From Taxawa tesnikishii (nom. ined.) (lineage: Eukaryota; Ascomycota; Dothideomycetes; Dothideales), in NCBI GenBank assembly GCA_030247885.1, contig JAPDRO010000021.1, positions 124,001-188,000 on the forward strand: DNA of 64,000 nucleotides, read 5' to 3'. Below, one piece after another: positions 1-64,000 of this stretch. The notes beneath the pieces were generated by a model, which saw only the letters and a program-made list of their open reading frames with translations, made no database searches and was not told the origin of the DNA. The position numbers and the translations under genes were made by a program. Numbering within the stretch: position 1 is the first letter of the stretch; each line of letters starts with the position of its first letter.

Positions 1-25
1 CTAGGACAACAACGCTCAAGTCCAT
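1..25 (-). CDS. Possible 5' end of a gene running off the left edge
   Basis: Read on the minus strand, an ATG at 25-23 opens a frame (MDLSVVVL) that leaves the window at base 1. Upstream of it, 26-180 reads as a pyrimidine-rich leader in the minus direction, as is common before fungal start codons, and the ATG directly follows a CAG that could be a splice acceptor. Only eight codons are visible, so no product can be named and the start itself is uncertain. Confidence 0.2.
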
Positions 26-821
26 CTGTAGAAACAACTTTATGAGTAGCAGGGAGGGCAGAAAGAGATTGAGTGGCTTGATGAATTGAGCCAGCCGAGA
101 TCTCAGACAAGCGGAAGAAAAGAGTTACGAGAACGAGGTTCAACTGTGATTTGATTCCGAAGAGAAAGAAAGGGAGATGGAATGGACGAGAACGGAGGTT
201 TTATAAAAAGCGTTACCGGCCTGCTTAATTCTGCTCACTGCCCGAGATTCAGTGAGATATACCACTTGTTCCGACTTACAGCTTCTGGGCTGGGTCAAGT
301 GATGAGAGGTACTAGTTTGCTGATACCCTGTGCGTTCGCCAAACGGGGCTCGCCATCACCCGGGTTGCTCGGGATTGTCTTGCGGCGCTCAATTCGCAGA
401 TCACGAGCAACGAGATTTTCGCATGCGCGTCACAGATGCGTGCGGGCTTACTGTTTATCGAAGTTTTTCTATGCACGGCTTACTGCGGCTTACATATCTC
501 CTTGTACAGGAGCGACGGCCTGTGCGATATTGTATGTTCACCCGGTTGAAACATAAACACCGGGCGCCATGTCGTGCGTTGTACCCTGAGGTGTGGTCAA
601 TCCCAGTCCTGTGCTTGCGTGTATGGCGTGCCCAAAACCGTTCCGGTACGAATCCAGAGGCATTGCATGTTGTATCCGTGGATCCTCACGTTCGTGATCA
701 TTCTTGCGGGGATATATTTTGTAGGGGTCCATTTCCATGGTATGGTTGGTGTGTTGTAGTCCCGGATCCATGCCGTCCACAGGACCCCTCTGCTCCGCGT
801 CGTCTTCGTGGACAATCTCAT
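26..821. other. Intergenic region at the left edge
   Basis: About 800 bases with no supported gene. The minus-strand leader of the possible left-edge gene lies at 26-180. The short frames at 182-556 and 330-1133 lack recognisable domains and the second overlaps the zinc-finger gene on the opposite strand, so I do not call them. Confidence 0.4.
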
Positions 822-2008
822 TCACGTCATCATCATCATCGTCTTCTCCTTCCCTTTCTGGTTCGTCTTCTGGTTCGTCTTTGTTCCCCGGTCCATACCC
901 TGCCTTCCATCTGCATCCATTCCTTGTCCCTTCGGCGCAGCCACAGCCGCCCGCCTCTTCTCCGCCTTGGCCGCTTTCCTCTCGTCCCAGGTCCACTTCT
1001 TCTTCCCACCATTCTTGCAACTGCGCGCATTGTGCCCCTGCGCACCACAGATACTACACCCCTGCGGGCCCTTGGTCATGTACATCCTCCTCTTTCCCAG
1101 CAGCTTCGTCTTCAGTCTTGCGCACTGCTGTAGTCGCACTTCAGTCCCACATCTCGCTTTCACCACATCCTGAATCTCCTTGTTACTTGTTTCGGAGGTC
1201 ACGTGTAACCACTTAGGAACGTTTTCCAGGAGGAACATCATCCGACTGGCAGCCGGTCGGATCGGAGTGGGTCGCTGGTGAGCGGGCGCCTGGGAACAAG
1301 TATGTTGTGGTCGTAAGATGGAAATGAGGGCGCGGGAGTGCACTTCGTCCCATTTGGCGTGCAGGTGGAAGGGACAGCCGATCGACGACCGGCAGTTAAG
1401 TACCAGTCGCTGTTTGGAGCGCTTGCTGACCTGCGCTTCCCAGCCTTCGGTGGAGGAGAGCATGGATATGAGAGTGCGGATGGCGTCGAAGGAGGGAAAA
1501 GTCGTCCCTTCGGTAAGATCTATGTGATGGGTGCAGAAGGATGGTCCTTGAGGGGAGTTGTTCGGTTCAGCTGAGGAAGAGGCAGCATGTTGTGCGGCAT
1601 CGAGGGGTGCTGCATCTGGTTGCAGTAGAGGGCTGAAGGGTGTTGCATCTGCTAGAGGGGCGGGAATGGAGGCAGTAGGAGCAGGTTGCCTAAACTGGGA
1701 GAAGAGGCGCGCATTGGGACGTGGGAGAGTATCATCGTTGTTGTTGTGCCGAAGGGTGTCGTCAAAGGGCTGCGGATCATCTGGCACACCGCTGTCAAGG
1801 GGCAATGCGCCCTGATGCCCCCGTAAACGCGATCATCGAATAGTGAAACGCCCAATCCCTCTGCGCGTTCGGTGGCCTGGCGTATGACGCGCTCGATGGT
1901 GGTGACGGGGAGGTGGTATTTCTGCGATATCCACTGCTCGGTCCGGCCGCCGTTGATGCGCAGTGTGGTGAGGATGGCACGCTGAATGGGCGACAGCTCG
2001 TCTTCCAT
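822..2008 (-). CDS. Transposase-derived zinc-finger protein (MuDR/FLYWCH-like finger plus zinc knuckle, no transposase core)
   Basis: The start is ATG 2008 (MEDELSPIQR). Residues 1-60 resemble a helix-turn-helix (LPVTTIERVIRQ). A middle region at about residues 130-200 has a C-x5-C...H-x-C pattern (CRSSIGC, then RPQHTC), the WRKY/GCM1-type finger found at the N-terminus of MuDR/FAR1-like transposases. Near the C-terminus is a CCHC zinc knuckle (CSICGAQGHNARSC). The DDE transposase domain normally lying between these two is absent, and the two motifs are only about 110 residues apart. The frame changes near 1818-1822. Either one base is missing from a C5 run there (giving 395 aa) or a 59-nt intron at 1770-1828 is removed (375 aa); the intron's branch site is weak, so I prefer the first. 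It is divergent from the coiled-coil gene at 2429. It may be a domesticated Mutator-like fragment or an independent DNA-binding protein. The function is unknown. Confidence 0.6.
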
Positions 2009-2428
2009 GATGTGCCTGATGGCTGTGTATTACATGTACAGTCTATACATACTGCAAGTATTGACCGTTTTTGTCTTTGCAGTGCAAGGCCAGCGAGAAC
2101 ACTGCTGTGTAGTAGGGAAACAAGGAAGCTTCCTTCCTTCTTTCTTCTTTCCCCAGACCCAGACCCTGATCGACAATGCGTTTCCGTTCCTGCCGATGCC
2201 GCCGGTTAGCCCGCCTAGCCCGCTTTAACGCGTCGTATTATCAAAACAGCGGCTTCCCTGTTTTATGGAACTCTCGGCAAGTGTCGATTGACTCCAGCGG
2301 TCCTGCACAGGCGCAACTGCCACTTTTGCCATTCCTACCCACACCATCTCGACGTCTGGCTGAGAGAATGGCCTGCAGATAATCCATCCTGTACCTGGGG
2401 GCACGCCAATTTTTCACACCCGCTCACC
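2009..2428. promoter_or_regulatory. Divergent intergenic region
   Basis: These 420 bases separate the start codons of the minus-strand zinc-finger gene and the plus-strand coiled-coil gene, so they should hold both promoters and leaders. A pyrimidine-rich stretch at 2131-2165 lies upstream of the plus-strand start. I see no clear TATA box or operator. Confidence 0.4.
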
Positions 2429-5400
2429 ATGGAGAAGCGTGCAGCTGGCCGGGCATCCACTCCGGCAAAGGATGATGCAGAGAAAGGAGCCGCAAGGACC
2501 CGCCCACTGTCGTCTTCCTTGTCGTCTCGCGCCAGTGCCACCACCAAGTCTCCGGTTACCAGCAAGGCTACCGCGCCTCTACGAACAAGCGCCCTAGCTT
2601 CACGAACAACAGGAGGCGGCATGATCAGCAAACCTCCCACACGGCCCCATTCTTCGACTGCTACCAGGCCTAAGACACTACAACGGGCACCCTCGGACTT
2701 GGATTCTGTGACCTCGACGGAAGGGGAGGAAACCAAAAGACCAGGCCTCAATAGCGTCTCCAGGCGGATGTCGTCGATGAATGCTTCTACTTCCTCTGCT
2801 ACAGCCGCGAGGCCCGCCAGGACTACAACTGGAGACGAGAAGAGACGGTCTACAATCATGCCAACACCTGTTCCACCGAAAAGGCCGCTCTCAAGCGCCA
2901 GGACGAATGCGCCTAGCCCTACGAGCACTCGGACATCAACCGGCACGGCTGCGAAGCCTACGACAACTCGCACTCCCCGACTTGCCGTGAGCGCAACGGT
3001 CAGGTCGACTCCTGCACCTCTCAAGAAGGCGGTGAAAGAGAAGGCGCAGGAGCGTGAGGAGCGTGAGGAGGAGCTTGATACGTTGCCAGAGTTGAAGTCT
3101 AGTCCTGCAAGAAGGTTGGTAGTTGAAACACTTGGCCAGCCGTGCATACAGTAACCCATTGTGTAGCGACGTGACGCTCAAGTCTCCCATGCGAGCTTCG
3201 TTCCCTCCCAAACTCGAAATCCGTGCTCAGTCGCCAACCAAAGAGTCTACCGATCCTTTGTCGTCTTTCACGCATATCCTCCGTCCACATGCCGTCTCCG
3301 ATGCCGAAGTTGAGCTAGGCCGCGGCTTCTACCGAGGCCACACTCGGTCGAGATCTGCGCTCGTTGGAGGCCGTCCAGTGACAGCGCCCAGCCAGGATTC
3401 TACTTCGGAAGAGCAGCGGAATAGAGACATGCGCATCATGAACGACCTTTTCAAAGAGGCGAACGCACGGACACACTGGAAGAGGAGGTCAAAGACCTTC
3501 GGGCCGAAGTGGAGCGCTTGGAGAAGTGGAAGGCTGATAATGTACAAGCGCTCAGAGTTGATCCGGAAAAGGACGCTGCGAAAGACGCTGCAAAAGAAAA
3601 GGAAATCGCGGAAAGATTGCGTGCTGAGTATGGGATGGGGTGGACGAAGCTCAAAGCTGACTCTGCGGCTACGATAGCGAAGCTGAAGTCGGATTTCGAG
3701 AAGGAAAAGGATGCTTTGGAAAAGGCTCGCGCGCAAGCTGCTGCAGAATTGGAAAAGGTCGAAGCAGACTCAGCATCCACCCTTTCGAAGCTGAAAGCGT
3801 ATCACGCGAAAGAGAAAGACGACCTCGAAAAAGCGCGTGCACAATCAGCTATTGAATTGGAAAAGGTCAAGACAGATTCCGCCGCGTCGGTTGCGAAACT
3901 GAAGGCCAGCCACGCGAAGGAAAAGAACGCCGTTGAGAAAGCGCGCGCACAGTCAGCTACCGAGCTGGAGAAGTCCAAAGCAGACGCCGTCGCCTCAATC
4001 GCAAGACTGAAAGCCGACCATGCGACAGAACTTGCATCACTCAGAGACGAGCTCGAATCACAGCGTCAGACGTCATCGAAACTGGTAGGCGTTGAGAGCA
4101 AGATTGCAGACGTGGAAGCCGCGTTACGGGAAAGCAAGTCGACCGCGTCGCAGAACGAACAACAGCTTCAAAAGACCATTCAGAATAAGGAAGAAGACCG
4201 CGAGCAGCTGGCTAGAGTGATCGGGGAACTGCACGAGGAAATCGATCGGTGTCAGAAGCAGCTCGATCAAGACAGCGAGAAGCAGCGCGAGGAGAAGAGG
4301 GCAGCTGAGAAGGCCACGCAGCAAGTCAGGGCTGAATTGGCGGACCTGAGGAAGAAGAGTAAACAGGAGAGGGAGAAGCTCGCTGCCGAGAGCGCTGAGG
4401 CCGAGAGATCACTCAAAAGCTTGAAGGACGAGCTAGCTGAGACGAGGAAGACTGCCAGCGCCGAGCGCGAAAAGCTGCGTAAAACTGCCGCGGAAGCTGA
4501 AAAGTCAAGCCAGCGTTTGCAACAAAAGCTTGACGATGCCCATGCGAAATGGCGGCAAGACGTCAAAGAGCGTGATGAAGCGCTCGAAGCGGAAAGACGC
4601 ATGCTTGACAGCATGCGCCAGCAAGCAGACAAGCTTAAGGAGGAGCATAGCCAAGAGGCCGCAAGATCTGCCGAAGAACTGCACGAGACGCAACAAATCA
4701 CCGATCAGCTGCAGGGAGAACTGCAAGCTTTACGGCAACTGCACGAGTCCGAATCGAGCAAGAGTTCCTCGGAATCCGAGCAAACCAAGCAACTTGTCGA
4801 GCAACTCCAAGAACAGATCAAGAAACTGCAGCACGAAGGCGTCGACGGCGGGAAAACAATTCAAGATCTGCAATCCGAGCTTGCGAACCTGCAACAAGCC
4901 CAGAAAGACGCGGCACGAGAGCAAAAAGCAGGACCCAGGAACTGGACGCACTGATCAAGCGGCTGCAGAGCGAGTCTGCAAGCATGGAGCAACTAAACAT
5001 CCAGCTCAAGCAGGAGAAGGATAACGAGACGCAACGTCTCCAGATTGTCATCAAAGATATGGAAAACCAATCTCAAGAGCTCCAAGACCGCCTTTCAAAC
5101 GACAAGTCCGTTTACGAGAAAGAGATCAACAGCCTCAAAGACGCCATGGCAGCGATGCAACAGGAGACGTCTTCCCGCCGTCAACACGAAGAAGACTCGG
5201 CCAACGCCAAAGATAGCGAGCTCAGAGGCCTCAACAACACTGTCGCGCAGCTGCAGGAAGATATATGCGTTCTGAAGCAGGAAGCCGAGACGCTCCGCTC
5301 TGAGCACCAGACCGAAGTCGACGCACTCGACGGCACACTCGATAGCTTGCACAAGCAATTGGCCCATCTGGAGAGCGAGAAGACCGACACCGAGACTGCG

Positions 5401-7851
5401 CACGAATCCGAGCTCACCAAACTACAAACCCGGATCGCCGAACTCCAATCGGAGACCCACAGTTTGCGCTCGTCCCATCATGCTGTCCTGCAGGCGAGAG
5501 GTACCGAGATTCGGAAACTCAAGGCTTCGCACCAGGATGTCGAAGCAGCAAGGGAGAAGGCAGAGAGCGCATGGCAGGATGCTCTGTCCGAACTGGCGAG
5601 TGTGAAGCGTACGCTGGATAATTTCTCGCAAGAAAGTGGAGCTAAGGAAGCTAGACATGCGGCGGAAGTGGCGCAGCTTAGTAAGGACATTGCGGACAAG
5701 GAAGCAGAGATTGCGACTACCACCTCGGAGTTGAGGACGGAACTGGAGAAGTTCAAGCAAGAAGCTACTGATAAGGAAGAATCGCTCGCAACTGCTACCT
5801 CGGGATTGAGGGCGGAACTCGAGAAACAGCATCAGCAGCAACTCCGTGACCTCGCAAACGATCATGCGCAGAAGATGGAAGGGCAAGCTGTGGCGCTGGC
5901 CAATCTCAGGGAAGAGGTTGATGGCAAGCAGGCGTCGCTTGACCGTGCCTTGTCCGAGCTGAGAGCTGAGCTGGAAGAACAACACGACCGGCAATTGAGC
6001 GGGCTTAAAGACGAGCACGCGCAGAAGATGGAAGCTCTTGCCAAAGAGATTACGGAAAAAGAAGTATCCCTGGAGACTGCCAAGTCCGAACTGAGGGCAG
6101 AACTCGAGGAACAGCACCGCCAGCGACTTCACGACCTGATCGATGATCATGCGCAGAAGATCGAGGCTTTCCATGTGGACCGAGACGAGGCACTGAGAAA
6201 ACTACAAGAGAGATTCGACGATATGGCGCAGAAGAGGGCCGAGACCGCCGCAGAGTTGATGGGACTCAAGACTGAGCTAGAAGAGCGAGACCTAGAAAGC
6301 CAGACCCTGTCGAAGGAGCTGGAAAGCTTCCAGGAGAGACTCCAGGCCCAGATCGAAACCGCAAACGAGCTGATGGCGACGAAGACGCAGTTGGAAGAAT
6401 CTCGTGCGCAGCTGGAGCAATCTCGTGTCGAAACTTCGAACTTTGCGAGGGAGCTTGAAGATCTCAAGGGCAAGTTGCAGGCGCAGTCTAAAGACGCAAC
6501 CGAAGTGGCGACGCTCCAAGCACAGCTGGAAGAAGTTCGTGTTCAAGCACAAGCCAGAGCGGCGGAATTCGAAGCACTCCAGAGCAAAGCCCAAAGCGAT
6601 CAGGACGATACACTGGAAGTATGGCACGAAAAGTGCGGCAGTCTCGTGCGGGAGAAGGAGGAGCTTCAGATGCAGCTGGCCGCGCAGACGGAGACGCTAG
6701 CCACCATGGAATCGGAACTGGAGCAGCAGCAAGACCACCGCGGGGCCTACGAGCGATTGCGACGGGCGCACGAAGCGCAGCTCGAGCAGCAAAGGACGCT
6801 CCAACAGCAGGAAGAGGATGCGCAGGATGCGCTCCGAGATCTGCAGGAGAAGTTCCAGCATCTAGTGCAAGAGAAGAAGGATTTTCAGGCGCAGTTCACC
6901 GACCAGATCGAGACAATGGCGCTGGAGAAACACTTGATGGAAAAGAAGCACAAAGAGGCGACCGAAGCCTTGACCGAGGGCATGCAATCCGGTATCGCAC
7001 AGGCGCTAACCGATGCCGCCATCGCGCACCAAACGCGCCTCGACGAGCTCGAAGCGCAATACGAAGCCATCATGGCGGAGAACCGCACCTTGCACACATC
7101 CATGGCTGCGCTGGGAGAACAACTCGACGCAGCCACGAAGTCCCACGAAGACAGTCTAGCCCAGGGTGAAGCGGCCAGGACCGAACATTCCAATGCACTG
7201 GAAGCGCTCCAGGTGCGTCATTCCGCCGAGCGCGACACCTTTGTCTCAGACATCGAGACGGCCAAGGCTGAGCACGTAGCCGTTCTGGCCGCGGTGCAAA
7301 CAACGCATGCTGCGCAACTCGAGGGCGCAGCTACGGAGATTGCGACGCTCAAGGCGGAGATTCAGCGGTTGATCGCTGCCGCCGAAGCGGCGCAGGTTGC
7401 CAGGAAGCAGCAGGAGGAGCAGCAGCACTTGCAACGCAGTGTGTCCGAGGCGTCCAATCCCTTCGCCGAGGCCGATGGAGCCAGGGATGCAGAGACATAC
7501 AAATCCCGCATCGAAGCTCAGGAAGGGGAGATTATGCAACTGAAACAGGAGCTCGCAGCGCTCAAGACGCGGGACCAGCGCGACGGCACCTTGCCATCGC
7601 CACCGAGCTACGAGAACCTGGATCTCGGTGCCGATTTCGATCTGGACGCAAGCTTCGGCGCCGACGATGGCGTGGACGCAGGAAGTGATGTGTGGGACGG
7701 TAAGACGACGATTGAGGGCACGTTGGCCAGCCTGAGGGAACAGGCGAGACAGCTGGAGGAGCTGAACGAAGAGTTTCTGCAGGAGAGTTCGAGGTGGTCG
7801 GGCGTGTTGGGTGCGAGGCGGAGCGCGGGCGGTAGCAGTTCCTCCCGCTAG
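2429..7851 (+). CDS. Giant coiled-coil protein, about 1790 residues
   Basis: The start is ATG 2429 in a good context (CACCATGG). Exons are 2429-3114 and 3167-7851; the 52-nt intron has a GTTGGT donor. Residues 1-330 are basic and rich in Ser, Thr and Pro, with no known domain. Almost everything after that is heptad-type coiled coil with repeated KLKADxAxxxxKLK-like and LRAELEEQH-like blocks (about 3640-4030 and 5700-6140). The last 80 residues are acidic and then Ser/Gly rich. The frame changes twice: near 3466-3475 (one base short, no long run) and in the A5 run at 4923-4927. With one base added at each, the coding length is a multiple of three and the coiled coil runs on uninterrupted. Long proteins of this type often tether cytoskeletal or organelle structures, but I recognise no targeting domain, so the role is unknown. 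Confidence 0.8.
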
Positions 7852-8200
7852 ATGATGGCTTCGCGGTCGGCCCCTTTTTGGCTGAATCTGTCTGTATACT
7901 CGATACCCCTGTGTTGCATCGCTGTCGTCTCGGAATTAGGAACACAGTACGTTTTTTCTTTTTCTTTTCGCTTTCTAGGCAAGACCGGCATGTTAATCTT
8001 CACGGATTTTGCTGAGCCCCTCTGTCCATCACCATACCATCCATCACACCCAAACGTCGACTACTTCGCGGAGGATCATGAGCTCAAAGCGCGCCTGCAT
8101 CCCTACACTGTTAAAAACTTGATTATCAGGGCTGGAATACCAGAGAAAGCCGTACGAACGCAGATAAGCCAGCTATGGATCTCCTTACTATGTCATCTGG
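7852..8200. other. Convergent 3' intergenic region
   Basis: This lies between the stop codons of the plus-strand coiled-coil gene and the minus-strand HET gene. It should hold both 3' untranslated regions. A T-rich stretch at 7951-7970 could serve polyadenylation. No gene is seen. Confidence 0.5.
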
Positions 8201-10771
8201 TCAACAGATCCAAACTTGCTCTCTATGCGCCCCATTGAACCACCTGTTCTCGCCCCTCCGTCTGTAACACGTCATAAGATCAACGCGCTCATTCATTTCC
8301 CCATCTTCCTCGTGGCGTCGAGAAGGCGTCAAAATCATGGCAATGGTATTTCCGGATTCATCTTCACCAAGCTGCAAGCATCGAACGGTGCTGTCTGGAG
8401 CCAGGCCTGGGTCGACGTCCGTCTCTTCCGTCGTTATCTGACGCCCATCCCTTAATAATGTCAGGTAGCACTTGCCTTCCTCCGTCTCGCATGACACAAC
8501 CGAAGCTGTGACGATGGGCGCTTCCAGTACAAGATGTCCACCGCTGAGCGGTCCGTAATTATCTGCTGTCGCGGGGATCGTCTCGCATTGCGTGATGGTG
8601 AAGGTCCTCTTTTCAGGAGGTATGGTGAGCCGTTCGTCCATAACACCCGGACCAATCACGGAAGGCCACGACCACGTGGGTGCAATGTAGTAGGCGGGTC
8701 TATCTCCCGTGGACTTTCGTTGCCACAAGAGACTGTTGGGTAGGTCCATAGCCCACATCCCGGCACAGTATTGCCCCATTTTCGGCGCGAGTGTCTGTGC
8801 CAAGCCAGAGAGTGCGACAAGCCAGTCAGTCTCGTTGACCATCGTTTTGGCGGAATATTCGACCACCATTTTCCACCAGAAGTCTGCCGCTTCCTTTTCT
8901 TTGTCGCTTTCCACTGCTGCTGCATACATCGTCTTGAGATTGTGAGGATCCCGAATAAGGTGTGGTTCACGATGCGCTATCTGACGACTGAGAGAACGAA
9001 TCCCGGTAGGGCATTCGAAGAAAAGGTCGTTATCTGTACAGTGCAAAATTCTTGCAGAATACGCGCGATCGCATAGTGTCCAGCCACTTCTATACCAAGG
9101 TGTGGATCGAGAGGAATTGGTGATGTCTCTTGATCCGGACAGGAGAGGGAGTTGTGGCAATTCGTTCAAGGTGCATGATTGCAGATCATGCTGCATATCT
9201 GTCGCGATTTTGATCGGCCGCAGCAAGCTTGGTAGTAGCCCAGCGCTGTCGCTTGAACCAGACGCCGCTGCCAAGGTTATGAGAACGTTACCGAAGATAT
9301 GATGCATGCGTGAAGCTTCCAGACTCCAGTCTTCGATATCATCCTGAACAATGCATAGGGCATCGATCCAGAGATAATGGTACCCTAGTGCCAAGGTGAC
9401 CATTATCGCTTCCTGGAAAGTGCGTGGTAGAGATTGCCAGTGGATGCCTTGTTTTAGAAGTTCGATGTTCATTTTAGTAGTCAGCAGAGGCATACCCTCT
9501 CTGCCCCAGCAGTGGCTGAGAGCGACATAGTCAGGAACGTCGTTAATGTCTGTCTCGATCAAGACGCAGATACTTTCTCCGTCGCCACCTATGCGAATCA
9601 GACGTAACGGTTTGCCTGATCTTCCTTTCGCGGCTGCACAACAAGAAGCCCTCCGTCCGTGGCTGTGGACGCAATCTCTAATCCAGTCTGTGATTACATT
9701 GCCAGGTCTGAAGATCTCTCGTGAAATTTCGCTTCTCCGTGAGAGGTCTGTCTCAAGGGAACGCATGAGCTGTAACTCTGTTTCGCAGTTCAAGTTGCTG
9801 GTCGTAGCCACGTGCTTGAACGGTCGGCCAGCGAGGGAGGCGGTCGTTGTAGAGTAGCGCACAGGCGCGTTGCCAAAGCGCGAATTGCCAACATCTGCCG
9901 TGTGACTGGCGCCCATTAGACTCATACCCTGCTCCGAAAGGCCTTGACCTGAGTTCAGTCCGACAGAGCTAAACAAACCTACGAGCTGTTGCTCAGGCTT
10001 GTTTTCATGGCTACCAGCATTATTCGGGATGTCAGGTAATTTAAGCTGCAAAATCTGAGGCTCGATAGGCCTTTGCTCCTCCAGTCCAGGATGCTGCTGT
10101 TTCGTGATGCGTGACTGGCATTGCTCGCCCGTGCTTTGGCCAGCGAAGGTTGCCAGCAGGTCTCTCAGTTCCATTCTTTCTCGGTCCTGCTGAGCCCTCA
10201 TATCTTCCAGTCTGCGATCGAAAGATCTGACGAAGTCATTGAACTGGTCGGATGTCGCGCCTTGCTGGACGAGACCGTTGTCAAGGTCATTGCTTCTCAT
10301 CCTGAGCTCCTGGATATATTGTTGCATGTCACTCAGTTTCTCGCTTTACGTTCATTGTCAGACCATCGAGCCGGTTAGAGGAAGGCCATAATGCACTCAC
10401 GATGATGACGCAGTTATTGCCAACAACAAATCTGTTTTGCATTGCGACAGCGCAGCCTGTCGCTTACGAACCAGTTCCTGCTTCGAGACCCATGAGATAG
10501 GCTTCATATGGCTACCAGAAGCGGTTTCATACTCGATGAGTTGTTGTATATCCAACAAACACTGGCGGCATCATGGCAGGATCCGATCCAAGCAGGTGTT
10601 TCCTTTTCCGCATTGGTGGTTAACTACAACATCCCTGAAGATACAGTCGAACGTATCAACTTCCTCCTTCAGCTCATCCAGTTCCCGAGGCGCATTATAA
10701 AGGTGCTGGGCCAGCTTGATGCTCTTTTTCAAGGTACTCAATATGGTAATACAGCTTGCGGCAGGATCCAT
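8201..10771 (-). CDS. HET-domain protein with fungal N-terminal domain
   Basis: The HET domain is clear: YVALSHCWG, then a LPRTFQEAI block, YLWIDALCIVQDD and the NVLITLAAAS segment, in the family order. HET proteins mediate heterokaryon incompatibility and related self/non-self cell death in filamentous fungi. The N-terminal exon (MDPAASCITIL..., with NAPRELDELKEEV) resembles the PigL_N-type domain often placed before fungal signalling modules. The start is ATG 10771. My model is exons 10628-10771, 10401-10561 and 8201-10343, giving 815 aa. The 57-nt second intron (10344-10400) has a GTGAGT donor and a CTGAC branch site and is solid. The 66-nt first intron (10562-10627) is weaker, but is needed for a continuous frame. 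A Gln/Asp-rich linker lies between the two domains. I cannot say whether the gene is active in incompatibility. Confidence 0.8.
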
Positions 10772-11183
10772 TGCTTCTGTTAGCGAATCATACAGCGGAA
10801 AGGGAAGATCTCGAGTGGGATACAAGACCGGAACAAGCGCTGCTGAGGTGAGAGGACGTGTTTTACTTGCTCGTTGGTTCGGATGAGGCTGGCATAAATG
10901 CACGATTTGAATTACATGTCAGTGTCCGCAGCAGCTGCAAGGCTACATGCTCAAGGCGACGATAGAGTTCAGGATGACTGTCATTGGCTAGACGGACACG
11001 CGCCGGGGCGGAGCAGCGCCACTTACATGATGGACTTGGCCAAAAACGCATGTTGTGATGGCGGTGCACATTGTTAGAGACGCTGCCAGCTACAACCGAA
11101 CAGTAAGTGGCAGTGCTGATTGCTTGTTTGCTTGCTTGCAGGACAGAGATCGAGTCAAGCTCTGGAACACCTTGTCATTGGCC

Positions 11184-11408
11184 TATCGATAACCGACGGG
11201 TGTTGCCGTCTATAGCAGACCTGGAAGCAATACACAAGGTAAGGATATTAGCCGAAAACATGCTAGTCAAAGCGGTGAGACTGATACGTGCTGGGACGTT
11301 TACCGCTGAAAAAGAGCAATATGGACACTTAGTCGGATTGCTTGTTATCTACTCGAGATGGGTGTGCTTCAGGGTCTGGTATAGACGGCCAGAGCTGTTA
11401 TCGATAAC
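11184..11408. repeat. Imperfect terminal inverted repeat, MITE-like
   Basis: The left arm is 11184-11227 and the right arm is 11367-11408. Both arms carry TATCGATAAC, then a spacer of 11 or 7 bases, then GCCGTCTATA, then a similar 13-base block (GCAGACCTGGAAG on the left; the right arm in reverse gives CCAGACCCTGAAG). The interior of about 140 bases has no coding potential. The size and arms fit a small non-autonomous DNA transposon, but I see no clear target-site duplication. The arms are well diverged, so it would be old. Confidence 0.5.
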
Positions 11409-11442
11409 AGAGTAAAATTACCCGTCGGACTCGGCCCCGCTA

Positions 11443-11463
11443 ATCATCATCATCATCATCATT
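11443..11463 (+). repeat. ATC trinucleotide microsatellite
   Basis: Six ATC units followed by ATT, in the leader region of the metallophosphoesterase gene. Confidence 0.8.
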
Positions 11464-11560
11464 CATTTTCCCTCAACTTTCTTCCTCCTCTTAGTCCCTC
11501 CTTTCTTCCTTTTAATACCGCTCAGTCCTTTGCGTCCTTCCTCTACCCCTCGCCACCACA
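11464..11560 (+). promoter_or_regulatory. Pyrimidine-rich leader before the metallophosphoesterase
   Basis: A long C/T-rich stretch ends in CACCACAATGG at the start codon. Fungal transcription start regions often have such CT tracts, which supports the chosen start at 11561. Confidence 0.4.
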
Positions 11561-12454
11561 ATGGGCCGCCTCTACGCGATAGCCGACATCCACCTCTCGT
11601 ATCCCAAAAACCAACAAGGATGGGCCGATTTACAAACGCACCCAAACGATGCGCTCATTCTCGCGGGCGACTGTGGTGAAAAGCCCGAACACCTCGAGAT
11701 GGCCTTCAGCGCCGCCGTTGCCAAATTTGCGCAAGTCTTCTGGGTGCCCGGCAACCACGAACTCTACACGACGCCGCGCGCATCGAGCCAAGCAAAAGGC
11801 GAAGCAAAATACCACGAATGCGTCTCGGTAGCGCGACGATTCGGCGTGCTGACGCCCGAGGACGAGTGGGCTGTTTGGGAAGGCGAAGGCGGGCCCGCGG
11901 TCATCGCGTTGTGCTTTACGCTGTACGATTACACGTTTCGGCCGGCGGAGATCCAGAGCACGGAGGAGGCGCTGGCGTGGGCGGAAGAAGAGAACATCAA
12001 AGCGACTGATGAGGTGCTGTTATACCATGAGCCGTATCCGTCGAGAGAAGCGTGGTGTGAGGCATTGGTGGCCGGGTTCGAGAAGAGGTTGCAGGAGACG
12101 AGGTCGAAGTATGCGGACATGCCGCTCGTCGTTGTCAATCATTGGCCCCTGAGAGAGGATTTGGTTTGGATACCCAGGATTCCGCGATTTAGCCTTTGGT
12201 GTGGGACGAAGAAGACGGAGGATTGGCCGAAGAGGTTCAAGGCGAATGTGGTGGTGACTGGGCACCTTCATGTGAGAAGGACGGACTGGAAAGAGGGCAT
12301 TCGGTATGAAGAGGTTTCGCTGGGGTATCCCGGGCAATGGCAAGAGGCAAAGGACTGTGGGCAGGATATCAATACGCTATTGCGTGAGATACTGCCAGGT
12401 CCGAAAGAGCCTGTCGGTGGCAGTGCGCCAACCCAATTCAGAAGATACGGTTGA
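11561..12454 (+). CDS. Calcineurin-like metallophosphoesterase
   Basis: A single exon of 297 aa, complete. The metal-binding motifs of the family appear in order: DIH (residues 9-11), GDCGE (36-40), GNHE (64-67), NHWPL (about 200) and GHLHVRR (about 235). The enzyme should hydrolyse a phosphoester using two divalent metal ions. The substrate cannot be told from the sequence. There is no signal peptide or membrane segment, so it is probably cytosolic. The family match is sure, the specific role is not. It is divergent from the HET gene. Confidence 0.9.
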   Translation: MGRLYAIADIHLSYPKNQQGWADLQTHPNDALILAGDCGEKPEHLEMAFSAAVAKFAQVFWVPGNHELYTTPRASSQAKGEAKYHECVSVARRFGVLTPEDEWAVWEGEGGPAVIALCFTLYDYTFRPAEIQSTEEALAWAEEENIKATDEVLLYHEPYPSREAWCEALVAGFEKRLQETRSKYADMPLVVVNHWPLREDLVWIPRIPRFSLWCGTKKTEDWPKRFKANVVVTGHLHVRRTDWKEGIRYEEVSLGYPGQWQEAKDCGQDINTLLREILPGPKEPVGGSAPTQFRRYG

Positions 12455-12985
12455 TACGGCACGACGAAAATTTTTGTACATCTGGGAGCCGGAAGCAAAG
12501 AGCGACCACCTGGCGAATTGCGACCCCGGACCAACTGAATGAATTCATCAAGTCTTCCAATGGCAGACTAGTGGATATCATAACTCTATCATAACTCCAA
12601 CATAACTCTAGCAAGGGCGAGAAAGAACGGAGATGAAGCACACGCCAATGGAGTGTTCATCCCCAACGATACCTTCTGACCCTCCAACACGAAGGACGGC
12701 CAACTCGAAGTCACTTCGCACACCAGTTTGGGGCTGATTGCAAATAAAGGAACACCGTGCCACAAATCTGGCACCATCTTCCTGCTGGCGCTCGCTCCTT
12801 CCGACAAAGAACCCGGCCCTGTCTCTCCGTACGCTCCGCCAACTCCTTGGGACGCGGCAGCGCATATGCCCGAGTTCCGCTGCATCGTTCTCCAAGGCCG
12901 AGAGACTGACGCGATAAGGGAACGAGGACGCAAAGGCGTAGGGGTACGCAAGTGCACCGTCTTTAGGGTGCAAGCATGAAGAGTC
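12455..12985. other. Intergenic region
   Basis: About 530 bases between the convergent metallophosphoesterase and the unknown minus-strand gene. Short open frames exist on both strands (12608-12979) but neither looks like a protein family. Nothing else is seen. Confidence 0.4.
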
Positions 12986-13531
12986 CTACAGCGCCAACGC
13001 CCGTCCTATCATCGCACGCAAACTCGAGCTCTCGTTCCCACCGGCGCTTCCGAGCGTGCGCCGTGTGTCGTTTGGTGTCTGAAGGCTGTATGCGGCGTTT
13101 ATGGCAATCTTGACTCGGTTGAGGATTCGATCGCAATCGCATGGTTGACCGTCCACAACGAGTGTCCAGTCCTTGTACTTTTTCTTGTTGTTGGAGATCT
13201 CGCAATACACGTTGCAGAGCGCCTCGCAAAGACCTTGGATGTATTGGTGGTTATCTCCGAAGCTGAGAGGCGTCCAGTCCCGCTGGGTAGCGTCGATGAG
13301 GGAGTTGTGTGCTTTTGAGAAACTGTCGTGGTGTTGGTCGGCACTCATGGCGTGGAAAAGTTCCTTCTGGTCGTTGAGGGTCTGCTTAAGGCGGCTGACG
13401 CTCTCCTTGTACTGTTTCACTTCGACGTCCGAGACATCACTATCGCTTTTGCCGTCCACGCCGTTTCCTAGAAGATGCTGCAACAACTGATCACCCTCGC
13501 GGATTGCACAGTGAGTCCTCGCGGCAAACAT
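12986..13531 (-). CDS. Hypothetical protein, 181 aa
   Basis: A single open frame starts at ATG 13531. The composition looks like a real soluble protein: an acidic segment (SDSDVSDVEVKQY), a helical stretch (VSRLKQTLNDQKELFHAMSADQ), a central region with cysteines (EALCNVYCEISNNKKKYKDW, DGQPCDCDRI) and a Ser/Gly-rich tail. I recognise no domain. Upstream, 13532-13575 contains an ATG/GAT-rich stretch. An additional 5' exon cannot be excluded. The function is unknown. Confidence 0.5.
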   Translation of the reverse strand: MFAARTHCAIREGDQLLQHLLGNGVDGKSDSDVSDVEVKQYKESVSRLKQTLNDQKELFHAMSADQHHDSFSKAHNSLIDATQRDWTPLSFGDNHQYIQGLCEALCNVYCEISNNKKKYKDWTLVVDGQPCDCDRILNRVKIAINAAYSLQTPNDTRRTLGSAGGNESSSLRAMIGRALAL

Positions 13532-14437
13532 GACGTGAATATGGAGGAGGATGATGATGATGAGATAGTCGTAAATGATTGGAACGCCCCGTCAGGGTCG
13601 GCATAGCTATTTATCTACTGCAGGCAGACGGCCGTTCTGGGAGAATGCAAGTCCAAGGGGAAAAATTGTATACATGTATGCACCATACTATGTAGCTCCA
13701 CCCCTAACCTTTCTAGAACGGAATCTCACAACTGGATCACACCTGTTAAATGCATCTAAAAGGGTCCACGATCGTCGATGTAGAGTTTTCAGTTAACGTA
13801 TACGAACTGAGAGTGCCGTCTCCTGCTCGACCGTTTATGAGCGGAAGTACGTGCTGTCACGGCAGGTAGACTAAAGCACGCTAGAACTTTTTACCGCCCC
13901 GACTAGTATGGTTCTGGAAGGCAGATATGCAACCTCCCTCCTATCTCTTTAAGAACAAATTCCGAACACCGGCGGTGGGCTCCATGCGTGACCTGCCAAC
14001 GGTACATGACACCAGGAAGGGCGTTCCTGTACATGCGTTCAGCTCCAGCTGGTTTCGGAAGGAGGACTCTTGGTATCAGTTTGAGTCAGTATCTAAATAG
14101 TGTGCCAAAATCCCCGCAAAAGCGTTTGATGGGCGAAAGAAGCAAAGCACGTACTGCTCGTACCTAAGGAGCGGAGGAGTGTGAGCAGGGCTAACCGCTG
14201 CGTCTCAGGTGCTACATAGACCTTACCGAAACGAGACGGCAAGTCCATACAACCGTGTCAGACCGGGCAATAGCTGGACATGCCAAACAGCTTTCGTGGT
14301 TCGATCAAAGCAGCTCCTGTTCCACCACAAGGGAGCCATATGCCCTACCAGGTCCTTGCCGCCGCAACCCCACCCTTGACCACGAACACTCGCTGGCACT
14401 ATAGTTACAGGCAAGATAAAGACATACGCCGGGCCCC
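13532..14437. other. Intergenic region
   Basis: About 900 bases upstream of the hypothetical gene and downstream of the tyrosinase stop codon. The open frame at 14223-14636 partly overlaps the tyrosinase C-terminus in another frame and is a shadow. No gene, RNA or clear repeat is seen. Confidence 0.4.
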
Positions 14438-15714
14438 TCAGGCATAGATGTAACAGAACGACCCACCGACCGTACTCATCAGGTCGCCCACCCTGACGTC
14501 TCCCTCCTTCGCGAATCCCACGTTGATCACAGTGTCCAGCGTGACGTTTGCACTTGGCGAACCGCCGAGCGGCGTGTCCGTGCCCGCCACCGCGTGCAAT
14601 CTGTCCTCGATGTTCAACGCTTGCCAGATCCACCACAGCCGGTCGATTTCGCTGTGCAGAAGGAAGAACATGGGATCACTGGGCGCGGTGAAGAGGTCGC
14701 GGCCGGGATCGCCGCCGATCGTCAGGTGTGCGGCGCTGTGGATGCCGAGCGCGCCACTGCCTGGGATGCCCTGCATCGTCATCTGGAAGTCGTATATATT
14801 GTCGTACTCAGCAAGGAGCTTGTAGATGGAAGTGGCGTTGGCGTAGGCGCCATTAATGGCGGAGCCGAGGTCGCGCTTCAGGCAGCGCGGGTTATGAGAG
14901 TAGGGATCCGTGGCTGAAGCGGTCTTGTTGCCCGGCAAGAGGAGAGACACAGGTCCGAGATTGATGGTCATGTTTGCGAAAGGGCCGGACGTCACGCAGC
15001 CGCCCCCATCACCGTGTGGCAGAGGGATCGCAGGGAAGGGGCCGAGCTTGAAGTCAACGTCGCCTGACTGGTCAATGTGCGCGCCATTACCGGACATGCT
15101 AGTCGCGCTGCCGTCGAAGAGAGGCGAGGATGTCATGTCGAGCGCGGTGGACGCGAAGTCCCAGTACGGCTGCGTGCCAGCGTAGTTGCACTCGGTGCGT
15201 AGGGCTTCTTCATAGGCCCAGGTGAAGTAACGGTGCCATGAGAGGAATATACCTGTGTACTGGAGCCTGAGCGTCTGATTCATATAAGTCACGGTAAAGT
15301 CGTCGAAGTGAGATCTGGCACCGGGGGCAAGGGTTGAGTGGGTTCTGGCTGGCTTGTTCTGGAGGCAGAGGACGGCGTTGGTGTAGTCGATGCGCTCTTC
15401 AGGGAGAGTGCCAGCCTGCTCGTGTTAGTCAAAGGTCTATAGATTGAGAGTGCCGCGTGTCTGGTGCAGACTTCATCGCATCATACGTACCAAGAACGAC
15501 GAACGACCACGTTCTCCGGGATGCATGGCGTCTCTTGCTTGACGTTGCCAGGCATGCCAGAGTTCATGAACCTGCCAATATTGTATATAGCTTTCTCGTG
15601 AAGTCTACAGGTTTTCTCGTAGTCGCTGAGCTCGTCGTTCTCGATCGGGCCAGCGCTGACCGTAGCAAGCAGGAGAAGAAGTGCCAGTAGGGTGAGGCGC
15701 AGGAGCAAGCACAT
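14438..15714 (-). CDS. Secreted tyrosinase-like protein with altered CuA site
   Basis: Exons are 15487-15714 and 14438-15415, with a 71-nt intron (branch CTAAC), giving 401 aa. Residues 1-20 form a signal peptide (MCLLLRLTLLALLLLLATVSAG). The fungal short-tyrosinase layout follows: VVRRSW, LPEERIDYTNAVLCL, FLSWHRYFTWAYEEAL, QPYWDFA, FDGSATSMSGNGA, HSAAH, DPMFFLLHSEIDRLWW and a C-terminal FCYIY. The three CuB histidines (HSAAH and FFLLH) and one CuA histidine (WHRYF) are present. At the places where relatives have the other two CuA histidines (THxNQT and IHxTG), this protein has TYMNQT and LQYTG. The family oxidises phenols to quinones for pigment or cross-linking. With these changes the activity is doubtful or altered. 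Confidence 0.85.
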
Positions 15715-16672
15715 ATTGGCGGTGAAGCAAGGGATATTTGTGGGCGCAGACAAGAAGTTTGTAGAGGGCGTTGGGTTGGTCCCGAATGATTGGGGGCGAG
15801 TTTGTGGCTTGTCGGTGATATGGAAGAAAGAACCAAACCGGGCATCCTATGCGGGATATATAGATGGAATGGCAAGGCATCTCCACAGAGGAATGACCGG
15901 CCACACGACGAGGAGGGAGAGCAGCCTTTCTAGACGCACTCCATATGAAGCTGTGACAGGACATGGTGTAAGTCACATTTCCAACGTAGATCCGGAGCCT
16001 GCAGCAAATAAGCAATTTCAACCATATGCACAGTGTCGCGCAGCAACATGGCCATCCGCACAAACGTGGACAGAACCACTCATCCGACAGTGGCACGCGA
16101 CCGTCAAAGCTCATAGAGGGGAGTCTATGGTCAGAGGGCAGTAGACATGGCTGACATTGCACGTGTGCCCCCAAACGTGTTCATCAGAACTCACTGTGCG
16201 TTGTCAGAACGAGGTATAACCGCTATTCGGAAGCACGCCGTCAACGCAACGGTATCGCATTGGCTTTTAGCGTAGTGTTTGTGATGCCTTCGGTGGGGAC
16301 AATCGACGAGCGCACTGCAATCAAACTTCTATGTGCGAGTTACGTGTGGCACACCGTACAATCCAGAGCACCCGGGCAGCCAGGTACAGTAGAAGAATTT
16401 GAATTCTGCTCGATGGTGCGCTCGTACGTGATGTTACTAGCAAAGGTTCCTGTGCAGCGACGGAGCCAATCATCTGGTGGAGGAGAACGAGAGACAAAGA
16501 GATGTGTCGAACGGAGAGGTAGAACTGCGGCTCTTTGTGAAGGAAGCCTTTGTAATGATGGTGTCTGATCATGGCAGGTCCGTGCTCACCTCCGAGATCC
16601 GCATCTGCGTGCAGTGCAGTCTATCAGTAACCAGGCCATACAACCCAATCCTCCTCTGTTTATACGTCCACC
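15715..16672. other. Divergent intergenic region
   Basis: About 960 bases between the starts of the tyrosinase and the mitochondrial ribosomal protein gene. It should carry both promoters. Short frames (15692-16144, 16260-16568) show no protein-like features. No repeat is seen. Confidence 0.4.
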
Positions 16673-17066
16673 ATGGCGAAGAAACGTACGTCTGCTCCCC
16701 GCTTTTCTCTCTGGCCATTGCGTGCAGCCCTTTAACATGTGGGAAGAGACTGACGACAGTACACAGCCAAGTCGCGCACTATCGCCGTCCGCCTAATTTC
16801 CATGGCCATGACGGGCTACTACAAGACCTTCGTCCGGCCCAGACAGCACCGTCCTCTCAGCATGTTGAAATATGATCCCGTCGGTACGTCCTACTTCCCC
16901 ACAATCTTCTCTGCCCTCTCGCTATGATGCAAAAGAGACACGTTCGAACATCCTCTGGCGGTGGAAGAACAGGAGAAAGGACGGATAAGAGATCACTCGT
17001 TCTTACCGTTTTACAGTGAAGAAGAAGGTCCTGTTCCTTGAAGCGAAGCGTGGTGGCTCAAGGTGA
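16673..17066 (+). CDS. Mitochondrial ribosomal protein bL33m
   Basis: This is a 59-aa gene in three small exons: 16673-16685 (13 nt), 16767-16883 and 17017-17066. The introns are 81 nt (donor GTACGT, branch CTGAC) and 133 nt. The spliced product begins [16 protein letters not shown], continues [10 protein letters not shown] and [17 protein letters not shown], and ends GGSR. This is the L33 pattern: a basic start, a central R/T-rich strand, then LKYDPxVxxxVLFxExK, as in yeast Mrpl39. It is a component of the large subunit of the mitochondrial ribosome. The length fits the family (50-70 aa). Both splice junctions fall inside codons and restore conserved residues, which supports the model strongly. 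Confidence 0.9.
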
Positions 17067-17787
17067 TAATACAAGGAGGTGGATGATGTTTCCCTGCAGA
17101 CGCGCAGACTTGCGGACCTGCGGTCGGAAGAGGCAGAGGATTGCGGCGGCCGTCATTCAAAGACGAGATCTTTGCAAGCGCACTGTAGGAGAAGATTCGG
17201 TGGAACGTGGAGCTGGAAGCGTTCGATAAGACTAGCTACGCTCTGCAAAAGCGAACAACAAGCGATGGACACTCAGGTTTACACGGAAGGAGCATGCACA
17301 AACTCAAACAGCATCTAGGACCGGCGTTTGGGTTGGGACGCCTCGCATCTGAGAAGAGCTATTCTACGGAAGCTAGCCTTATATCAGGTTATGTAACAAC
17401 AGCACAGAAAAGAGAGCTTCGGCTTTCCTCCCTGCATAAGTCTTCTGAAGCAAGGAAGGGTTAGCAACTACTCTTTATGAGCAACATGGATGTTTCCGTT
17501 CCACGTACACCAAGTCGCTAGCAACAAGAGGAAGGTTCGTCGAATATGACTTAAGTCGCCAAAACGGCAAAGGAGAGTAGGAAAACGGCATGTTTGGAGC
17601 ATTGGAAGCAAGACATAGATGTGGACATGTTGATGAGTTATGCCAACAGACTTGATCAGCAGCTGGAGCCACGTGGTAGTGTCGTTCGGTTCACCGCTGG
17701 CGGTGGTCCAGCTCCTGCGAGAAACGCTCCTCATACTGGGTGTCTGATACTTCCGTCAGCATCGTGCACCCGAATTCACCAGCATGC
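17067..17787. other. Convergent 3' intergenic region
   Basis: About 720 bases between the bL33m stop and the stop of the minus-strand coiled-coil gene. Open frames at 17038-17464 and 17594-17833 have no protein-like features. Nothing else is seen. Confidence 0.4.
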
Positions 17788-20700
17788 TCACTTACTCCTA
17801 GTGCTCTTGCGGTTCAGGATATTGTCTCGCTGACTTTTAGCAGCAGCTGCTGCTGTACGAGAGCTGCGCGATCGAGTTGTTCCAACACTCGATACCATCC
17901 CCGACTCCAGCTGCGCGGGTTGAGAAATCTGAGATGATCTTGCAGCAAGAAGGCTCTGGGGCTTGCCCACATTGCCCGAAGAGCGAAGACCTGGTCGGCT
18001 TGGTTTGAATAAAGCCCGCGGAGTCGCTCCATCATTCGGCCTCATTCTCTTTGTAGTGGACCTGTCCTCCACCACTTGGTCGGTAGACTGCCGCTTGAGG
18101 ATGTTAGTCCGGCGAGTAGTGACCGCCTCGCTGACAGATACCGAGGACTTGCGTTCCGTTCGTCTTGAATCATGTGACAGGCTATGTTCCCAATCCAGGC
18201 TGTTCGCGGATCCAAAACGTGTCCGTCCATACGTGCTGCGCATCTGGGACTTTGCGCCTTGGAGCACATAATCCGGCGAGCTCGCATCTTTCGAGAGTAG
18301 GATCTCCGCGTCACCTTGACCACCAAAAGTGGTATCTACCAGCTTCGAGAACTGAGCATCGGTTCTTGATTGACCACGGCTTTGAGCGGCTGATTGCGAA
18401 AGCTCCTCCAGTGGTCCAGCGTTCTGGCGTGGAACCACCTTTGACGCGCTGTTTGGAGGAGCATAGGTTTTGGCGAACGCAGAGATGGCTTGGCTGGTGG
18501 TGAATGCAGGAGGTGCTCGGCTGTCAGGACGGCCAGTAAGACTGCTCTCCAGAACACTGATAGCGTTGTGTGTGTGCTTCCCTGGTGTGAGGGCATTACT
18601 TTCCTGATGTTTGCCTGCCATTACGTCCTCGAGCATGTAGTTGTGAGTCTGGCTGAGTAGGTCGTCGACATCTTCGACAACATCCGACTCGGGCTCATCT
18701 CTGGTCTCTGGAGGTGCAGATTTGTAGCGATCCGAGAACGCTGCAAACGTCAATGGCACACCTTGCGACTGCGTTTCCTCTATCTCTTCTGTTGCCTGCT
18801 GATGGGATCGTCCCGGCACATTAAGTGGCTCCAGTGCTTGAAAATCACCGGCTGTGAGCATGGACGCGTCAGAATCCTGACGTCCAGAAGCTGCTGCGTA
18901 TGCGTCGTAATCTACGTCGACGAACGGATCTCCAAGGTCCAGAGCGTTTTGTGACTCCTCAATTATGGTGTGCCGAGCTGATGGGTTAGAGACTGGAGTG
19001 GCTTCGCGAAGATGGGAATCGCGTAACTGCTCTGGTACCGCCGGCGGGGGTACTTCGTGCACAGTATTGGTGGTCCGGTCAACCTTCTTCTTAGGCGTCC
19101 TGGGTTCAGGACCCTTCTGAGTAGTTTCTGGCGTGCGCTTCAAGGGAGAGACTTCCGCTCGCTGTACGCGCTCCGGGGTGGAGCTTGCTTTTGTGATGCC
19201 AATTGCGTCAATTGCTCTGAACTTGTATGCCGGAGTTGCTCTCCTTCCCTCATCGCTTCGCTCAAGCGTCGCTTGAAGTCGGCAACGTCAGCCTTGTGCG
19301 ATTCTGTTGCCTTAAGCAAGCCATCTTCAGCTTCCTTCCGAACACGCTGCAGCTCAGATTCTTTTCGCTTGAGTTCTCCATCAACCTCAGCGAGACGTTG
19401 CTGCAAAGAGTCCTTGTCTCGATTGCTCTTGTCCTCACACTGCATGATGGCGGCTTCAGCGTCTTTGCGGAGTTTGGTGGCAAGGGAACCTGCCTCTCTT
19501 CTGGCCTGTTCAACATCGCTGAGGCGCTTTTGCATCCTGCTCAAATCCTCGGCAGCTTTCTTCTCGGCTTCGCGCAGGTTCTCTGCTGCTTCTTCGCGAT
19601 AAGTCTGCAACTGGGATGCTGCCTCGTCCTTTGAGGCTTGCAATTGGTTGACAGTGCGCTGAAGTTCTTCCACCAGCTTTACTGCCGTTTCTTTTTCAGC
19701 ATTTACTTGCTGCAACGAAGCGTCTTTTGATGCAAGGCCCGCGGTCAGAGTGCTTATCTTTTCCTCTACCGTAGCCACGGCCTCTTTCTTCTGATCCTTC
19801 AGAGTCTGCTCCAAGCGCTTGACTTGCGCCTGACTATCAGCTGCTTTTTGTGCCGACCGGTGGATTTCAGAAACTTTGGAAGCCAGCTGCTCCTTCAGCA
19901 ACTGGTTCTCAGTCTTCACGGGCTCAACTTCACCACTAGCATTGGTGAGCTGTTTGTTGATCTTTTCATTTCGTAGGTTCAGCTGGTGGATTTCGTTACG
20001 GTGGGCCACTTGCTGTTCCTGTATAAGCTTTTCAGCCGTCTTACCGAGCTCTTCGTGTAGCTTGTCAATCTTTTCGTCCGCCTGGAATTATGTCAGACGA
20101 GCACTTCCGAGAATACCACCAGCATGCTTGCCTTTGCCTGCAACTCCGTTCTCTGTGTGTTGAGTTCAGAGATGGCTGTCTGGGCCTCGCCCAGCCGTCT
20201 CTGCTCAATACGTCAGCTTTGTAAATAATCGCTGCTGCGAAAGGTGATGATGTATACCTGAAGCTCTTCAAGTTCGTTCTGCATGCTCTCCCGGGCTGCG
20301 GCAGCTTCAGTGAGCTTCTTCACAGCAGAAGCGGCTTCCCCCTCACAGCCCCCATTTCTTGCTTTAGCTTCTGGTTTTCGGCAAGAGCTTCGTAGATACG
20401 ATCTACAGTAGCTCCGGTAGAGTCGGCTGGAATTGGGTGCTCGACCTGCGATGCAACCACTCTGGCCTCGAATTGAGACAAAATCTGCTTCAGTGCTGCC
20501 TCATGGGCAAAAGCAGAGTTCTCCGACAGTTGAGCAGTCAGCTCAGTGATCTTGGCATCGCTGGTCTTCAGTCGCTCTTCCAACGCTGTGATTGATTCCT
20601 GCTGAGCCGCATCTTTAGCAAGAAGGTCGTCACGGTTCTTGAGTTCGTCGTGCACGCCTCTCAAGCCCTCAGAAATGCGGCTTTCGAGGGCAGAGATGGC

Positions 20701-23395
20701 GTCAGGACTCTCACAATGCACATTGGCAATTTTGTTGAGGTGAGTATACGTCCTGTGTCTTACTGTTAGTCAAAACATCTGCATAATGCTCGATCTGTTT
20801 CCTTACGTCGTGGAAAATGTCTCAACCAGACCCTTGAGTACGTTCACTTCCTCCAGGGTTTTCGGCTGATGTTCCTTTAGCGCCTGAACTTCTTCCTGGC
20901 ACTTCGCCAGCAGGTCAGCCAGTCTGCTGTCTTTCCATTCTTCATCGATCTCTGCATGAATTAGATGGAGCTTGTCCAGAAGTTTCTCAGTGCAGCTCTC
21001 CACGAGTCTATTTAGAGTAGTCTGCGTATTATTCTGCGCTTCCAACTGCTTCTCCAAGGCAACACGGCGGTCCCGTTCTTCTGACAATATGCCTACTTTC
21101 TCGCTCAGTTGCTGATCGATGTAGACGTTTTTTGGGTCAGCTCCCGAACTTTCGCTTCATAATCGCGGTTGAGCTCCAAGTTGGCCTTGTTGACGCGCGA
21201 GGATTTCCCCATCGCTACGCTGACTTGGTGAATCAGACCACCAACATCCTTTCTGAGGTCACGCAAGCCTTCGGTGACAGTTTCCAACAGACGACGGTGC
21301 TCACGATTGTCGCTTCTCAGGCCATCGCAATCATTTCCTAAGCCTTTCATAAATTTTTGAAAGTTTCGGATGCCATTGCTGAGCTTAGTCAATTCTCGAC
21401 GGCGATCTTCCAGTTCGGTACTGAGCTTAGTCTCCTGAGCTTGACTCGTTTCGAGTTGGTTTTGGAGCGCTTGCACAGATTCGCACATGTTTTGTAGCTC
21501 AGCAGCTGTTTCCTCGAGCTCTGATTCCACGCCCTGCACGGCTCGGTCCTTGTCCTCTTGAACCGCTTGTTCCAAGATCTTCAGCATATCAACGAAGGAA
21601 GTGTTGTTGATTGCGTTAGCGGACGTCTTGGTTGGTCGGCGCGACGGCTTAGGACCTCGGGCAGTAGATGATCGCTTTGCGACCCTGGCGTCACCCAAGA
21701 GTGCAGAACGGGGCCGATCCTCATGAGTAGCGGTGCCGAAGCCAGGTGTTGAAGCAGGCCGGCTGGCCGGTGCGGAGGGAGCTGTCACAGTGACTTGAGT
21801 TGGTACATCCAATACACCGGCTGGAGTGCATCGAGCATTGGCGAATTCGATCAATGATTCAACTTGACAGTTTTGATCTGTAGTGGCGACTTGGCGGGAG
21901 CTGCGACAACGATCTGGAGCAACGACCTGATGAGCATGGTCTGAGGCGGCAAACTGGATGTCTTCTGCAATCTCTCGCTGCTTATCTACTGTATCGGCCT
22001 GCCTGTTGACTTCCGTAGCGATTGGGAAACGGGCATGAACAAGCTGGTACTCGACAGCAAGATGATTTGTAATTTGCCCGTCCGAGTCGCTATCGGGAGC
22101 AGGAGCCTGTGATTCAAGCTCAGCAGATGTAGTATGCACAGGCTGAGGCTTGTTGTCAACCTTGCTATGAAAGGCATTGTCGGCAACAGTACAGGGACCA
22201 GGTAGCATAGCAGCCTCCGGCTCGGCTTGCTGATCTTGCAGTTGAGTTTGTGTGCCAGGAACGGGGTTAACAACGTTGTGGTCGTCGTCACCAGATCCTG
22301 CCGGTGTTGCTGTAGGATTTGGAGTCGCGGGCGAAGTAAAGAGGATGTTCTGATCCTCGACAGGCCCTGGCAAACGAGTTGTTCTACTGATAACTCTCCT
22401 CTTTCGGATCCTTTTCCTTTGCTTCTGGCCTCCTCTTTGCGGGGCCATGAGCTGTACGCTGATCTCCGGCGGATCAAGTTGCTGGGCGGAATCATCCGCT
22501 AATTGTTCGTACGGAGTGTCGATGTTGCTTCGGATGTCGGACATACTGAGGAGTCGTTAGAACACAGTGTAAAAGCGATGCCTCGCCTTGAAGACAACTC
22601 ACGCTTGATCTCCAGCACCCTCCGGATTACCTGCGTTGTACTGATACTCTTGACTCACTGGGTGCTGGCCCTCCCCACGGTCTTCGTATACAAGTGCGGA
22701 GGCTGCTGGTTGGGGTAGGAGCAGCTGTTGCTCAGCAGGTGCTTGCGGGCTGACTGGTCGCTCCGAAACAAGGTTGCTCTCAGATTGAGAAGGATTTTTG
22801 ACTTATAAGCGTGAATAGGCATTCGTGCAGCAGCCAGGTGGGATTGCATACCTTGAGTGTTCAGCTGAGCTGCCACAGTTGGCCGCTTGTGTGCCATTCT
22901 TTGTGGAGCTGTCGTGGGCCGCTCTTGAGAAGGCTGTCTGCAGGCCGCTGGAGTTGGGCTCGATGGTTTTGGATCCGTCGCTGTCTTCCTAGGTGTCGGC
23001 TGGAAAGAAAAGCCTGCATTGATGTCGCCGGATGATTTGGGTCGTTCAAATGTCTTGATGCGAACGTCCACAACAGTGTCCTCAGAGCGCTCAACCGTGT
23101 GTGTTTTGAGGAATTCTTCGTCTCCTGCAGCTAAAGGGGTGTCCTCGCCACTGCTGCTAGGCCTACTGGACTGCACGTCTTGCTGGATAGAATTGGTTCC
23201 ATCGTCAAGCTTTGTGGGCACGATGGATGTGGTCATGATCTCCTGGTAGTTACCCGAAGCGTCCGGGGCTTCTGATGACCCATCCCCGGTCTCGCTGGGA
23301 AAGAGCTCGATGGGAATGGACTCGATAGGCGAATGCAGACCGTCATAATTTTGACGGTCTGCTTCGCTATCTTTCTGAGGACTCTGATGAGCCAT
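17788..23395 (-). CDS. Second giant coiled-coil protein, about 1780 residues
   Basis: The start is ATG 23395 (MAHQSPQKDSEADRQ). Exons are 22852-23395, 22603-22801, 20807-22545, 20258-20752, 20132-20200 and 17788-20081. The introns are 50, 57, 54, 57 and 50 nt. The fifth, 20082-20131, starts with GCAAGC, a GC-AG intron with a CTGAC branch. The N-terminal 550 residues are low complexity (Ser/Pro/Gln rich, with a basic QKQRKRIRKRR patch). The middle 900 are mostly coiled coil (ERDRRVALEKQLEAQ, LKQEM, DEKIDKLHEEL). The last 450 are Ser/Thr rich with a basic end. Three frame changes, each one base short, lie in a T6 run (21128-21133), a C5 run (20338-20342) and a T4 run (19189-19192). The layout resembles axial or scaffold proteins, but I recognise no family. 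Confidence 0.8.
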
Positions 23396-24480
23396 GATAC
23401 TGCCAAGCTACGACGGCAAGGCACTGGCTGTGGCCGTATCGCAATCTGGGACGATTCAGGTCTGTAAACGTCATGTAACGAAAGAATGACAGGCAGGATG
23501 AGGTTACAGTGAAGGAGTGGAGGACAGGAAGAGATGAAGATTGGGAGAGTGAAGTGGTGGTAGGGAAGAATCTGACTGAGTGCGCGCTCAAAGAGGAAGT
23601 TGCGACCTGCACCCCTCACACTCCCGCCTTACCACGTCTGGATGCAGTGTCAGTGAACCCACTGTCTTGACGGCCTCATCACTGCTCCTCTTGCTACATG
23701 GCAGTAGATTTCGCGAGCGCAATACAGTCAAGTGAGGATGTACTCTCGAACTCGCTCACTGCAGGGCTTCCGCTGACTCTGTGCTGCCTTTACCAGCATT
23801 TGCGCAACACCATGAGGTGTCTGGTTTTGTGCCCCCTACATAGATGCGCTGGAGCTATTTGCAGCATGTTCATTCACGGTACCTTACAGCATCGTGGTAG
23901 GTTGAGTCTCTGAGTTACCGCTTTCTACGCTGCATCGCCTCCACCTTCCAGACGAGGTCCGTCAGCATCATCCAGCAAACAGGCGTGATACTCAACCAAG
24001 CGCAGGTATGGTAAGCCAGTGTAATCCGGAAAGTCAAGCTCTTACGCTCGTCTAGGGCATCATACCGTGAAGCGTGTTTCAGGCCTGGAACAACTCACTG
24101 GAAAAGAGAATTAGAGGCCTCCGAACTGCCGCAGCGTGAGTATCGTTCTGCTTCTGACTCTCTTGTCCAACTCTGGACAGAGTCAGATTCTATCAGCCCG
24201 TGTCCTAGACTGTTTCCAATCCGCTCCTCATGTACATCTCGCTGTGTCGCTCCTTACGCCTTCATCTGAACCGCCCGGTGTGAGAGTTCATTCCCGATGC
24301 CCTCTTTTGTATATCCTCGCAAGCACTCCATTATCTTGTGAGAAGAACCAAACGTCGGTCCTCTGGGTGCTGTGATGCTGTGCTGTCGCGGGCCATAGCA
24401 CAAGCCCCATATTCCAAACCTTGACCGTTCCTCAGGGGTTTGACTGTCCATCAACATCTTTTCAAATGCACAGAGATCGT
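23396..24480. other. Intergenic region
   Basis: About 1.1 kb upstream of the coiled-coil gene and downstream of the RPC9 stop. It should hold the coiled-coil gene's promoter. Short frames (23698-23913, 24136-24375) are unconvincing. Nothing else is seen. Confidence 0.4.
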
Positions 24481-25061
24481 TCAGGCTCCTCCATCTGCCT
24501 GCTCGCCGCCATCTACCTCCTCTGTATCTTCAGGTAGTGCCGGCATACCTAGCAAACCCACCACAGCCGCCACGATCTCGTCCTTCTGAGGCTCCGTGTA
24601 TCTTGTATCGATATCCTCGATCATAGGCTCTAACTGACTGCGACGGTACGGGCGATGATTGACGAGCATCAGCAGCTCCGGTTTCGTAAGCTCATACTGC
24701 TTCAGCTTGCGCATAAGCTTGACCAAATATTGCTCATTCTCGTCATAGTTTGCGTTATCTTTGAAGGGACGCTCTGGATTTTCGAGGTGCTCTTCGTGCT
24801 GTACGAGTCAGCGACAAAGAGGTAGATCCCAAAGTCGCGAAACACTGTACTTTTTCCAGTGCTCGCATGTAGTTCCCCGGACGTTTGGTTTTGGAGCGCT
24901 TGGCTTGCTTTGCATCTTCATCCTCTTCGGTGTGTTGTTTGCGCTTGTCTTTGATCCATTTGAGAACATCCCTGTCGTCCAACATTTCGGTGCCGGCGTC
25001 GAGGAGCTGTCGCTGTCAGTATGCTGTAGCGCGGAATGACAGCACAAGCACAGACCTTCAT
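24481..25061 (-). CDS. DNA-directed RNA polymerase III subunit RPC9 (Rpb4-like)
   Basis: The spliced protein has 159 aa from three exons: 25056-25061 (only ATG AAG), 24851-25006 and 24481-24798. The introns are 49 and 52 nt, both with CTGAC branch sites and both in phase 0. It begins MKLLDAGTEMLDDRDVLKWI. The diagnostic Rpb4/RPC9 stretch is KLKQYELTKPELLMLVNHRP followed by IEDIDTRYT, and the protein ends in an acidic tail. In yeast and animals this subunit pairs with RPC8 to form the stalk of RNA polymerase III, which is needed for initiation at tRNA and 5S genes. A basic insert (KQAKRSKTKRPGNY) sits between the N-terminal helix and the core, as in other ascomycetes. The tiny first exon would be missed by simple frame scanning. 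Confidence 0.9.
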
Positions 25062-25856
25062 GTTGTCGGAGTGTGACCTTTGTCCGCACTCGGAGAGGAG
25101 AGAACGAGTTACAATACAAGGGATAGACGAAGACGCCCGCTAGAGGGGTATGACTGTGATTTGTGAGAGCCACTTTTTATCGATTCACATGCTTGGTCTC
25201 GAATCTTTGCCGAGGCTTTCCATTTAAGCTTAAATCTGAAACACACCTCGAGACACCAAGAGCATATAACTCACCTACCTCCCTCCCTATCTCAAGCATA
25301 ACAAGTCTCGATTAAACCTAAAGATGCCATAGCTAACTTGAAAGTGTTTAGGGATAACCGCGGACGACATGGCATGTACCGACTGTCTCTTCCGGTTGTC
25401 AGCAATGCTGGCTTGATCTGTGTAATTGGTCACGTGAAAAGATCGCAGTATCTGCTTTTGGGTGTTTGCACTATCCTGGTGTCGGAATATCAGCAAGGTC
25501 TACAGGCAATCTCTCTCAATCGTGCCGATTCATTGCAGTACTTCTCCGTAGCTTGCGGTCGAGTACGTTGGTGATGTTGGTGGCCCGCTCATGCCGGCCT
25601 CCGAATTGCGGAGAAGCACAAGCTCCAAAGCGCGACAACGCTCAGACAGACATCACACCCAGATTCTTGGTCATTTGTACGCCAATCTACGAGCTGTTAC
25701 GTGTACGAATCTACGGACGTCATGCAGCATCAGCACATGCGTACGATCCGTCGAAGAGTCTGCTTTGGAAAAGACGCTCACATGCCATAATTGTCTGGGC
25801 GAAAACGGCTTCCCGATACCAACGTCTGAAGTGCTTCTGTCAAGAGGCTGGAAAGT
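25062..25856. other. Divergent intergenic region
   Basis: About 800 bases between the start of RPC9 (minus) and that of the unknown gene at 25857 (plus). It should hold both promoters. Frames such as 25466-26011 overlap the real gene in another frame. Nothing else is seen. Confidence 0.4.
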
Positions 25857-27813
25857 ATGGATACGTCAATGGATGTAGGAATGCAAGAGCAGGAGAGACA
25901 AGAGCGTACCCCTTCGAGATCTTCCTCAAAGGCCCGTTCCTTGTCAGACAGCACACCCCGGTCTACGCTGGCACCATCGCCCAGCTTTCGAGAGACACGG
26001 CGCGTCTCTAAAGACGACCATGCCGTCTCTGCAACACCAAAGACCCCCAGGAGGCCAGACTTCCTTGCGCGCGGTCTCTCTCTCCAGATGCCCCCTAAAG
26101 CAATGACCATGGCCGCTCCAGCAAACTTGACAAACCGCGTTCCTTTGTCGCCGCAACTAGATCCGCATGTTTCGTATGGCTCACCTGCAACTTCCTTACC
26201 ACGGCATTCACGCGGTCTGGACTTCTCCCGGGCTTGTACAAATTTACATCACTCTACTCTCGCTGAGCAGTCCTCGCCCGACTCCTCACCTGTCATCACA
26301 CACAAAGGAGTGACCATACCGTCACGAAAGGCCTCTATTAGCTCTATGGTGCTAGACTCGCCGGCTCTGGGCCCCGGATCCACGTGGCCTTCACTTGCAC
26401 ACGAGCGCTCAACAGTTTCAAGTTCAGTGGGCAGCGTGAACATGCTGGGCTCGGACTCAGGAAGCAGTGGTTCGGAAGACGATGATTTGATGGACGACAA
26501 CGACGATGCCATTTTCACTACGCCTCAGGTTCACAAACTCAATAACCCAAACGCGCAAACCCCTTTCCCTTCACATACTGCAAGCCCTAGTGGAACCTGG
26601 TCAAACAACTTTTCACCCGCCGCAGCAAGTTTGATGAAGAATTTCCAACGGACAAGGTTACGTAAAGGAAGGAGCAGAAAGAGTTCAAGCAGTGCGAGTG
26701 CGCACAGTGCCATGCCTAGCCCAAGGACAACTTCACCACCTCCAATGAGGAGCATCGAGAGCGCGAGTGGATACTTTGGTTGGCCTCGCAGAGCGAGTAG
26801 CAGGAGGGAAAGTCTGGCACTTGGGACAGATCATTTACACCTGTCATCAAGTAACGACAGTGGCGATGAAGCCAGCGTCACTGCACCTTCAACACCAGGC
26901 GTGGTTCGCAGGGCTGTCACACGGCGCGGCAACTTGTTGGTACGTACATACGATGCGATCAAATGAGTTGAAACTGACAAGACGCAGCCCAAAACCAAGG
27001 GTTTCGCTCGCATCCGAGCAGCGCTGTTGGAGGAAAGCGCGCCAGTAGATACTGAAGTACGGAGAGAGGCCGAGACCATACGCCAAGTACGCGAACGGGA
27101 TGAGATCACCGACTTGGGCAAGTCCACTACCGTGTCATCTCCTGGCCTGCTGCCCACTGTGCCTGGTATACTGGATACCCTTGAAGACATACCGGAGGAC
27201 AGCACGATGGGAATAGATAGTGGCCCTGGCAATGTCAAGCCAGGACCCAATCTCAACTTCGGCCGTCATGCTTCTCGCAACTCCGCGGGTCTGAACTGGT
27301 GGAACAAATTCGACAAAGACTTGCGCACGCCTCCACCCCCAACCTTTCCCCTCGTGGCTCGAGCATGGGCGGAGACATCAACATGGATTCTCCGGCAGAG
27401 TCTGTCATGGCTAACGGCCGTGATGGTTCTGTCGTATCCACCATTGATCCCATTGCCGACGAACCTCCAGCTTCTGCAGTAACCAGCGATTTCGCGAAGA
27501 AGTTCGGAAAAAGGCGTAGAGAGGACGACTTCGACATCGCCTCCATAAAAGACGTGCTGTCTCGCCTAGCTTGAGTGTGCACAACAGCCCCATTGTCTCC
27601 CAGTCTCCCGGCCAGAGGGATACTACAGGATGGGGTCAGCCACCCAAGCACACGCGAGAGAACTCAACGGCGGGCACCATCGAACCAGTCAGATCGAACA
27701 GTGGTGGAAGCAGCACGAGCTTGGCCTCTACGGCTACGCTCGGCCCCAAGAGGGTCGGTCTGCAGGGCATGACTGACACCAACGATGGGCTGATGAAGAT
27801 GAGCATCGAGTGA
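25857..27813 (+). CDS. Conserved-looking low-complexity protein, about 636 aa
   Basis: Exons are 25857-26939 and 26988-27813, with a 48-nt intron (GTACGT donor, CTGAC branch). The start is ATG 25857 (MDTSMDVGMQEQ). The protein is rich in Ser, Pro and Arg, with short ordered blocks: TPRRPDFLARGLSLQMPP, ANLTNRVPLSP, an acidic run (EDDDLMDDNDDAIF), AAASLMKNFQRTRLRKGR, then PKTKGFARIRAALLEESAP and VDTEVRREAETIRQVRE. Two frame changes, each one base short, lie in a C run (27336-27340 or 27348-27351) and the A4 run at 27547-27550. The second correction joins DDFDIASI to KRRAVSPSLSVHNSP. The blocks look constrained and nuclear, with many possible phosphosites, but I do not recognise the family and give no function. 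Confidence 0.75.
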
Positions 27814-28243
27814 AAGAAGACATCCCATTTGTGTTTTAGTATATTAGCGAAGGTCGTCTGGAGTTTGGGAAATGGAGATACTCAAGCAGTCAATGCTGGC
27901 GGGACAATGAGGCATTGACGAAGGGCCAGCCTGGGTGTGCTATCCCTCATTTTCTAATCTATGTTCTGTTGCTACTTAAGCTACATGAAGCTACCGGCGT
28001 TTCATGAACTGCATCTTGTACCTCAAAAGCGAATGTTTTCTTGTTGCCTAGACTTCCACCATTGAGCGGAGTGATGAGCGAGGCTTGGCGTCTCCGACAA
28101 TCTCCAGTTTCTAGATCCAGGCCATCCTACCTCACTCTACGTCCATACATTTACGCCCATACCAGTTTTGAAATAATCAGCAATTGTGTTCTCGGACCTG
28201 TGAGCTTGTCGCCTCGATACCTGTAAACCCAAGTGAAACAAAC
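27814..28243. other. Tandem intergenic region
   Basis: About 430 bases between the unknown gene and the capping-protein gene, both on the plus strand. It should hold the first gene's 3' end and the second gene's promoter. No distinct element is seen. Confidence 0.4.
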
Positions 28244-29422
28244 ATGTCGTCCAAGACTGCCTCGTTAGCTTCCTTCATAGAGGCAGCCCCGCCTGGAGAG
28301 GTTGGTAGGACCGTCCTACCTTGCGTACTCGAGCAATACTGACCGAGCCCAGTTGTCTAACGTCGTCGCTGGTATGCTCGGTTTAATTCTCTCTCCTCTT
28401 CATCATCCAATATCTAAGACCCTGTTGCGCAGATATCAAGGCTCTCACGAACGACAACTCCCTCCAATCCCTCAGTCCGGCGTTCAAGAAGTACAATGAA
28501 GAGCAGTTCTCCACGATCAAGTTGCCAGGAAGCAGCGAGTCGGTACACAATGAAGGTTCAAGAGCTACATAAGCGGTTCCTGACCAGTGACTCAGGTGAT
28601 CGTCAGCAGCTTCAATGCGCTCGAGGACGGACGGTACTTCGATCCAGCAAGCCAGAGCTCGTTCGCATTCGACCACACTACACAAGTACGCATACCTGGG
28701 TCTTTTGTTTTCGGTGTTGACTGACGCACGCAGAAAGTCTCAGGTGTACAGTCATACGTGCTGGAGTCTCAACATTCAGACCTTGTGTATGCATCCTGTT
28801 CCAAATAAACAAAATGGAGTGTACCTGACTTATGGCAGCAAATCCCTCGTCAAGACCCTTTCGGCGCATGCCGCAGAGCACTACCCGTCCTCGTCCATAG
28901 GTGTCTATCCGATTGATAATGATTCCGCAATTGCTCTCGTGCTGGTGGCCAACAAGTACAGCCCGAACAACTTTTGGTACGTTAAACAAGCTGCTTTCGT
29001 CTCTCGTTCACTCTAACTCACCGTACAGGAACGGTCGCTGGCGCTCCCTTTACACTCTCAACCCCTCTTCCGGATCCCTCTCCGGCAGTTTGAAAGTCGA
29101 CGTGCACTACTACGAAGACGGTAACGTGCGGCTCTTGACGGACAAGCCGGTGTCGATCTCCGCATCGACAAACGCTTCGAATATTGTGCGACAGATTGCT
29201 GCGACGGAGAAGAAGTACCAGCAGGATTTAAACACCGCGTTCACGAATCTGAGTGAAGGAGCGTTCAAGAGCTTGAGGAGGCAGTTGCCGGTTACGAGGC
29301 AGAAGGTTGAGTGGGAGAAGATTGGTGGTTACAAGGTAAGTGGACTTTGTAGGGCGAAGAGGTGAATGATTGCTAACGATGTGCAGCTGGGACAGGACAT
29401 CGGTGGTGGACGGTCAAGGTAG
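28244..29422 (+). CDS. CAP1: F-actin-capping protein subunit alpha
   Basis: There are eight exons: 28244-28300, 28353-28371, 28433-28542, 28596-28685, 28734-28786, 28839-28976, 29029-29335 and 29387-29422. They give 269 aa, the usual family length. All introns are 48-61 nt, with clear CTAAC or CTGAC branch sites in most. Family landmarks are FIEAAPPGE near the start, SPAFKKYNEEQF, the NFWNGRWRS block, LKVDVHYYEDGNVRL and the C-terminal TRQKVEWEKIGGYKLGQD. The protein should pair with the beta subunit, bind the barbed ends of actin filaments and stop their growth. No frame problems are seen. The 19-nt second exon is split in phase and rejoins at a conserved Asp, which supports the model. Confidence 0.95.
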
Positions 29423-30534
29423 AAGGAGAAATTTTTGCATCAATTGCATGAGCGTAGGCGGATGTCGTTGGCTGAGCACCGACGAACCACTGTTGACGGA
29501 TGGCCCTTGACAACAACGTAAAAAGCTGATGTTTCATGATCCCGGTATTGATTTTGTTTGCAAGTGAGGTCTTTGTGAAGTGTGGTTGGAACAGAAGATT
29601 CGCCAGAAGTGAGTCAACCAAAACAAGAATCTAATCCCAGTTCTCAATACTAACTCCATTGCTGCGATCCGGTGATGTACGTAGTCCAAGGCTTGGGGGA
29701 AATGGAGGTTGTCACGTAAAGGGGCCTCACCGGATACTGGACCTTAACCACAGCTCTGTCAGGTGAGCATACTTCGCAGGATTGTCATGCGGATAATGAT
29801 TTCGACTCAAGACATATGGTTATGCTCATGTCTTGCAGTTAACACAAGACCCTCGTATCACAGCTAGTTTCATTGCCGTTCCCGTTGCAAGGGCCTCTTG
29901 ACCTGACCCCTAGTCCTTTGTGCGGTTTCTGGGCGCACAAATGCGATGCTGCTTCAAAGGTGCCTGTCTGGCAGGGAGTTTGTTGCTCGATCAATAATAT
30001 GTGAGATTTCGTAGTTCTTTTCTCATATCTGTGTTCATACCTGAGGCACGTCGTCTGGCAAAGCAACTTATCTATGGTCGTGGATAGTGGCGGAAACGGT
30101 TGGTCTTCGTGTGCTCAAATGGTACGGCGCAGGTGTTGTCGGCTAATACCGAGCGAGCCGCAGCAGCTGTGCAAACGCGCCGCAGCGCCACGCAAGGCTA
30201 CGACAAACACCTTTAAGAACCCGTCAATCGATTTCTTGTTCGTCCTTCGATCCTCTCTCTCAACTCTTTCGCCGCGGTAGTAGTGCCACTCTGTCGCGTG
30301 CTACGCCATACCACAACCCGTTACGACACCTCCAGCTTGTAGCTTGCTGCCAGACCCGTCAAAATACCAGCACCACCCGCTCGCCCGCCTAATCACGTGG
30401 CTGTCTTTTGCCCTCAACGCGCTGTCTGCATCGGCCGTCTTTCTCTGCCACGGTTCCTACCCTCACCTCACACCACATCCTCATATACGTGACAGGGCAA
30501 CGCTTCTGGCACGCCCATCTAGCGTGCGACGAAA
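29423..30534. other. Tandem intergenic region
   Basis: About 1.1 kb between the capping-protein gene and the helicase gene. The last 250 bases are C/T rich and probably hold the helicase promoter and leader. Small frames (29839-30280) are not protein-like. Nothing else is seen. Confidence 0.4.
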
Positions 30535-33500
30535 ATGGACTATCGGTAAGCATCATAATGTTATCTCCTTTTCGCGGTGCCATCAAGCGTTAGTCCACAA
30601 GACTGCCTGGTTGCTATCACAAGGCAGCATACAACCTATCTTATCCATCTACGTACACTGTATGCAGAGGAGGGGTTGCTGTGCTTGCCTTTGGCGCTTA
30701 GTGACAGCTACGGAGGCGTTGGGTACCTAGCTTCAAGGCCTCCTAGTGCTCATGCAGTGATGTTCTTGCCTTGCGATGGCATTCAGTCACCTAGTTGAAT
30801 TGATGTTGAGAGTTCTGATTGCCCGGCACACTTGCTAAACCTGTCGCAGGAGACCTTGTTATAACCACCAAAAAGGCCGTTGCAAGTACGGTGCCCGTTG
30901 CAAGTTCAGTCACAATCTGCAGGACTCCAGCAACAAGAACGACATCGTTGATCGCTCTCAAGGAAAGCGTCACGATAAGAAAGAAACCATCAAGAGTGAG
31001 AGACTCTCTGAACTCCATGACTGGCAGAACACTGTGGACAAATCAACTCGTGTCAACATAAGCGCCTTCTTCCAGAAAGCTCATGACCTCGTCACCAGCG
31101 ACCCTGAAACACGGCAAGAAGTCATAGACGGCCTCGCGTCGGATAATGGGCTTCTGAAGATTCAAGCACTGGCTGCGCAAGACTTCCAAGGCATGAGCGA
31201 TGGAGTGCTCGAGCGCACTTTCCTCACGCAGCTGGTGCCTTTCTTTCAAACGATTACCGAGAGGCAGGTGCTCGCCTCACCTGCTCTGGAGGTCAGACTG
31301 GGAACGATATACACCACAGTGTTCGGCATCAACGGATCCAGAGCTGAGAGGCTTTTGGACTGTGCCGTTCATGCCCTGCAGAAGATCACTTCCGGCGGTT
31401 ACAATAGCGGTATTGTCTCTCCTGGTCTGCCGATATGCTTCGAGGCTACTTTATTGTTATTGTGCAACATTCTCTCAATGGTCGGAAACGCCAAGCTGAT
31501 GCCATACTTTCCAATCCAGCATGCATCATTGGCAGCCTGCATTGGGGCGATGTCGTCTGAGACCTCTGCCGACTTCGCCAAGGCTAGGGACTATCTCGAC
31601 AGGATCTCGCAGAGACTGGGCCTAGGGAGCAGCAAGATTCTGCCCATTGCTGACAGCTCCAAGAGGGCTACAGTCCCATCAGTAGAGAAGGCTGCCTTCG
31701 TCACATACCGTGATGGTCCAGGACACTTGTCAAATGGAAAGCCCCGCCATGACAACGATTTCGAGGATATCCAGAAAATCTCAATCATGCCCACAACGGC
31801 TGAGATATTTTCTCCTCACAATGAATATCTGCCCATGCTGGATTCTTCGACATGGCACAAGCAGGGCTTGGAAGGCCTCTTGGATCGTCACTTCCGTCTC
31901 CTCAGAGAAGACACCGTCGGCCAGCTCCGCGACAGCATAAACATTGAACTTGAGAGCCTGCAGGCTCAGGGTAGACCCCGCGTGAACGAGAACAACGCCA
32001 ATGCCGCCCGTACTTACAAGTACGCCAACGCTCGTGTCGAATACGTGGACATAGACGCGAAGAAAGGCATGGAATTCGTCATCTCTTTCGACCAACCGCA
32101 ACAGTTACGCAACAAGTCGGAGAAGCAGAGACGTGATTGGTGGGAAGCCTCCCGGAGGCTTAACGGCGATGCTCTTGTCTGTCTGCTCTCGTTTGATGGG
32201 TCTGCTGTCTTCTGCTGCGTTTCACCCCACCCCTTCCCGAGACTGCCAAGCAAGCCAATGACAGAAAAGACAAAGAAGCCAGCGGACTAAGCCAGCGTTT
32301 CAACCTGTTCGGGAACCCGCAGAGAGGACACGCCATTGTGTATCTGGTGGAACTGACAGAGGTGAATGTCCGCCACATTCTCAGCAGATGGAGCGGGGAA
32401 CCACAGATCGCCCCCAGTGTCTTGTAGAATTTCCAAATATGCTGGTACCGTCCTTTCTACCGACACTCACTGCTCTCCAATCAATGGCAGACAATCTTGA
32501 TCTCCCTTTTGCTAAGTTTCTGGCACCTGACTCGCCAAGTGCACCGCAGGAAACCACGGTTCCTGATCCGCCAACATACGCGCAACGGCGAGGGTTCCAG
32601 TACAAGCTGGATGCGATCGGCCGGGGCCAGAATATCGCCCTGGGCTCGACCCTATCTCTGAATCCGTACAAGCACACTAACGACGACGTTGTGGCACTTC
32701 AGCAAGCATCTACACTTGACGAGTCTCAGGCTGCTGCGCTGATAGATTCACTCACAAGGTCTTTCGCCCTTATACAAGGTCCTCCTGGTACCGGGAAATC
32801 GTACACTGGGATTGCCCTAGTCAAGGTGCTGCTGGACAACAAAAAGACGGCAAGGTTAGGCCCAATCTTATGTGTGTGCTACACCAACCATGCTCTCGAC
32901 CAGCTATTGGAACATCTCCTGGACGATGATGTAGAGCAAATCATCCGCATGGGCTCTCGTTCTAAATCGGAAAGACTCTCCGAGTTGAACCTTCGCAAAG
33001 TGGCACTGAAGTTGCCGCGAACCAGGACGGAGAACTCTGATATCTGGGGCTTGCAAAAGCAGCTCGATAAGGAAGTCAAAGCTATCAAAAACCTCCTGAC
33101 GTCCATCGCTTCTGGCCGTTCCGCTAAAGGGTTACAGAGATTGTTGGAGGAAACGAACGTAGATCATTTCGGACAGCTCTTCGGTACTATGGACGAGGAC
33201 AACTTCAAAGATGTCCGTCACGGTGACTCGAACCGGATACTGTGGAACTGGCTCAATGGCCATTTCGATCGCGGCGGCAGACCAGATCGTCCAACTGACG
33301 AGTTGCAATGGTCCAACCTCCACATGATGTCCAACAGCGAACGTGCAGCTTTGTTCTCCCGTTGGCTTTCTGAAAACTTCAACAAACATATCGGGCCGCT
33401 TGTCAGACGTATTAAAGCCTTCAGGGGTTCAAAGCTGACCTGCAACGCGTTAAGAACGAGGTTGACTTGAGAGTGCTTAACCAAGCGGACATCATCGGCG

Positions 33501-36500
33501 TCACCACGAGCGGACTCGCACGAAATCTTGAGCTTCTTCGGAACTTGGACAGCAAAGTTTTGCTCTGCGAAGAAGCTGGAGAGGTGCTGGAATCCCATCT
33601 GCTCACTGCCCTCCTTCCTTCGATAGAGCACGCAATCCTCATAGGAGACCATCAGCAGCTCCGACCGCGCATCAACGATTACGACTTACAGCAGGGCAGC
33701 CCCAGGGGCGACCAATACTCCCTTGACAAATCTCTTTTCGAACGTCTTGTCGTTCCAGCTGATGGCGGCATAACCCTACCATTCAGTCGCTTGGATACAC
33801 AGAGACGTATGCATCCGGTTATCTCGCGGCTTGTCAAAGACACCTTGTATCCTACCCTCATCGATGCTGCCCCTCCATATCCTGAGGTAGCTGGTATGAA
33901 GCAGCGCCTCTTCTGGTTCGACCACAAGCACCCTGAAGCCGCGGCGGAACAAGATGCTTTGATGGCCAAGTCGCTCACGAATACATTCGAGGTTGAAATG
34001 ACAGCTGCTTTAGTGTCTCATCTGGTCAAGCAGGGATCCTACAAGGCTGAGGACATTGCTGTCCTCACCCCGTATCGCAGTCAAATGCGCAAGCTTCGCG
34101 ATCGCTTCACCGGCTTCTTCGAGATCGTGATGAACGATCGTGACATCGAAGAGCTACAGCGTGAGGGTGACGAGAGTGCGGAAGATTCGACCACTTCTGC
34201 CGGCCCCGTTGGGCGTAAGGCCACGCTGATTCAGGCGTTGAGGCTTGCTACTGTCGATAATTTCCAAGGTGAAGAGGCCAAAATCGTCGTTATCTCACTG
34301 GTCCGCAGTAACACTCAACACAAGGTCGGATTCCTAAAGACGCCAAACCGTATCAACGTACTACTTTCTCGAGCCCAGCACGGGATGTACGTCATTGGCA
34401 ATGCAGATACGGCAAAGAACATTACTATGTGGAATCAGGTCCTGAACATCCTCCAGGAAACCGGATCCTTTGGAGATGCATTTGAATTGCAATGCCCACG
34501 GCACAAGGATACTCCACTTTTGGCGCGCGGCCCGGAGGATTTCTCCAAAATTTCACCCGAAGGAGGATGCATCCTGCCATGCACGCAACGCCTGAACTGC
34601 GGCCATGCTTGTCCCAACAGATGCCATTCCCAGCTGCTACATGGTTCGGTTTTCTGTTTGGAGCCTTGCACGAGACGCAAGCAGGGCTGTGACCATCTTT
34701 GCCCGCTTCCCTGTGGTCAGCCATGCCATACCAAATGCCAAGCGGAAATCAAGGACATCCACGTGGAGCTGCCTTGTGGTCATGTCAAGACGTCTCTGCT
34801 ATGCTATCAGTATCAGGACCAGGCCATGATCGTATGTCAGAAGCCGGTTGAGCGTACCGTACCATTGTGCGGACACAAGGTGTCCGTTCCGTGCCACGTG
34901 GATGTCATGAAGGAGTCGTACGTTTGTCCTGCTGTATGCGGCGCTCTGCTTCCTTGCGGACATGAGTGCAAGGCCAGATGCAAGAAGTGCAACAACAGGA
35001 CCCCGGGAAAGCTCGTAACCAAGCACATGGACTGCAAGCAGCCTTGCGGCCGAGATTACAACGGATGTCAGCATCACTGTACAGAGCCATGTCACGGCGA
35101 AGAGCCCTGCCCACTTTGCCCTGCGCGCTGTGATGCGTGGTGTAGTCACTCCAAGTGTGACAAGCGATGCTGTGAGCCCTGTACTCCTTGTGCCAGCACC
35201 AAGTGCACCTCGGCCTGTCCTCATAGTGCGTGCACAATGCCTTGCGCCGCGCCTTGCGACTGGATTCCGTGCTCAACTCGTTGCGAGAAGCTGCTGAAGT
35301 GCGGTCACCAATGTGAGTCTTTCGACTGTCTAATCCCAAATTTTCGTGATCGCTGACCGTTCAACAGGCCCATCGGTCTGCGGTGAACCATGCCCGGCAG
35401 TTAAGTATTGCCAGACATGCGCCGGTGAAGACATCAAGGAAAGACAAGCCGACCTCATCATGTTCAGCACCTACAAAGACATCGACCTCAACACCGATCC
35501 TTGCATCTTTCCTAAGTGTGGTCACTTTTACACTCTGAATAGCATGGATGGCCATGTCCACCTGTCGGAACACTATGAGGTCGATGAGAATGGTTTGCCC
35601 GTTACTTTGAAATTGCAGGCAGATACCCTGGCCTTCAACGAGACCAAGATTGTTTGTCCCGATTGCCGCAGTTCCCTGCGCGATGTTCCGAGATATGGCC
35701 GCGTCGTTCGGCGCGCCATCCTGATTGAGAGCACGTTGAAGTTCATCACATGGTCCAACAGCGAATACGTACCTTTTGTCAACAAAGTCCTCGACGAACA
35801 GAAGAGCCTTCAGAAAGGCGCCGAGTTTGCCAAGGCTATCGGACAGGATGTCTTCTTGACCGGCGAGAGACTGTCCCAAATCAACGAAGTCTCCAGTCTC
35901 AAGATGGCCGGTCGATACAATAAGATCATCACCCTCCGCTGTGCTATCGCACAGTTCAGCAATAAAGTCCGGCAGGACGAGCAGCCGTTTAAGCGGGTGC
36001 AAGAGATGGTAGACGTGTCACGCCTCCGCAAGCAGACGAGCAGAGAGTTCCGGTTCGACACCACGATTCTTCAGACCCGCGCTCATCTCCAGGCTACAGC
36101 TCTGCTCTTGCGCTGCGATCTGATCATTCTTTCTGACGTTATCGCCATCCGTACTTCAAAGGGTGCCGTCACGGAACACCGGTTTCTCGTGAACTTCGAC
36201 CTGAACCGCCGTGACTGTGTTGAGCTGGTAACGAGGGCTACCAAGACGGACAGCATACTTCAGCAAGCGGAAGGTCACATATTGTTCGCGAGATTTGCTG
36301 CGCTTGAGCTCTCGCGCGCTCACAAAGAGGATTCGAAGTAAGGTATCCGTCTCTCTATCCGTAAATTGTATGCTAACGTAGCCTCTTAGCCTTGCGCCGA
36401 CATTGATGCGTCTCAAAACTGAAGCCGAAGAGCATCTCTCGCGGGCTGAGGCCTTATGCGCAGCGAACCCCTTTCAGACGCGTGCTGTTTCCGCGGAGAT

Positions 36501-36789
36501 CGAGCCCACCAGAATCATGCTCAATGACGGTGTCTTCTACACGGATTTCGGAGATGACGAGCTTCGTGCCGTCATCGGTGCCATGGCTAGAGAGTTCAGT
36601 GGTACTGGCCACTGGTACCGCTGTGAGAACGGACACCCCTTCACGGTCGGAGAGTGCGGTATGCCAATGCAGACCTCGCGTTGTCCGGAATGCGGTGCTG
36701 CTGTCGGCGGCCTACATCATCAAGCGGTGGACGGTGTTACCCATGCCGGAGATCTAGAGAGACGCTTCGCAGGTCTGCATGTAGACTGA
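30535..36789 (+). CDS. ZNFX1/Hrr1-like SF1 helicase with CCCH, NFX1-type and RZ zinc fingers
   Basis: The model has exons 30535-30545 (11 nt), 30850-35312, 35368-36337 and 36390-36789, about 1948 aa. The first intron is long (304 nt); the others are 55 and 52 nt. Domains run in order. First is a CCCH finger (CYNHQKGRCKYGARCKFSH). Then comes a helical region, and then a UPF1-like helicase with GPPGTGKS (Walker A), CEEAGEVLES, IGDHQQLRP, RRMHP, LTPYRSQ, VDNFQGEEAKIVV and INVLLSRAQHG. A cysteine-rich array of NFX1-type fingers (34490-35450) follows, and the C-terminus is an RZ finger (GHWYRCENGHPF, RCPECGAA). Animal ZNFX1 and fission yeast Hrr1 share this order and act in small-RNA silencing. 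Three frame changes, each one base short, lie in C or G runs at 32225-32233, 32411-32415 and 33424-33427. The 11-nt first exon is the least certain part. Confidence 0.85.
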
Positions 36790-37574
36790 GGCAGGAGTAG
36801 AATTGCTAGAGGTACAGTACAGGAGGATTAATGAGAGATTATGGAATGAGATGGATCACTGGATAGTCGAGTGTTCTCGCTTCCGAGGCCATTGGGCGAT
36901 CTCAGTAGATAATGGCAAGGATGAATGATGTACTGTACCAATCGAAACTTCCAATCATGATAATTTCATCCTCACAGTGTAAGATTAACTTGTTACGTAC
37001 GCTGGTCAGCGGCTCTCCTTCTTCAGCGAGCGTCGCGGTGTACCCAACACTATGCCCACGCAGCCCAACCCACTGTAACGACTTAGACACATCCAACATG
37101 TAGTGGTCAGGAGTGGTGAAGTAAGGCCCTCAATGTCAGCTTCTTCCCTGGAGTGCGCTAAACAATGCTTGCACAATGACTTCAGCGTCCGCGAATTGCC
37201 GGTTCGGGATATCTCCGCACGTGGCCCGTTATCGTCTCCAACCTCACACATCCTGCTGTATTTCCCATCACTCCTTCGATTGCACGATTCAGTCGCCATC
37301 CGGAAATTTGGACTGGCTGGTCAAAGAACAAGGCAAGTGGGGTTGGGGTTCGACAGTTGCGCGAGTCCGGTGTGGCCGGACATAAGAGGGACTTAAGCGT
37401 TGGCAGTAGCGACTGGCGGCACCGCATCATACAGATTTATAAACATCCAATACGCAGTACATATATATCCTGATTGTGCTTAGCAGAACCACGCAAAGAT
37501 TGGGCTCTTCGGGATACTCAACGCATCCACAGCGTATTAGACACGTTCCTCTGGAAAAGAAGAATAGAACAAAA
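36790..37574. other. Tandem intergenic region
   Basis: About 780 bases between the helicase gene and the first SDR gene. It should hold a 3' end and a promoter. Nothing distinct is seen; small frames on both strands are unconvincing. Confidence 0.4.
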
Positions 37575-38774
37575 ATGAAAGAAGAACAAGCCATGAGTCT
37601 CACCACCAGCAGTCTATTCGACGTCTCCGGCCTCGTCGCCGTCATCACCGGCGGCGCTACTGGTATGTCCTTCCCTTCCCCTCTTTTGTGCCTTCGCTCC
37701 GGCGTCTCTGAAGGGCTCACTCTAGGCATCGGTCTCATGATGACGCGCGCCCTCGCCGCAAATGGTGCGGCCAAAGTATTCATCGTCGGCCGCAGGCGCG
37801 AGAAACTCGAATCTGCGGCTTCCGAATACCCTGACATCGTCGTCCCTGTTGTGGGTGACGTGACGAGCAAGGAATCGTTGAAGCAGGTGGCCGAGAAGGT
37901 CAAGGCCGAAGCCGGCTTTGTCAATCTGCTGGTCTGCAACAGTGGAGTTATGGGGCCGAGAGGTGAGTTGGGAACTTTGAGTATTGCTGTTTTAGAAATG
38001 CGACGTTGCGGTGAATCGCATGGGGCATCTCATCTAATTACTAAGTATTAACTGTGGTGGTGCAGTCGACGTCAAGCCCGGTGAAGTGAGCGTCGCAGAG
38101 TACGCGCAGAAGGCATTCGACATCGATTACAACGAGACAGTCGACACCTTCGCTGTCAACACTGCCGTAAGTCACACCCGTCATTCCTTCGTCCGTTTCC
38201 CTCTCCCTTCCCCTCTCCCCTCTCCCTCGGCGTGTATGCTGATTCTGATACTCCTACGAAAGTCGGTCATGTACACGTCGTACGCTTTTCTCGAGCTCCT
38301 GGATGCCGGCAACCAGAAGAAGAACCGCGTAGGAATCAAGTCGCAGATCCTGATCACAAGCAGTATTGCGAGCTTCAGCCGCCTGCCAGGTCTGAGCATG
38401 GCGTACAATGCCAGCAAGGCTGCGACCACTCATTTCACGAAGCATCTCAGCTCCACGCTGGTACCATACTCGATCCGAGTCAATGCGATCGCCCCGGGCC
38501 GTAAGTCCTGAACCCCGCAGAGGACGGTGATTTTGCTGATCAGCCGTGCAGTGTTCCCATCCGAGTTGGCCGCGGGTTTGATTTCGCATGCCAAGATGGA
38601 GCCGGACCAGGAGGGCGCATTTGACAAGAGCTTCATCCCTGCCGAGAGAACCGGCAGCGAAACGGACATGGGGGTACCATACTGTATATGGCGAGCAAGG
38701 CAGGCGCATACCTCAATGGCGTGATCCACGTCATTGACGGTGGTCGGCTCGGCGGTGTGCCCTCCACATACTGA
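37575..38774 (+). CDS. Short-chain dehydrogenase/reductase (classical SDR)
   Basis: There are five exons: 37575-37662, 37726-37962, 38066-38166, 38263-38500 and 38552-38774. They give 295 aa. A second ATG at 37593 (MSLTTSSLFDVSG) is an equally good start. The Rossmann motif TGGATGIG is completed by the first splice. LLVCNSGVMG, the catalytic SS in ITSSIASFSR, YNASKAA (Tyr-x3-Lys) and VNAIAPG follow in the classical order. One base is missing from the G5 run at 38670-38674. With it restored, the end reads GSETDMGGTILYMASKAGAYLNG and then VIHVIDGGRL, the usual C-terminus. It should be a cytosolic NAD(P)-dependent oxidoreductase, substrate unknown. The stop codon is only 122 bases from that of the convergent 7-TM gene. 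Confidence 0.9.
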
Positions 38775-38896
38775 GCCAAACAGTATCATCCGAGTCTGCC
38801 GTGGCCGTTCGATGGTAGAAAGCAGGCTTACCCTTGCTGGGTCCACGAAGGGTGTGTTGAGAAATAGAACCGTATAGAGAATACAGAGTATCGGTT

Positions 38897-40398
38897 TCAA
38901 GCTGGTCTGTCCGGTCCCAAGCTTCGCCAAGGCTGAGGCGAGCGTGCTTGATCAAGCCTACTTTCGCTCCGCACGGAAACGCCGTCTTCCTCGATGACAA
39001 CCGAAGGCATCGTGTTCTTGCTCAAGTGGCCGGGGTTCTGCAGTTCTATGCTTTCCAAACGTCCGTGATTCAGGCGGTATTTTTGGGTCGTAGCCTCTTG
39101 CGATTCCATGTGACTCCAGTCTTGTGATGGAGCCCGTGGAGAAGGGCGAATCCTGATACATGAAAATGCACCCTTGATTGCCTCAGCGTACCTGCGTCGG
39201 AAAGGTGCCGTTGTGCCGAAGAGACAAAAAGCGAAGAGGCTCGCGGTCACGCCGGGAACGTAGTTGGCGTAATCGGAGATGGTTGAGCTGTGGGAGAAGT
39301 CTGGCGTGGAGGCTGGATCGGTGCGTTTGCTCTTGTGGAACCTTGAGAACTCAAAGTAGATCAGGAACACCTCGAATGCGCTGTCGCGGGTAATCGTCAG
39401 CAAGCAAGTACATGGCCACAAAGGGACAGCTTTCCCACCTCAAGACAAGGAAGGCGATGGAGAATCGAAGGATAAGCCAACGGTCGATCCTCATTCGACC
39501 AGAGATCATTGCTCTGATTCCACTCCTGCTTGTCGCGACACCTCCGGAAGGCATGGCACCAGTCCCTGTGCCCGTGCCATAACCGGAAGTACTCCCGAAT
39601 TCCTTTCGGCTTCGTAAATATTTGATTAGGATGAGCGCCATGCAGACCGTGCCAATGGCCAAACTGGACACCACTGGTGGTTCTGTTAGCTGAAAACGAG
39701 CCCAATCGTTGTTGAGGTTGCTTACGGAAAACGTTGGCCAGGACTAGAGCAGCAGCCAGGTTCCGCCGTGCCTCCGGCAAAGTCCTAAGACCAGTCACGA
39801 CGGCGGGCCCGACGAATGCGAAGATCTTGGACCCAAGACCGATCCATTGTTCTGCGCCTTGGACCGCCTTGGCGTTGATGTTATACATCAGTTTGACGAG
39901 CGCCATGGACCTGCAACGAAGTTAATGAGGACGCAGAGCGAGTGTGTTTTCGCGTCGTTAGATCGACTGACCAGAAGAGAACAAGAATCGCATCGACGCT
40001 ATAGAAGTAATACTGAATCCAGAAGAGCACTGCGATGACGCCATGCGAGATAGGACCAACTGCCAAAGCAGGTTGCGAATGGGCTTGGATGAGTGTTTGC
40101 CATTGGTCAATTCTCGACGCTTTCCAATTAATCGCAATGTAAATCTGTTGGACGATGGCTGTCGTAGTGGTCAAGCTTGTAGAGATTGCAATAAGAGAGA
40201 CATCTGTTGCCTGTTAGCGGCGACAATTCGTTGAGGCTCTGGAGGAACTATTGGCATACAAGAAAACCGTTCCCGGCTCGAGAACAGCATGTACGTGAGC
40301 AAGATGCCCGCAGCTAAACAAAGGATAGAATACAAGAGAACGATAACGAAAGTGGGAAGGACAGACATTGGCAGAGTGCCATCGAGAGAGTCCCACAT
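38897..40398 (-). CDS. Seven-transmembrane protein of unknown function
   Basis: There are five exons: 40260-40398, 39972-40203, 39726-39910, 39439-39673 and 38897-39380. They give 424 aa. The introns are 56, 61, 52 and 58 nt, each with a CTAAC- or CTGAC-like branch. I count seven hydrophobic segments: LPTFVIVLLYSILCLAAGIL, YVSLIAISTSLTTTTAI, GVIAVLFWIQYYFYSVDAIL, IFAFVGPAVVTG, NLAAALVLANVF continuing past the junction, WLILRFSIAFLVL and VPGVTASLFAFCLFG. A soluble tail of about 120 residues follows. A Gly/Thr/Ser-rich loop (GYGTGTGTGAM) separates segments 5 and 6. The topology fits a receptor or transporter, but I see no motif of a known GPCR class. The acceptor of the third intron is chosen between two in-frame options nine bases apart. 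Confidence 0.75.
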
Positions 40399-42309
40399 GG
40401 CCAGTCAGGTGCTGGCAACAAGGCAAAAAGGATCAGATGCTCATCACCTGTATACGACCTAGGACGATGGTGGGTTATCACCAGAAGAAGAATGAAAGAG
40501 GACTCAGCCCTAGGACAATCCAGGCAGGGAAGATGACGGATAGTTGGCTGGGCCTGCCATGAACGGTAGCGTCTGAGCAGAGGCTTTGGAACGATCTCCA
40601 CGGTACCGGATGATCTTTGTATGGGAAGGGCTGAATGCAGGAACAGAGGACAACTTGTGGTCCCCGCGACGGTCTAGCGCAAGCACGTTGTCGCTTAGCG
40701 GATTGTGCCCGATTTAGGGTTTGCGCACGAACGCCAGTTCACAACTAGCGACGGGGAACGTCTTGTACGTTAACCGACTCAGGGCTTTTCGATGTTTCCG
40801 GTCACGGCAGATCTGTCTAGCAGCCAACGGCACGGACAGCCGGGATATTGAAGGCTGGCATGCGGGCCATGAGAGAGTGACGACGACACGACGGATTGTT
40901 CCGTACGGTATTCCATGGTCTGCAGGAACGTGGGACGCCTGGCGTTTTGTTGAAGAGGATCACATGGTCAGTGGTGATTAATCCAGGCTTCAAAGGGCAA
41001 CTGCTTGTAGAGTGCTGACAGCCGTTATCGAGGCACAGCACCCCAAAGAGCAAAGATTTGCCAACGGCGTTGTTGTGGCCTGCTGTTTTCTCTTCATCAG
41101 AGTGGTCTCCTTGCAGCCACTTCCGCGAGCACATTAAGCAGCATCTTCAAGCGGGCCTGAGAGCCTGGCGGCTGTCAATGCCACGAGGAACCCGTGGAGG
41201 ATTTGCATTTATCCATCCTGGTGGTGCACAAAATAGTAGTCGTGGTAAAGTTCGACGGACGCACCACGAAAACGGGAGAAGCTTCCTACCCGTAGGTGGG
41301 TAATGCCAAGGAGCAATATCCGATGGGCTGTAGCAGTGGCTGAAAGCTCCTTGGTTTCGTTAGAGACCGGTGGTGCGGCAGCAATGTTGTTGTCCAGCCC
41401 AGTAGATCGCGAATGGGAAGGTCGCTTGTGCGCAGGTTTTACCGAGGTTCCATCCCTGACCTCGACTCACGATAATTCGATTCTCTAGCTTCCTCCACGT
41501 CCCGACTTAAACAACAGGGCCCTCTGGAGATTTCAGCAAAGAGGGTGACTCGTACCCTGCTGTGCATGAGACCGCGACGACATCCTTGTTTTGATCTAAT
41601 TCTCGATACCACTCACTGTTAGCTGCTATCGCCCAGAAGCAGCGTCCTATCCATGCCGTTGGGCCCTCGTTACCGGCAATGCCAAATAGGGTTACGGGCA
41701 AGACAGTTGTAAAACGGACAGCAGGAACCCTTCTGGAGCGTTTCGGCCATGTTCCTCTGGAAGAACTCACTCCGCTGTTGCTAATTGTGGGCGTACCTCT
41801 ATCAATAGCCGTTCCAGGAAACCCCACCATTGCATCCTGCCGTCACCAGAGGATTTGCGTCGAAAAGAGCCGTCTTGAACGGCATGTCAAGAAGCAGGCT
41901 GGCATGCCTGCGTTGAGTCGTTGCTCAGACTATTCCGGTAATAGCAGCGTTTCGTGTCTTGCAACATCTCCGGCCCACAACCGCACTTGTTGTTCAACCT
42001 CAATGTCTCATAGCCCTGAATCTCTAACCGCGCTTCCGGATGAATGGCAGTCCAGTTCAGGCCAAAGACGCTCATTGCCCACGACATGCATTCCCCATCA
42101 GGAGCACTGGTCGCATCCGGTTGTAGCATCTGCGAGAGCTGTCGTGTATAGTCTGCTTCCATCTTCGTGGACAGCTGTCAACGCATCGAACGCGTTATCC
42201 TATGGTTGGCATCAATGCGACCCGTACACCGACTGGTCCCCTGTCTTTGCCATGATCAGAATTGTTGTGGGTGGTCCGATTTCCGCCTCTGAAGTCCGCT
42301 TTGAAGATT

Positions 42310-42345
42310 GCGGTGGAGAAGCGGTGGAGAAGCGGTAGAGAAATT
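42310..42345 (+). repeat. Short tandem repeat
   Basis: Three imperfect copies of GCGGTGGAGAA(A) (the third reads GCGGTAGAGAAA) lie inside the gene-poor stretch. Confidence 0.5.
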
Positions 42346-42731
42346 AAGCGTTCCCGATTGTTTCATCAGATCTCTATCTCTCTACACTATCTCATGTCGT
42401 GTTTCTCCATCGATATAGTTGTGTTTCACACATGATACCGTCATGCTTTGCATGGCCATCCACTGCCGGGACGCCTCTCCTGGTGAGTGTGACTCGACCA
42501 CAGCAACGTCTTCTTTTCCACGTCAATCTGGGTTGACACGGCGCATCCTTTTACGCTGCACTTGGTATCCCCTACAGTTCTAATTGCTAAAATGCTGCTC
42601 ACGTAGCATGTCTTCGTAATTCACACCCGTTAGTTACACGTACGGTCGTACGCAGAGTAGACAGACTAGATGAGTTCGTATGGAGTATATGCGGCGCGAC
42701 CCACAGCGTGCCAAACCTCCTGTCTGGTGCC

Positions 42732-42794
42732 AGGGAAGTTTCTCCTTTGAGGAACTGCGACTAAACGATTGCACGAACAAAGGAGAAACTCCCT
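42732..42794. repeat. Hairpin with a 17-bp stem
   Basis: The left arm is 42732-42749 and the right arm 42778-42794, around a 28-base loop. AGGGA-AGTTTCTCCTTTG pairs fully with CAAAGGAGAAACTCCCT apart from one bulged A. It is not next to a gene end, so a terminator role is unlikely. It may be a relic of a small inverted-repeat element or a structured transcript. Confidence 0.55.
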
Positions 42795-43337
42795 AGGATG
42801 GAAGCGCCGTGATTGACTGATATGTCGTACCGCATTTTCTCGTGCTTTCGACGTTGATTTCAAAAACTTCACGGCTTGTAGAAACACCGTAGGTGCGAAC
42901 GGTTCAGTGAACGGACTATTTATGACCCACATTAGGAGTTGTAGAACAACGGTCGAGGAGATGCAAAGGTAACAGAGACAACTTCGTAGCTAGGGACCCG
43001 TGGGTTCGTGGGTTTTGCCGGTTGTAGAGCCCGCTGATGCTGTGGTGAAGGTGCAAGGCTGGGGAAAAACTAGCATCTGGTAGGTCATTCAATCCCTCTT
43101 TATCTCCTACATCATTCAATATGCAGATGTAAGTGACGCGGCCACGTCAAAGGCATGGAGAAGCGCAAACAATGATTCAACGTAATAAGACACTACGCGT
43201 GTCTCTCCTCGATAAACGGGCGTGCATGTGTCAGACATGGTAGTATAGAGCATCGTGAATTATATGAACCGTGTATCACTAGCGAATTTGAGATACGTTT
43301 CCGTGGATACTTAAACAGATCATCTTGAACCGGGACG

Positions 43338-43412
43338 GATAAGAGTAGAGCAGAGTAGAGTAAGGTCGAGTGAGGTAGAGCAGAGTGAAAGGGAAGAAAG
43401 GGAAGAAAGGGA
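43338..43412 (+). promoter_or_regulatory. Purine-rich promoter tract
   Basis: A run of GAGTAGAG-like units and GGGAAGAAA repeats lies 110-190 bases upstream of the membrane SDR start. The strand asymmetry suggests a core promoter or leader element. No specific factor site is recognisable. Confidence 0.3.
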
Positions 43413-43522
43413 AACGCCATCAATCAACATCAACACGCTGACTAAGCCCAAGAAACCAATTCTAGACCAGATAACTGACCTCACATTTGCACTTCACTTT
43501 GCATGTTTTTCTCGAGCCCAGC

Positions 43523-44702
43523 ATGCCACCAAGTACTAACCGAGCACAGAAACCCTGGTATGAGCATCTTACAATTGACCTGGTAGTCCATGTCCTCCAA
43601 CGGACCCTCTTCCACCCCTTCGTAGCATGGATGCTCCCGCTCTCCCTCCGCGCCCAAGCAACGCCATACGCCCACTTATCCTTCGTCCTCGCAACCGGCT
43701 ACGCAGCTCTCATCACTCTCTTCTCGATCCTCAATGCGATCAACAAGCGAATCGCATACGGCGTTCCAAGAGAACTGAACTGGGACGACGAGGTCGTGGT
43801 GATCACGGGCGGCAGCAGCGGGCTCGGGCGTGTCATTGCGAACACGTACGGCATGAGGGGTGTGACCGTGGCGGTATTGGACGTGAAGCCGTTCTACGAA
43901 ATGGGAAAGGAAGAGGAGGACGAGTCGGGTCAGAACATCAAGTGGTACGAATGCGACATCGGGGACGGGGACGCTGTTCGAAAGGTGAAGGAAGCGATTG
44001 AGAAGGATGTATGTAGCGCTCTAGATACTCTCACCCACAACCCACAACCGGCAAGAATCCTCTTCCCCTGTTTCCCGATGCTGATGCGTGGAACCGTCAG
44101 CTCGGCACCCCTACCATCCTGATCAACAACGCCGGAGTCGTAAACGGGGCACCCCTCCTCTCCCTCTCCACCTCTCAGATCGAGCGAAACTTCCGCATCA
44201 ATCTCCTCTCCCACTACCACACAATCCGCATTTTCCTGCCCTCCATGTTGGCTAGGGAAGACGGCGGGACAATCGTCACCGTCTCCTCCGTCCTCGGCCA
44301 CCTGGGCGCCTCGCACCTCTCCGACTACACGGCCGCAAAAGCCGGCCTGATAGCCATGCACGCCTCCCTGCGCGCCGAGTTGAACGCCATCAGAGTGGGC
44401 TCCGACGCGCCCGCGGGAGCGAAGAACATCCGCACCGTGCTCGTGAAACCGGGACAGCTCTCGACGCCGCTGTTTCAGGGGTGCGGACGCCGAGCAACTT
44501 CTTCGGCCCGGTGGTGGAGTCGGTGGATCTGGCAAGGGAAATTGTGAAGATGATCGATGCGGGCGAGAGCGGCGTGATCAGCTTGCCGTTCTATGCCGGA
44601 TGGATCGAATGGTTGGCGGTTTTGCCCGTTGGGCTGCAGAGGGTTGTCCGAGGGTTGAGTGGGGTCGACAGGGCGATGGAGGGGTTTGGGAAGACGTCTT
44701 GA
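43523..44702 (+). CDS. Membrane-associated short-chain dehydrogenase (RDH/HSD17B-like)
   Basis: Exons are 43523-44008 and 44101-44702, with a 92-nt intron, giving 362 aa. The start is ATG 43523 (MPPSTNRAQKPWYEHL). A hydrophobic N-terminal part (LSFVLATGYAALITLFSILNAI) is a likely membrane anchor. The SDR core follows: ITGGSSGLG, CDIGDGDAV, INNAGVVNG, TVSSVLGH, and SDYTAAKAGL with the Tyr-x3-Lys pair. One base is missing from the G4 run at 44478-44481. With it, STPLFQG continues as VRTPSNFFGPVVES and then a C-terminal VDLAREIVKMIDAGESG, the usual ending. Relatives act on lipids, retinoids or sterols at membranes; the substrate here is unknown. The stop is 65 bases from that of the convergent GPI8 gene. 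Confidence 0.85.
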
Positions 44703-44766
44703 GCTCGAACCGACGGGACCTTATAGGAGATGCTGTGGCAGGTGAATGCATTCATCCACAAAGTGC

Positions 44767-46114
44767 TCATTTGTCCAGGTAGTTGCCTAGTCCCCAGATG
44801 GAGCCCAGCGCCAACAGCGCAGCTGCACCCAGAGCCTTTTTCCCCCAGCCGTAGTCTTGATCCACCGTCTTTGCGCTCCCGAAGAGTACTCTATCGCCCT
44901 TTTCTGCGGACACTGTGGCCTCTGCACGGTCGACTTCAGGCGCGACCGACAGCCTGCTTTCGTTGTTGAGATCCCGCATCACTTCTCTCTGCCTCTCCAT
45001 CAACTTGCTAAAAGCCTCCAGATCCTTCTTCCACTCGGCGAGACTGTCTGCTTTGTTCTGCTCCCCATCGACCTCAACGCCCTGCACGTTTCCGAAGAAG
45101 TCGACGACCTTCCTGTTTCTAGCCGCTTGCTCTCCGCCTTCGAAGAGATCGTACCGTATTCCTGCATCACTGTGCACCTTGACAGGATCGTAGCTGTCGA
45201 ACAGCTGCCCGAGCGTGACGTTGCTGCTCGTGCTCGACAGGTGCGTCTCAAGGAATTCCAGGTTGTAGTATGTCCAGCGGTCGATGACTGCGACACCGAC
45301 ATCTTGGTCTGCGTGGTGGCTGTAAGAGGATTGATGGATGGCGGAGGAGCCTGTCGCGATAATGTTGGGTGTGTAGAAGGCCGAGTACATGGTGTTCGCC
45401 TGGCAGGTGTCGATCATGAAGAGAAGCTCGTTGTAGCTGTTGCATAGCTGTCAGCAGGTCTCGTTCTCATCGGCACGTATTCCTGTCCGAAGGGACGGCA
45501 CGGACGTACCGCTTCTTCTCCCACATCTGCTCGAAGGCATCCGCAAGGTCAAACGAGGAGATCTCCTCGGCATCCTGAAACTTGAGGAACTCGTTTCCGC
45601 CGTGCCCGGTCATGTAGATCAAGATGTTCGATCGGTCGTCGGTCATGAGTCGCTTCGAGCGTGGGTAATCGGCAGGCCAGCGGTCCGTAAGCAGGCGGAT
45701 GAAGTTCTCGACCGTGACCTCGTAGCTATGTGACCCTTAGCCCATGTATCCCCACCGTTCAAGCAAAGCGTTCTCGCCATACCCTCTGTAGTCTACCTCT
45801 ATACCTCCCATGCCCTCTTCTCCCTTGTCGTCGTACAGATCGAGTCCCCTGGACTTGTCGTTGAACACGCTCCCGGCGAAGGTGTTCCGGGGATTGCAAG
45901 CCATGTCGTCCGGAAGCATGAGGATTATCTGGCTGTCGGGAATGCCCAATCTCTTGACTGTCCGGTACAAGGACAGCACGTTCGCCATATGCCGGTAGTT
46001 GAACCAGAAACGGGAGGTCGATACCAGCACCGCCCAGTTGGATGTGTGGGCCGCAAGGGAGACATAGGGGAGGATCGCCGCCAAAAAGACGGCACAGAGT
46101 GTTGTGAGCTTCAT
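44767..46114 (-). CDS. GPI8: GPI-anchor transamidase catalytic subunit GPI8
   Basis: Exons are 45783-46114, 45510-45725 and 44767-45436, giving 405 aa, the usual length. A signal peptide ([21 protein letters not shown]) leads into a caspase-like peptidase domain: [32 protein letters not shown], then [11 protein letters not shown] with the catalytic His and [12 protein letters not shown] with the catalytic Cys. A C-terminal hydrophobic helix ([13 protein letters not shown]) anchors it in the ER membrane. As part of the transamidase complex it cleaves the C-terminal signal of proteins and joins a GPI anchor. Both introns (57 and 73 nt) fall at conserved places (YRGYEVTVE and KKRYNELLF) and are well supported. 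No frame problems are seen. Confidence 0.95.
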
Positions 46115-47017
46115 TGTTGGATGTGCGTCCGCTGCTACGTGCCAGCGGAAGCAGAACCTTGAACCTCGTACTCGTACGGGAGATGCGTGGGGGTACGACG
46201 ACGATTGATACCCAAAGCCTGACGCAGGTACGCATGGGGAGTAGGGGTTTTTGGAATCACCCGCCCTTTCCCGGATTAGACCTAGTACCATTGTGCACAT
46301 CAACCTCCTTGCGAGCTACAGTACGTGTCTCGCCTCGTTCCTGATCAATACTCACTCCCCACCGTACCATCCGTTGGAAGTGGAGCGTTCAACAAATCAA
46401 CAACATAATGCACGATTATACCTGCACCTACTTGCACACACCTCCAAGGCGTGACCGGTGGTTGATATCCGCTGGACTTTCGGATCTTTCTCGCAGGACC
46501 TGACTTCAGGTTAGGTCAATGGGAGCTGCGTCCAATCCTTCGAATGCATGGTTTGTTAATGCACGCCTCTGAAGCTATATCAATTCTGTTACTTGGTAAG
46601 GTTTGGACCTTCCCTTCGTCCGTCTCCCGCACTTAGTGCACTATGTTGGACACCCGCGGTAGAGGCCCGCTAGACACCCGGGTAATCCTTGCATCGCCAC
46701 TGATACATCGAACTCCTCCCACACGTTGCGTATTGTCATGAGCCTTCGACAGCTTTCTTCGCCTTTCGTTTACGAACACTTAGTTGGGGGACTACTTAGC
46801 CGATCCGAACTATAGAGGTGGTGCTGGGCTCATACCCCATCATCCCCTTCATCGATGAAGCCGTCCTCTCTATCGCCACGACCGGTACGCTGTCTGTTCT
46901 TCCAAACCTCTGCGAGGCTTCGAGTCCTGTTGAGGTGGTTCTCCATGGAAACCATCGACCGGGCTTCTCCTGGGAACTGCTGGTGGAATCGAATGATCAA
47001 AAGGGCAACGGATATAG
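46115..47017. other. Intergenic region
   Basis: About 900 bases upstream of GPI8 and downstream of the SANT-like gene's stop. It should hold the GPI8 promoter. No gene is seen; a vague tRNA B-box resemblance at 46918-46930 was rejected. Confidence 0.4.
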
Positions 47018-48089
47018 TTAAATGGGTGGTGATCTCATTGCGAATCCACTCGTCTTGGGCCGGCGTATATGGTCGACCGCCGCCGCCTGTCGAAGGTATG
47101 ACCGCGCCGGTAAGACCGATCCTTGGTGGTGCACGAACTCTGCCGGCGGTTGCCCTGGGGCATGGGATCGATTCGTTGTCGCTTCATTGTCCCTCTTCCC
47201 CGCTCGATCCGTAACCTCGGCACCTTCACTTTTCCCCTTGTCCTTTTTTGCGGGCGTCTTGACGATTTCGACTGACTGCAGGCCCTTCGCAGCTCGAATG
47301 CTGCTGTTCGTGAGGCAGTGCGTCTCAAGGGAGCCGGCTGTGCGGCTCTGCCCAAAGTGGCTATTGAAGTGGTTCATTAGCTCAGCCAATCTAAGTCTCG
47401 GACTGGCACGGTACTGGTCAGCGATCCAAAGCGTCTCCTCAGGCGTGTATTCGTTGTGCTGCCGGACATTGCCCAGACCCAGTCTGTTTCGGGCGCGCAT
47501 TTGGTTCTGGCTCCGGATCGCGTTGGCCGCACTGACAGAGCTCGAACTTCCAAAGTTGACGGTCGGCTTGTGCTCCATGACCTTGCAGCCACCGCGGTGG
47601 TTGACCGGGACCAGATATCTGAGTGGCTGCTTCATAGGGTTGCCCTTGACCCATATACCGTCGAGGGGAGGACGTCCGGGTCGTTGCTGTAATCCTCCCC
47701 TGCTTCGCTGACAATGAAATCGTCATCTACAGCATCTTTCTTGGACTTCTTTGAGCGCTACTCGATCGTGTTAGGCATTTACACAAGCACGTTTGACCTG
47801 AAAACGAACCTTCGAAGGCGTGGCACCGGTCTTCCTCTTCCGCGGTCCTCTAGTTGGAGGAGCCTCTTTCTCGGCTTCGTCTTCTCCATCGCTTACATTC
47901 TGCGGCCCTGTTGATAGCTGTTTTGCTTTGGTCAGCGTAGGCACGTCTTTGAGTGTATAGAAGGAGACTAACCGCAAGAGCCGTATGAGGATGACCACTA
48001 CGACGGAGCCTGGTCAAGTCCTGACTAAAAGGAGCGGAGCTTGTCTTCTTCGCCCGAATGTTCACGTTTGTGCTGGAACGCACATGCAT
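47018..48089 (-). CDS. SANT/Myb-like domain protein, 321 aa
   Basis: Exons are 47973-48089, 47810-47917 and 47018-47757; the introns are 55 nt (CTGAC) and 52 nt (CTAAC). The start ATG 48089 (MHVRSSTNVNIR) is the first after an in-frame stop, but an earlier exon is possible. A basic, acidic-mixed N-terminal half (TRGPRKRKTG, KRSKKSKKDAVDDDF) precedes a helical DNA-binding-like module, EYTPEETLWIADQYR...RLAELMNHFNSHFG...TAGSLETHC, which has the spacing of a SANT/Myb-type domain. The rest is low complexity. One base is missing near 47676-47680 (CCGGG); with it, AGEDYSNDPGRPPLDGI continues to WVKGNPMKQPLRYL. I infer a nuclear, DNA-binding or chromatin role from composition, with no specific function. 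Confidence 0.65.
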
Positions 48090-48675
48090 ACCCCTCTTTC
48101 ATCTCTAGAGGAGCCAAAGAAATCCGGCAAGGTGCACTCTTTCCTGGGTGTTGCTTCGAGAGTCAGGCCCGCGATAGACAACGGAGCACTCGAAGAGGCT
48201 TCCGCGGAAGCGCATAGTATATCAATACCTCCGCCCACACCAGCAAGGTGAGACTGTGTCCACTCTTATGTAAGGAGACATGACCTATTGATGTAGGGAA
48301 CGGGTCATGGTAGACCACTGATTGACAAACGCTTCTCAAGGATACCACAACGCTTTCCAAAGCCACCATCACTGCCTTGTTATGCGACACTGCCAGACCT
48401 AGGCCGGGGTAGGTTGTCAAGATATAACGCGCTGCCACAAAGGGCTTGTTTTGGAAAGAGATGGGTTTGCTTGATCTCTGCTATCTTCCGACCAATTCGA
48501 CCTTTTTCTATTTGCTGGCCCAGATCGAAGTCTGATGTACACGGCAGAGATAAACACCACGGTGCCACAACACCGCGCTCAAAGGCTTTACAGCGACGTC
48601 TTCTCAAAGGACCAATACCGTCGACCACATCCAACACCCAGCGTCTGCAGGGGCTGTTTCCCTCAGGCTACCCGC
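48090..48675. other. Intergenic region
   Basis: About 590 bases between the start of the SANT-like gene and the stop of the PAH-PHD gene, both on the minus strand. Small plus-strand frames are not convincing. Nothing else is seen. Confidence 0.4.
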
Positions 48676-50742
48676 TCAGACCGGGTTTTGGCGCCTGATC
48701 CTCATCAACAGGTCCACGTGCTCGAACGGGGTACACGCTGGGCAGGTGTAGTCGTCAGCTTCCCCGGACCGAAACCGGGACGGAAGCTCTCTCGCACGCA
48801 AGGCTGGTGGTTCCAGGCTTTGCAAGCATCACACTGGATGTACTGGTCCTCGTCATCGCCTCCGCACACGCAGTACGTAGACTCCTCGGGGTGAGGCCAG
48901 TATTCTGGAAGCGGAGGGAACTCGAAGCCTAGATGCTGGGTGCGTCCGGTTGGGTTTCGGGCAACGAGGCGGGTGAGGCGGAATTCCGCGGCCTCGCGTG
49001 CTTCTTTGGAGGTGTTCGGGCGGATGATCCCGTTAGCGATGGCGGCGATGATGCCGTTCTGGGCCAGGAGAACTGAGTTGACGTTGATGCTGCTATGGGC
49101 CGTGGCCGTGGTTGGGAGTTGAGTTGCAAGCGCATCTAGAGCCGGAGCCTGAGCAGCAGCTGGTGCTGCGAATGGCGATGGAGCTGGAGCTGGAGCCGAG
49201 GTTGGCCAGATGTTGCCAGTAGGGTTGAACGCGGCTTGATGAGTCATGTCCTCGTGATAGTGGCCATCTGAATTGTAACCGCCGTCGTAGGCCTCAATGT
49301 ATGCCGGGCTATAGATGGCTTGGGCGTTGTTGTTGTTGGCCGCTGACATGATCGGACCGTACCCTGTGATACCATCCCAGCGCTCCTGCACGGCGTGGGT
49401 CGGAGCCGCAGTGCCGCCATCAGAATTCACAGCCAGCGCATGGGTATCACGGACGGCAGACGGCTCCTGCCGCAAACCTCTGAGACGTGGGGAGTTGGGT
49501 TTCCGCCGAATAAATACTCCTGCCGCCGTTGGAGTATGTTAGGATTGACTGAGGGCGCTTGCCCGTTTGCACCCGTATTGTTCTGGCTCGCCTGATCTGT
49601 CATGCCGTATGCCCTTGGAGGGCATGAATTAAGGTTGGCTAAGACGGTCCGCAGAAAGACCGGGTCAGCGGGAGGAGCAGACGGGAAATGAGGGTCCAGA
49701 GGTGGTAATGGCGACCACGACGGCGCTGCGACTTGTGGAGGCGGATGCTGGAGGTCGGCGGTAGCTTGAGAAAACGAAGGTGCGACAGCGCTACCACCGT
49801 ACACCACTGGAAGGCGGCCCGCTTGCGAGGTTAGGGTCGCTCTACTACCGACGAGGTGGCTGTTCAGGTCTGGATGTGTTGACTGTGAATAGGTCAGTGA
49901 TTGCAGCGTATGATTAGAGAAAGTAAAGATGGGATAGACAGACCTGGTTGTTGGGCGCCCACTCAGTGGAAGGGTAGACTCCGCTGTCTAGGAGGGTCTG
50001 GGTGTTTGCTGTGGTAGGTAGAGGAAGCAGTGTTCCTATGGCTCCACCGCTCTCCATGTCTAGAAGCTCGCTTCGACTGACTTCTTGAACAGACAGGGGA
50101 CCATTAGTGTTGCTAAAAACCACCTCAGCGTCATTTCGAGCCACCCACGTCCAGTCCGGTTCGCGGCGCCTGAAGCGATGTAGGATAGTGAGGAGGTGTT
50201 GGTCGAACGTGATCTCTCCACCATGCGGAGCATCCGGGACAGTATGGATGGGGTAAGTCACCTCAGCTTGGCTTCGAGCTTGGTCACGTAACTGGAATCT
50301 GGACTGCTCGGCGAGGAAGCCAGCGCGCCGTTGCACATACTGATCTTTAGTGTAGTAGTCGTTGAGCACGATCTCATCGTCTCGAATTCCGAGAATTGCC
50401 CTGACGCGGCGGTCTTGACGATGAGCAGTGTCTTCGGGGACGTACAGCTGGAATTCTTCGAGAAGGTCCGGCATATTGCGAAGCAAGGGTGCCACAAGGT
50501 GGTACAAGCGGTGTGGGAGAACCGCTCCGCGTTGGTAAGAGTACAGTGCCCCCAAGAACTGTTCGTAGATGTGAGGCTGCGAGGAGAAGCGGTTCTATTC
50601 ATTGTGAGAGCCGATAAAATCCATCGATGTTTGCTGGACTAACCTTGACTTTGTTCACATAGGCAACGGCATCACTGAGTCCGACAGCCCTACGCTGGTT
50701 GACTACCTCCGCCCCTACACTGTCGTGTCGAACGTTGCTCAT
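48676..50742 (-). CDS. PAH-domain plus PHD-finger protein
   Basis: Exons are 50644-50742, 49944-50594 and 48676-49882, about 652 aa. Residues about 14-80 match a paired amphipathic helix (PAH) repeat as in Sin3: GLSDAVAYVNKVKNRF, IYEQFLGALYSYQRG, VLPHRLYHLVAPLLRNMPDLLEEFQLYVPED. The middle is Pro/Ala/Gln rich. At the C-terminus is a PHD finger: YCVCGGDDEDQYIQCDACKAWNHQPC, then YTCPACTPFEH. Two frame changes, each one base short, lie in the G4 run at 49489-49492 and the C4 run at 48762-48765; correcting the second is what brings in the last CPAC zinc ligands. PAH repeats bind short helices of DNA-binding factors, and PHD fingers read histone H3 tails. A co-repressor or histone-deacetylase complex subunit is the natural inference, but this pairing in one protein is unfamiliar to me. 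An earlier in-frame ATG exists at 50808. Confidence 0.8.
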
Positions 50743-51694
50743 ATTTGGCTGGGTAAGGGTGTCGCTGCGGGAGGAATTGAACGAATAGCCGCTTTTGCTC
50801 GTGCACATACGGCAGGTGAATAACAAACCCTTTGATGGGTGTGCCCACCGGAGCTGTTTCGAGACACGACTAAACAAAGATGATCAAAAGAATGCCATTG
50901 CGGTTAAGAAGTTTGTTTGGTTAGGAAGTTTCAACTAGTATGCGGACAGAGTCACGAAGGATCGCCCATCCGGAACCACCCATGGGTGAACCTGCAGGCA
51001 AGCCGCGCATACCACGTGCGCGGAATGACTACATGTTGATAGCTATGACTGAGAGCGATATGGAACTTGATCGCATGGATAGCAAGGAGCAGGCACAATC
51101 AAAGAAAGAAGGAAAGGCTACTAACACGATCCACGGCTACGAAAGAATTACCCTGGTCAGGAACTCTGTGCTCGATCTCGATCACGACCGATGGCAGCCC
51201 ACCCATTAGTGACCCCAAACCAATCGAACGGCGTGGACGCAAAGTAACATGACGACGATGCCGTACAACGAACGATACGAAGTGCCGATGCGTTTGTTCA
51301 TATGAGGATTGAAAAGGAGTAGACACGGCCGCTGCGCATCCCGGCATGGGCAGCACGAGCATCAGAACCAGAATGGAGAAAGACCGTCTCTGTTACTGCT
51401 GTTTATCCTCACGACTATCAACGTAAGCTTCACTTGAAGTGGACATGTGTCGGGTATCGACGTACTCTTTCTGCAGAGCAACAAGCAAATCGTCGTCCAT
51501 GAAAGCTTCAGAGGTTATAAAATCGGTGAGGTGAGAGCTGTCGACGACGCTCTTGCTGCTGATTCGTGTTCACCACCGGGATGGATGACGGTTGAAGTAA
51601 TGTAAGGGCATCCAAAGGCTCGATGCAATCATGGATCATCCGCCTCGCCGAAAGGATCTATTGAAACCTTCAGAGCCACACCATGGATGTGCCT
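50743..51694. other. Intergenic region
   Basis: About 950 bases upstream of the PAH-PHD gene, down to the stop of the next minus-strand gene. Frames at 50940-51209 are short and unconvincing. Nothing else is seen. Confidence 0.4.
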
Positions 51695-52315
51695 CTACTG
51701 TTCAACCAACCTCGCGCGCAGCATTTCGATGCGGAGATCCGCGATACCGCACAGAAGAGCAGGATATTCGGTGTTTGAATCGTACGGGAGATCCGCGATG
51801 AGCTCCAGCATTTGCATGTCGCTGTAACGGTCAAGCCACCGTTGGCCTGTGTGGCGAAGTATGAATGCTTCGATATGCATGCACTCTCTGTAGAGCATTT
51901 GGAGGGTCTCTGTCATGGCCTTCTCCCACAGAAGCCGATGCCTGCCTTGCAGATTGCTTTCTAAACTACGAGCTGCGGCGATCATGATGTTGTGATGCAT
52001 GGGTCTCAAAAGGAGAAATCTGGGCTTGGTCGTCTCGACATCATTCAGTCGCTCCTCCGCTCCGACAGGGCCGTTTGACATGATCTCATCCACAAGCGGC
52101 TCCAAAACACGCTCCGAGAACAACGATTCGGACATCCTCTGAGAACTGGTGTTTTCTTGGTATCTTTCTCTCTTCTTGCTGCTCGCCTGCAGATGCGGAG
52201 AACTGTTGAGATAAGGGTGACCCGATGGTGCATATGCAGGCAAGCACTTGACGATTCGTTGTAACCGGAGGAGAAGAGCCTGAGGGATTTCGGTAACATC
52301 CTTCATACAAGCCAT
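51695..52315 (-). CDS. Hypothetical protein, 206 aa
   Basis: A single open frame from ATG 52315 (MACMKDVTEIPQALLLRL). The composition is protein-like: a basic early part (SSKKRERYQEN), then helical stretches (SLFSERVLEPLVDEIM, LLWEKAMTETLQMLYREC, DMQMLELIADLPYD) and a C-terminal helix (ADLRIEMLRARLVEQ). I recognise no domain, and see no signal peptide or membrane segment. A longer form with a 5' exon is possible. The function is unknown. Confidence 0.5.
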   Translation of the reverse strand: MACMKDVTEIPQALLLRLQRIVKCLPAYAPSGHPYLNSSPHLQASSKKRERYQENTSSQRMSESLFSERVLEPLVDEIMSNGPVGAEERLNDVETTKPRFLLLRPMHHNIMIAAARSLESNLQGRHRLLWEKAMTETLQMLYRECMHIEAFILRHTGQRWLDRYSDMQMLELIADLPYDSNTEYPALLCGIADLRIEMLRARLVEQ

Positions 52316-53597
52316 ATCGCATTGCGTGGTGAAGGTGATGTGTCGCGGACCCGATGTTCCCTTGCAATATTCTGAGCCAATTCACTCCAGCGCGTCTACA
52401 AGTCGTGAAAGTGGAAGGCAAACCGACATGTTATATATATGAAAAGCCTTCACCAAGGAGCGTGGGGAGTGAACGTATGCCATGTTGCTCCTACTGCAGG
52501 ACGAAGATGTGCGACGGCTGTGGTGGCATGCCGGAAGTAAAAGTCCTATTGTCTGAGAGGTTACAGAGGTGTGGGAGCCAGCTTCCGGTGCTAAAGGGCG
52601 TCCTGAGAGGTACGATCGTCCAGTGGTGATGCTTGGTATACATGTGCGTTCCCTCACATGGCGGGGTCAATTCCTGGAGCATGGGAGGCACTCCCGCAAG
52701 GTCGAAGTGACGCCCGAGAGACTGCCAGATCATTGGGAATGGCTCAAGGCAGGATGTCGTAGACAGCTTGCGACAGCAAGCACTTGCACGTTCTGAAGCA
52801 CGCTGCGAGAAGGATGAAGCAATGCTGTCTCGCAAGACAAATAGATGAATGACCACACACAAGCTTTGATGATCGCGTAATTCCCACATCTCGCAGTCTG
52901 CAATCTGTCCCGAGTAACATCAACAATGTGTTATGCCACAAATAGATCGATTGACTGCCGGACTCAAGCGGACGAGGCCGTACTATCGCTCGAAGATCTA
53001 CGCATGTCAGGATCGTCCAAAGTCGAACCCGGGTGCTTGGCCTCTGGTGGATTGATATGCACGTCTTGTTCTGCGAATCGTACAACCAGCAAGGTCCTGA
53101 CAGGATGGGTGGAATGATGGGATAAGGGACTGATGACAACAGGAAGCAGCGACAATAGTATGGATGGCGTTCGAAGTGAGGAACAGCCGCCAAGGCTGAG
53201 CCCGGGAATCACCGTCTATATACTGGGTTACCCTTGACCATCCCCCAACTCTGTTCAGAGATTGAGCGAGTTCTAGCAAAAATCGTACGCATTTGGCGAG
53301 AGAAAATCGAGTTTCAAGTTCATGTTCTCTTTTTTATGCTATTGGCACTATACTCGCAAGTACTGGTGATGCTTGCTAAGCAAAACTGATGCTCTCATAC
53401 GATGCGGAATGATCAACTTTTGCAAGGACGCCGTGAGTCGCTTGCTGCAGACATGCCTCCCCGTCACCAATAGCAAGGGGACCGAACGCCAAAGGTTGTA
53501 AAGATCAAGCAATTGGAATGGTTTCGGCGCGCCGTACGCCACCCTAAATCCGATCAGATTGCGCCTGAATGAAGAAAAGTGCACTGGGAAAGGCAGT
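52316..53597. other. Intergenic region
   Basis: About 1.3 kb between two minus-strand genes. Many short frames exist on both strands (52354-53279), none with a recognisable domain or consistent codon pattern. Nothing else is seen. Confidence 0.4.
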
Positions 53598-54533
53598 CTA
53601 GTCGAGTTCCATGCCTCCAGTCTCGGGAACCAAAGTCATTGATGGTGGAGATGGCAAATCTTTCTTGGGTGACGGCGCATCGAGGTTGGCGTTGATGATG
53701 TTTTCAGCCTGTTGAAGGAGCAATTGAGGTTGGCTCAAGCTGGCAATGAGCTCTTCTGGTTTCCGCGTGATGAGAACGGCTTGGTGAAGGTCATGACTGA
53801 ACAGGTAGTACTCTTTTATGCCGGTGTTCGTGTTTGTCGCCGAGGCAAGGTAACCTGGAATCGCATTGTTCTCGAACCAGAGATCGACGTGTGTGAGAAT
53901 CGGATAATGACGCTGAATCCACTTGGTATAGGCTCTTTGGGAGATCTTGCTGGACTCGGTGGCATCCATACGAATCCAAGAGATACCAAGCATGCGAGTA
54001 GCCTCATCAATGAGTGGCTCGTCGGCGGTGTTGGTTCGCACGAACTGCTGGTTGGCACGCGCAATATCGTCCAGGCCAGGCGCGCTTCGGTCCAGTCTTT
54101 GCGACTTGCGGCTGACTGCCATTGGACGTTGAGGGCTGCTCTTGGGTTGGTCGAGCTTTTCGTCGACCCACGTGCCGGATTGAGATCCCTCAGCATAGTA
54201 GGAGTATCCTGGGTCATTGGGGTAGATGAGTGTCATCCCAGGTCCGTACACTGGCTCACCACGTGGCTTGGGAGGTTTGCTGGACATTACCATGGAGCCG
54301 TCTTCGTGGTGTTCTTCGCCGGGACCGTAAATGTCGCCTCGTGAGCGCTTACGGCCAGCAATCCCTGATGGTGTAGGAGGGAGTGAAGACATCTTGAGGT
54401 TGTTGAATGCTTCTGAAGGCGTGGCATTGGTCGCGGTCGCTTGCTGATAGTGAGCTGGGTGAAAGTACTGGTCTGGGGTTTGTTGCGGTGGGAGAAGGAT
54501 AGTTGGCGACGAGGTGTAGAACGAGGATGCCAT
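53598..54533 (-). CDS. Conserved-looking fungal protein, 311 aa
   Basis: A single complete exon from ATG 54533 (MASSFYTSSPTILLPP). The N-terminal half is Ser/Pro/Gln rich with a basic GRKRSRGDIYGP and a tyrosine-rich MTLIYPNDPGYSYYAEG. The C-terminal half is ordered: TADEPLIDEATRMLGISWIRMD, KWIQRHYPILTHVDLWFEN, YYLFSHDLHQAVLITRKPEEL, then a Pro-rich end. The alternation of hydrophobic and polar residues suggests a small globular domain of about 110 residues. I do not recognise the family and give no function. No frame problems are seen. Confidence 0.75.
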   Translation of the reverse strand: MASSFYTSSPTILLPPQQTPDQYFHPAHYQQATATNATPSEAFNNLKMSSLPPTPSGIAGRKRSRGDIYGPGEEHHEDGSMVMSSKPPKPRGEPVYGPGMTLIYPNDPGYSYYAEGSQSGTWVDEKLDQPKSSPQRPMAVSRKSQRLDRSAPGLDDIARANQQFVRTNTADEPLIDEATRMLGISWIRMDATESSKISQRAYTKWIQRHYPILTHVDLWFENNAIPGYLASATNTNTGIKEYYLFSHDLHQAVLITRKPEELIASLSQPQLLLQQAENIINANLDAPSPKKDLPSPPSMTLVPETGGMELD

Positions 54534-54690
54534 TCTGTTCGCTTGCTAGATCAGAGTTAAGTTATCAATGTCAGTTTTCTACACAAGAGATGTCTGCCTC
54601 GTTTGTGTCTCAGCCTGGTGTCGCAACAGCTGAAGCAATTGGTGACGGTAAGCGCGAAGCTGATGGCCGAGGAGGCTCTTGATGAACGGC

Positions 54691-54716
54691 AGTGGTGACG
54701 GTGACGGTGATGGTGA
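54691..54716 (+). repeat. GGTGAY tandem repeat
   Basis: GGTGAC and GGTGAT units follow one another upstream of the minus-strand gene at 54533. It is a simple repeat with no other feature. Confidence 0.6.
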
Positions 54717-54850
54717 TGAATGGGGTCGAGCGGATGAGGAAGGAGTCGCGTTGATGTTTAGGAGAGGAGCAGTCGCGTGCGACGAGAGTGAGATGGAGGT
54801 GAGGCTGCAGACGCGACTCGTGAATGGGCGCCAAATGGGGTTTAAGAGCA

Positions 54851-54872
54851 AGGAGGGAGGGAGGGAGGGAGA
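54851..54872 (+). repeat. GGAG tetranucleotide microsatellite
   Basis: About five GGAG units lie in the divergent promoter region upstream of CCT gamma. Confidence 0.7.
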
Positions 54873-55276
54873 GTCTGGAGAAGCAAGAAACGACGCTTTC
54901 ACTGGAGAGCAACCGGGAGCTAATGCATGCTATCTGCTAGCGACAGGACCCCACGCCGATCGTCGAGAACGGAGGGCGCAATCACCTCATTGGCCCTCGT
55001 TCGACACGAGCGGAAAATTCCGCGACGCCGCATGTATGGTCCAAGCTCGCTCTGAGCGACCCGGGAGATTTTGGCCCTGAGAAGTCTTGGCAACTATAAA
55101 ACGCGAAGAGAGCAAAGACGCGCGACGTTGTGGCTGGCCAGTGAACAAAGCGATATTGGCCGCTATACACCATCTTTTGGGTAACACCGGGACAGCGAGT
55201 TGCAGCATAGTACGATCTAGCGTTCCGAATATCTCAGGAAGCTTTCTAGGCTGGCCCCAGGCCAAACCCGATCAAG

Positions 55277-57124
55277 ATGCAGGCTCCAGTGGTGGTTTTG
55301 AGTATGGAAAATACAGCAGAAAATAAGATGAAGAGGACAAAAGCTGACGGGGAGGTGCAGACACCCAGAGCGGTGAGCGCCAATTTGGACGCAAGGCGCA
55401 ACTCTCCAACATCACTGCTGCGAAGACGTATGAAATCCGATTACATCTTGGTTTCGATACACGATCTGACCACTTGACAGCGTCGCCGACATCATTAGAT
55501 CATGTCTCGGACCAAAGGCCATGTTGAAGATGCTGCTCGATCCTATGGGCGGTATTGTACTTACCAATGACGGACACGCCATCCTCAGAGAGATCGAAGT
55601 CGCACACCCCGCCGCAAAGTCGATGATCGAGCTTGCAAGGACACAAGATGAAGAGGTCGGAGACGGCACCACCACAGTCATCATATTAGGTTGGTCAAAA
55701 AGACGGACTGTCGTAGAGGGCCAGCAGTGTACTGATCACTGGTCTTACAGCTGGAGAAATCCTGGCTCTTTCCCTTCCTCAGCTCGAACGCAACATCCAC
55801 CCCGTCGTTATCATCTCAGCCTTCAAGCGGGCACTGTCAGATGCCCTCGCTACAATCGAGGACATTTCGATACCAGTAGACACTACCAACGACGAGCAGA
55901 TGTACACTCTCATTTCGTCTTCGATCGGTACAAAGTTCACTTCGAGGTGGTCAAAGTTGATGTGCAACCTTGCCCTCACTGCAGTCCGGACAGTCTCGCA
56001 TAACGCTGGCGGAGGAAAGATGGAAGTTGACATCAAGCGCTACGCCCGTGTCGAGAAGATTCCAGGTGGCGAGATCGAGGAGAGCAGAGTTCTGGATGGA
56101 GTCATGCTTAACAAGGACATTACCCACCCAAAGATGAGGAGGCGGATCGAGAACCCAAGAGTTGTGCTCTTGGACTGCACTCTGGAGTACAAGAAGGGCG
56201 AGTCGCAAACGAACATTGAAATTAGCAAAGAGGAAGACTGGAACCGGATATTGCAGATTGAGGAGGAGCAGGTGCGGGCAATGTGCGACGCCATCATTGC
56301 AGTGAAGCCAGATCTTGTCATCACCGAGAAGGGCGTATCTGGTAAGGCAGTCGAAGCAGACGTTATGGAACCGCGACTGATGACAAACAGACCTCGCACA
56401 ACATTTCCTCCTCAAGGCCGGCATCACCGCTCTCCGTCGTGTTCGCAAGACGGACAACAACCGTATTGCTCGCGCGACCGGCGCTACCATCGTTAATGCC
56501 GTACAAGACCTGCAAATGTCTGACGTCGGCACTGAGTGCGGTCTCTTCGAGATCTCGAAGATTGGCGACGAGTACTTCACCTTCCTGACCAAGTGCAAGA
56601 ACCCCAAGGCCTGCACCATCCTTCTACGTGGACCATCAAAGGACATCCTCAACGAAATCGACCGAAATCTGGCAGACGCCATGGGCGTTGCGAGGAACGT
56701 CATCTTCCACCCATACCTCAGCCCAGGTGGTGGCGCCACAGAGATGGCCGTCTCCGTGCGGTTGTCGCAGCTCGCAAAGGGCGTAGAGGGTGTCGCGCAA
56801 TGGCCGTATCGTGCTATTGCGGACGCTATGGAGGTCATCCCACGAACGTTGATCCAGAACTCTGGCAACAGCCCGATCAGGGTGCTCACCCAATTGAGGG
56901 CGAAACACGCCGAGGGTAAGGCTGGCAGTGCGTGGGGTATCGACGGCGATGCGGGCAAGGTCGTCGACATGCATGAGTTTGGTGTGTGGGAGCCCCAGGC
57001 TGTCAAGCTGCAGAGCATCAAGACCGCTGTGGAGAGCGCTTGCTTGTTGTTGAGAGTGGACGACATCTGCGGTGCTAAGAAGGCACAAAGCGCGGGCGGC
57101 AACGCGGGTGGTGGAGATGATTAG
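55277..57124 (+). CDS. CCT3: T-complex protein 1 subunit gamma (CCT3)
   Basis: There are five exons: 55277-55301, 55361-55427, 55481-55689, 55751-56341 and 56391-57124. They give 541 aa, the normal size. The start MQAPVVVLNTQSGERQFGRK matches the gamma subunit. The apical, intermediate and equatorial signatures follow: CLGPKAMLKMLLDP, TNDGHAILREIEV, EVGDGTTTVIILAGE, and near the end the second equatorial half with SPGGGATEMAVS and GWGIDGDAG-like GSAWGIDGDAG. The subunit is one of eight in the ATP-driven TRiC chaperonin that folds actin and tubulin. All four introns are 49-61 nt and each junction rebuilds a conserved residue. No frame problems are seen. Confidence 0.95.
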
Positions 57125-57628
57125 GGATGGCAATGGCACAAAAATGAATGTATAGATGAAATGTTCTGTCAGCTCTACGGAGCGGTGTTGTTGTCGCAAT
57201 CCAGGTCGGCTTCTCCTTCAAGCGGCTGTCCAAAGGCAATCCGGTTTGGACCAAACACAACCACAATTGTTCCTTCAGCCTTCTACATCCTGTACAATGT
57301 CCACGCATCTGGTCGCGATAATTTTTCAGGAGTCTCCCATCTGATCTGCGCACTATAAGAACAGCGAATGCAGGGATTTGCCGCTAACGCCTTGCTAGCA
57401 CGCCCACGTGTTGTAGGATCTGGTCAGGAGCGCGTGCGAACGCTGCACAGAACACCCATTCCATCTCGAACACTTTCCTTTCTATGCGATGCGCCGACGC
57501 CGGAGTGACCTGGCCGCATCTACCTCCCATATGGCGCACAAAATGCGGTATAAACGTGGTGTTACCCAGCAGAGCGGAACAGGAGCATCCTTAAACCAGC
57601 CATATCTCAATTTGACCGACCTACGAAA
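57125..57628. other. Tandem intergenic region
   Basis: About 500 bases between CCT gamma and the phytase gene. The last 200 bases should hold the phytase promoter. Nothing distinct is seen. Confidence 0.4.
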
Positions 57629-59072
57629 ATGGCGACCGTGTTGACCTGCCTGGCCGGGCTAGGGCTAGTTTCCAGGTGAGAGGTATCTGGTCACCTATAC
57701 CAGACAACGTGCTGATATTCCAAACAAGCGCTTCTGCGTACTCACTTCCCAGAGCCGCATTGTGTGATTCGGTGCAGAACGGCTACCAATGCCAGCCGGA
57801 CATCTCCCACTCCTGGGGTCAATACTCGCCGTTCTCCTCCGTGCCATCTGAGATCTCTGCCGATGTGCCTAACAGCTGCTCCGTCACCTTCGCACAGATA
57901 CTTTCTCGCCACGGCGCCAGAGATCCCACCGCATCCAAGACCAAATCCTATAGTCAGCTTGTCGCCAAGCTCCACAACAATGTCGCGAGCTTCACTGGAA
58001 AGTATGCGTTCATTGCCAGCTACAACTACACGCTTGGGGCGGACAACCTCAGTGCATTCGGTGCACAGGAGATGGTCAACTCCGGTGTCAAGTACTACGA
58101 CCGCTATGAGAGCCTTGCTCGCAACAATGTGCCCTTCGTCCGGTCTACCAGCGACCAGCGTGTGGTTGACTCTGCAACAAACTGGACTAGTGGCTATACG
58201 CAGGCCAGGTCGTCGGACAGGAAAGCTCAGAAGGGCATCGCCGCTCCCAAGGTCGACGTCGTACTCAGTGAGGACACAGGCATGAATGACACGCTCAACC
58301 ACGACCTCTGCACCAACTTTGAAGACGGTCCGGACTCCGACATCGCTTCCGCCGCGCAGCAGACCTGGGCTAGCGTCTTCATTCCACCCATCCAATCTCG
58401 CATCAACGCCGACCTGAAAGGCGCTAACCTCTCCATAACCGAAACGGTTTACTTGATGGACCTCTGTCCCTTCAATACCGTGGCCAACGCCAGTGGTGCC
58501 ATCTCGCCATTCTGCTCCCTGTTCACTCAGTATGAGTGGCAGGAATACGGTTACTACGAGTCTCTTAACAAGTACTACGGCTACGGTCTCGGCAACCCAC
58601 TCGGCCCAACCCAAGGCGTCGGCTTCGCGCTCGAATTGATCGCACGCCTGACCAACACCTCCGTCGTCGACTTGGCCTCTGTCAATGCCACTCTCGACGC
58701 CAACCCAGCCACGTTCCCCTCGGCAGACAGCTGTACGCGGATTTCAGCCACGATAATGACATGACAGCGATCTTCTTCGCATTGGGGCTGTACAAGTCCA
58801 CCGCGCCGCTCTCGAACACAACTATTGAGAGCGTGCAGCAGACGAATGGATACTCGGCTGCTTATACGGTGCCGTTTGCTGCGAGAGCGTACTTTGAGAA
58901 GTTGAAGTGCGCAGGACACAAGGAGGAGTTGGTTAGGGTGATTGTGAACGACCGTGTCATTCCCTTGAAGACGTGCGGTGCCGATTCCTTGGGAAGATGC
59001 AAGTTGAGTGGTTTTGTGGAGAGCTTGAGTTTCGTCAGGCAGGGTGGCGATTGGAACCAGTGCTTTACTTGA
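57629..59072 (+). CDS. Secreted phytase (histidine acid phosphatase)
   Basis: Exons are 57629-57675 and 57729-59072, with a 53-nt intron, giving 463 aa. A short signal peptide (MATVLTCLAGLGLVSSASA) precedes the mature part, with YSLPRAALCDSVQNGYQC. The catalytic motif ILSRHGARDP (R-H-G-x-R-x-P) is at about residue 85, and the proton-donor motif is SHDNDM near the end. Several N-x-S/T sites and paired cysteines fit a secreted glycoprotein. One base is missing from the C4 run at 58716-58719; with it the sequence reads ATFPLGRQLYADFSHDNDM, matching the family's FPLNRTLYADFSHDN. The enzyme releases phosphate from phytate outside the cell. In other fungi such genes respond to phosphate starvation; no specific site is seen here. 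Confidence 0.9.
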
Positions 59073-59709
59073 TGGGTTGCGTGTAGAGAACAAGCACTTT
59101 ATGACTAGGATTGTGCGTACTCAAGTACCTGTGTGCTGGAAGCCTGAGAGTCAATTGCACCACAAAAGTCAAATTCAACCACAAGTAACTAGAACGTGAT
59201 CCGCGCCTGCAGCAACAAGCACTACGCAATCCGTTGAAGCTGGAGGTCCTATTTCATGTTCTCAAGCATAACTCAGCCAGCCACTAATGCTCAAGAACTT
59301 TCGTTCGACAAGATGACTGGACAACACAGGCTGTCCTCGTTGTACACTGCGAAGGAGAGACATATCATATAGACGCATCGCCTGTCGCTCCCACCGCCAC
59401 ATCATCTTGCTCACGTAGCCGAATGGAGCACTATCGACGCGACGCGTAGCTGGCGATGCTAAGATAGTCGGATAACGCGCGACATGGCGCGCGCTATTGT
59501 GTTTGACAAGCACCACTCAAGAGCAGCAACCTAACCAGAACAGTAAGAGCACATGGTTAGTGTTGTCAGCCTCGATGCTGACTTGTGGCCCCAGTCCTGC
59601 TTGCTGATCATCTCGCCTTTGTTGTCAACCCCGCTTCCACAACATGTCACATCCTGTTCTTCTATACAATACTTTCAAAAATCACATCGAACTCCTAAGA
59701 GCGAGCAAC
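59073..59709. other. Tandem intergenic region
   Basis: About 640 bases between the phytase and P450 genes. No gene is seen. A GC-rich palindromic patch (GGCGCGCGC) lies near 59485-59495. An ATG at 59644 is in frame with the P450. Confidence 0.4.
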
Positions 59710-61473
59710 ATGGAGCGTTTGGCCGATACGCTGAAAACGTCGCCAGCGCTTCTATCACTGGCAGTCGTTGTCGTGCTCTTCGCCACCCGAGCCGCGCTTC
59801 GTAAGTCAGCGGTCCCGAACACGTTGCCTTGGGTTGGCAAACCATCTGGAATCCTTGCAGAGACCCGCGCGAGCTTCGCCAGCTTCCTCAATGCTCGCCA
59901 ATGGCTAGCGGAGGGTTACGCGAAGGTGCCTCGCAACTCCATCAGCGACGCCCCACTGCTGTACTAACAAAGGGGATTAGTACTCACAGCAAGGAAAGTC
60001 GTACGTTTTCCCGGATTTCAGCGGAAACCCAGAGATCGTCATGTATGCTTCCTCCAACGAAAGGGAAAGCCGGAGGTTGGAGCTGATGGCATCTCTAGTC
60101 CGATCAACAAGCTGAAATGGCTGCTCGACAACCCCGAGGACGTCTCCGATGTTGCTGCCGCACACTACGACATACTGCAGGGGGACTACAACTTCACGTC
60201 TCCATACCTGCTGCAGACTATGTTCCACGAGCATGTCGTGCACCGTAACCTGGCAAGAAACCTCGGCGCTCTCATTCCTGGGACATGGGATGAACTGAAG
60301 GCTACTTTCGACGAGACATGGGGTCTTGACACTACCGAATGGAAAGACGTATGTCTCTTCGAAGACATGATGTATAGAATTGCACGGGCGTCGAACCGCA
60401 TGTTCGTCGGATTGCCACTATGTCGGAATGAAGATTACCTTAAGAACAACGCTGCCTTTGCTCAGGATGTCATGCGGTTGATGATGCTTATGACCTTTAC
60501 GCCCCGCTTTATGGCGCCCATCTTTGGACGGCTGTTCTCGATACCCAACCATGTTCATTTCAATCGGGCCAGCAGGCATACGATCCCGCTGATCAAACAG
60601 AGGATCTCGGACATGGAGGAGAAGCGTAAGGTCCCGAACGACTACCTTACTTGGCATATCAAGCAGGCGAGGGCGGAGAACAATACCATCGAGATGGACC
60701 CCGACATCATTGCGCGACGCTTGATGCCGCTCAACTTCGCTGCGATCCACACGACAACTTTCACCATTGTGAACACCATCTTCGATCTGTTGGGCTCTGA
60801 CCCGTCCAAAGGATTTCTGGAAGGCATCCGCGAGGAAGCCGAGCGTGTCTTCCGTGAATCCAACGGCGTATGGGACAAAGCGTCCCTGAGCCGACTCCAT
60901 CGCGCCGACTCCGCCATTCGCGAGAGCATGCGGTACAGTAACTTCGCCACACGCGGCGTGAACCGCAAAATCGTTGCAAAGGATGGGTTGAAGAACGAGG
61001 AAGAAGGCTGGACAGCGCCCTACGGGTCGTACATCAGTGTCGATATCCACAGCATGCACCACGACCCGGACGTCTATCCCGAGCCGTGGACTTATGACGC
61101 GTTCCGCTTCTCCAGACCCCGAGAGGAGTACGAAGCGAAGCATGTTGACGAGAAGGACATCGACGCCACGCTGAAGATGAAGAACACAGGCATGATTACA
61201 ACAAGTGAGACGTTCCTGCCCTTTGGGCACGGAAAGCATGCTTGGTATGTTCTACCCTGGCCCGTATCCTCTAACCTGACTCGGTTGGCTGACAACATGC
61301 GCAGTCCCGGCCGCTTCTTCGTCCATCACGAGCTCAAAATGCTGCTCGCGTACATGCTTATGAATTACGACGTGCAGTACTTGCCAAAAAGACCGGAGAA
61401 CCAATGGTTTGGCCCGAACGTGATACCTCCGATGAAAGCTACCATCAAGGTCCGACGAAGAGAGGGAAGATGA
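59710..61473 (+). CDS. Cytochrome P450 monooxygenase
   Basis: There are four exons: 59710-59925, 59981-60042, 60099-61244 and 61305-61473. They give 530 aa. The start is ATG 59710 (MERLADTLKTSPALL); an in-frame ATG at 59644 is possible. A membrane anchor (LLSLAVVVVLFATRAAL) leads into FVFPDFSGNPEIV-like VFPDFSGNPEIVIPINK. Family landmarks are the I-helix region (NFAAIHTTTFTIVNTIF), the K-helix ESMRYS, the meander and PEPWTYDAFRFSRPREE, and the heme loop FLPFGHGKHACPGRFF. The heme-ligand cysteine is created by the last splice (60-nt intron at 61245-61304). The sequence looks closest to fungal P450s of the ent-kaurene-oxidase/CYP68 type, but this is from memory. The substrate is unknown. No frame problems are seen. 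Confidence 0.9.
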
Positions 61474-62361
61474 CGCAAACCTGAACGGAGTGCTGCATGT
61501 AGTTCTGGTATTCACTTGTCGCTCTGAACCCAAAGCACGAATGGAATAGATCACAATGTGCAACGGCCCGGCACGTTGCAATCAGCTCCAAGTCAGCTCT
61601 GATAGACTTCGAAAAGTTTGAGGACGAGCTTGACGAGCTTGACGAGCTTGTTGCCCCCCCCCGGATCGACGGTCCTGCGACCGTCTGCCGTGAAGACCAT
61701 TTCCTTGATCACCTCCTCTTCTTTGCACGCGGAAAATTAGAAATCCTAGCCAGTTCAGGCAAGCAATGCGCCAAGAAGCGCGGAAAGATCTGCCCCGAAC
61801 ACCCCGGCACAGCCACTTGTCGCAGAGGTTGCCTGCTTTCGTCAAGTAGTGTCAAGGCCGCAGAGACTTGGCCGTTAAGGGGGCAGCCCCGGTCTACGCT
61901 CTATGACTTGAGCGAGTATGTCACGCGAAGGTGTAACGACGCGCAGGCGGTGCAAGGGTTGCGGCAGGATCATCAGAACGTCAAAGCACGCTGGAACTGG
62001 AAGAAATGGACATTAATATATGCCTTGGTTCTACAACAGGTGAGGATCTAGAAAAACCCACAACAGCGAACATAAAGCCTGTGAGAACAAGTCGCCCAAC
62101 TAGCCGCATCATCAAAATTGCCGCTCAATCAGAAGCCATCGTGAAGATTGCTCAGCATTAGTTGGAGGATAGGAAAGCAGTAACGTCAACCCAGGTTGGA
62201 GTAAAATGCACGAGGGATTCTGGTTCCTTAAACGTGTCTCTCTTTTCGAATTAACGTAGTATGTTATCATGTAGATATTCCCTCCTTCCAGAACCTAACA
62301 CCGATCGCTATGCTGTAGAAACAATTATTCTACCAAACCCTCAATCTTGGACTCTTCAAAT
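61474..62361. other. Convergent intergenic region
   Basis: About 890 bases between the stops of the P450 and the ABC transporter. It contains a 9-base tandem (61623-61649) and a C9 run (61654-61662). The frame at 61582-61845 on the minus strand runs through these repeats and is not called. Confidence 0.4.
61623..61649 (+). repeat. 9-base tandem repeat plus C9 run
   Basis: Three perfect GACGAGCTT units, followed at 61654-61662 by a run of nine C. The C9 run is the longest homopolymer noticed. Confidence 0.8.
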
Positions 62362-64000
62362 CTACTTCTTCTCCTCCTTGCTCTTGCTCTTAAACATTCC
62401 CTTGACGGCACCAACGGCCTTGCCCATAGTACCGAAAAGCCAGCCGAAACCGAAGCTCCAGCCACGGATACGGACCGTGTAGATGAAGAAGTAAACGAGC
62501 GCCCAGTTTGAGACACAGAAGGCGAGGAAGATGCCAAAGTCGCGCCACTTGTTGCTCGGGTAGATGTTGAGCGTAGCCATATATTGGTCGCCTGTAGAGT
62601 AAGGGCAGTACTGGCAGTCGGCTGTGGCGGAGGGGTTGAGCAAGTAACCGCCGGCCTGTCTGGCAAAAGCGCCCGCGTAGGATGAACACGTCTGGCCTGC
62701 GGGGGCGTTGAAGTGCGCGGTTTCGGAGCTAGTGCACTGAACGGGCTGGCCTCTGAGGGTAGCTGCGAGCACGCCGCCGATCCAGTAGGTGGAGGGGTTG
62801 ACGTAATACATCCAGTAGCGCCAGAAGACGGGGAGCATGGAATAAGGGCGGACGACACCGTTGAAGAGGGAGAACATGACAAAGAAGAAGGGTAGGACGT
62901 TGGAGATGACGGTGAACGACGGCGCAAAGGCGCAGATCCATTGGCCCCAGCTAGACATGAAGAGGAAGAATAGCATCGACATGAGGAAGACGTAGCCGGC
63001 TGTCGAGCTGTCGGTGGGCAGGCCAGTTGGGTAATACCACAGCAGCCAGTAAATGACCGAGCAGACAATCGAGATCGGAATCTCGGCGACGACTTGGGCG
63101 GTCGTGAAGGCAAACCAGCCGTATATGCGCGATGGAAGTTCGCGTGCTTGCCAAAGTGCCATGTTCTGGTAGAACTTTGGCACGACTGCGTTGACAATGG
63201 TTGGTGGAATGGTCAAGATCAAGAAGCATGTGAACATCCTGTTCTGCATGTCTTGCGTGCTGTTACCGAGTTGGTAGAAGGTGAAACCATTGAAGATAGC
63301 GACGATGACCGAAACGAAGAGCTTGCCGTAGAGGTAGGATGGATCTCTCCAGTATTGGAGGAATGTCCGCTTGGTCAACATAGTCGTCTGCAGCCAGACG
63401 GGGGCGGCGAACTCTGTGCCTTCGCCTTCCTTCTTGTCAGCGGTAGATCGACTACTCGTACGCTTGAGGCCTTCAATCTCGGCGATAACGTCCTGCGCCT
63501 GCTGGCTGTTCTTCCACTCTTGGTTCCAGTCAATCTTTGTCCCATCTTCGCGTTTGTGAGGCTTAGCTGCTGTCTCAAGGATGAATTCTGCAACATTTTT
63601 GCTTGGTGGACATTGGACGCCACGCTCAGCGAAGTACTTGATGACTGCATCGCCATTCTCGCCGACAGGACCAAAGTAGAAAGTGTTACCACCAGGGTTG
63701 AGGGCAAGAATCATGTCGAATTGCTGGATCAGCTCAGACGATGGTTGGTGGATTGTGCATACGATGGCCTGGCCAGCCTGAGTGAGTTTCTTCAGGAAAC
63801 GGACAATGCTGAAGGCACTTTGGCTGTCGAGACCCGATGTCGGTTCGTCGAGGAACAGCAAGAGGGATGGCTTAGCGGCAAGTTCAACTCCGATGGTTAA
63901 ACGCTTGCGCTGCTCAACACCAAGGCTCATGATGACGGCGTCCTGCAGCTCTCTGAGTTCCAGCAGATCGATGATTTTGTCAACATATGCGATCTTCTCG
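62362..64000 (-). CDS. PDR-type ABC transporter, C-terminal half (5' end beyond the window)
   Basis: The frame is open from the right edge to the stop at 62362 and covers about 546 C-terminal residues. It begins inside the second nucleotide-binding domain: the signature region MSLGVEQRKRLTIGVEL, Walker B LLLFLDEPTSGLDSQ and the H-loop IVCTIHQPSSE. The second six-helix membrane domain follows (TKRTFLQYWRDPSYLYGKL; FCVSNWALVYFFIYTVRI near the end), with the PDR extracellular loop containing several Cys (QTCSSYAGAF, DCQYCPYS). The basic tail is FKSKSKEEKK. Full-length members are about 1450-1550 aa with duplicated halves, and export drugs and other toxic compounds across the plasma membrane. No frame problems are seen in this part. 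Confidence 0.95.
   Translation of the reverse strand, partial: EKIAYVDKIIDLLELRELQDAVIMSLGVEQRKRLTIGVELAAKPSLLLFLDEPTSGLDSQSAFSIVRFLKKLTQAGQAIVCTIHQPSSELIQQFDMILALNPGGNTFYFGPVGENGDAVIKYFAERGVQCPPSKNVAEFILETAAKPHKREDGTKIDWNQEWKNSQQAQDVIAEIEGLKRTSSRSTADKKEGEGTEFAAPVWLQTTMLTKRTFLQYWRDPSYLYGKLFVSVIVAIFNGFTFYQLGNSTQDMQNRMFTCFLILTIPPTIVNAVVPKFYQNMALWQARELPSRIYGWFAFTTAQVVAEIPISIVCSVIYWLLWYYPTGLPTDSSTAGYVFLMSMLFFLFMSSWGQWICAFAPSFTVISNVLPFFFVMFSLFNGVVRPYSMLPVFWRYWMYYVNPSTYWIGGVLAATLRGQPVQCTSSETAHFNAPAGQTCSSYAGAFARQAGGYLLNPSATADCQYCPYSTGDQYMATLNIYPSNKWRDFGIFLAFCVSNWALVYFFIYTVRIRGWSFGFGWLFGTMGKAVGAVKGMFKSKSKEEKK

Follow-up and report, generated by a model that had tools for sequence, protein, structure and literature searches.

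Does a fungal locus in which many unrelated genes change frame by a single base point to an unusual mode of expression, such as ribosomal frameshifting or transcriptional slippage, or to a flaw in the assembly? The question is raised by a 64-kb window (the whole stretch of DNA analysed here, bases 124001-188000 of contig 14 in a 29.37-Mb assembly of 34 contigs), in which a sequence-only reading had listed 17 frame changes, each one base short. Our analysis leads to an ordinary answer and not to new biology: with a probability of roughly 94%, the broken frames are residual assembly errors in which homopolymers are one base too short.

Frame changes at the listed sites

Scoring of frame changes relied on a periodic fourth-order coding model, whose training set (the window plus another 21 stretches of 10 kb) was also the test set; we see no ground for expecting a bias to one sign from this overlap. 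The decoder built around this model permits introns, starts and stops, and for each listed site three best paths were compared, with exactly one missing base, exactly one extra base or no frameshift. Gains are expressed over the best intron-permitting path without a frameshift, and each per-site gain is the best among up to 49 positions, a choice that alone is worth up to about 3.9 nats. On synthetic sequence the detector is symmetric for missing and extra bases: in a control of 120 coding sequences it recovered 110 of the planted deletions and 111 of the planted insertions (120 of each), with no calls in the 120 unaltered sequences and one call of the wrong sign. Two earlier decoders (a dicodon decoder and a phase-only Viterbi) were set aside; shifts placed by the latter at 44066 and 56384 are short introns instead according to the intron-aware decoder.

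The one-base-short reading is borne out at 13 of the 17 sites, with missing-base gains of 6.7-14.8 nats vs. extra-base gains of -3.6 to 3.6, five of them (19189, 33424, 38670, 47676 and 49489) staying below 9 nats. The other four claimed changes lack an adequate gain (missing vs. extra base): 20338-20342 on the minus strand (C5; 5.4 vs. 0.6 nats), 32225-32233 (two C4 runs; 2.8 vs. 0.0) and 32411-32415 (C5; 2.0 vs. -1.3) on the plus strand, and 48762-48765 in a minus-strand PHD gene, where the codon model is not in support (1.4 vs. 2.5). At the last of these, the PHD profile breaks off at 31 of 47, about 20 nt upstream, which lends the frame change indirect support. That none of the sites needs a base removed is true of those resolved by the model (extra-base gain at most 3.6), while the claim that all but one lie in or beside a run has to be relaxed slightly: a run of at least four is found inside 15 of the 17 spans, but not in 3466-3475 and 47676-47680. 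Among the 49 window tiles no farther than 120 nt from a listed site, 18 reached a missing-base gain of at least 8 nats and none an extra-base gain of that size, vs. 0 and 2, respectively, among the 620 tiles elsewhere. At 6.7 nats or more, the counts are 19 missing vs. 0 extra near the sites and 1 vs. 2 elsewhere; at 5 nats or more, they are 24 vs. 0 and 7 vs. 4.

On the plus strand, the one-base-short changes include 3466-3475 (14.8 vs. 1.2 nats), 4923-4927 (A5 run in a long coiled-coil-like ORF; 14.1 vs. -3.4), 27336-27351 (C5 and C4 runs, model position near 27320; 10.8 vs. -3.6) and 27547-27550 (A4 run; 10.6 vs. 1.0). Those on the minus strand are 1818-1822 (C5 run; 12.9 vs. -0.9), 19189-19192 (8.9 vs. 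-0.8), whose best position may be nearer 19232 (gain of 15.4 there in the tiling), 21128-21133 (T6 run; 11.4 vs. -0.2), 47676-47680 (model position at GGGG from 47665; 7.0 vs. -1.1) and 49489-49492 (G4 run; 6.7 vs. -0.5). A long ORF whose coiled-coil-type matches are weak lies in a part of the window (4001-8000) where the AT skew is strong (0.33).

Several plus-strand changes fall in or beside recognizable genes. In a ZNFX1-like AAA helicase gene, the change at 33424-33427 (G4 run; 8.3 vs. 1.8 nats) is accompanied by an AAA_11 match that, from 33425 on, picks up again in the next frame at profile position 173; an intron is the alternative here. ORFs at 30839-35353 encode a CCCH finger and this helicase, and are perhaps one gene across three listed sites. 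The lone extra-base peak of at least 8 nats in the window, at 34559, also lies within the helicase and is taken as a false call, because the helicase homology crosses it in a single frame and continues to about 34786. Two further changes concern SDR genes: one is located 3' of SDR-matching ORFs at 38670-38674 (G5 run; 8.3 vs. 2.0), the other near an SDR gene end at 44478-44481 (G4 run; 9.3 vs. 2.7), just downstream of the point where the adh_short match stops; the next-frame piece of this SDR (44447-44701) had no solved-structure match at E <= 1.

For the PhyA-type phytase, the claimed change at 58716-58719 (plus strand, C4 run; 13.6 vs. 3.6 nats) is upheld by homology as well. The upstream frame aligns with PhyA structures up to ORF residue 369; alignment of the next frame begins at residue 44 or 45. 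The two meet at the same homologue proline (327 of 3k4p, 322 of 1sk8), whose codon occupies 58717-58719 when read in one frame and 58716-58718 when read in the second. Judged from these alignments, the frames are offset by one nucleotide, with no surplus DNA that would house an intron.

Genes described earlier as intact were recovered in part, through matches for a TCP-1/cpn60 chaperonin (profile 68-490 across two ORFs, with a predicted intron between), a P450, and partial matches for peptidase C13 and capping protein alpha (52 profile positions for the latter). A HET-domain (heterokaryon incompatibility) gene at 8201-10345 is a single open frame and, together with the short predicted introns, indicates a filamentous ascomycete; an ORF with ABC-2/PDR-type transporter domains at 62362-64000 is open at the window edge.

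Signs of indels and lengths of runs beyond the window

The model-coding parts of 274 kb were tiled (2541 tiles of 48 nt, neighbouring peaks merged), the sample outside the window consisting of the 21 stretches of 10 kb, drawn from seven contigs. At 8 nats or more, 27 missing-base peaks were found vs. 6 extra-base peaks (which do, then, occur in the sampled genome); at 10 nats or more there were 18 vs. 1, and at 6 nats or more the imbalance shrinks to 44 vs. 21. Missing-base peaks outnumber extra-base ones both inside the window (8 vs. 1 at 8 nats, 6 vs. 0 at 10) and outside it (19 vs. 5 and 12 vs. 1), although the 19 outside peaks include two for which the extra-base gain trails by 3 nats or less, leaving their sign ambiguous, and two situated no more than 250 nt from the end of a stretch. 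Of the missing-base peaks, 22 of 27 (7 of 8 within the window and 15 of 19 beyond it) have a run of at least four no more than 20 nt away, as compared to 22.5% of random coding positions and 1 of the 5 outside extra-base peaks; the other 5 of the 27 have no such run nearby. The outside peaks cluster at homopolymers independently of the earlier list, and the one-sided pattern extends beyond the window.

Run lengths carry a related signal, for which the only accurate control, here and for codon pairs, was E. coli K-12, a bacterium and not a fungus. Runs of six or more are scarce, model-noncoding DNA included: the 64-kb window has 5 and 200 kb of sample (20 stretches) have 36. Among A/T runs of at least five, those reaching six or more are 4/54 in the window, 28/186 in the sample and 94/344 in E. 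coli; for G/C runs, the figures are 1/26, 9/143 and 8/64, and in model-noncoding DNA 29/183 (A/T) and 9/110 (G/C). Relative to the preceding step, the A/T fraction drops from 0.221 to 0.151 in the sample, only slightly more steeply than in E. coli (0.349 to 0.273); the drops in the window for A/T (0.189 to 0.074) and for G/C (0.158 to 0.063 vs. 0.182 to 0.125 in E. coli) are clearly steeper, both on small counts. Long runs do occur: A8 is found at 1279 positions, overlaps included, when both strands of the genome are counted, and the window has a single C9 (61654-61662), its other runs being six bases or shorter.

Mirrored codon pairs show an avoidance of the order that creates a run of five (36 vs. 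105 in the reverse order, as compared to 104 vs. 116 in E. coli). The A/T part (20 vs. 46 here, 93 vs. 85 in E. coli) is the telling one, because in the G/C part (16 vs. 59 here) E. coli shows avoidance too (11 vs. 31). Taken by its expected marks, undercalling should give indels mostly of one sign, located at homopolymers and spread genome-wide, coding or not: the first is seen in the tiled 274 kb, the second in the share of peaks near runs against the random-position null, and the third in the 19 outside missing-base peaks and in the run spectrum of model-noncoding DNA, the latter with a bacterium as sole control.

Introns, pseudogenes and recoding as alternatives

That introns have been mistaken for frame changes at some listed sites is unlikely, yet deserves some weight. 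With a frameshift cost of 9 nats, the intron-aware decoder picked introns at 33343-33473, covering the 33424 site, and at 49520-49572 (53 nt), close to the 49489 site, so that under this model introns are possible at these two positions. Introns cannot, however, account for a one-sign excess measured over an intron-aware baseline, and the phytase offers no surplus DNA for one. True loss-of-function indels, i.e., pseudogenes, are a very improbable explanation: the frames are indeed broken in the given sequence, but the breaks affect unrelated genes on several contigs, are mostly of one sign and interrupt otherwise long open frames. Even less is to be expected of a mixed case, a slim chance in our estimate, in which one or two run-less sites (e.g., 3466-3475) would be genuine -1 recoding within an error-bearing assembly.

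Programmed -1 ribosomal frameshifting as the means of expressing the split genes is extremely improbable. A gene that is one base short would require a -1 shift, and a precedent exists in YIP3, a nuclear -1 frameshift gene reported to be conserved in most filamentous ascomycetes examined (PMC3777964). Nevertheless, a zero-frame X_XXY_YYZ heptamer (Y = A or T, Z not G; searched over the 45 nt preceding and the 12 nt following each modelled shift) was found at none of the 17 sites, against a background of 14 in 38853 codons. Pseudoknot-free folding of the 60 nt downstream was average and similar to that of shuffled sequences (the z-scores of the 17 sites span -1.94 to 1.31 and average about -0.1), and none of 50 ORFs scanned had a PRA1/YIP3 family match. 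Both the heptamer and the folding test could miss a signal of the YIP3 type, which combines a non-consensus site with a pseudoknot (PMC3777964). The likeness to this Pezizomycotina gene extends to the -1 shift needed in a filamentous-ascomycete nuclear gene; it ends where YIP3 is described as one conserved gene with a predicted pseudoknot (PMC3777964), whereas here many unrelated genes are affected and no common signal was found. Frameshifting would, moreover, leave the scarce long runs in model-noncoding DNA unexplained.

Transcriptional slippage or editing that repairs the frame in mRNA, equally hard to credit, would fit the clustering of sites at homopolymers, but slippage is known from longer runs than the 4-6 bases seen here, two listed spans lack a run of four or more altogether, and the scarcity of long runs in model-noncoding DNA is again left unexplained.

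Assembly errors and what they imply

The sequence-only reading had preferred sequencing undercalls to slippage or recoding, and this preference is supported by the one-sided excess outside the window, the clustering at homopolymers, the scarcity of long runs and the homopolymer-length indels in a duplicated mitochondrial segment; its view of slippage and recoding as less likely agrees with the lack of both a consensus slippery heptamer and, in pseudoknot-free folding, an unusual downstream structure at the sites. In the proposed course of events, a long-read, probably nanopore, consensus would report short homopolymers one base short. We infer the sequencing platform, the absence of short-read polishing and the longer runs that the organism's actual DNA would contain; the one-sign excess, the homopolymer link, the rarity of runs that reach six bases and the several contigs affected are direct support from within the analysis. 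With 27 peaks across 2541 tiles, the tiled coding sequence carries a detected event every 4.5 kb or so; extrapolated to the whole 29.4-Mb assembly, this would give thousands.

Comparable damage is known from nanopore-only fungal assemblies. In Drechmeria coniospora, most errors apparently lay in homopolymers and frames stayed broken until short-read polishing (PMC7500977), and a second source describes more homopolymer indels at low coverage in filamentous ascomycetes (PMC9453082). The likeness to these assemblies (PMC7500977, PMC9453082) lies in small, mainly homopolymer indels that break conserved genes of a filamentous ascomycete. The same study of D. coniospora reports insertions as commoner than deletions among post-polishing errors (PMC7500977), so that one-sided undercalls do not appear to be universal for nanopore; here, unlike there, missing bases predominate, on a platform that is itself deduced.

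Duplicated mitochondrial sequence gives another view of run lengths. Over 4341 bases, inverted copies of the cox1 region on contig 25 show 8 substitutions, grouped in three clusters, and two indels that each alter the length of a homopolymer (8 vs. 7 and 9 vs. 8), which suggests that run length is uncertain in the assembly, although real differences between the copies are possible as well. The cox1 copies themselves, at contig 25:30968-32308 and 66840-68180, are inverted and 99.8% identical, which looks like a misassembly. A second cox1 copy at contig 26:21652-22990, about 89% identical and with TAG and TAA stops besides TGA, may be nuclear, stem from a second organism or reflect a contig of poor quality. 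HSP70 paralogues were also compared for frame breaks; the one break worked through fits a short intron. With as many as 1 mismatch allowed, the large-subunit rDNA primer pattern was not found in the assembly. A small-subunit primer matched once, on contig 32, but with no Rfam match in the surrounding sequence; rDNA may be absent from this assembly.

Overall, these observations call for caution about assembly quality: until it is verified with accurate reads, gene models and pseudogene counts drawn from this assembly, like claims of gene loss or recoding, are unreliable. At the same time, one-sided gains, the run spectrum and mirrored codon pairs can flag error-bearing assemblies without recourse to the reads.
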